Assembly (NCBI GenBank): GCA_016235545.1 | Contig: JACRKB010000292.1 | Coordinates: 1 to 32,023 of the forward strand | DNA from: Verrucomicrobiota bacterium | GTDB taxonomy: Bacteria; Verrucomicrobiota; Verrucomicrobiia; Limisphaerales; SXTU01 | Direction: 5' to 3' | DNA length: 32,023 bases | Part shown: in pieces, positions 1 through 32,023 of the stretch | How the letters are laid out: every line of letters starts with the position of its first letter | Numbering within the stretch: the stretch's first letter is position 1 | The notes under the pieces: generated by a model | Told to the model about the DNA's origin: nothing | Database searches by the model: none | The model's input: only the letters and a program-made list of their open reading frames with translations | Position numbers and translations under genes: made by a program

Positions 1-849
1 AAGTGCTGGGACGGAAGCGGCTGCGGACGTGGGCGTCCGCGCTCCTTCGCGGTCGCGCAACTCCAGTGCCGCGACCATCGCGAGGATGCCGGGGACGTTT
101 TCGGTGCCAGCGCGGCGGGCCTCCTCCTGCGAGCCGCCACGCAGAAGGGGCTCGACGCGGCCTTTCGACGGGCATTTCAAGAAGCCGACGCCGCGGGGGC
201 CGCCGAATTTGTGCGCGCTGCCGCTGGCCCAATCGCAGTCGCCAAACGCTGCGGCGGGGAGTTTGCCGAGGGCTTGCACAGCGTCGCAGAAGAACGGGAT
301 GCCGTGCGCCCGGCAGAGGGCGAGGATTTCGTGTGTGGGCTGGATGACGCCGGTCTCGTTGTTCACGGCCATGGCGGCGAGGAGGCCGGGGAGTTTTGAG
401 TTTTGAGTTTTGAGTTTTGAGTTGGCCGCTGGCCCTTCGGCGCGGCAGTTGCGGAGTTGGGCACGGAGCCATTTCAAGTCAACGACGCCGGCGCGGGTGA
501 CGGGGATGAGGCGGTGGCGGTTCGGGAAATGGTGGCGCGCGGCTTGCGTCACGCACGGGTGCTCAATGGCGGAGAGCCAGACTTCGGCGTGGGGCGGGAG
601 CGTGTGCGCGGCGTGGTGGAAGAGGGTGTTTGCGGACTCGGTCGCGCCGGAAGTGAAGACGATGTCGAGGGCATCGCAGCCGAGCAGGCGGGCGAGCCTC
701 CCCCTCGCTTCGCTCAACGCGGCGTCTGCTCGCGCGCCGACGCGGTGCAGGCTGGAGGGGTTGCCGATGAAGCGCTCAGCCGCGTCCAGCCACGCCTGCC
801 GCGCGGCGGGATGGAGCGGCGAGGTCGCGTTGTGGTCGAAGTAGAGCAC
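1..849 (-). CDS. Cysteine desulfurase (NifS/IscS-like), C-terminus beyond window
   Basis: PLP enzyme that takes sulfur from L-cysteine for Fe-S clusters and other thio-cofactors; cytoplasmic. The visible 283 residues start at a GTG 3 bp after the stop of the upstream C26 peptidase gene, which suggests translational coupling. They show the fold-type I signature: YFDHNAT at the N-terminus, FTSGATESAN near residue 66, a conserved His at 97, NNETGVIQP near 163, CDAVQALGK near 188 and the PLP lysine K214 in SGSAHKFGG, then RRAGTENVPG. The active-site cysteine loop lies outside the window. Oddity: residues 143-153 (NSKLKTQNSKL) are encoded by a run of perfect heptamer repeats inserted before the conserved AVNNETG strand. 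A second palindromic repeat near positions 21-50 may have been captured in frame near residue 267. It is distinct from the complete paralogue at 5248-6408. The family is clear; the choice among NifS, IscS and SufS types is not. Confidence 0.9.
   Translation of the reverse strand, partial: MLYFDHNATSPLHPAARQAWLDAAERFIGNPSSLHRVGARADAALSEARGRLARLLGCDALDIVFTSGATESANTLFHHAAHTLPPHAEVWLSAIEHPCVTQAARHHFPNRHRLIPVTRAGVVDLKWLRAQLRNCRAEGPAANSKLKTQNSKLPGLLAAMAVNNETGVIQPTHEILALCRAHGIPFFCDAVQALGKLPAAAFGDCDWASGSAHKFGGPRGVGFLKCPSKGRVEPLLRGGSQEEARRAGTENVPGILAMVAALELRDREGARTPTSAAASVPAL
391..423. repeat. In-frame heptamer run GAGTTTT x4 inside a cysteine desulfurase gene
   Basis: Four perfect copies of GAGTTTT followed by GAGTT, 33 nt in all (11 codons). 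The coding frame is kept. On the coding (minus) strand the unit reads AACTCAA. No inverted partner arm was seen nearby, unlike the other heptamer loci of this window. Confidence 0.9.
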
Positions 850-852
850 GGC

Positions 853-1596
853 TTACTTGCGCGCAGTGGCGCGGATGAAGGCGCGAAAAAGTTCGGCGAA
901 GTGCGGATGACGGTCGTAGAGACGCTCGGGGTGGAATTGGACGGATTGGAGGAAGGGCAGTTGCCCCGCGTCCTTGAGTTCCATCGTCTCGATGACTCCG
1001 TCGGAGGTGGTGCCGGTGACGCGGAGCGCGCCGGCGACGCGGGCGACGGCTTGATGGTGCGTGCTGTTGGTGCCGGTCCGCGTGGTGCCGAGGAGGGCGG
1101 CGAGCTGGGAGTCCGGCGCGAGGGACACGTCGTGGACAAGCTCCATCTTGCGCTCAAGCTGCTTGTGAGCGAGCGCGCCGGGGAGTTGCGCCGGGATGTC
1201 CACGATGAGTGTGCCGCCGAGTGCGACGTTGAGCATCTGATGGCCGCGACAGATGCAGAGGAGAGGCTTGCGCTGGCGGAAGACTTCATCCACGAGGGCG
1301 AACTCCAGCACGTCGCGCTCCGGCTCCACGTCCTTGATGGTGGCGGCGATTTCTGGTGGCGTGTCAGGCGCGTAGTGCTTGAGCTCGATGTCCTCGCCGC
1401 CGGTGAGCAGCACGCCGTCTGCACGGCGGACAAGCTCGGCGATTTGGTCGCGCGTGGCGGTGACGGGGAGGATGAGGGGCATCCCGCCAGCGTCGTTGAT
1501 GGCCTGCGTGTAGCGGTTGGAAAGGCTGATCGAGGCGTCGGCAAACTCAGTGCCGGCGGCCTGCTGGCAAGGAGTGACGAGGATGAGCGGTGGCAT
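853..1596 (-). CDS. Class I glutamine amidotransferase-like peptidase C26 (gamma-Glu-GABA hydrolase family)
   Basis: A 247-residue cytoplasmic hydrolase resembling PuuD, which cleaves gamma-glutamyl amide bonds in polyamine breakdown. The true substrate here is unknown. The catalytic triad is visible: nucleophile C116 in CICRGHQ, and H222 and E224 in QFHPE. The oxyanion strand VLLTGGEDI lies near residues 62-70, and the NSTHHQAV segment typical of the family near 177-184. I chose the ATG at 1596 because the protein then begins MPPLILVTPC, the usual first strand; the open frame runs 40 codons further upstream, but that stretch is repeat DNA. The downstream cysteine desulfurase begins 3 bp after the stop, so the two are probably one transcript. 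No aminotransferase or other polyamine gene is adjacent. Confidence 0.88.
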   Translation of the reverse strand: MPPLILVTPCQQAAGTEFADASISLSNRYTQAINDAGGMPLILPVTATRDQIAELVRRADGVLLTGGEDIELKHYAPDTPPEIAATIKDVEPERDVLEFALVDEVFRQRKPLLCICRGHQMLNVALGGTLIVDIPAQLPGALAHKQLERKMELVHDVSLAPDSQLAALLGTTRTGTNSTHHQAVARVAGALRVTGTTSDGVIETMELKDAGQLPFLQSVQFHPERLYDRHPHFAELFRAFIRATARK

Positions 1597-1598
1597 GG

Positions 1599-1876
1599 GA
1601 TTCTTATCAGGAGAGCAGGAGGGCAGGAGAGAGATGCGCGCGGGCGGCGTGGAGCTTCGCTGCTTTCTCCTGCCCTGGAGCACGGCCCTCCGGGCCGCAG
1701 CGGGTGAAGGGGGCAAGAAGAGTTTGAAGTGCGCAGCCCAGAGGCTTCATCCATGCGCTGCGGATGGGACGCCCGCGCTCCGGCCCGTGGGTGGTCGCGG
1801 GCTGCGTCCAGATGCACACGGCGGCGCGGGGCCTCGCTGCTTTCTCCTGCCCTCCTGCTCTCCTCATAAAAATCTT
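1599..1876. repeat. AG/CT-rich inverted-repeat element between two genes
   Basis: This element fills the gap between the C26 gene and the next gene. A 22-base arm made of 8-base units (AGGAGAGC, AGGAGGGC, AGGAG) at 1609-1630 is matched exactly, in reverse complement, at 1843-1864. The outer flanks also match (ATTCTTATC against CATAAAAAT), extending the ends to about 33 bp. A 23-base segment starting GCTTCGCTGC at 1653 recurs nearly identically at 1831, so the left end also has a nearby inverted partner. No convincing gene lies inside. Confidence 0.8.
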
Positions 1877-1898
1877 CTTCCTCCTCGTCTCCTGCCTC

Positions 1899-2174
1899 CT
1901 AGTCGAGCTTCGTGCCGGGGTAGCGGTCGTAGATCATCTTCTTCACGCGGGTCTCTTCGTCGGGCGGCAGAAGGCGCCGGTTGATACGGCGGCGGACGGT
2001 GTCGAGGAGTTCGATCCAGTCTTCGAGCGGTGGGCTTTTGATGGGTTCCCAGTCTTCGCCGCGTTTGAGTTGGTGGAAGAAAAGCCACTCGCGACCAAAG
2101 CGGCGGACGGAGATTTCCAACTTGGTGCCGTCCTCGTTTTTGCGGGTCCAGCCGACTTCGGATTTGATGGCCAT
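1899..2174 (-). CDS. Conserved-looking hypothetical protein, 91 aa
   Basis: I do not recognise a named family. The 91-residue product is soluble, with no signal peptide or membrane segment. It begins MAIKSEVGWTRKNEDG and alternates strand-like segments (KLEISVRRFGREWLFFHQ) with a helical, charged C-terminal half rich in Arg and Glu (LLDTVRRRINRRLLPPDEE). The composition is that of a real folded protein, and the ATG at 2174 gives a sensible start. It lies alone between two repeat elements: the AG-rich inverted repeat downstream and the GTGATTA heptamer run 9 bp upstream of its start codon. That placement leaves almost no ordinary promoter region, so transcription from further upstream or from within the repeat is likely. 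Function unknown. Confidence 0.7.
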   Translation of the reverse strand: MAIKSEVGWTRKNEDGTKLEISVRRFGREWLFFHQLKRGEDWEPIKSPPLEDWIELLDTVRRRINRRLLPPDEETRVKKMIYDRYPGTKLD

Positions 2175-2183
2175 GTGGGGAGG

Positions 2184-2578
2184 GTGATTAGTGATTAGTG
2201 ATTAGTGAGGAGTTGTCAGCCGTGTTCGCGGTTGCGGACGGCGCATGCTCTGCACCACAGCTACACACTTGGGGATGACAATCGCACCGAAAGGTCGGCG
2301 ACGTGGTTCCTGTCATGCTCAATCCCCACCTCCATCACCATCGCTGCTGTTGCCGTCGCTACCGCCGCTCGGCCCAAGGTCAGGGCCTGTTCCGCCACCA
2401 CCGCCGGCACCGGCACCGGCGGCGAGCCAGCCAATAATTAGGGAGCGAAATAGCAACGCGGTAGCTCCAGTCACCACGACGACGGCGCACACGCTGATGT
2501 TAATCTCTTTTGCTGTCATAAATGCCAGTTGTCCACCGAACGCGTAGTGCCAGCAACTATTTACTAATCACTAATCAC
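2184..2578. repeat. Inverted heptamer arms (GTGATTA x3 / TAATCAC x2) flanking a small ORF
   Basis: GTGATTA occurs three times head to tail at 2184-2204, followed by GTGA. Its exact reverse complement, TAATCAC, occurs twice at 2565-2578. The arms are about 360 bp apart and enclose a 66-codon minus-strand ORF (2319-2519). The right arm ends 12 bp before the ispF stop codon. The remainder of this 416-bp interval shows no other gene. Confidence 0.85.
2319..2519 (-). CDS. Small putative membrane protein with Gly/Asp-rich tail, 66 aa
   Basis: I do not recognise this gene. The product begins MTAKEINISVCAVVVVTGAT, with one hydrophobic span at about residues 7-33, and then changes to a tail of glycine, aspartate and serine ending SDGDGGGD. 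A single-helix anchor with an acidic glycine-rich tail looks like a real small protein rather than chance translation, but the length is short and the ribosome-binding site is not clear. The gene sits between the inverted GTGATTA/TAATCAC arms, so it may have moved together with them. Alternatively, the open frame could be accidental in GC-rich DNA. Confidence 0.4.
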   Translation of the reverse strand: MTAKEINISVCAVVVVTGATALLFRSLIIGWLAAGAGAGGGGGTGPDLGPSGGSDGNSSDGDGGGD

Positions 2579-2590
2579 TTCCGGCTTCGG

Positions 2591-3070
2591 TTACTCGGGC
2601 AAGTCCACGCTCGCCACGGCCATCGCGGCGATGCCTTCCTCGCGGCCGATGAAGCCCATGTGCTCGTTGGTCGTGGCTTTGATGCCGACCTTTTTCGGGT
2701 CGAGGCCGAGTGCGGCGGCGATGTTCGCCTTCATGGCCTGGACGTGGGGCATGAGCTTGGGGGCTTGGGCGATGAGGGTGGCATCCACGTTGACGAGGCG
2801 GCCTTGCCGCAAGGTGACTTGGCGCGCGGCTTCTTCGAGGAAGATGCGGCTGGGCGCGCCTTTCCAGCGTGGGTCGGTGTTCGGGAAGAACTGGCCGATG
2901 TCGCCTTCGCCAATCGCACCGAGCACGGCGTCGGTGATGGCGTGCATGAGGGCGTCGGCGTCGGAGTGGCCGTCAAGGCCCTTCGTGTGAGGGATGTCCA
3001 CGCCGCCGAGGATGAGTTTGCGGCCCTCGGTGAGCTGGTGGACGTCGTAACCAATGCCGACGTGAATCAT
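2591..3070 (-). CDS. ispF: 2-C-methyl-D-erythritol 2,4-cyclodiphosphate synthase
   Basis: Step 5 of the MEP isoprenoid pathway: converts 4-diphosphocytidyl-methylerythritol 2-phosphate to the cyclic diphosphate with release of CMP. It forms a cytoplasmic trimer with zinc. At 159 residues it has normal length. Visible motifs are GIGYDVHQL with metal ligands D9 and H11, [17 protein letters not shown] with the third metal ligand H43, the [11 protein letters not shown] flexible loop near 61-71, and the C-terminal signature [14 protein letters not shown]. The start codon lies only 10 bp from a heptamer hairpin (3081-3174), leaving a leader of CTAACAAACC with no Shine-Dalgarno sequence. ispD is not adjacent. 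The identification is firm. Confidence 0.97.
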
Positions 3071-3080
3071 GGTTTGTTAG

Positions 3081-3174
3081 CTTTCAGCTTTCAGCGTTCA
3101 GCGTTCAGCAATTGGCAAAGTGGGCGCTGCGCTCCTTCGCTGAGTGCTGAGAGCTGTCCGCCGTCCGCTGTCCG
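3081..3174. repeat. Heptamer hairpin between FHA-cyclase gene and ispF
   Basis: Left arm: CTTTCAG x2 then CGTTCAG x2 (3081-3108). Right arm: CTGAGTG, CTGAGAG, CTGTCCG, CCGTCCG, CTGTCCG (3140-3174). The arms are of opposite sense (CTTTCAG against CTGAxxG), so they can pair. The core contains GGGCGCTGCGCTCC. The right arm ends at the base next to the stop codon of the 3175-5049 gene. Confidence 0.85.
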
Positions 3175-5049
3175 TCACGCGGGCTTGCCGCCCTTGAGGG
3201 CCTTGACGCGGTAGCAGTGGAACTCGCCGAGTTCCTTGTGCGAGACGGTGGCGCGGTCGGCCTCAATGATCTTGAAGACCTTTTGATAAACCTCGGGGCC
3301 GATGAGCACCTCGCCGTCGTGCGCGCCCTTGCAGTAGTGCGAGGCGCGGGTGATGCCGGAGCCGAGCGCGATGAACTCCATCCGGTCACCGGTGCCGATG
3401 AAGCCGTGGAGCACCTCGCCGATGTGGACGCCCACGGCAAGTTCGCAGTGCGGGGCTGCCTGGCCTTTGCGCTTGGCGTTGATTTCCTTGACCGCCTGCT
3501 CCATCGCGACGGCGGCGCAGACGGCCTTCTCGTTCTGCTGCAAGTCCGGTTCCGGCGAGCCGAAGACGGCGATGATTTCCTCCCCGCCGGATTTGACGAG
3601 CGTGCCGTCGTAGCGGAATACGGCGTCGAGCGCCGCGCCGAGGTAGTCACGCAGCAGCGAGGCGGCTTCCGCCGGCGCGAGGCCGGGCACCACGGCAAAG
3701 CCGCGCAGATCGGCGAAGAGGACGGGGAGTTCCGACTTGAGCGTGGTGGGCTGGAGGCGTTCCAAGCGGAGGTTTTCCAGCAGCCGCTCCTGCACGCGCG
3801 GGGGGAATTTTGTGGTGATGCGGTCCAGCAGCGAGGCGTTGTGGGCGAGCTTGGCCTGCAACTCCTGGTTGAAGATGATGACGGCGATGTAGTGGGCCAC
3901 GGCGAGGAGGAACTGCATGTCGTCCTCGCTGAAAGGCTCGCTGCGCTTCGGGTCGTCGAGGTAGATCGCGCCCAGCGGCTTTTCCTTGAGCAGGAGCGGC
4001 GCATACATGCCGGTCTCGACGGTGATGAGTTTCTTGTCGAGCAGGGCTGCCTCGTTGCTGCGCTGGAGGATGAACCCGTGTGCTTCCTCCATGACTCTGC
4101 GGGCGAGTGATTCGCTGACGATGACCTCGCCTTGCGGAATGCTCGCGCCGACCTGCACGCGACCGGTGGCGGAGTCGTGCAGCATGAGGGCGCCGCGCTT
4201 CGCGCCAGGGATGAGCGTGAGGACGCGCGTGAGGATGGCCTGGAGCATGTCCGGCAGCCGCATGTCGGGCGTGAAGGACAGCGGGACTTGATACAGGCTG
4301 GCGAGGCGGCGCTTGAAATCAGCGTCTGCCGTGGTGTCAGCGGCGGCAGTGACGACGACCGGGGCCGGTGGCGCGGTCACTGGCGCAGGGGTTGGTGGGG
4401 TCGGCTGCGGAGCGGCAACGGGAGCGGCGGCCGGAGTTGGTGGTGCGACAGGCTCGGGTGGTGCAGCGGGCGCGGGCGCGGCGGGCTTGGGCACTACGGA
4501 AACCTTGGGGGCCTCGATGACTGGAGCCGGTGCGGGTGCGGCGGGCTTGGGGACGGCTGGGGTTCCTGCGGGCAGGACGCCGACGCCCGGCTTGGGTGGA
4601 AGGATGCCTTGTGCCCCGGGTTTGGGTGCGGGAGCCGGGGCCGCCGACGAGGGCGATGGCCTCATGACGTTGACCGACGGGATGAGCATGTCGCCATCTG
4701 GCTCGGCGGCTGGCTTGGGCTGAACTGGTTTGGAAGCAGCAGCTTTGGGTGCGACAGCGGCGAATTCGACGCGGAGTGAAGTCTCTCCGGTGCGGATGAC
4801 GCTCTGCGGGGTGATGGGGGCGTTCTCGATGTATTCGCCATCAACGACCGTGCCGTTGGTGCTGCGCAGGTCCTCGATCCAGACCTCGCCGTTGGTCACC
4901 TTGATGCGGCAGTGTTTGCGCGAAACGGTGGGGTCGGCCCCGAAGTCGAGGTCCGGCGCGCTCAACGGACTGAGGCGACCAATGAGAACCTCACCCCGAT
5001 CAAAGGTGCGGATTTCTTCTTTGCCCTGATAGCTGTAGATGACTCGCAT
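3175..5049 (-). CDS. FHA - Pro/Ala linker - GAF - class III cyclase-like signalling protein
   Basis: A 624-residue cytoplasmic signalling protein. An FHA phosphothreonine-binding domain occupies about 10-97 (GR at 24-25, SRKH at 43-46, STNGT at 63-67). A Pro/Ala-rich linker of roughly 100-235 follows, then a GAF domain (about 245-400) and a class III nucleotidyl cyclase domain (about 436-600). The first metal aspartate is present (D447 in LFADLRGF), but the second is Glu (E490), and the positions normally held by the substrate-specifying Asp and the transition-state Asn and Arg read S564, T567 and H571 in GSGITRASH. The domain may therefore be catalytically weak or inactive, sensing or scaffolding instead. 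I start at the ATG at 5049 because the fold begins MRVIYSYQG; a further ATG at 5145 would add 32 Arg-rich residues that look non-coding. The stop abuts a heptamer hairpin. Confidence 0.88.
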   Translation of the reverse strand: MRVIYSYQGKEEIRTFDRGEVLIGRLSPLSAPDLDFGADPTVSRKHCRIKVTNGEVWIEDLRSTNGTVVDGEYIENAPITPQSVIRTGETSLRVEFAAVAPKAAASKPVQPKPAAEPDGDMLIPSVNVMRPSPSSAAPAPAPKPGAQGILPPKPGVGVLPAGTPAVPKPAAPAPAPVIEAPKVSVVPKPAAPAPAAPPEPVAPPTPAAAPVAAPQPTPPTPAPVTAPPAPVVVTAAADTTADADFKRRLASLYQVPLSFTPDMRLPDMLQAILTRVLTLIPGAKRGALMLHDSATGRVQVGASIPQGEVIVSESLARRVMEEAHGFILQRSNEAALLDKKLITVETGMYAPLLLKEKPLGAIYLDDPKRSEPFSEDDMQFLLAVAHYIAVIIFNQELQAKLAHNASLLDRITTKFPPRVQERLLENLRLERLQPTTLKSELPVLFADLRGFAVVPGLAPAEAASLLRDYLGAALDAVFRYDGTLVKSGGEEIIAVFGSPEPDLQQNEKAVCAAVAMEQAVKEINAKRKGQAAPHCELAVGVHIGEVLHGFIGTGDRMEFIALGSGITRASHYCKGAHDGEVLIGPEVYQKVFKIIEADRATVSHKELGEFHCYRVKALKGGKPA

Positions 5050-5247
5050 GAGCTTGCCGGCGCTGTTTTCGGTTGCCAACTCTGTCGTTCCTCGCCGGGC
5101 GGGCCGACGGGCACGCCGTGTGGCGATGCCGGGGAGACTAAACATCCGCCAGCCCCAACGGCAAGCACTTGCTGGAAAGCGAACGCGCGGAGTGGCCCGC
5201 CCCGGAGGGAGTGCATGGCGGGACCGGAGGAAAACGCCCCGCCAACC

Positions 5248-6408
5248 TCAACTTGCCGCCGCCGCGCCTCGCACTCGTGCGATGATGGGCGGCAGTTTTT
5301 CCAGCAGGTAGTCCACCTCTTCCGCCGTGTTGTAGATGCCGAGGCTGAAGCGCACAGAACCCTTCGCGCGCGCGGGCGAGAGGCCCATCGCCGTCAGCAC
5401 ATGGCTGGGTGCGAGCGAGCCAGTGGTGCACGCCGAGCCGCTGGAGGCGCAAATCCCCTCGCGGTCCAGCAGCAGCAATATCGCCTCCCCCTCGCAGCCT
5501 GCGAAGGTGAGGTTGCTCGTGTTCGGGAGCCGTGCATCGCGTCCGCCATTGCGGCTCGTGTCGGGAATGGTCGCAAGAATCGTCTGCTCCAGCCGGTCAC
5601 GCAGGGCACGGATGCGAGAGTTCTCATCGTGGATCGAGGCCAGCGCCAGCTCGGCTGCGCGCCCGAAGCCGACGATGTAAGGCACGTTCTCCGTGCCGCC
5701 GCGCCGGCCCTTCTCCTGCCCGCCGCCGAGGAGATAGGAATGATACGGAGCCGTGTAACGGCAGTAGAGCAGGCCCACGCCTTTGGGCGCGTGCAGCTTG
5801 TGCGCGGAGAGGGAGAGGAAATCCACGCCCAGCTCATCCACGTCCACCTTGAGCTTGCCGGGCACCTGCACCGCATCGGTGTGGTAGAGCACGCTCTTGC
5901 TGCGGCAGATGGCGGCGATTTCCTCCAGCGGGAAAAGCACGCCCGTCTCGTTGTTCGCCCACATGACGGACACGATGGCGGTGTCAGGCCGGATGGATTT
6001 CTCCAGCAGGTGCAAATCGAGAGAGCCGTCCGACTCGACCGGCAGGAACGTCACGTCGTGGCCGCGTCGCCTGAGGAACTCGCAGTATTTGATGTTCGCG
6101 GAATGCTCGACCGCCGTGGTGAGCACGTGGCGCTTGCCCGGCTGCGTCACAAGCGCGCTGTGGATCGCCGTGTTGTTCGACTCCGTGCCACAGCTTGTGA
6201 AGACGATCTCTCGCGCGTCTGCGCCGATGAGCGCGGCAACCTGCTCGCGGGCGAGGTCCAAATCCTTCACCACCTGGTTGCCGAAGGAATAGGCGCTGGA
6301 GGCGTTGCCCCACAGCTCGGTGAAGAATGGCGTCATCGCCGTCACGACCTCGGGGGCGACCCGCGTGGTGGCGTTGTTGTCGAAGTAATAAATCCTGCGG
6401 TGGCTCAT
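5248..6408 (-). CDS. iscS: Cysteine desulfurase (NifS/IscS family)
   Basis: A complete 386-residue PLP enzyme that mobilises sulfur from cysteine for Fe-S cluster assembly and tRNA thiolation. Key residues are visible: YYFDNNATT at 7-15, FTSCGTESNN at 70-79, H102 stacking on the PLP ring, NNETGV at 152-157, D178 and Q181, PLP lysine K204 in LSAHKLHAPKG, RRGGTENVPY at 236-244 and the persulfide cysteine C327 in SGSACTTG. The cysteine loop is of the long, class I type. No iscU, iscA, hesB or Rrf2-type regulator is adjacent, so the symbol reflects the family and not operon context. It is a second desulfurase, well diverged from the one at 1-849. A 218-bp gap with a hairpin element separates it from holB. 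Confidence 0.95.
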   Translation of the reverse strand: MSHRRIYYFDNNATTRVAPEVVTAMTPFFTELWGNASSAYSFGNQVVKDLDLAREQVAALIGADAREIVFTSCGTESNNTAIHSALVTQPGKRHVLTTAVEHSANIKYCEFLRRRGHDVTFLPVESDGSLDLHLLEKSIRPDTAIVSVMWANNETGVLFPLEEIAAICRSKSVLYHTDAVQVPGKLKVDVDELGVDFLSLSAHKLHAPKGVGLLYCRYTAPYHSYLLGGGQEKGRRGGTENVPYIVGFGRAAELALASIHDENSRIRALRDRLEQTILATIPDTSRNGGRDARLPNTSNLTFAGCEGEAILLLLDREGICASSGSACTTGSLAPSHVLTAMGLSPARAKGSVRFSLGIYNTAEEVDYLLEKLPPIIARVRGAAAAS

Positions 6409-6490
6409 CTCAATCGCCAGCCTTCGGCCAGCGGGAGGGCGAGTCTAGGAATGAAGCCCCAAAGCGCAAGTGGGATTCCGGGGATCAGAG

Positions 6491-6620
6491 GCAGGCAGGT
6501 GGGAAAGTGGGCAGGTGAGAAAGTGGGAAAGTGGGACGGCGTTGGAGCGCTCCATTCCACTCCCTCACTTTCTCACCTGCTCACTTTCCCACCTTCTCAG
6601 CTTCTCAGCTCCTCACCTGC
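6491..6620. repeat. Octamer hairpin (GTGGGAAA-type / CTCACTTT-type arms) between holB and iscS
   Basis: Left arm 6491-6536 has units of 8 such as GTGGGAAA, GTGGGCAG and GTGAGAAA. Right arm about 6561-6620 has CTCACTTT, CTCACCTG, CTCACTTT, CCCACCTT, CTCAGCTT and so on, the reverse-complement sense. A short core containing GGAGCGCTCC lies between them. The right arm ends 6 bp from the holB stop codon. It may act as a terminator or mRNA stabiliser; there is no clear T-run. Confidence 0.85.
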
Positions 6621-6626
6621 CCCATC

Positions 6627-7658
6627 TCAAAGCCGGAGCTTCAACAGGCCGACTTCCAGCGCGAGCGCCTCCTGCACGTTTGTGCGCAGCAGCCGCTGCG
6701 TCTGCTCCAGCACATGGAGGTTTTCCAGCGCCTCGGCGGCGCTGACGCGCGCGCCCACGGTCTCGGCCAGGCTCCGCAGATCGGGGAACGCCGCCAGTTC
6801 CGCTTCCGCACCCAACTTGCCCAGCCATAGATCGCGCAGCCACCAGTGCAGCGTCAGCAGCAGTTCGGCGCGCTGGCGGCGGTATTCGGCCTCGATGGCG
6901 GCGTCCAGCTCCTCTTCCCACTTCTCCTGCAGCTTCGGGTCGGCGTCCGCGTAACGCTGGAGCGGTGAGCGAGCGGTGAGCGTCTCCTTGATTCCATCCT
7001 TCAGCGCTGCGAGTCGCGCAAGCAACTGGCCGAGCACACGGTAGCGGCCCAGCAAGGTCTGCTTCGGTTCCGCGAGCTGCGCGCCGAAATCCCGCAGCCA
7101 CGCGACGTGCTCCGGCGCGAATTTCCGACCGCCACCACCGCCGGCGAAATTCAACCGGAGGCAGCGGGAGAGGATGGTTTCAAAAAGCTGCTGCGGCTCG
7201 GCGGTGAGCAGGATGAGGATGCTGCGCGAGGGCGGCTCCTCCAGAGTCTTGAGAAATGCGTTCGTGGCCGATGGCGTCAGCCGGTCGGCGGCGACGATGA
7301 CGCCGACCTTCCATTCGGCCTCGGTGGGCTTGAGATTGACGGTGTGAATCAGCTCCCGGATTTGGTCCACGGAGATGACTCGCGAGCGCATCTCGGGCCG
7401 GAGCCACTGCACATCGGCGTGGTTGGCGTGGTCAACCTTTCGGCACGCGAGGCACGCGTCGCAAGAATCCAGCGCCGCATGGCCGGCACGGCGCGGCTGC
7501 TGGCAGATCAACGTCTTGGCCAGCGTGCGCGCCATCCCTTCAAGCTCATCGAGAGCGTCGCCAGTGAACAGATACGCGTGAGCGAGGCGCCCGCGCTCCA
7601 GGCTGCGCTGGAGCAGCGCGACTGCCTGCTGCTGGGCCGGAAAATCTGCAAACGCCAT
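6627..7658 (-). CDS. holB: DNA polymerase III subunit delta' (clamp loader)
   Basis: Clamp-loader subunit that, with gamma/tau and delta, opens the beta sliding clamp on DNA. The 343-residue product has the AAA+ layout of delta': LAHAYLFTGDALDELE at 25-40, where the Walker A lysine/threonine is missing as is usual for the non-ATPase delta' subunit; a zinc module with CDACLAC at 66-72; ATNAFLKTLEEPP at 131-143; and the SRC sensor-1 motif at 164-166, followed by the C-terminal helical collar domain. The clamp-loader partners and thymidylate kinase (tmk), often next to holB, are not in the window. The start ATG at 7658 fits the first conserved helix. It is the most upstream gene of the minus-strand block, facing a decayed region. 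Confidence 0.93.
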   Translation of the reverse strand: MAFADFPAQQQAVALLQRSLERGRLAHAYLFTGDALDELEGMARTLAKTLICQQPRRAGHAALDSCDACLACRKVDHANHADVQWLRPEMRSRVISVDQIRELIHTVNLKPTEAEWKVGVIVAADRLTPSATNAFLKTLEEPPSRSILILLTAEPQQLFETILSRCLRLNFAGGGGGRKFAPEHVAWLRDFGAQLAEPKQTLLGRYRVLGQLLARLAALKDGIKETLTARSPLQRYADADPKLQEKWEEELDAAIEAEYRRQRAELLLTLHWWLRDLWLGKLGAEAELAAFPDLRSLAETVGARVSAAEALENLHVLEQTQRLLRTNVQEALALEVGLLKLRL

Positions 7659-7758
7659 GCGCGGATTCGACTGCGGCGCGAGCGCTTTGGCGAGGCGAAA
7701 GTCGAGCCGTGGCCGTGCGACGGCTTGGAGTCACCTTTCCCACGATGAGCCTGGATTC

Positions 7759-7907
7759 CGCAGTTGAACCTCACGCAAAGGGCGCAAAGGAAAAGACATT
7801 TGAAACCGCGACCTCTCACCCGTCGGGTGAAGGCTGTCGGCGCCTCCATTTTGAAAAAATGTCCTTCGGCGTTGCATCCTTCGCGTCCTTTGCGTGAACC
7901 AACTGCG
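7759..7907. repeat. Palindromic CACGCAAAG element with about 31-bp terminal inverted repeats
   Basis: The left end contains CTCACGCAAAGGGCGCAAAG (7770-7789), itself two 9-base units. The right end contains TTCGCGTCCTTTGCGTGAAC (7880-7899). The ends are reverse complements over about 31 bp with few mismatches, including the outer CGCAGTTG / CAACTGCG. The inner part has further dyads (AAAAGACATTT against AAAATGTCC). No gene lies inside. It fills the gap upstream of holB. Confidence 0.75.
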
Positions 7908-7944
7908 GTTTTTAGGATGAGTTTCCCAATCACGGCGGTTGCCA

Positions 7945-8397
7945 GTCGCCGGCACGAGCGAGGCGAAGGATCCTGCGGACCGCGCCAGCGGGGCCGTGCA
8001 CGCCGAGGGGTGCTTCTTCCCGCCGACGGACTTTCTCAATCGCGGCCAGCCCGGAGAGGACGCGGTGGGCGTGGGGATACTGAAGGATTACAAAGCCCCC
8101 TTCGGTCGGCGCGCCGAAACGGAGGAGTGTGGAAAGCAGTTGGGCCGGGAAAACTCGCCGCGGAATCGCATCACCGCCAAGCTGCTTCCCCCTCATCATC
8201 CACGGCCATGCGGACATGCTCGTGCCCTGCCAGCAGGCGGAGACTTTCGTGAACAAGGCGACGGCGGCGGGGTGCAGGCGCAGATGAACAACCGCCCCGG
8301 CAAGGCGCACGGCTGGCCCGAGCTTGGAAACGACCTGCACATCCTGGCCAACGCCTTCGACGAGCACCTGCGTGAGATCAAACCGGTGTGCCGATGA
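7945..8397 (+). pseudogene. Alpha/beta-hydrolase (esterase) remnant: 5' half missing, frameshifted
   Basis: Only the C-terminal half of a secreted-type esterase remains. In one frame it reads AEGCFFPPTDFLNRGQPGED and ILKDYKAPFG (about 8005-8105), the region after the nucleophile in such enzymes. At about 8188 the similarity moves to another frame, giving PLIIHGHADMLVPCQQAE, and after about 8265 it returns to the first frame with RPGKAHGWPELG and FDEHLR. The acid residue (D in HGHAD) and the His (KAHGW) survive, but the N-terminal part with the oxyanion loop and the GxSxG nucleophile is absent; upstream is repeat DNA. The two compensating shifts leave an open frame whose middle segment of about 27 codons no longer matches the family. 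Assignment is from remembered family patterns, without alignment. Confidence 0.7.
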
Positions 8398-8472
8398 AAC
8401 GCCGAGCTGCGCGGCATGGTCCTCCATGTCACCGATGGGAAGCGAAATATGCGATCGACCTGGGCCAGCGGA

Positions 8473-8560
8473 TGGCGGAGAGGGAGGGATTCGAACCCAC
8501 GGTGGTGTTACCCACGCACGCTTTCCAGGCGTGTGCCTTAAACCACTCAGCCACCTCTCC
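8473..8560 (-). tRNA. tRNA-Ser (anticodon GGA)
   Basis: An 88-nt class II tRNA with encoded CCA. Acceptor stem GGAGAGG pairs with CCTCTCC, followed by discriminator G and CCA. The D-arm begins TGGCTGAGTGG. The anticodon loop CTGGAAA gives anticodon GGA, reading UCC and UCU. There is a long variable arm, as expected for serine, and the T-loop is GGTTCGAATCC. The gene is isolated in a decayed region: a hydrolase pseudogene ends 76 bp beyond its 3' end, and an integrase remnant lies beyond its 5' end. Confidence 0.97.
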
Positions 8561-8627
8561 AACCGCCTAGCTTAAAAAATTTGCGCCGCTCTTGAACCCC
8601 GCAACCCGACGATGTGAGGCTGGTTGC

Positions 8628-8852
8628 ATGAAACCGCAAAAGCGCATGCCAGCCCCGCCTGCCACGTTGGATGCGTGGCAGAAGACGCCGTATGCAAATC
8701 TGGTCCGATGCGTTCCATCAGGGAAGTATCTTGCGAGGATTCGGGTTCGCGGCAAGCTGATTCGCCAAAGCTCGAAGACCAAGGGCGCATCTCATTGTCT
8801 TGCAATGGACCTTGCGGCTGCGGAGAAACCCGCAGGGCTTCCGTCCCAGTAG
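8628..8852 (+). pseudogene. Truncated tyrosine-recombinase/integrase N-terminus
   Basis: About 75 codons from the ATG at 8628 (an in-frame ATG also lies at 8592). The segment WQKTPYANLVRCVPSGKYLA followed by RIRVRGKLIRQSSKT resembles, from memory, the N-terminal arm-binding part of verrucomicrobial phage-type integrases, where the phrase 'NLIRY-PSGKYFARVRVGGKLIR-SLKT' is typical. After LAMDLAAAEK the reading frame stops at a TAG that overlaps the left end of the palindromic element at 8851. The SAM-like core-binding domain and the catalytic R-H-R-Y domain are absent. This is a broken remnant next to tRNA-Ser, a common integration target, but no attachment duplication was found. Confidence 0.55.
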
Positions 8853-9001
8853 CCGTGGGTGAAACCCACAGACACCGTCATCACGATGAGCCGACCCCGC
8901 AAAGGGTCGAACGAGCCGTGTGATATGAAGGCACGGGGAGTGTTCACCCCCTTCGGGGTTGCTGGCGTTGCGCCCTGACACCGTGGGTTTCACCCACGAC
9001 T
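8851..9001. repeat. Palindromic element with GTGGGTGAAACCCAC ends
   Basis: Each end is itself a palindrome: GTGGGTGAAACCCAC at 8855-8869, and its exact reverse complement GTGGGTTTCACCCAC at 8983-8997. Matching extends outward (AGCC at the left against GACT at the right). Inside are two more small hairpins: GACCC-CGCAAA-GGGTC (about 8894-8909) and ACCCCCTTCGGGGT (about 8946-8959). The left end supplies the stop of the integrase remnant. The 571-bp interval 8561-9131 holds only that remnant, this element and the AraC promoter region. Confidence 0.85.
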
Positions 9002-9095
9002 ATTCTTATTGGAGCCTTGCGGGTTTTGGGCAGTGCCTCGATGAGGTCGCAAGAAACTGGGATGCACCCACGCTGGACGGTGACCGCAGAATGAA

Positions 9096-9125
9096 TTGGT
9101 CCGAAACAGCGAGCCTTGATATTTT
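9096..9125 (+). promoter_or_regulatory. Candidate sigma70-type promoter, possibly giving a leaderless mRNA
   Basis: TTGGTC at 9096-9101 and TATTTT at 9120-9125 are separated by 18 bases. The -10 box ends 6 bases before the ATG at 9132, so transcription would begin at or next to the start codon. No Shine-Dalgarno sequence is present. Weak by itself. Confidence 0.3.
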
Positions 9126-9131
9126 TCGGCC

Positions 9132-9902
9132 ATGACTGCCCAACAAGAGGCGCTGCAGTTTCAGCAGGCCTTTCTCGAACGCATGGGCGGTGGCCTTCAG
9201 CTTTCGACGCTCTTCGCCACGCTGCCGATGATTGCGTTTCTGGCCAAGGATGAGCAGAGCCGCTTCGTCTGCGCCAACGTCCGCACGCTGAAGATTTTCA
9301 ACCTGGAGCACGAGTGGCAGATGCTCGGCAAGCTGGACCGCGACTTCTTCCCCCGCGAGCTGGCCGCCAGCTTCGTGGATGAGGACCGGCGCGTCATGCG
9401 CACCGGTGAAACGCGGACCTATTACGCGCAGATGGTGCCGGACATCAACGGCCCGCTGAACTGGTATGTCGTCTCGGTGGCTCCTCTGTGCGATGCACGC
9501 CGGCGCATCTGCGGCGTGGCCATCGTGCTCTACGACTTGCACGAGGTCGGCGGCGTTACGCACCACTTTCAGCAGATGGAACCCGCGCTGCGCCATCTGC
9601 ACACACACTACCGCGAGCCGGTCGAGACGAAGCAACTCGCCGCGCTCACGCATCTCTCCGAGCGGCAGTTCACCCGCCTCTTTCACAAGCTGCTTGGCGA
9701 ATCACCCATGCGTTACCTCATCCGCCAGCGCATCCGCGCCGCCTGCCAGGATCTCATTGCAACAGATCGCACCGCCGGTGCCATCGCGCTCGACTGCGGC
9801 TTCTACGATCAGAGCGCCTTCACCCGCGCCTTCCGCGGGCAGACGGGGCAGACACCGTCCGCCTACCGCGAGCGGCACCTTGCGGAGATCAAGGTCCGCT
9901 GA
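9132..9902 (+). CDS. PAS domain - AraC/XylS family transcriptional regulator
   Basis: A 256-residue DNA-binding regulator. Residues about 25-145 form a PAS sensor domain (LFATLPMIAFLAKD, FVCANVRTLKIF, MLGKLDRDFFP, and the last strand VVSVAPLCD to GVAIVLYDL). Residues about 155-250 form a complete AraC double helix-turn-helix: VETKQLAALTHLSERQFTRL for the first, and AGAIALDCGFYDQSAFTRAF with the signature ending GQTPSAYRER for the second. The ligand or signal is unknown; PAS may bind a small molecule or haem. It stands alone: the flanks are a palindromic element upstream and a dispersed repeat 2 bp downstream of its stop. The divergent esterase gene at 10264-11607 ends toward it and is a possible but unsupported target. 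Confidence 0.9.
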   Translation: MTAQQEALQFQQAFLERMGGGLQLSTLFATLPMIAFLAKDEQSRFVCANVRTLKIFNLEHEWQMLGKLDRDFFPRELAASFVDEDRRVMRTGETRTYYAQMVPDINGPLNWYVVSVAPLCDARRRICGVAIVLYDLHEVGGVTHHFQQMEPALRHLHTHYREPVETKQLAALTHLSERQFTRLFHKLLGESPMRYLIRQRIRAACQDLIATDRTAGAIALDCGFYDQSAFTRAFRGQTGQTPSAYRERHLAEIKVR

Positions 9903-9903
9903 G

Positions 9904-10047
9904 CCGGAACGCCGAAATGGAATGCCCGCGAAAAGGCGCAAAGCCAAGTTTCTGGCAGGAGAACATGGCAGGTAGAAATAGTCCCAGCTCCAGTCGTCCG
10001 TGACTCGGCTCCTCTGCGCCCTTTCGTGGCTGAACTTCGGAATTCGG
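9904..10047. repeat. Dispersed palindromic element, copy A
   Basis: About 144 bp with imperfect terminal inverted repeats of roughly 38 bp (CCGGAACGCCGAAATGG at the left, CTTCGGAATTCGG at the right; inner CGCGAAAAGGCGCAAAG against CTCTGCGCCCTTTCGTGG). It is clearly homologous to 19556-19709, sharing TTTCTGGCAGGAGAAC and AGTCCCAGCTCCAGTC. It begins 2 bp after the AraC stop codon. The 216 bp that follow (10048-10263) show no recognisable gene. Confidence 0.85.
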
Positions 10048-10263
10048 CCTGAGCCGGTTCCATGAAGTCGGAAGCCAGTCGATGGCGAATAATGCCCAAC
10101 CCAACCGATTGTCGAATGCACTGTTCCTCCCCAGCTTGCTGCGGCGTGAACGCCCTGCGCCCATTGGCTTTCGTGCATCCCCGCGTTTCCAAATTTGGTT
10201 TCATCAGGCGGTGCTGCGTCGGCCTGTCTCATGCATCCACGGGATGAAACGCCCGCGCGGAGA

Positions 10264-11607
10264 TTACGGAGTGTTCGTTGCTTTGCTGGCGGCGGATTTG
10301 AGCCCGGCGCTGTTCACGGACAAGATGCGATACACGTGTTTCTCGCCGGCCTTGACGGTCTTGTCGGTGAACTGGAAATCCAGCAGCGGCGCGACCGGTG
10401 TGTCGCCGTAGCTCATGTTCTGGAAGAGCGGGCGGCCGTATCGGTTCTGCGGCTTCTCCGGGAACTGGGCGAGCGGCTGGCCATCTCGCTCGATGAGAAA
10501 CGCCGTCAGGCCGCTCTCGAAGTCCGCCTCCGCGTCCCAAGCGAGCGCGATTCCATCGGGCTTCGCGGTGGCCTTCACGTTGGTTGGTGCGGGCGGCGGC
10601 GTGGTGTCCTCAGTCGCGCCGGTCTTCACATAGTGCGTCCACGCTTTGGCGAACGCTTCGCCCGGCAGCCACACGGACTCGGCGACGCTGCCGGAGAATT
10701 TCGCCGCAGGCTCGGCGGCGTCACCCATCAGCGGTGCGAGCCACGCTGCCTTTTGGTTCACGGGCTTGAGCGCCTGGCTCTTGCTGCCTTTCTCCGGCAG
10801 GCGCAGCGCGAGGCAGGCGTCGAAGAATGGAATTGCGAGATAGCGCGAGTCACCGGTCTCGTGCGCCGTGCGCGGGTCGGGCGCGAAGCCGGCGGGAGCG
10901 CCCTTCGCGCGGTAGGCCTTGAACATCGCCAGCGTGCCGGTCCATGCGCTGCTAAACCGCTTGTCACCATTCTCCTTCGCGCCGGGATTCATCATCATCG
11001 GGATGCCCATCGCGGCGGCGGGAATCTCCGGCTTCACGACCTCGCCCTTCTCCCAATACTCGAACGCCGTGCCGGAGCGGAACCAGATGGCGACGATGCG
11101 CTCGGGATACATCGTCTGCATGAGGCTCGACCAAAAGCCGCCGCCGGAATGGCCCCACAAGCACCACGGCGCGCGCTCGAGTTCGGGATGGCCGGACTGC
11201 GCGGCGAAGTCGGCGAGGCACTTGAGGAAAGTCTTGTGCGAGCCGTTGCGCGGGTCGCACCAGAGGCGACAGTTGTCCTTTTCCTCCTGGTGATACGAGG
11301 GCATGAGCAGCGCGCAATCCCACTTTTTGCAGAGCGCCTGCCAGTGCAGGTCGTGCGCGCCCGGCTCCGCGCCCTTGCGCGAGCCGACGCCGCAGCCGTG
11401 CTGGTGAACGACGACACCGCGCACAGTCTTCACGCCCTCGGGAATCCACAGCCGGTAGGTGACGCCGAGCGAAAGCTCGTTGGTCTGCGTGGACGGCGGG
11501 TAGGTGACTTCCAGATAGCGGCCTGCCGCCTTTGCGTTGGAAACCAAGGCTGTGAAGCACGCTGCCAGAGCGGCGAGCAAGGAAACGAGTTTGCGCTTTG
11601 AGTTCAT
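10264..11607 (-). CDS. Secreted alpha/beta-hydrolase with C-terminal fibronectin type III domain
   Basis: A 447-residue exported hydrolase, probably an esterase. The ATG at 11607 gives a good signal peptide (MNSKRKLVSLLAALAACFTA, cleavage near AKA-AG at residue 28). The catalytic domain covers about 45-330: oxyanion-region strand GVVVHQHGCGVG at 64-75 and nucleophile S154 in WGHSGGGFWS. I could not place the acid and histidine with certainty. Residues about 335-447 (beginning TTPPPAPTNV, with LAWDAEAD and VYRILSVNSAG) form a fibronectin type III domain, which may bind polymer or cell surface. An ATG 15 codons upstream would place polar residues before the signal peptide and is less likely. 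Substrate unknown. The 414 bp upstream, up to dnaK, hold no convincing gene. Confidence 0.85.
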   Translation of the reverse strand: MNSKRKLVSLLAALAACFTALVSNAKAAGRYLEVTYPPSTQTNELSLGVTYRLWIPEGVKTVRGVVVHQHGCGVGSRKGAEPGAHDLHWQALCKKWDCALLMPSYHQEEKDNCRLWCDPRNGSHKTFLKCLADFAAQSGHPELERAPWCLWGHSGGGFWSSLMQTMYPERIVAIWFRSGTAFEYWEKGEVVKPEIPAAAMGIPMMMNPGAKENGDKRFSSAWTGTLAMFKAYRAKGAPAGFAPDPRTAHETGDSRYLAIPFFDACLALRLPEKGSKSQALKPVNQKAAWLAPLMGDAAEPAAKFSGSVAESVWLPGEAFAKAWTHYVKTGATEDTTPPPAPTNVKATAKPDGIALAWDAEADFESGLTAFLIERDGQPLAQFPEKPQNRYGRPLFQNMSYGDTPVAPLLDFQFTDKTVKAGEKHVYRILSVNSAGLKSAASKATNTP

Positions 11608-11844
11608 TTGGATGCTTGTGGACGGAATGGAGGAATAAAGTTGTGCGATCAAAATCGTGTCACATGGACGCAGTTTGCTCCGCAGGCTTCACGAACTTCT
11701 GTGTCGTGGAGCGGGGTCTCCAAATTTCTGTCGGGCAGCGGAGATGTGCTGGGAAACGCCGGACTGAAAGGTGCCGCCGGGGTGATGTTCGTGGGCGAGG
11801 CAGAGGCCTGGCCAAGGGGCGCACGCTGCGTCGCTGAATTGTGT

Positions 11845-11876
11845 CACAGCGCTGGCCGCTGTGCCGCCGGCGGCAC
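11845..11876. promoter_or_regulatory. Two overlapping palindromes upstream of dnaK
   Basis: CACAGCG-CTGGC-CGCTGTG (11845-11863) overlaps the perfect 16-base palindrome GTGCCGCCGGCGGCAC (11861-11876), so only one can form at a time. They lie about 145 bp before the dnaK start. They could be an operator or an RNA switch; nothing ties them to a known regulator. I saw no CIRCE element (TTAGCACTC-N9-GAGTGCTAA) and no clear sigma32-type promoter in 11608-12021. The rest of that gap shows no supported feature. Confidence 0.35.
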
Positions 11877-12021
11877 ACTTGGGACGGTTTCGTGGCGGAA
11901 TGCGCGGGCGTTGAAGCGGCATTCCCCTGCAAAAAATGGGCGTTTCAGGAGTATTTCTCCCAAAGCGAACTGCTGGCACCGGCACTGCTGGGAGGAGCTT
12001 GGCTTTTAACAACTTCATACT

Positions 12022-13950
12022 ATGGCAAAAGTTTTGGGCATTGATTTGGGCACGACGAACTCCTGCATGGCGGTCATGGAGGGCGGCGAGCCGCTGGTTT
12101 TGGAAAACTCTGAGGGCAAGCGCACGACTCCCTCGGTCGTGGCGTTCACCAAGTCCGGCGAGCGCGTCGTCGGCGAGGCCGCCAAGCGTCAGGCCGTCAC
12201 GAACCCGCGCAACACGGTTTACTCGGTCAAGCGCTTCATGGGCCGCAAGTTCACCGAGGTGCAGGAAGAGTTGAAGCGCGTGCCCTACAAGGTGGTGCGC
12301 GCCGCCAACGGCGATGCCGCTGTGGAGGTCGAAGTGGACGGCAAGCCACAGCAGTTCAGCCCGCCGGAAATCTCCGCGATGATCCTCGCCAAGCTCAAGG
12401 CCGACGCCGAGACGCGTCTCGGCGAACCGGTCACGCAGGCAGTCATCACGGTGCCGGCCTATTTCAACGACTCTCAACGCCAAGCCACCAAGGATGCAGG
12501 CAAGATCGCCGGCCTTGAAGTGCTCCGCATCATCAATGAGCCGACCGCGGCTTCGCTCGCCTACGGCCTCGACAAGAAGGCGGACGAGAAGATCGCCGTG
12601 TATGATCTCGGCGGCGGCACGTTCGACATCAGCGTGCTGGAGATTGGCGACGGCGTCTTTGAGGTGAAGGCCACCAACGGAGACACCCACCTCGGCGGCG
12701 ACGACTGGGACAACCGCATCATGGATTGGATTCTCGACGAGTTCAAAAAGGAATCAGGCGTTGATCTCCGCAAGCAGCCTGACGCTCTCCAGCGCATCAA
12801 GGAGGAAGCTGAGAAGGCGAAGATCGCGCTGTCCAGCGCGCAGGTTTATGACATCAACCTGCCCTTCGTGACAGCCGACGCCAGCGGGCCAAAACACATT
12901 TCCTCCAAGCTCACCCGCGCCAAGATGGAGCAGCTCTGCGACGAGCTTTTCGAGCGCACCATCGCGCCTGTGAAGAGCTGCCTCAACGACGCCGGCCTCA
13001 GTGCCGACAAGATTGACGAGCTCGTGCTCGTCGGTGGCATGACCCGCATGCCACGCGTGGTCGAGACCGCCCGCGCACTCGTCAGCAAGCCGCCGCACCA
13101 AGGCGTCAACCCGGACGAAGTCGTCGCGATCGGTGCTGGCATCCAAGGCGGCGTCCTCAAGGGCGAAGTGAAGGACGTCCTCCTGCTCGACGTGACTCCG
13201 CTCTCGCTCGGCATCGAGACGCTCGGCGGCGTCTTCACCCGGCTCATCGAGCGCAACACGACCATCCCCACGCGCAAGTCGGAAATCTTTTCCACCGCGA
13301 GTGACAGCCAGCCCGGCGTCGAGATTCATGTGCTCCAGGGCGAGCGCCAGTTCACCCGCGACAACAAGACCATCGGCAAGTTCCACCTCACGGACATCCC
13401 GCCCGCGCCGCGTGGCGTGCCGCAGATCGAAGTGACCTTCGACATTGATGCGAACGGCATTCTCCACGTCAGCGCCAAGGACCTTGGCACTGGCAAGGAG
13501 CAGAAGATCACCATCACTGCCAGCAGCGGCCTCTCGAAGGACGAAATCGAGAAGATGCGCAAGGACGCCGAGGCCCATGCCGACGAGGACAAGGCCAAGC
13601 GCGAGGAGATCGAGGCACGCAATGAAACCGACGCCCTCGTCTATCGCACCGACAAGCTCCTAAAGGAAAACGGCGACAAGCTGGACGCCGCGACCAAATC
13701 CAAGATCGAGGACACCGTGAAGCAGGCCCGGGAAGCGCTTGCCGGCACCGATGCCGACAAAGTCCGCGAGGCGCGCGACAAGTTGAACGAAGCCGTCCAG
13801 GCCGCCTCCGAGCAACTCTACAAGGCCGCTGCCGAGAAAGCCCAGGCCACGAAGACCGCCACCGGCGCACCCGGCGCGGACGAGAAGAAGGCGGACAAAG
13901 ACGAAGGCCCGGTCATTGACGCCGAGGTCGTTGACGAGAAGAAGAAGTAG
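12022..13950 (+). CDS. dnaK: Chaperone protein DnaK (Hsp70)
   Basis: ATP-driven Hsp70 chaperone of the cytoplasm, working with DnaJ and GrpE. The 642-residue length is standard. Visible features are the phosphate-1 motif GIDLGTTNS at 6-14, [12 protein letters not shown] (about 170-181), [26 protein letters not shown], the linker [18 protein letters not shown], the substrate-binding beta domain, and a helical lid ending in a disordered acidic/lysine tail ([13 protein letters not shown]) like the canonical EEVKD-type tail. grpE, dnaJ and hrcA are not adjacent; instead groES-groEL follow 117 bp downstream. The ATG at 12022 has no Shine-Dalgarno sequence at normal distance: GGAGGAG lies at 11991-11997, 24 nt away. 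Confidence 0.98.
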
Positions 13951-13998
13951 CCGCAGCAGCCTGCCTTCCCTGACGATCCATTGAACACAAGCCACTTT

Positions 13999-14041
13999 TC
14001 CCGCTGCGCGTGCTGCGGGATTTGATTCGCAGTAAATCAAA
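13999..14041 (+). promoter_or_regulatory. Hairpin and TTTGATT/AAATCAAA dyad between dnaK and groES
   Basis: TCCCGC (13999-14004) can pair with GCGGGA (14015-14020) and is followed by TTT, a weak terminator or attenuator shape. Directly after it is an AT-rich dyad, TTTGATT (14021-14027), cgcagt, AAATCAAA (14034-14041), ending 26 bp before the groES ATG. It may be an operator or part of a groESL promoter region. There is no match to CIRCE. Confidence 0.3.
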
Positions 14042-14067
14042 CAAAACAACAAACACAGAAACACACC

Positions 14068-14361
14068 ATGGCACTAAACGTGAAACCCCTCGGCGACCGC
14101 GTCCTCGTGGAGCCGGCTGAGGAAAAAGAGACCAAGAAGGGCGGCATCATCATCCCCGATACCGCCAAAGAGAAGCCGCAGGAGAGCGTGGTCCGCGCTC
14201 TCGGCACCGGCAAAACCGACGACGACGGCAAGAAGGTTCCCTTCGAGGTCGCGGTCGGCGACCGCGTGCTCGTCAGCAAATACGGCGGCACCGAGATCAA
14301 GATCGACGGCAAGGAATACAAGATCATGAACTGCGACGACATCCTCGCGGTGATCAAGTAA
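14068..14361 (+). CDS. groES: Co-chaperonin GroES (Hsp10)
   Basis: The 97-residue lid of the GroEL chamber, a heptamer. It shows the N-terminal [11 protein letters not shown], the mobile loop that contacts GroEL ([19 protein letters not shown], about 20-38), the roof-loop region and the C-terminal strands [19 protein letters not shown] and DDILAVIK. Length and order are standard. It lies 39 bp before groEL and is surely co-transcribed with it. The leader before the ATG is AACACAGAAACACACC, A-rich and without a Shine-Dalgarno sequence, which is unusual for a gene that must be strongly translated. Confidence 0.98.
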
Positions 14362-16038
<1,677 letters not shown>

Positions 16039-16075
16039 TCCAGCCCCTCGGTCCATCACGGGCTGAAATTCAACA

Positions 16076-16109
16076 GGCCGGTCTGCGCAAGCAGGCCGGC
16101 CTTTTCCTT
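16076..16109 (+). terminator. Rho-independent terminator after groEL
   Basis: Stem GGCCGG(T)CTGC at 16076-16086 pairs with GCAG(G)CCGGCC at 16091-16101 around a GCAA tetraloop (16087-16090). It is followed by TTTTCCTTT. It sits 37 bp after the groEL stop and closes the dnaK-groES-groEL unit. Confidence 0.9.
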
Positions 16110-16207
16110 TGGCTGCGAGCGGGCACATCGCAGTTCTTTGCAGGGAAACGGGCGAGACTGGACAATAGCTCGAACTCCGAACTCGGCGCTCCGAAGGAGC
16201 ACAACAA

Positions 16208-16339
16208 ACCAGCCCGGGGCAACGCCCCGGGACGTGCGACCACGGGTGGCAAAGCCCTGAAGGGGCGGCGCAAAAATGTCTCCCCCTTCAGGGCGGCGAG
16301 GCTCGTTGCCTTTCACCCAGGGCGTTGCCCTGGGCTGGT
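16208..16339. repeat. Palindromic CCAGCCCGGGGCAACGCC element
   Basis: The left end ACCAGCCCGGGGCAACGCCC (from 16208) matches, in reverse complement, the right end GGGCGTTGCCCTGGGCTGGT (to 16339) with few mismatches. Inside, GCCCTGAAGGGG (about 16254) pairs with CCCCTTCAGGGC (about 16283). A separate small hairpin, GCAGGCT-TTC-AGCCTGC, follows at about 16345-16361. Sequences of this type are familiar from PVC intergenic regions. Confidence 0.85.
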
Positions 16340-16401
16340 ATGGGGCAGGCTTTCAGCCTGCGATTGCGGCGTTCGGGATTAGCTGGCCGGCAATGGGCCG
16401 G

Positions 16402-16482
16402 CTCCTCTTGCTCGTAATCCTGCTCCTCACTTCTCGTTTCATTCTGCGGAGCAAGATTAGGATCAGGATTACGAGCAGGAGG
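16402..16482. repeat. Hexamer-unit hairpin with CAGGATTACGAGCA core
   Basis: Left arm 16402-16428 (units CTCCTC, TTGCTC, GTAATC, CTGCTC) and right arm 16447-16482 (units AAGATT, AGGATC, AGGATT, ACGAGC, AGGAGG) are in opposite sense; 14 bases pair exactly (TGCTCGTAATCCTG with CAGGATTACGAGCA). It is the 6-base counterpart of the heptamer hairpins elsewhere. The 60 bp after it (to 16550) contain a further dyad, CACGCAATT / AATTGCGTG. Confidence 0.75.
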
Positions 16483-16571
16483 GGAAAAGCCACGCAATTG
16501 CAGGAAATTGGGATGCGCCCCTTGCGGGCAGGGGCGGGGAAAATTGCGTGCCTCGGCGAGGGGCTTGCGCC

Positions 16572-17129
16572 ATGCTCGGGCGCATGAGCGTGCCACGTCA
16601 GATTCGCAACGTCGCGCTGGCGGGCTTCATGGGCGTGGGCAAGTCGTCCGTGGGCCGGCTGGTGGCTGCCGAGCTGCAGTTTGAGTTTGTGGACACGGAT
16701 GAGGTCATCGAAAAGCGGACGGGGGTGAAGGTGAGCGAAATCTTCGCCCTGCACGGCGAGGAGGTCTTCCGCAAGTTTGAGCGCGAGCTTGTCGCGGAGA
16801 TGACCTCGTGGAGCGGCAGGGTTATTTCCACAGGCGGCGGGCTGGTGGTGGAGCCGGACAATCTCGCCAGCCTCAAATCGCATTCGCTCGTCGTCTGCCT
16901 CTGGGCCTCGCCGGCCACGATTTACCAGCGCACGAAGCACCAGACCCATCGCCCGTTGCTGCAGGCGGCCGATCCGCTGGCCAAAATTCGCGAACTGCTG
17001 GCCACGCGTGAGGCGGCCTACAAGCAGGCGGATGTGCTGGTCAACACCGAGCAGCGGTCCATCAAGGAAATCGCCGCCCATGTGCTGCACCACATCCGCG
17101 CGGCGCGGCACGACCCGCCGCGGCTGTGA
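16572..17129 (+). CDS. aroK: Shikimate kinase
   Basis: Phosphorylates shikimate with ATP in the chorismate pathway to aromatic amino acids; cytoplasmic. The product is 185 residues. Motifs: Walker A GFMGVGKSS at 18-26, shikimate-binding FVDTDEVIEKR at 39-49, HGEEVFRKFERE at 61-72, STGGG at 86-90, the lid arginine region HRPLL at 126-130, and the terminal adenine-side segment TREAAYKQAD at 145-154. I start at the ATG at 16572, which has a purine-rich GAGGGG 9 bases upstream; the ATG at 16584 is a good alternative that loses only four residues. It overlaps queG by 4 bp and the two form an operon. Confidence 0.94.
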   Translation: MLGRMSVPRQIRNVALAGFMGVGKSSVGRLVAAELQFEFVDTDEVIEKRTGVKVSEIFALHGEEVFRKFERELVAEMTSWSGRVISTGGGLVVEPDNLASLKSHSLVVCLWASPATIYQRTKHQTHRPLLQAADPLAKIRELLATREAAYKQADVLVNTEQRSIKEIAAHVLHHIRAARHDPPRL

Positions 17130-18223
17130 AGGCGGCCATCCGCCAGCGCGCCCGCGAGCTGGGCTTCGAGGATTGCCGGTTCACCACCGCCGCGCCACCG
17201 GGGCACACGGCGCAATTCCAAAGCTGGCTCGAAGCCGGGCAGCATGGGGAAATGGCCTACCTCGCGCGCAACGCGCACAAGCGCGCGGAACCGGAGCAGG
17301 TGCTGGCGGGGGCGAGGAGCGTCATCTCGCTCGCGGTGAGTTACGCGGAGGGGGAAGCGGTCAGCGGTCAGCGGTCAGTGGTCGGCGAGGGAGGCGAGCG
17401 TTCGTCACTGAACACTGAACACTGGCCACTGACTACTGGAGTCGTCGCCCGTTACGCGCGCTTCGCGGACTATCACGATGTGCTGGCCTCGCCGCTCAAG
17501 CAGCTCGCAGAAACGGTCAACCAGTCCGGTGGCCCGGGCACGCGCTCGCTCTGGTATGTGGACACGGGGCCGTTGCTGGAGCGCGACCTCGCGCAGCGCG
17601 CCGGACTGGGATTCGCCGGCAAGCACACAAACCTCATCAGCCGGCGGCTGGGCAACTGGTTCTTCCTCGCCGAGATCATCACGACGCTGGAGCTGGAGCC
17701 GGACACTGCGGAGAAGAATCGTTGCGGCTCCTGCACGCGTTGCATCACGGCCTGCCCCACGCAGGCCATCACCGCGCCCTTCCTGCTCGACGCGCGGCGC
17801 TGCATTTCCTACCTGACCATCGAGTTGAAGGGGGCCATCCCGGTGGAGCTGCGGCCTGCCATCGGCAACCGCATCTACGGCTGCGACGATTGCCTGGCGG
17901 CCTGCCCGTGGAACAAATTCGCGCAGGAGGGACGCATCATGCGAGGCAACGCGCGCGCCGACCTCGCGCAGCCAGACCTGCTGGAGTTGCTCGCGCTGGA
18001 CGACACAGGTTTCAAGCAGCGCTTCGCGGGCACGCCGATTCTGCGCACGAAGCGTCGCGGCCTGCTGCGCAATGTCTGCGTGGCGCTGGGCAACGTTGGC
18101 AATGCCATGTCGCTCCCGCACTTGGAGCGGGCCGCCGCAGACCCGGAGCCGCTCATCGCAGAGCACGCGCGGTGGGCCATAGGGCAGATCACCGCGCGCC
18201 ACGATGAAGCGCCGAAGGGTTAG
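17126..18223 (+). CDS. queG: Epoxyqueuosine reductase
   Basis: Last step of queuosine synthesis in tRNA (GUN anticodons): reduces epoxyqueuosine using cobalamin and two [4Fe-4S] clusters. At 365 residues, it starts at a GTG overlapping the aroK stop (GTGA). Visible: the catalytic aspartate D146 in VDTGPLLERD, cluster ligands C200/C203/C206 with C210 (CGSCTRCITACP), C226, and C253/C256/C260 (CDDCLAACPWN), then a C-terminal HEAT-like repeat region (LLRNVCVALGNVGN). Oddity: residues about 79-105 between SLAVSYAEGEA and GVVARYARFADYH have no place in the family and are encoded by a two-armed heptamer repeat (17360-17440). All catalytic residues remain, so the protein is probably functional with an extra surface loop. 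Confidence 0.95.
   Translation: MKAAIRQRARELGFEDCRFTTAAPPGHTAQFQSWLEAGQHGEMAYLARNAHKRAEPEQVLAGARSVISLAVSYAEGEAVSGQRSVVGEGGERSSLNTEHWPLTTGVVARYARFADYHDVLASPLKQLAETVNQSGGPGTRSLWYVDTGPLLERDLAQRAGLGFAGKHTNLISRRLGNWFFLAEIITTLELEPDTAEKNRCGSCTRCITACPTQAITAPFLLDARRCISYLTIELKGAIPVELRPAIGNRIYGCDDCLAACPWNKFAQEGRIMRGNARADLAQPDLLELLALDDTGFKQRFAGTPILRTKRRGLLRNVCVALGNVGNAMSLPHLERAAADPEPLIAEHARWAIGQITARHDEAPKG
17360..17440. repeat. In-frame two-armed heptamer repeat inside queG
   Basis: Left arm GTCAGCG x2, GTCAGTG, GTCGGCG (17360-17387). Right arm CACTGAA x2, CACTGGC, CACTGAC, TACTGGA (17406-17440). GTCAGTG and CACTGAC are exact reverse complements. The total of 81 bases (27 codons) keeps the queG reading frame without a stop codon. 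Confidence 0.9.
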
Positions 18224-18360
18224 CCACAAAGAGGTTCAACAGGCTCAATACGGAAAACCACTGGGCGGCGCGGCAGCGGTTGAGGCCAACACATTCAGGC
18301 ACGCGGTGCTATCTCCCATTGGGCCTTCTCTCCCTTGTTGTGGCCCAACCTTCCCGCAGG

Positions 18361-19104
18361 TTACCTGCGCGCGAAGATGCGGTTGGCCTCCTCCAGCGTC
18401 TCCTTCGACCCGATGTCATACCAGATGCCCGGCACCGTCCAGGTGAAGACCGGAGTGCGCGGGTAAAGCCACTGGACGAGCCGGCCCGGCTGGTCGGGGT
18501 TGTTGCCCTCGGCGAGGTATTGGGCCACGAGCGGGAGAATGGCGCGCGGGTAGTAGTAGAGCGCGATGCCGATGAGCGTGCTGGCGGGTTGCTCAGGCTT
18601 CTCCTTGAAGTCGGCGATGACGCCATCGCGGTCCACGGCCACGACTCCGTATTTCTTCGCCGCTTCGAGGCTGCCCACGTCATACAGACCGAGGACCGGG
18701 GCGTTCTTCGCACGGCAGAACTCGCCAAACGCGCCGAGCTTCTCGCTGAACAAGTTGTCGCCCGCCACCACAATGATGTCGTCATCCACGCGCTCGCGCT
18801 GGAGCACGAGGTTCAAGTCGCCGATGGCCCCGAGCTTGTTCGAGTCGTCCGTGGATCCGTCGTTGACGATGGTGAAGGCGAAGGGCGCGCGCGTGGCGTA
18901 GTCGTCCGCCCATTTCTGGAAGTGTCCGGCGAACTTCGCGTTGGTCACGACATAGACACGGTCAATCCCGCCGATGGCCGCGAGGTTGTCCATCACGTAG
19001 TCAATCATCGGCTTGCCAGCCACGGTCAGCAGGGGCTTGGGCTGGGTGAGCGTGAGAGGATACAGGCGTGTGGCGTAACCAGCGCCGAGAATGAGGACTT
19101 TCAT
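18361..19104 (-). CDS. Sugar-nucleotide pyrophosphorylase (nucleotidyltransferase family)
   Basis: A 247-residue GT-A-fold nucleotidyltransferase of the RmlA/GalU type, which joins a sugar-1-phosphate to an NTP, giving NDP-sugars for envelope polysaccharide. The signature loop GAGYATRLYPLT is at 7-18, followed by QPKPLLTVAGKPMIDYV with the lysine K23. The metal aspartate lies in VVAGDNLFSE, and the sugar-binding EKPEQPASTLIGIALYYY region is clear, as is the terminal YDIGSKETLEEANRIF. There is no left-handed beta-helix acetyltransferase part, so it is not GlmU. Whether it uses dTTP, UTP or another nucleotide cannot be told from the sequence. It converges with queG; the 137 bp between them hold no recognised feature beyond a weak GCCACAA/TTGTGGC dyad. 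Confidence 0.88.
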   Translation of the reverse strand: MKVLILGAGYATRLYPLTLTQPKPLLTVAGKPMIDYVMDNLAAIGGIDRVYVVTNAKFAGHFQKWADDYATRAPFAFTIVNDGSTDDSNKLGAIGDLNLVLQRERVDDDIIVVAGDNLFSEKLGAFGEFCRAKNAPVLGLYDVGSLEAAKKYGVVAVDRDGVIADFKEKPEQPASTLIGIALYYYPRAILPLVAQYLAEGNNPDQPGRLVQWLYPRTPVFTWTVPGIWYDIGSKETLEEANRIFARR

Positions 19105-19194
19105 CGCGCAGCGTTGTAGGCGGAACGCCAGCCGGTGTCAAAAACAAGCCGCGCGCGGTGGCGAATGACGGCATCCGGTCAGGTCACTAAAGTC

Positions 19195-19222
19195 TTGCCG
19201 CGCCAATAGTCGTTCGCATAAT
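19195..19222 (+). promoter_or_regulatory. Sigma70-type promoter of tRNA-Ala
   Basis: TTGCCG (19195-19200) and CATAAT (19217-19222), 16 bases apart. The -10 box lies 18 bp before the mature tRNA 5' end. Match to consensus is 4/6 and 5/6. Confidence 0.5.
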
Positions 19223-19240
19223 GCGCCCCGCAATTGGGGC

Positions 19241-19316
19241 GGGGTCGTAGCTCAGTTGGTAGAGCGTCTCGTTCGCAATGAGAAGGTCGCAGGTTCGATT
19301 CCTGTCGGCTCCACCA
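19241..19316 (+). tRNA. tRNA-Ala (anticodon CGC)
   Basis: A 76-nt tRNA with encoded CCA. Acceptor GGGGTCG pairs with CGGCTCC and includes the G3-U70 wobble pair that marks alanine tRNA. D-arm GCTC-AGTTGGTA-GAGC; anticodon stem TCTCG/TGAGA with loop TTCGCAA, giving anticodon CGC for GCG codons; T-loop GGTTCGATTCC. The 240 bp after it (19317-19555) hold only a 36-codon ORF from ATG 19421, which I do not support as a gene. Confidence 0.97.
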
Positions 19317-19555
19317 ACCCAATGGCGCAAGGCTTGTCGAGTTGCACGCTCCGTCTGGCGCCGCGTTTTCGACCCCCGCTTCAGTGAGCCCTGCACGCCA
19401 ACCAAGGCACGCAGGGTGCCATGAAAAATACGCTCGCTCAGCTTCTCGGGGAACCTGCTTTTTCACCGCACTGGCATCGCAAGAGCGAGGTTCTGACTTT
19501 TCCCGGTGAGTTGGCCGCACTGCGGTCGTAGCGTTACGGCCGCAATGGTGTTTCG

Positions 19556-19709
19556 CCCGAACTCCGAGATGGAATGGCCGTGAAAGGGTGCAAAGAGAGC
19601 TAGGCCAGGTTTCTGGCAGGAGAACGGGGCGGTTGGAAACAGTCCCAGCTCCAGTCATCCCAGACTCGGCTCCTTTGTGCCCTTTCGCGGCTGAACTTCG
19701 GAGTTCGGG
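19556..19709. repeat. Dispersed palindromic element, copy B
   Basis: About 154 bp, homologous to 9904-10047. The ends are near-perfect inverted repeats: CCCGAACTCCGA at the left and TCGGAGTTCGGG at the right, continuing as GCCGTGAAAGGG against CCCTTTCGCGGC. The shared centre is GGTTTCTGGCAGGAGAAC and CAGTCCCAGCTCCAGTC. It occupies most of the space between tRNA-Ala and the large cytochrome-type gene. Confidence 0.88.
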
Positions 19710-19817
19710 CCCAGAACAGTGAGGAACCTCAATTGCTCTCATTCAACTTTCAACTCCCTCCTCCAATCTGGCGCGTTGGAGAGTGGCAATTTGCCGACAA
19801 GTAGCTACTCTGCGCGC

Positions 19818-22800
19818 GTGAAGACTGTGAAACTTGCCAGCCATTTTCTCTTTGCCGCCCTTGCTGCCGCCGGGGTTGCAAATGCCGCGGCCCAGCCCGT
19901 CACCGGCCTCGCCGCCATCCACGTGCCGGAGGGCTTCAGGGTGGAGCTTGCCGCCGGTTCGGATCTCGCTCCTTACGCGATGTTCGGCGCTCTCGACGAG
20001 CGCGGCCGCCTGTTCCTCGCGGAATCCTCCGGCAAGAACATCAAGGGCCTCGCGATGGCGCAGGCGCCCGAGTGCCGCATCCGAATGATGGTGGACACGG
20101 ATGGGGACGGCACCTTCGACCGGAGCACCATTTTCGTGGACCGCGTGGGCATTCCGATGGGCGTGCTGTGGCATGACGGCGCGCTGTTCGTCGCATCGCC
20201 GCCGGATTTCCTGCGCTTCGATGATGTGGATGGTGACGGACAGGCGGACACCCGGACGGTGTTGTTGAGCGGCTGGAACGTGCGCGGCACGGCGAGCCTG
20301 CACGGGCCGTTCCTCGGGCCGGACGGCTGGCTGTATCTGACCGACGGCCGGCATGGCTTCGACATCAACACGAAGGAGGGCACGAATTTGAAAGGCCTCG
20401 CCTCGCGCATCTGGCGCGTGCGCCCCGATGGGACGCAGCTGCAGTCCTTCGCGGGCGGCGGCTTTGACAATCCAATCGAAGTCGTGTGGACGCCTGCCGG
20501 CGAGATGGTCGGCACGATGACATATTTCGTGGACCCGCAGCACGGCCAGCGTGACGCGCTCATGCACTTCCTGCACGGCGGCGTTTACAGCAAGTGGCAC
20601 GCGAGCGTCGCCGAGTTCAAGCTCACCGGCGATCTCATGCCGCCGATGACGAGGTTCGCGCGCATCGCGCCGGCGGGGCTCGCGCGGTATCGCGGAACGA
20701 GCTTTGGTCCGGAGTTTCAAGGCAACCTCTTCAGCGCGCAGTTCAACCCGCACCGCGTCCAGCGCCATGTCGTCGCCCGGCACGGCGCGACGTTTGCCAC
20801 GGCGGACACGGATTTTCTCGTCTCCAGCGACCCGGACTTTCACCCGTGCGACGTGCTGGAGGACGCCGACGGGAGCCTGCTCGTGGTGGACACGGGCGGC
20901 TGGTATGTGGACCAGTGCCCGCTCTCCCGCACCAGCAAGCCGGAGTTCAAGGGTGGCATTTACCGCGTGCGCCGCGCGGGTGCCGCAAGGGCGAACGACC
21001 CGCGTGGCGAGTCGCTGGGCTGGAAGCAGCTCCCGCCCGCCGCGCTGGCGAAGCTGATCGAAGACCCCCGCCCGTTTGTCGTGGACCGCGCTGTGGAGGC
21101 GCTCGTGAAAATGGGGGAAGGCGCGGTCGCCCCGCTCGCGGAGCTGCGCCGCAAATCCGCCAGCACGGACGCGAGGTGCGCGGCGGTCTGGTGCCTGTTC
21201 CGCATCGGTTCAACGAAGGCTCTCGCCGAAGTGCGCGCCGCGCTGCAAGACAGCTTGATGGAAGTGCGCATCGCCGCCGCGCAAGCCGCTGGCCTGGGCG
21301 GTGACAAGGAAGCGCTCGACGCATTGCACGCGATTCTCCAGCAGGACCAGGCGCCGGTGCGACGCGAGGCCGCCACTGCGCTGGGGCGCATCGGCGACAA
21401 GCGCAGCAACGGCCCGCTCGTCACCGCCGCCGCGCGTTCAGCCGACCGCTTTGAGGAGCACGCCCTCACCTACGCGCTCATGCAGAATTTCTCGCGCATG
21501 ACGAACCGGAACGTGGGCGTCGCGACCGCGCAGTTGGCGAGCCTGCACCCGCGCAGCGCGAAGGCCGCGCTCATGGCGTTCGACCAGATGGACGGGAGCC
21601 AGCTCATGATGTCGCACGTCGAGCCGCTGCTGCGGAGCCGGGACGCGGAGCTGCGCCGCACCGCGCTTTGGGTTTTCTCGCGTCACCCTGACTGGGCTGC
21701 GGGCGTGCGGGACCACCTGAAGTCGCGCTTGAAGGCGGACAAGTGGGACGCCGGCGAGCAGGAGTTGCTGCGAGAAACCTTGTTGAGCCTCGCATCCGAC
21801 ACGGTGTTGCAGGGTGTGGTGGCCGTGGCTCTCAACACTCCGGAAACGAGGGAGGAGCGCCGCCTCTTCCTGCTCGATGTGCTGGAGCGCAGTCCGTTGA
21901 AGAAATTTCCCGACGTGTGGAATCAGGTTTTGAGCGCGCTTCTCGAAGGGCAGAGCCCGACGCTTCGCCTGCGGACGCTCGTGCTGGTGCGCGCGCGCGG
22001 TTTGACGGAGTTTGACAGTCTGCTGCGCCGTCTCGCCGCCGCCCTGCCGGAGACCAAGCCGGTGCGGCTCGCGGCCATTGGCGCATTGGCCGCGCGGACC
22101 ACGCCGCTGGCCACGAACCATTTCAACTTTCTGGGCGAGACTCTTGCCGGCAAGGACTACTCCCAGCGCACCACCGCCGCGCAGGTGCTGGGCAAGGCGA
22201 AGTTGAGCGAGGCGCAACTGGTGAGGCTGTCGGAGTCGGTGGTGGCGTCGGCGGACAGTGTGACGCTGCTCGCGCTGGCAGAGGCGTATCGCGGCGGCAA
22301 GAGCGAGGGCGTGGGCAAGGCGTTGCTCGCCGCGCTGGAGCGGAACAAGTCAGCCGCGGAGGTGTTGAGCGTGACGCAGCTCACCGAGCTGGTGGCGAGC
22401 TATCCTGATGGCGTTCGCTCTGGCACGAAGACGTTGGTGGGCCGCATCGAGTCGCTTCAGGCCGAGCGCATCAAGCGGCTGGCAGAGCTGGAGCCGCTGC
22501 TTTCCGGCGGCGACGTGGGGCGAGGCCGCGCGGTGTTCTTCGGCCAGAAGTCCCAGTGCTCCGCCTGCCACGCCATCGGCAAGGAAGGCGGCACGCTGGG
22601 GCCGGACCTGACCTCCATCGGTGCGATTCGCTCCGGGCGGGACATCCTCGAGGCGATTGTTTTTCCGAACGCGACATTCGTCCCCGGCTACGAGCCGATG
22701 CGCGTGGAGACGAAGGATGATTACGTGACCGGCAACATCGTGCGCGAGGACAGCAGCGCGGTGGTGATGAAGCTCAACGCCGTGCTGGAGCAGCGAATCC

Positions 22801-22961
22801 CGCGCAGCGACATCAAGAGCATCACGCCCGGCGCGATCTCCGTGATGCCGGAGGGGCTGACAGCGGGGCTGACGAAAGAGGAGCTGCTGGACCTGATGGC
22901 GTTCCTTCAGGCGCAGAACGGGGAGGGCTGGTTGACGCCGCAGCGGAGGGGGAGCAGGTGA
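19818..22961 (+). CDS. PVC-type beta-propeller / HEAT / cytochrome c domain protein ('membrane-bound dehydrogenase' family)
   Basis: An exported 1047-residue protein of a family greatly expanded in Planctomycetes and Verrucomicrobia. From GTG 19818 it has a signal peptide (KLASHFLFAALAAAGVANA), then a sugar-dehydrogenase-like beta-propeller of about 30-400 (IHVPEGFRVELAAG, MMVDTDGDGTFDRSTIFVD, FLGPDGWLYLTDGRHGFD, DVLEDADGSLLVVDTGGWY). HEAT repeats fill about 410-880 (VRIAAAQAAGLGG, VRREAATALGRIGD). A C-terminal cytochrome c domain has the haem motif CSACH (C914, C917, H918) and the family ending GPDLTSIG and ILEAIVFPNA. It probably oxidises a sugar or other organic substrate in the periplasm; the substrate is not known. 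The open frame continues 33 codons upstream into non-coding sequence, so the GTG start is preferred. No sulfatase or PSD1-type partner is adjacent. Confidence 0.9.
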   Translation: MKTVKLASHFLFAALAAAGVANAAAQPVTGLAAIHVPEGFRVELAAGSDLAPYAMFGALDERGRLFLAESSGKNIKGLAMAQAPECRIRMMVDTDGDGTFDRSTIFVDRVGIPMGVLWHDGALFVASPPDFLRFDDVDGDGQADTRTVLLSGWNVRGTASLHGPFLGPDGWLYLTDGRHGFDINTKEGTNLKGLASRIWRVRPDGTQLQSFAGGGFDNPIEVVWTPAGEMVGTMTYFVDPQHGQRDALMHFLHGGVYSKWHASVAEFKLTGDLMPPMTRFARIAPAGLARYRGTSFGPEFQGNLFSAQFNPHRVQRHVVARHGATFATADTDFLVSSDPDFHPCDVLEDADGSLLVVDTGGWYVDQCPLSRTSKPEFKGGIYRVRRAGAARANDPRGESLGWKQLPPAALAKLIEDPRPFVVDRAVEALVKMGEGAVAPLAELRRKSASTDARCAAVWCLFRIGSTKALAEVRAALQDSLMEVRIAAAQAAGLGGDKEALDALHAILQQDQAPVRREAATALGRIGDKRSNGPLVTAAARSADRFEEHALTYALMQNFSRMTNRNVGVATAQLASLHPRSAKAALMAFDQMDGSQLMMSHVEPLLRSRDAELRRTALWVFSRHPDWAAGVRDHLKSRLKADKWDAGEQELLRETLLSLASDTVLQGVVAVALNTPETREERRLFLLDVLERSPLKKFPDVWNQVLSALLEGQSPTLRLRTLVLVRARGLTEFDSLLRRLAAALPETKPVRLAAIGALAARTTPLATNHFNFLGETLAGKDYSQRTTAAQVLGKAKLSEAQLVRLSESVVASADSVTLLALAEAYRGGKSEGVGKALLAALERNKSAAEVLSVTQLTELVASYPDGVRSGTKTLVGRIESLQAERIKRLAELEPLLSGGDVGRGRAVFFGQKSQCSACHAIGKEGGTLGPDLTSIGAIRSGRDILEAIVFPNATFVPGYEPMRVETKDDYVTGNIVREDSSAVVMKLNAVLEQRIPRSDIKSITPGAISVMPEGLTAGLTKEELLDLMAFLQAQNGEGWLTPQRRGSR

Positions 22962-22966
22962 GGGAT

Positions 22967-23063
22967 AGTGTTCAGCAATCAGTGTTCAGTGGGGAGCGCG
23001 TGACACAACCGTAACGATGTTCCAGCGAAGCACTGAAAACTGATTGCTGAACACTGAACACTG
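22967..23063. repeat. Heptamer hairpin with 25-bp stem between convergent genes
   Basis: Left arm 22967-22991 begins AGTGTTCAGCAATCAGTG; right arm 23031-23055 is its reverse complement over 25 bases with one mismatch, plus one further CTGAACA unit to 23063. Seven-base units are GTGTTCA, GCAATCA, GTGTTCA on one side and CTGAAAA, CTGATTG, CTGAACA, CTGAACA on the other. The loop is 39 bases. It lies between the stop codons of two convergent genes and ends 1 bp before the def stop, so it could end transcription from both sides. Confidence 0.92.
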
Positions 23064-23064
23064 C

Positions 23065-23640
23065 TTACTTCTTCGCCTTCTTCATCGCCGCCTTCGTCGC
23101 CGCCTGCAATTCGTCCAGGTCCGGCTTCAGTTCTTCCTTCGTCTCCCGGCCCATGCGGTCGATGAAGAGGATGCCGTGGAGGTGGTCGGCCTCGTGCTGG
23201 ATGCAGCGCGCCAGCAGGCCGCCGGCGCGGAAGGAAACCTTCTCGCCCTTCTCGTTGGTGGCGGACACATCCACAGACTCGGGCCGTTCGATCTCGCCGT
23301 AGATTTTCGGGAAGCTCAGGCAGCCTTCCGGGCCGGCCACGGGGTCGCCGACGGCTTTCACGACTGGATTGAGCAGCACCAGCGGCATGAGTGAGTTCGG
23401 GTCCGCTGGCTGGCCGTCGAGGTGCAGGGTGGAGGGGCGGTCCTCGATGGGACGGATGTCTATCACCGTGAGCTGGAGCGCGTGGCCGACCTGCTGTGCG
23501 GCGAGGCCGACGCCGTGGTGCGCCTCCATCGTCGCGAACATGGCGGCGATGAGCTGGTGGATTTCCGGGGTGACTTCGGTGACGAGCGCGCCCTTTTTCC
23601 GGAGGATTGGGTCGCCGTATTTGTGGACAGGTAATGTCAT
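23065..23640 (-). CDS. def: Peptide deformylase
   Basis: Removes the formyl group from the N-terminal methionine of new proteins; Fe/Zn enzyme at the ribosome exit. The product is 191 residues from ATG 23640, beginning MTLPVHKYGDPILRKK. All three family motifs are present: GVGLAAQQ at 43-50 (usually GxGLAAPQ, so the common Pro is Gln here), EGCLSFP at 105-111 with metal ligand C107, and QHEADHLHG at 148-156 with H149, catalytic E150 and H153. The lysine-rich C-terminal helix (TKAAMKKAKK) may touch the ribosome. fmt is not adjacent. An earlier in-frame ATG at 23703 falls inside a palindromic repeat and is rejected. Confidence 0.96.
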   Translation of the reverse strand: MTLPVHKYGDPILRKKGALVTEVTPEIHQLIAAMFATMEAHHGVGLAAQQVGHALQLTVIDIRPIEDRPSTLHLDGQPADPNSLMPLVLLNPVVKAVGDPVAGPEGCLSFPKIYGEIERPESVDVSATNEKGEKVSFRAGGLLARCIQHEADHLHGILFIDRMGRETKEELKPDLDELQAATKAAMKKAKK

Positions 23641-23659
23641 GCGAGGGAATCGGGGGCAT

Positions 23660-23778
23660 GCCGCGATTGGGCACAGAGGATGCAAAGCAGAGCCTCGGAA
23701 CAAGCGGGTTCCAGCGCCACCAGCGATGCTGTAATATGCAGAGCCATGCTTTTTGCGCTCTCTGTGCTCTTTCGCGGC
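23660..23778. repeat. Palindromic element (GCACAGAGG / CTCTGTGCTC ends) between parB and def
   Basis: The left end, starting GCCGCGATTGGGCACAGAGG (23660), and the right end, finishing TCTGTGCTCTTTCGCGGC (23778), are imperfect inverted repeats of about 30 bp. Its last base is shared with the parB stop codon (TAG on the minus strand). It resembles the outer arms of the 9904/19556 elements (GCGAAAGxGC-CAAAG), so it may be a distant relative. Confidence 0.75.
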
Positions 23779-24692
23779 TAATCCATCTTGATGCCAGCAA
23801 TCTGGAGAATCCGGTCGAGGTCGTCGTCGTTGAAGAAGCGGATTTCCACCGCGCCTTTGCCCTTGCGGTAGCGGAGCGCGACTTTGGTGCCGAAGCGTTC
23901 CTGCAACTTGGTTTCCAGGCTTGCGGTATGCACGTCGCGTGGCGGGGCGGGCTTGCCGCCGGCCGCCGATTTGACCGGCGCTTGCGTGCTGGATTGCTGG
24001 AGGCGGGAGACGAGGTCTTCGGTCTGGCGGACGTTCAGGCCGTCCTTGAGCACGCGTTCGGCGGCGAGCTTTTGTTCTGCCGCACCGGTCAGGCCGAGGA
24101 TCACCTTCGCGTGGCCGACGGAGAGCTGGCCGTGGCGGAGGTAGGCTTGCAGCTCGGGGGCAAGCTTGAGCAGGCGAAGGGCATTGGCGACGACGGCGCG
24201 GCTCTTGCCGACCTTGGCGGCGGCAATTTCCTGCGTGAGCTGGAACTGCTCGATGAGTTGCGAGTAGCCGAGCGCCTCCTCGATGGGGTTCAGATTCTCG
24301 CGCTGGAGGTTTTCGATGAGCGCGAGTTCGATGACGGTGCGGTCATCAGCCTCGCGGACGATGACGGGGACGGTTTTCAGGCCGATGAGCTGCGCTGCGC
24401 GCCAGCGCCGTTCGCCGGCGATGAGTTCAAAGCCATCGCCGCGCGTGCGGACGATGAGCGGGGAGAGGATGCCCTGCGCCTGGATGGAGTCGGCCAGCTC
24501 GCGGAGGGTGTCCGCCGCAAAATCCTTGCGCGGCTGAAAGGCGCACGGATGCACGCGCTCGATGGAGATCGGGCGGACGTGCTCTCCGGGCGCGGTGGGC
24601 GCCGGCGGGGCAGGGGCGGGCGCGGGCTTCACACCGGCGGCCCCGCCTCCCAGCAACGCGCTGAGGCCGCGTCCCAAAGCAGGTTTAGACAT
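23778..24692 (-). CDS. parB: Chromosome-partitioning protein ParB
   Basis: The CTP-dependent clamp protein that binds parS near the origin and spreads, working with ParA in chromosome segregation. The 304-residue product starts at ATG 24692 with the ParA-stimulating N-terminus MSKPALGRGLSALLGG, then a Pro/Ala linker (20-36). The ParB/Srx CTP-binding domain follows, with GERRWRAAQ at 93-101 and ENLQRENLNPIEEA at 127-140, then the helix-turn-helix (LTQEIAAAKVGKSRAVVANALRLL) and a C-terminal dimer domain that ends FFNDDDLDRILQIAGIKMD. parA, rsmG and mnmG, the usual origin-side neighbours, are not adjacent, and I saw no parS-like TGTTTCACGTGAAACA site. The gene is divergent from the GDP-fucose synthase gene. 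Confidence 0.93.
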   Translation of the reverse strand: MSKPALGRGLSALLGGGAAGVKPAPAPAPPAPTAPGEHVRPISIERVHPCAFQPRKDFAADTLRELADSIQAQGILSPLIVRTRGDGFELIAGERRWRAAQLIGLKTVPVIVREADDRTVIELALIENLQRENLNPIEEALGYSQLIEQFQLTQEIAAAKVGKSRAVVANALRLLKLAPELQAYLRHGQLSVGHAKVILGLTGAAEQKLAAERVLKDGLNVRQTEDLVSRLQQSSTQAPVKSAAGGKPAPPRDVHTASLETKLQERFGTKVALRYRKGKGAVEIRFFNDDDLDRILQIAGIKMD

Positions 24693-24838
24693 GGCGCGAA
24701 GAGTGGAAAAGGGAGGCGGGGTTGTCGAGCGGGTTTGCGCCACGCCAATGCGCTTTACTTGCAGGAGGGCGGACCTTAGAAGAACACGCGCTTTCTGACA
24801 GCCCGCTGATTCACAGCGTCGCGGGTGGCAGCGCGAGC

Positions 24839-25771
24839 ATGGCTGACAAATCCATTTTTATCGCAGGACATCGCGGGCTGGCGGGCAGCGCGTTGCTGCG
24901 GCACTACACACGGCTCCCCGGCTGGCGGGTCATCACCCGCACCCACGCGGAGCTGGAGCTGGAGGACACCGCGGCCGTGCGCGCGTTCTTCGCGCAGGAG
25001 CGGCCCACGCACGTCGTGCTCGCCGCTGCGCGCGTGGGCGGCATCCACGCCAACCGCACCTTCCAGGTCGAGTTCCTCCTCGACAACCTCCGCATCCAAA
25101 ACAATGTCATCGAGGCCGCCGCCGACTTTGGCGTGGCGAAGCTGCTCTTCCTCGGCAGCTCGTGCGTGTATCCCAAGCACGCCCCGCAGCCGATCAGCGA
25201 GGACGCCTTGCTCACCAGCGCGCTGGAGCCGACGAACGAGGGCTACGCGCTGGCCAAGATCGCCGGCCTGAAGCTCTGCGCCTACTACCGCCGCCAATAC
25301 GGGCGGGACTTCATCAGCGCGATGCCCACGAACCTCTACGGGCCGAATGACAACTTCGACCTGGAGAAATCCCATGTGCTGCCCGCGCTCCTGCGCAAGT
25401 TTCACGAGGCGAAGGCCGCCCAAGCTCCGGCGGTCGCGCTCTGGGGCACCGGCTCGCCGCGCCGGGAGTTTTTGCACGCGGACGACTTCGCCGAGGCCTG
25501 CGCCGCGCTGATGGACAGCTACGAGTCCGACCAGCCCATCAACGTGGGCGTGGGTCAGGACGTGACCCTGCGCGAGCTGGCGGAGTTGATTCGTGGCATC
25601 GTGAGCTACCCCGGCGAGATCGTCTGGGACAGCACGATGCCCGACGGCACGCCGCGCAAGCTGCTGGACGTGACCCGCATCAACGCGCTCGGTTGGAAGG
25701 CGCGCATCCCGCTGGCCGAGGGCATCCGCAGCACCTACGAGTGGTATTTGAAAAACTCCCCCGGGAAGTGA
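24839..25771 (+). CDS. fcl: GDP-L-fucose synthase (NAD-dependent epimerase/reductase)
   Basis: Converts GDP-4-keto-6-deoxymannose to GDP-L-fucose with NADPH, for surface polysaccharide. The 310-residue product from ATG 24839 (MADKSIFIAGHRGLAGSALL) has the Rossmann GxxGxxG at 10-16, AAARVGGIHANR at 62-73, catalytic S107 and C109 in GSSCVYP, the YxxxK pair Y136/K140 in GYALAKIAGLK, TNLYGPNDNFDLEKSHVLPAL, and SPRREFLHADDFAEAC. This set of motifs separates it from other epimerases. The gmd partner is not in the window. The open frame runs 39 codons further upstream without family similarity. With the nucleotidyltransferase at 18361 it points to sugar-nucleotide supply, though they are not in one operon. 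Confidence 0.94.
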   Translation: MADKSIFIAGHRGLAGSALLRHYTRLPGWRVITRTHAELELEDTAAVRAFFAQERPTHVVLAAARVGGIHANRTFQVEFLLDNLRIQNNVIEAAADFGVAKLLFLGSSCVYPKHAPQPISEDALLTSALEPTNEGYALAKIAGLKLCAYYRRQYGRDFISAMPTNLYGPNDNFDLEKSHVLPALLRKFHEAKAAQAPAVALWGTGSPRREFLHADDFAEACAALMDSYESDQPINVGVGQDVTLRELAELIRGIVSYPGEIVWDSTMPDGTPRKLLDVTRINALGWKARIPLAEGIRSTYEWYLKNSPGK

Positions 25772-25876
25772 CGGGCTGGGGCGCGGGAGCGGGCCCGCAG
25801 CCAGTCGTGCTGCGCTCTGGGCAAGGCCTGTGAAAACAGCTTTTCCGCAATCGCAGACCGCGTTACAACCACGCCC

Positions 25877-26983
25877 ATGACCCGCGCACTCGCACTGTTC
25901 CTCGCCATTTCCCCGCTCCTGCTCGTTGCCGCCGAGAACCTCCCGCCCGTCGGGATGCCCCGTCTGGCACGCACAAATCTTCTCGTATATCGCGACGTGG
26001 CCGGCCGCATCCAGCCGGTGAAGTCGCCCAAGGACTGGCTGCACCGGCGAGCGGAGATCGTGCGCGGCATGGAGCGCGTGATGGGTTTGCTGCCCGGCAG
26101 CGAGAAGCGCTGCGCGCTGGACGTGAAGGTGGAGGAGGAGACCGACTGCGGCAGCTATGTCCGGCGGCTCATCACATATCAGAGTCAGCTGGGCGGGCGC
26201 GTGCCCGCCTTCCTGCTGATTCCAAAGGCTGCGTTGGACGGGAAGCAGAAAGCCCCCGCCGTCCTCTGCCTGCACGGCACAGACAACAAAACCGGCCACG
26301 GAGTCGTCGTCGGTCTCGGCGGCAAGCCGAACCGCCAATACGCCGCGGAGCTTGCGGAGCGCGGCTTCGTCACGCTCGCGCCCTCGTATCCGCTGCTGGC
26401 GAACTACCAGCCCGACATCAAGGCGCTGGGCTGGGAGAGCGGCACGCTCAAGGCCGTGTGGGATAATCTGCGGGGACTTGATTTGCTGGAGTCGCTGCCG
26501 TTCGTCAACGCCAAGGTTGGCTTCGGCACGATCGGCCACTCGCTCGGCGGGCACAACTCGATTTACACAGCCGTCTTCGACAAGCGAATACAGGTCATCG
26601 TCTCCAGTTGCGGCCTGGATTCCTACCTAGACTACTACGATGGCAATCCGAAGAACTGGGAGCCGGAGCGCGGCTGGTGCCAGACCCGCTACATGCTCAA
26701 GCTCGCGGGCTATCGAGGGCGGCTGGAGGAAATCCCCTTCGACTTCCACGAAATGGTCGCCGCTCTCGCGCCGCGCGTGTGCTTCATCAACGCGCCCATC
26801 AAGGACTCGAACTTCAAGTGGGACAGTGTGGACCGCGTGGCCGCTGCTGCCGCGCAGATTTACAAGCTGCACGGCAAGCCGGGAAACCTGCTCGTCGAGC
26901 ACCCCGACTGCGACCACGACTTCCCTGACGCGATGCGCGAGAAGGCTTACAAGCTTTTCGAGACCCACCTGCGCGCGCCGTAG
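25877..26983 (+). CDS. Secreted alpha/beta-hydrolase (acetyl esterase / dienelactone-hydrolase type)
   Basis: A 368-residue exported hydrolase. It begins with a signal peptide (MTRALALFLAISPLLLVAAE). The alpha/beta-hydrolase fold covers about 90-368: strand and oxyanion region PAVLCLHGTDN at 127-137, nucleophile S222 in TIGHSLGGHNS, a probable acid in FINAPIKDSNF, and the histidine in PDCDHDFPDA near the end. The N-terminal VKSPKDWLHRRAEIVRGM segment is typical of PVC secreted 'prolyl oligopeptidase-like / acetyl xylan esterase' proteins. It likely removes acyl groups from plant or algal polysaccharide, but this is inference. It follows fcl by 105 bp in the same direction with no functional link. 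It converges with rsmD. Confidence 0.85.
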   Translation: MTRALALFLAISPLLLVAAENLPPVGMPRLARTNLLVYRDVAGRIQPVKSPKDWLHRRAEIVRGMERVMGLLPGSEKRCALDVKVEEETDCGSYVRRLITYQSQLGGRVPAFLLIPKAALDGKQKAPAVLCLHGTDNKTGHGVVVGLGGKPNRQYAAELAERGFVTLAPSYPLLANYQPDIKALGWESGTLKAVWDNLRGLDLLESLPFVNAKVGFGTIGHSLGGHNSIYTAVFDKRIQVIVSSCGLDSYLDYYDGNPKNWEPERGWCQTRYMLKLAGYRGRLEEIPFDFHEMVAALAPRVCFINAPIKDSNFKWDSVDRVAAAAAQIYKLHGKPGNLLVEHPDCDHDFPDAMREKAYKLFETHLRAP

Positions 26984-26989
26984 CAGGTA

Positions 26990-27023
26990 GCCTCCGAGGT
27001 AAGGAGGCGGACGCGTCCGTTTT
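26990..27023. terminator. Possible bidirectional terminator between convergent genes
   Basis: GCCTCC (26990-26995) pairs with GGAGGC (27003-27008), and the perfect palindrome CGGACGCGTCCG (27008-27019) is followed by TTTT. The site lies between the hydrolase stop (+) and the rsmD stop (-), whose stop codon overlaps the T-run. Confidence 0.4.
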
Positions 27024-27597
27024 ACGCGCACCGCAGGAAGCGCATCCACGAGTCGCCGTGCTTCATCGTCTTCCGCTCGTCCCAAGTCGGCGGCACTTCG
27101 AGCGTGTCGCGCTTCGAGTGGCCGAGGATGAAGAGGCCGCCGGGCGCGAGCAGCTTCGGCAGATTGGGGTCATCGAGAAGCCGTTGCGCGAAGGACTCCG
27201 AGCGCTTGCCGACGTTCTTCTCGCCATAGGGCGGGTCGGCGAGGATGAGGTCGAAGATCACGCCGTTCGCGACGAGTTGCGGCATCGCGACAAACACGTC
27301 CTGCACGCGCAGGTGGAACTTCTCCCGTGGCAGTCGGGCATCAATGACGTTCTGCTCGATGAACCGCGCGTGCCGCGACGACAGCTCCACGCACACCGCG
27401 TCCGCTGCGCCGCGGCTCAGGCATTCCAGGCTCAACGCGCCCGTGCCGCCGAACAGCTCCAGCACGCGCGCGTCCAGCACGCGCTCGCCGAGGCTGTTGA
27501 AGACCGCCTGCCGCACGAGGTCGGGCGTGGGCCGCACGTCGAGGCCTTTGGGAGCCTTGAGAATGCAGTTGGCAGCGGTGCCGCTGATGATGCGCAT
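27022..27597 (-). CDS. rsmD: 16S rRNA (guanine(966)-N(2))-methyltransferase
   Basis: SAM-dependent enzyme that methylates G966 of 16S rRNA in the 30S subunit. The 191-residue product starts at ATG 27597: MRIISGTAANCILKAPKGLD. It has the family hallmark RPTPDLVRQAVFNSL (22-36), the SAM-binding motif VLELFGGTGALSLECLSRGA (near 45-64), and the N2-methyltransferase catalytic motif ADPPYG near 125-130. An upstream extension of the frame lies in a palindromic repeat and is not coding. coaD, its common partner, is absent. Identification is firm. Confidence 0.94.
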   Translation of the reverse strand: MRIISGTAANCILKAPKGLDVRPTPDLVRQAVFNSLGERVLDARVLELFGGTGALSLECLSRGAADAVCVELSSRHARFIEQNVIDARLPREKFHLRVQDVFVAMPQLVANGVIFDLILADPPYGEKNVGKRSESFAQRLLDDPNLPKLLAPGGLFILGHSKRDTLEVPPTWDERKTMKHGDSWMRFLRCA

Positions 27598-27663
27598 GGG
27601 CCAAGCGTGCGGCAGTGACAGCGGGAAGTCAGGCAGATTGAACGTGAGCCGGGAGCGGAACCC

Positions 27664-27806
27664 GACCGGTAGGGTGAGACTCCGTCGAACCCCATCTGCC
27701 GACGAAGGAGGCGCGAGCGAAGCGAGCATCTTGGTTGGGCGTGGGCTTTTCCGGGAAGCTCGCTTCGCCGCGCTCGAAATGGGGCTCGACGGAGTCTCGC
27801 CCTACC
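27664..27806. repeat. Palindromic element GGTAGGGxGAGACTCCGTCGA
   Basis: The left end (about 27665-27696; GGTAGGGTGAGACTCCGTCG) and the right end (about 27774-27806; CGACGGAGTCTCGCCCTACC) are inverted repeats with few mismatches over more than 30 bp. Within it, AGCGAAGCGAGC (about 27716) and GCTCGCTTCGCC (about 27762) form a second dyad. It occupies the gap between rsmD and the PA14 gene. Confidence 0.85.
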
Positions 27807-27837
27807 GGGCGAGGCGGCTCGACGTGCGTTTGGCAGC

Positions 27838-30800
27838 TCACTTGAACTGCGCGCGGGCGCGTTTCTCAATGAAGACGCGGGCGTCGGCCAGAAGCCTCTC
27901 GCTGGTCAGCTTCTTCTCGGTGGATTGCGCGACGAGCGATTCTGCGCTCTGCACGGCGCGCTTGCGCAAGTCCACATCCGTGTTCGCCCGGCCGAGGACG
28001 CCGTCGGCGCTGGCTTGCCGGAGCTTTAATTGGCTTCGCTCCTGCGCAAGCCTCAGGACGGCGTTTCCGACGTCGTTGGTTTCCTTCTCCAAGGTCTTCC
28101 GGGCCGATTCCAAATCCCTCACCTTCGTGCTTAACACGGCGACCTGTTGCTCACGCGCGGCCTTGGCGGTCGCGAGCCTGGCCTCGACCAGCTTCAACTG
28201 CTCCTCGGCCTTGGCGCGGGACTCCTTCATCTCACGCTCGATTTTCTCGCAGGTCGCCTGGGCGGTTTTCGCGGTGGCGGACCTGGCCTTGGACTCAGCA
28301 ACCAAGCGGTCCAGCTCGCGCTTCGTGGTGTTGGTGGGAGCGGCCTTCCAAGCAGCTTCCGCCTTTGCCCGCGCGGCCTCGGTCTGCTCGGCTGAAAGCG
28401 CTGCGCTCCTGCGCGCGCTCTCGGCGGAACGGACCCGCGTGACCTCCTCCGTCTTTGTCTGCTCCAGCTTGCGGCGCGCACTGGCAAGCGCGGCGTCGGC
28501 GGCGGCCACCTCGCCGTTCAACTTCGCCTGCGTCGCGTCCCGGTGTTGGACGGCTGCGTTCCACTCCTTTGCACGCTGCGTGAACTCGGCCTTCCGTTGC
28601 TCGTGCGCGGCCTTGGCATGATCGGCCTCTGTGGACTTTGCGCCCGCTTCCTTTGCGGCTCTCTTCGCGTCGGCCTGGAGCGATTCGGCTTTCGCCTCGG
28701 CGTCCTTCAGGTCGTTGCGTGCGCGGGCGAGCTGGTCTTGGTAGTCGGCGAGCTTGGCCGTCGCGATCTTGAGCGAGCGCTCCGCTTCGGCCACGGCACC
28801 CAGCTCGGTGCGGATTCGACGCTGCTCGTCGTCGTCCATCCGGGCGCGTTTGTCGTTCTCGGCGGCGACGAGGTTTCGGACAGCCTCGGCCTTGGTCTTC
28901 CACTCGCGCTCCGCGGCGGAATCCACCTTCGCGACCTCGGCGTGCAACGAACTCGGCCCGAGGCGAAGCGCGGCGGAGAAGAGGTTGGTGCCGCTGCCTT
29001 GGCGCAACTCGATGAGTTCCTGCGCGGGCACGCGGTAGCCGCGCAGCGTGGCGTCCTCCATCGTAAGGCCCTCGGCGGACATCGCGAACTTCTTCACCAG
29101 CAGCACCGAGCCGTCGCTGGACTTGACGCGAAACGTCGGTGCGCCTGGCGCTGGGTCGCGCAGGATGACGGCGACGACTTCGTAGGTCGCGTCGAAGAAC
29201 TTTAAGCCAAACAGGACGGAACTCATCTTCACGCGTCCGCGCTCGAAGCCCTTGAACTCGCCGTCCACGAAGTCGCCGTTGACCAGCAGCACGCCGGCGC
29301 GGCCCGGCTCGATTTTCGCGGCGCGCTGGGCGGAGAGGTTTTGGAAGACGATGCGCGCAGCGTTGACGGTGGAGAGGGAGAAGTCCCTTTGCGCCCCGCC
29401 GAATTGCAGCGACGTGTCGTCCGCCGAGGCGAGAGGCGCGGCGAGGAAGGAGCCGTCCCACGTCACGACGCCGCGGTCGAGGCCGAGGCGGCGCTCGCCG
29501 GGCGCGGGCGTGCTCGGGGCGTTCGGCGGATAGAGGCGGGCCGCGGGGATGACGCCGACGGGCGTGGACGGACTGCTCCACTTGAGCTTCGCCATCGCGG
29601 GCGGCTTGGCCGAGAAATACTCGATGGTGAGCGGGTAGAATTGCCCGGCGTTGAGGGACGTGGGCAGGCTCACGAGCGTCGTGGACTGTTGCCGCCACTC
29701 GTCAATGATTTGCCGGTCGCCGAGCCAGACGCGCACGCCGTCGTCGGCCTCGACGTGGAAGGTGTAGTTCTCCGAGTGCTGCGCCTGCACCTGGCCGGTC
29801 CAGCGCACGGAGAAATCCTCCGTCGGCACACCGGGCGCGGCGGGTTTGTCGGCCCAGTCGAAGTTCACTTGTGCGTCGAGGCGCTTAAGGACTTCGCCGG
29901 AGCAGTCGGCACGGGAGAAGTAAGTGCCAAGCAAGCCGTGCTGCGGCTTGCGCGCGCCCGACTCGGCGGGGCGCGACGGCGTGAGCACATCGGCGGGGAT
30001 GGGCACCTTGCGCTGCGACGCGCTGCTCCAGAGCAGGCGCATCCGGGCCTCCTTGCTCGTGCTGAAGTGTTCGAGGCGCAGGTCGTATTTCTGCCCGGCG
30101 GTGAGCGGGACAACGGTGCTGTAGAACTCGCCCGGCTTGTCGTTCCACTGGTTGAGGATGAGCTGGCCGTCGAGCCACAGCCTCGCGCCGCCGCCGGCCT
30201 CGATGTGGAAGGTGTAGCTCTCCGTGAACTGCGCGGCGACCTGTCCGCTCCAACGCGCGCTGAAACTCTGCGCGGGCACGTCCGGCACCGGCGCGTTCTC
30301 GCCCCAGTTGAAATCGAGCTGCGGTTCAATGCGCGTGACGGCGCTGCTGCTGTCGAGTTCCGTGCGGCGGTAATAGGCGGCGAGCAGGCCGCGCGTGGGC
30401 GCGGTGTCGGCGGGCTTCGTGCCGAGCGCGGCGTGAAGCTGGTTGCGCGGGACGATGCTCTTCGGGATGCCAGGGCCGGTCCACGAGAGGCGGAGACGGG
30501 CGGGGCCGAGGTTGTCGTAGTATTCGAGGCGGAGGTCGTAGCGCTGGCCGGCAGTCAGCTCGATGTCGCCGGAGATTTCCGTGCTGTCGGCCACGCGCCA
30601 GGCGTCGCAGATGAGGCGATCGGCCAGCCAGAGCCGCGCACCGTCATCGGCGTCGAGGTGGAAAGTGAACTTGCCGGAGACGGGCGCTTCGAGCTGCCCG
30701 GCCCAGCGCGCGCTGAAGTAATCCTTCTGCACGCCGGGAATCGGCTCGCCGGTCTCCCAGTCGAAGTTGACCGTCTCGTCGAGGCGATGCACCGCGCGCC

Positions 30801-31137
30801 CGCTCAAGTCCACGCGCTCGTAGTAGGTGCCGAGCAGGCCATTGCCGCGACCCTTCATCAACGCGGCGACCTCGGGCGGCAGGCTGTTGGCCGCGCCGCT
30901 GGTGAAGACGGCCTGCTCGACGCTCGCGAGCGGGAACTTCTGCTGCGCGCCGTTGAGCAGGGTGATTTTGACCCCGGCGGGCGCGTCGAGCTGGACGGTG
31001 CCTTCGAGGAACTTGCCGTCACGAGTGCGGAGGGAGCCGGCGTGGGCGGCGAGGGCGGTGGCGCAGGCGAGGAAGCAGAGAAATGCCCGCGGAACACGCG
31101 GATGGGCGCGGATGGGGACGGGGCGAGCGCGAGTCAC
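27838..31137 (-). CDS. Secreted triple-PA14, coiled-coil protein
   Basis: A 1099-residue exported protein, not assignable to a characterised family. From GTG 31137 it has an Arg-rich signal peptide (FLCFLACATALAAHAG, cleavage near residue 33). A small beta module follows (about 35-80, RTRDGKFLEGTV), then three PA14 domains (about 99-232, 250-380 and 400-536), each beginning GLLGTYY-like and containing FHxDADDGxRLWL-type strands; PA14 usually binds carbohydrate. Residues about 540-740 repeat modules like the first (TWDGSFLAAPLA, LVNGDFVDGEFKG). The last 340 residues are an Ala/Lys/Glu-rich coiled coil. It looks like an extracellular adhesin or scaffold. GTG was chosen because the upstream frame crosses a palindromic element. 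Confidence 0.8.
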   Translation of the reverse strand: MTRARPVPIRAHPRVPRAFLCFLACATALAAHAGSLRTRDGKFLEGTVQLDAPAGVKITLLNGAQQKFPLASVEQAVFTSGAANSLPPEVAALMKGRGNGLLGTYYERVDLSGRAVHRLDETVNFDWETGEPIPGVQKDYFSARWAGQLEAPVSGKFTFHLDADDGARLWLADRLICDAWRVADSTEISGDIELTAGQRYDLRLEYYDNLGPARLRLSWTGPGIPKSIVPRNQLHAALGTKPADTAPTRGLLAAYYRRTELDSSSAVTRIEPQLDFNWGENAPVPDVPAQSFSARWSGQVAAQFTESYTFHIEAGGGARLWLDGQLILNQWNDKPGEFYSTVVPLTAGQKYDLRLEHFSTSKEARMRLLWSSASQRKVPIPADVLTPSRPAESGARKPQHGLLGTYFSRADCSGEVLKRLDAQVNFDWADKPAAPGVPTEDFSVRWTGQVQAQHSENYTFHVEADDGVRVWLGDRQIIDEWRQQSTTLVSLPTSLNAGQFYPLTIEYFSAKPPAMAKLKWSSPSTPVGVIPAARLYPPNAPSTPAPGERRLGLDRGVVTWDGSFLAAPLASADDTSLQFGGAQRDFSLSTVNAARIVFQNLSAQRAAKIEPGRAGVLLVNGDFVDGEFKGFERGRVKMSSVLFGLKFFDATYEVVAVILRDPAPGAPTFRVKSSDGSVLLVKKFAMSAEGLTMEDATLRGYRVPAQELIELRQGSGTNLFSAALRLGPSSLHAEVAKVDSAAEREWKTKAEAVRNLVAAENDKRARMDDDEQRRIRTELGAVAEAERSLKIATAKLADYQDQLARARNDLKDAEAKAESLQADAKRAAKEAGAKSTEADHAKAAHEQRKAEFTQRAKEWNAAVQHRDATQAKLNGEVAAADAALASARRKLEQTKTEEVTRVRSAESARRSAALSAEQTEAARAKAEAAWKAAPTNTTKRELDRLVAESKARSATAKTAQATCEKIEREMKESRAKAEEQLKLVEARLATAKAAREQQVAVLSTKVRDLESARKTLEKETNDVGNAVLRLAQERSQLKLRQASADGVLGRANTDVDLRKRAVQSAESLVAQSTEKKLTSERLLADARVFIEKRARAQFK

Positions 31138-31178
31138 AGGGAAGGGGTGAGGATGAGGGATGGTGCGAAGTTGGTCCG

Positions 31179-31324
31179 GGTGGAACGGGCCACCGGCCCG
31201 TTGCGGCGGGTGACCCGCCCGCCGCTGTTGATGCGCCGAGCGCGACCCGATGAGTTCGAGCGTTGGCTGTGCCGAAGGTCGGCGGCAGGTTGCCGCCGAG
31301 AACGGCCAGGTTGGCCGTTCCACC
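31179..31324. repeat. Palindromic GGTGGAACGG element upstream of the PA14 gene
   Basis: The ends GGTGGAACGGGCCACCGGCC (from 31179) and GGCCAGGTTGGCCGTTCCACC (to 31324) are imperfect inverted repeats. Inside are three small hairpins: ACGGGCC-ACC-GGCCCGT, GGCGGG-TGA-CCCGCC and CGGCGGC-AGGTT-GCCGCCG. It lies 42 bp before the GTG start and probably pushes the promoter outside or within it. Confidence 0.85.
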
Positions 31325-31422
31325 CTGCATCGGCAGGGACGCCTTGGTCGAGGGTGGCCGAGTGAAAGCAGTAGGATGCGGAGCCGGCTTGAAGTGCTGC
31401 CCGCCTTACCCCCTCACCCCGG

Positions 31423-31449
31423 CCCTCTCCCCCGATGGGGGCGAGGGAG
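31423..31449. repeat. CCCTCTCCCCC/GGGGGCGAGGG hairpin
   Basis: CCCTCTCCCCC pairs with GGGGGCGAGGG around a short GAT loop. It is preceded by CCCTCACCCCGG, giving a C-rich unit of about 7 bases. It lies 28 bp beyond the stop of the next gene. It may act as a terminator, but there is no T-run. Nothing else is seen in 31325-31477. Confidence 0.6.
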
Positions 31450-31477
31450 TGGCAAAAGTTTGCTACCGGCAAGCGAT

Positions 31478-31858
31478 TCATAATTTTGGTAACGACTCAG
31501 ATTCAACCCACTTCAACTCATCCTGATTCTCGAAGCGACCGCCAGATGGGCACATGACAACCACGTCGAGATACTTGGTCGTTTCGCATTTGGGGCAAAT
31601 TGCGGTCGGGCGTTCCTTCTCCCGAAGGAGCACCAACCAGACAAGCGTGCCAACGGCGATAGCAGCGGGCGCGCGGTTAAGCCATTCTTCAGACGGTGTC
31701 AGGGTCTTAAGCGTGCGAGTCCGACGCTCGCCCCCTGTGTAGAAGAGAACGAGGAAGATACTCACGAGAGCCCCGCAAATGGCTGCCTCTTTGACACGCC
31801 GCCTCAGCCGTTCTTTGCGGCGAAGTTCCAACTCATCCGGTGTGCATGGCACCCACAT
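31478..31858 (-). CDS. Small two-TM membrane protein with CPxC metal-ribbon-like tail
   Basis: I do not recognise the family. The 126-residue product begins MWVPCTPDELELRRKERLRR, with a basic first segment, a membrane helix at about 26-41 (AICGALVSIFLVLFY), a second at about 63-78 (APAAIAVGTLVWLVLL), and a cytoplasmic C-terminus with CPKC at 88-91 and another Cys at 103 (VMCPSGG), suggestive of an incomplete zinc ribbon. I chose the ATG at 31858 because AGGAG stands 7 bases upstream, a clear Shine-Dalgarno sequence and one of the few in this window; it overlaps the stop codon of the preceding gene, pointing to translational coupling. A GTG five codons earlier would destroy that site. Confidence 0.75.
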   Translation of the reverse strand: MWVPCTPDELELRRKERLRRRVKEAAICGALVSIFLVLFYTGGERRTRTLKTLTPSEEWLNRAPAAIAVGTLVWLVLLREKERPTAICPKCETTKYLDVVVMCPSGGRFENQDELKWVESESLPKL

Positions 31859-31869
31859 GCAAGTTCTCC

Positions 31870-32023
31870 TCACCGCTGATAAAGCGGGATGTAGTGATAC
31901 GGCATCGCCAGAATCATCGTGTAGACCGCCGTGCAGAAGGTCGGGCCGACGCCGCCGCGACCGCGCGCTTCCCAGTAGGCCACGTCGCCCTGCTTCACGA
32001 CTTGCGCGAGGAGGATGTCCTTC
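31870..32023 (-). CDS. Prenyltransferase/squalene-cyclase-like repeat protein, C-terminal end only
   Basis: The last 50 residues of a gene that begins outside the window. The visible part ends TAVYTMILAMPYHYIPLYQR. Endings of the form 'P.Y.TAMA.L.L..PY.YLPIYQR' are typical, as I recall, of planctomycete and verrucomicrobial secreted proteins with terpene-cyclase-type alpha/alpha-toroid repeats, whose substrate is mostly unknown. The short length allows only a tentative call. The stop TGA lies 11 bp before the next start codon and overlaps its Shine-Dalgarno sequence, so the two genes are an operon. Confidence 0.55.
   Translation of the reverse strand, partial: KDILLAQVVKQGDVAYWEARGRGGVGPTFCTAVYTMILAMPYHYIPLYQR

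Follow-up and report, generated by a model that had tools for sequence, protein, structure and literature searches.

The window analyzed here is a stretch of 32,023 nucleotides from an uncultured Limisphaerales bacterium (Verrucomicrobiota), in which the only RNA families matched are two tRNAs. A first-pass annotation had named five places carrying tandem units of 7 bases, and heptamer arrays were confirmed at all five by TRF and a shuffle-tested scan of the window. The first of these (391-423; array coordinates are given on the forward strand) consists of 4.7 copies of GAGTTTT by TRF, stands alone as a single arm, as had been noted, and lies in frame, read on the minus strand, within an aminotransferase class V gene (Pfam PF00266, 1-852, minus strand). 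The second pairs a left arm of 3.6 GTGATTA units (2184-2208) with a right arm of 2.4 ACTAATC units (2563-2579) located 354 bases downstream, both detected by TRF. Directly upstream of an ispF-type gene (YgbB, minus strand), a left arm of AGCTTTC and AGCGTTC units (3079-3109) is partnered by the right arm CGCTGAGTGCTGAGAGCTG (3138-3156). Both arms at the fourth place are in frame in queG, where four AGCGGTC-type units (17356-17383) are followed by CACTGAA, CACTGGC and CACTGAC units (17406-17440), showing that arms are not always complementary. Finally, between the stop codons of two convergent genes, the left arm AGTGTTC AGCAATC AGTGTTC AGTG (22967-22991) has its partner at 23031-23063, the first 25 bases of which complement it in unit order with one mismatch.

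Inverted pairs with other unit lengths were also found. The 8-base pair that had been described at 6491-6620 was recovered by TRF as a left arm of GTGGGAAA type (6494-6536) and a right arm of CTCACCTT type (6564-6618), and a second 8-base pair, CAGGAGAG (1608-1629) and CTCCTGCC (1844-1864), is absent from the annotation's list. The 6-base tandem that had been reported at 16402-16482 was not confirmed: no period-6 array with a partner passed there, and the 12-base unit that TRF found is confined to the right side (16449-16480). This locus is instead a dispersed palindrome of mixed words with many BLAST matches in sister genomes.

Period-7 arrays exceed chance expectation in the window and beyond it. 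The window holds nine, and for five of them (four hairpins) an inverted partner lies no more than 400 bp away; in 50 shuffles the mean was 0.84 arrays (maximum 4), and 0.14 with a partner (maximum 2). At period 8, three arrays (two hairpins) have an inverted partner against a shuffle maximum of 1, while the two such arrays at period 9 equal the shuffle maximum of 2 and are therefore not above chance, and none of the five period-6 arrays has an inverted partner. Across 782,089 bases, with 15.6% of the genome examined, 59 period-7 runs of at least 12 net matches were counted against none in shuffled sequence, and 38 runs of at least 14 against 0 and 0 in shuffles. Period 7 is far above shuffles in this share of the genome, and a low count, which would have told against the annotation's proposal, was not seen. 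Head-to-tail 7-base units above chance are a property shared with heptanucleotide SSRs.

The second property of such SSRs, one or few units per genome as in Xanthomonas and Beggiatoaceae, was not observed. Arrays with less than 25% A+T, likely codon artefacts, were removed from the counts of unit classes and unit sharing (less than 35% in another array analysis), and the 68 arrays counted fell into 45 unit classes. Even with lenient scoring, 60 of 2346 element pairs aligned over at least 45 bases. These two results rule out one consensus mobile element, bearing out the earlier argument that copying of a single mobile element does not explain the loci; nor did all loci prove to be decayed copies of one consensus in the 15.6% of the genome examined. 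The accompanying claim that units differ from locus to locus stands as to their diversity, but units are not unique to a locus, as CTGAACA-type words have 59 overlapping matches in the genome.

In four genomes, an inverted partner within 200 bp was found for 27 of 106 arrays, against 12 of 318 in the null, and a direct partner for 9 of 106, which makes inverted pairing the exception, seen in about a quarter of arrays. Thus, inverted layout is present beyond the null level, but the earlier statement that it is what is kept was too strong. Single-strand folding covered five loci, with 2184-2579 outside the set. Folds were much stronger than those of shuffles at 6489-6622 (z -10.4), 16400-16484 (z -7.0) and 22966-23066 (z -6.5), whereas z was -1.8 at 17356-17440 and 3076-3176, with 10 of 200 shuffles equally good. 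If folding of the RNA or DNA were under selection, e.g. as a terminator or mRNA hairpin, changes in one arm would be compensated in the other. Such selection would suit the hairpin between the convergent stop codons at 22967-23063, which has counterparts in G005, G006 and G010, and the match of arms to their own partners. We nevertheless regard such selection as very unlikely to be the general explanation: 79 of 106 arrays have no detectable inverted partner, many arrays lie inside conserved coding sequence, and pairing does not require a 7-base period. The data lean toward strand-switching synthesis rather than toward selection for the folded form.

Rickettsia palindromic elements are palindromic inserts that lie in frame in conserved genes and have one consensus. 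An in-frame palindromic insert in a conserved gene is also what we observed at the queG loop, but the single consensus is lacking in the present arrays, as is the conserved arm sequence common to REPIN/REP copies, by the class and alignment counts given above. Matches to queG were obtained in 35 of 40 genomes, and 30 loci were cut and compared. The queG loop holds a hairpin in members of the genus and is short in several relatives, and its heptamer elements differ from one family to another; an mfd loop behaves likewise. These patterns could arise if REPIN- or MITE-like hairpins of about 100 bases, belonging to many families that differ in unit, kept inserting wherever an insert is tolerated, for instance in protein loops and at gene ends. 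In favor of such elements, the arm sense of paired arrays is fixed (G-rich arm first in 19 vs 3), loops measure 25-43 bases in 18 of 24 paired arrays, and the geometry is similar to that of REPINs, which are moved by RAYT (Y1) transposases and likewise have two inverted arms, a variable spacer, a hairpin and many copies (PMC3116915). However, REPIN arms are described in that source as conserved in sequence and extragenic, whereas the present arrays have no arm sequence in common and many lie inside genes. In addition, exact length is kept in sister species at most sites, unlike fresh insertions, and no case of recent presence and absence at one site with clean junctions, as for a MITE, came to light. 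Y1_Tnp matches occur in 31 of 40 genomes, but array density shows no relation to their number (Spearman -0.002, n=40; 0.30, p 0.11 among 29 order-level relatives), and G001, G004 and G009, which are 80-92% complete, carry arrays with no Y1_Tnp match. These counts do not support RAYT as the driver, and we consider mobile hairpins in general unlikely.

In-frame arrays are found in mfd, recG, lpxB, hom, queG and a tRNA-synthetase gene, and at least ten lie within genes recognized by Pfam. Orthologous sites were compared among species whose mfd cores are 87-95% identical: the place of an array is kept and its length usually so, but the unit differs, as in mfd (GAGTTTT, GATTGCC or GAATGCG by species) and in the IF-2B gene (GTTCAAG, GTCCAAG, ATCCCAA or GGCAAAA). 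The comparison of sister strains that the annotation had proposed, made here between sister species, yielded different units at the same sites. At mfd site A, 33 columns align without gaps in seven species that carry GAGTTTT, GAATGCG, CGATTGC, GGAGTTT and others, and the IF-2B array has 35 gapless columns in five species. Because sister species can carry another word at the same place, the arrays seem to have been rewritten by some process, as far as sequence comparison can tell.

Flanks were compared for mfd A and B in seven species (G006 and G007, with no array at site A, were left out), for the other two mfd sites in four, for IF-2B in five and for PSD1 in two; G007 at queG was not extracted, and G004 at mfd B fell below the 14-column filter. 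In the closest trio (G008, G009 and G010; mfd core 93.9-94.9% identical), the array was less alike than its flanks in 21 of 26 site pairs and fell below the mfd third-codon-position identity of 0.85-0.88 in 17 of 26, and array columns were gapless at 9 of 10 site definitions though units differ. Among all orthologous pairs, 31 of 120 were not below their flanks. Some arrays have not moved, such as CGATTTC in mfd (0.97-1.00 identical across four species) and the PSD1 hairpin, for which G000 and G002 show identities of 0.97 and 0.89, and a small step is seen where nearly every unit reads CAATCGG in G010 and AAATCGG in G008 and G009. Length changed in a gltX-type tRNA-synthetase stretch, which is 9 bases longer in G008 (73 between anchors, vs 64 in the other three species). 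Heptanucleotide SSRs would be expected to vary mainly in copy number through slippage, a comparison that here extends to differences between species.

The register of the unit core is kept at mfd A in six of seven species (GA[AGT]T) and at IF-2B in three of five (CAA). A single core register in all species was not borne out, as G008 shifts by one base after the first unit at mfd A, and IF-2B is shifted by +1 in G008 and by -1 in G006. An invariant core with a hypervariable spacer is striking in single arrays (L026:166-197), but it was rejected as a general rule: over 110 arrays, phase concentration of unit differences was modest (892 vs 845, sd 19), and some random rotations reached 912.

Agreement between arms was assessed at four sites with arms delimited by hand; PSD1 and L287:18082 were not among them. 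Genomes in which an arm was missing, decayed or holding its own hairpin were left out: G004, G007, G012 and G035 at queG; G001, G002, G003, G004 and G007 at the convergent site; G002, G004, G006 and G007 at mfd A/B; and G006 and G007 at mfd C. Over the four sites, arms were more complementary to their own partner than to arms of other species (permutation p 0.0005), the behavior expected of quasipalindromes maintained by template switching. At mfd C there was no own-arm advantage (13.75 vs 13.67). Ordered mixed units agree across arms at 22967-23063 and in queG of G005. In mfd of G009 the two arms are separated by 107 bases and carry GGAATGC and ATTCCGC, where its sister G008 has GATTGCC and CTCCTGC; mfd arm pairs are non-complementary in G000, G005 and G008. 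At L287:18082-18177, outside this test, the two arms in G010 are different words.

We tentatively favor the reading, for which we claim less than even confidence, that heptamer arrays, some of them hairpin-doubled, stay at fixed sites while replication misalignment and template switching rewrite them there. The observed base for this model comprises fixed sites, mostly unchanged length, internally uniform units that differ between sister species, dominance of period 7 and the match of arms to their own partner at four sites; misalignment and template switching would be the cause. During replication, the nascent strand might misalign by one unit or cross to the other arm, copy a variant base or run of bases, and then realign, and the variant could spread through the units and between arms at constant length. 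Such length-neutral spread would let arrays in essential genes change word while the reading frame survives. In favor of template switching, length is kept although the frame would be lost if a single unit slipped. Slips of seven bases may evade mismatch repair. The model does not account for the first seeding of arrays or for the choice of 7. Gradual homogenization alone does not raise the substitution rate, so divergence would need extra mutation or donor sequence.

Under ectopic conversion, a rival explanation, short tracts would be overwritten from an array elsewhere in the genome, so that words would spread between loci and form a weak genome dialect. Unit sharing between distant loci within G010 (0.092) and G023 (0.062) exceeds that between genomes of different families (0.000-0.006), but sharing is low within G000 (0.015, less than the 0.021 between G000 and G010) and amounts to 0 of 24 pairs in G015. 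Two loci in G008 carry the word (AAATCCG)n, which is also present at one locus in G002 and as one single-mismatch match in G004, and is found in none of the other eight genomes, G009, G010 and G000 among them; the two G008 loci with one word may, however, be due to chance. Strict per-genome dialects were rejected, since unit sharing and the (AAATCCG)n distribution point to them weakly at most. The large jumps out of register fit tract replacement better than a spread of single changes, and the shifts at mfd A and IF-2B, together with the 9-base change in G008, resemble such replacement. This register check raised the odds of ectopic conversion and lowered those of template switching; with 45 classes among 68 arrays and the core in register in most species, we consider conversion possible but doubtful. 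Quite improbable in our estimation is a bolder extension, that an active Limisphaerales process, possibly a dedicated polymerase or repair route, writes and rewrites many-word heptamer cassettes at fixed sites, sometimes both arms together, and would steadily yield new surface-loop peptides in essential proteins with the frame intact.

Previous studies reported G-rich heptamer repeats of 2 to 26 copies, GGGAATC in Xanthomonas and GGGGA(C/T)T in Nostoc, dispersed and partly degenerate (GGGANTN), with 70 convergent inverted GGGAATC pairs in Xcc and 75 in Xac (PMC4692102). The present arrays are similar in their 7-base unit, dispersal, partial degeneracy and, as in Xanthomonas, inverted pairs. 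That account follows a single unit in each genome, with most copies between genes (gene overlap of 11% and 7%), whereas here there are dozens of units, at least ten arrays lie in Pfam-recognized genes, and orthologous sites carry different units. The TAACTGA direct repeats found in Beggiatoaceae, Cyanobacteria and Bacteroidetes (PMC4679880) likewise form genome-wide arrays of 2-6 units, with 36 sets split by related heptamers, and contain ACTGA; they differ in being a single unit, mostly direct (169 direct sets, one indirect repeat) and upstream of start codons. According to these two sources, the long simple repeats of many bacteria include an excess of heptamers, for which polymerase contact length has been suggested as the cause, with little later work (PMC4692102, PMC4679880). 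In yeast, template switching homogenizes inverted repeats in coding DNA (PMC8604942), and it has been described as a source of RNA hairpins (PMC8794818). The likeness lies in arm homogenization giving clustered changes, but those cases are separate events in ordinary inverted repeats, while in the present arrays entire heptamer words differ at one site after another. Archaeal Borgs also carry tandem repeats that evolve fast in the reading frames of many proteins, but their genic units are described as multiples of three with variable copy number (PMC9879509), unlike 7-base units of mostly fixed length between species. The annotation had pointed to tandem heptamers in cyanobacteria but to no description of an inverted, unit-variable form. 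Inverted pairs of one heptamer are in fact published, for Xanthomonas, but neither unit-variable inverted heptamers nor their rewriting was described among the matches listed, in a search with most subscription journals outside it, and unit-variable rewriting in essential genes looks like a new form of such repeats.

The arrays can be traced site by site through sister species, many changing word while keeping place, length and frame, and such tracing can separate copy-number slippage from length-neutral rewriting between species. They thereby serve as a natural experiment on template switching in essential genes, and they suggest where new loop peptides of housekeeping proteins may come from. 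Conversely, such loop peptides should be read with caution as repeat products, and array sites are poor characters for phylogeny.

Lack of SbcCD in Limisphaerales may let hairpins survive. SbcD passed the cut-off in 1 of 40 genomes vs 8 of 14 controls, and gave any match in 11 of 40 vs 13 of 14. Three genomes without an SbcD match (G026, G034 and G038) also lacked matches both to the ACT heptamer pattern and to its reversed control, so SbcD loss is not sufficient. For SbcC, 0 of 40 genomes and 1 of 14 controls passed the cut-off (any match, 29 of 40 and 14 of 14); since few controls pass, this cut-off is uninformative and only match extent was used. A full-length SbcC match occurred only in the genome with SbcD over the cut-off, where it adjoins the sbcD match.

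The heptamer arrays (tandem runs of 7-base units) named by the first-pass annotation were present in the window on recheck, and a period-7 scan found nine arrays, five of which had an inverted partner no more than 400 bp away, as compared with means of 0.84 arrays and 0.14 with an inverted partner in 50 shuffled windows. The window, contig C247, belongs to a 5.01-Mb genome in 311 contigs, which was sampled as 61 stretches (782,089 bases, 15.6%), the window among them and the others picked by contig number. In this sample, 99 period-7 runs had at least 9 net matches, versus 13 in order-3 Markov shuffles and 1 in codon-block shuffles; at 14 or more net matches the counts were 38, 0 and 0. Multiples of 7 were likewise prominent, and periods 5, 10 and 13 barely so. 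Period 8 gave six runs of at least 14 net matches versus none in either shuffle; periods 6 and 9 also exceeded the shuffles, less clearly than period 8, and codon structure is part of their excess. An 8-base-unit inverted pair (CAGGAGAG / CTCCTGCC), absent from the first-pass list, was observed at 1608-1864.

The units varied widely in sequence: after reduction to one canonical rotation and strand, 68 sampled arrays fell into 45 unit classes, the most frequent holding four arrays each. Words of the CTGAACA type were nevertheless frequent, with 59 overlapping matches genome-wide (at most one mismatch) versus 0 for the reversed pattern. Unit sharing between loci within a genome was 0.015 in the host (G000), 0.092 in G010, 0.062 in G023 and 0 of 24 pairs in G015, and sharing between genomes was 0.021 for the host and G010, which belong to one genus, and 0.000-0.006 for the remaining pairs. 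These counts indicate that the arrays are not one element, though words are somewhat shared.

Pfam recognition placed arrays in the open frames of queG, mfd, lpxB, recG, homoserine dehydrogenase, a class I glutamyl/glutaminyl-tRNA synthetase gene (gltX-type), an IF-2B family gene, two PSCyt2/PSD1 genes and an aminotransferase V gene; L020:13479-15008 was without a Pfam match among the ten array-bearing proteins scanned. Further arrays were located at the starts of genes or in the space separating convergent genes.

Comparison of queG in 30 genomes, host included, showed that the site is common to members of the genus and that its units are changed, i.e., AGCGGTC and CACTGAA in the host and AGTAATC and AGTGTTC in G006 and G005, with ordered mixed heptamers forming a near-perfect palindrome in G005. 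In other families the queG loop carried other heptamers (GTGGTCA-type in G027, TTCAACT-type in G035, GGTTTCA-type in G039, TTCATCC-type in G012), and it was short in G011, G026, G033 and others. A queG 85% identical to the host Limisphaerales protein was also seen in L165, from record CALQJI020000023.1, which is titled Klebsiella pneumoniae and is apparently a mislabelled metagenome bin.

At mfd site A, the units were GAGTTTT in the host, AATGCGG in G010 and G009, GATTGCC in G008 and GGAGTTT in G005, with no array in G006 and G007. The IF-2B units were GTTCAAG (host), GTCCAAG (G009), GTCCAAR (G010), ATCCCAA (G008) and GGCAAAA (G006), the flanks being 87-96% identical. The tRNA-synthetase gene carried CTCAACG in G010, CTCAACT in G009 and the host, and AAATCCG in G008, where it is 9 bases longer between anchors. 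Site 22967-23063 had TTCAGTG words in the host, TTAGTGA in G006, CAGC-type words in G009 and TTAGC-type words in G005, with six CGCTAAC on the right; no array was seen in G002 and G003, where both sides were covered, or in G001, G004 and G007, where one side was. The G010 counterpart (L087) consists of two hairpins flanking an extra gene, which we take to resemble the DJ-1/PfpI family. A hairpin-like pair of different words (left AATGGGG, right ATTCGCA) was seen in G010 at L287:18082-18177, where G009 has an unrelated insert and the host a decayed pair.

Array identity was below flank identity in 89 of 120 species pairs over 12 site definitions (means of 0.66 and 0.81, the pairs not being independent). 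Among the closest trio (G008, G009, G010), arrays fell below flanks in 21 of 26 pairs, and in 17 of 26 they were less identical than third codon positions in the mfd core; alignment inside the reference array columns was gap-free for all trio pairs at nine of ten site definitions. However, the mfd CGATTTC array (0.97-1.00 identical) and the PSD1 hairpin (0.97, 0.89) are counter-examples.

The inverted layout, which the first-pass annotation regarded as kept, held only in part: across four genomes, 27 of 106 arrays were accompanied by an inverted partner scoring at least 9 and no more than 200 bp away and the other 79 were not, as compared with 12 of 318 random stretches; a direct partner was found in 9 of 106. 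The left arm had G over C in 19 of 24 merged hairpins and C over G in three, with two ties (p = 0.0009), and left arms contained AGT 29 times and ACT never. Loops measured 25-43 bases in 18 of the 24; hairpins with loops of 86-183 bases may be due to chance. Of the five window loci folded as single strands, three folded strongly and the other two weakly.

Since a slip of one unit is a frame shift of one base, word change in mfd or the tRNA synthetase would have to be length-neutral or compensated. A core stayed in register, with the rest of the word changed in all units, in six of seven species at mfd A and three of five at IF-2B. Furthermore, hand-delimited arms tended to be better matched to the partner at their own locus than to arms of other species (p = 0.0005 when right arms were permuted among species), with an excess at three of four sites and none at mfd C. 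Transient misalignment within an array and between its arms would yield small steps and arm matching. The register was shifted by one base in G008 at mfd A and IF-2B and in G006 at IF-2B; overwriting from another array would fit large register-shifted jumps and length change at least as well, and misalignment and overwriting may both be at work.

Loss of SbcCD may plausibly act as a permissive condition. Of the order's 40 genomes, one had a TIGR00619 (SbcD) score above cut-off, versus 8 of 14 controls (any match, 11 of 40 versus 13 of 14). A full-length TIGR00618 match occurred only in G029, adjoining its sbcD match; the TIGR00618 cut-off was passed by 0 of 40 genomes and only 1 of 14 controls. 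Because SbcD exceeded cut-off only in G029, the order may, judging from these profile matches, mostly lack SbcCD. G029 itself had 6.9 pattern matches per Mb, and SbcD loss is not sufficient, because several genomes without SbcD have zero pattern matches.

Repeats of heptamers, including inverted pairs built from a single heptamer, are already known (PMC4692102, PMC4679880), and template switching has been described for inverted repeats (PMC8604942, PMC8794818). Among the records listed in our searches of openly licensed literature, none described heptamer hairpins that vary in unit and are rewritten while their sites stay fixed.

Two dispersed repeats, each about 150 bases long, have copies at 19555-19709 and 31178-31330; for each repeat, more than 20 of the matches listed fall in the host genome, with identities of about 81-93%. 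At 16314-16369, a roughly 55-base piece is 79-94% identical to several places in sister genomes, and mfd residues about 517-592 comprise another dispersed piece, in frame. The window also contains tRNA genes at 8476-8560 (minus strand) and 19241-19313 (plus strand), the latter with many cross-genome matches.
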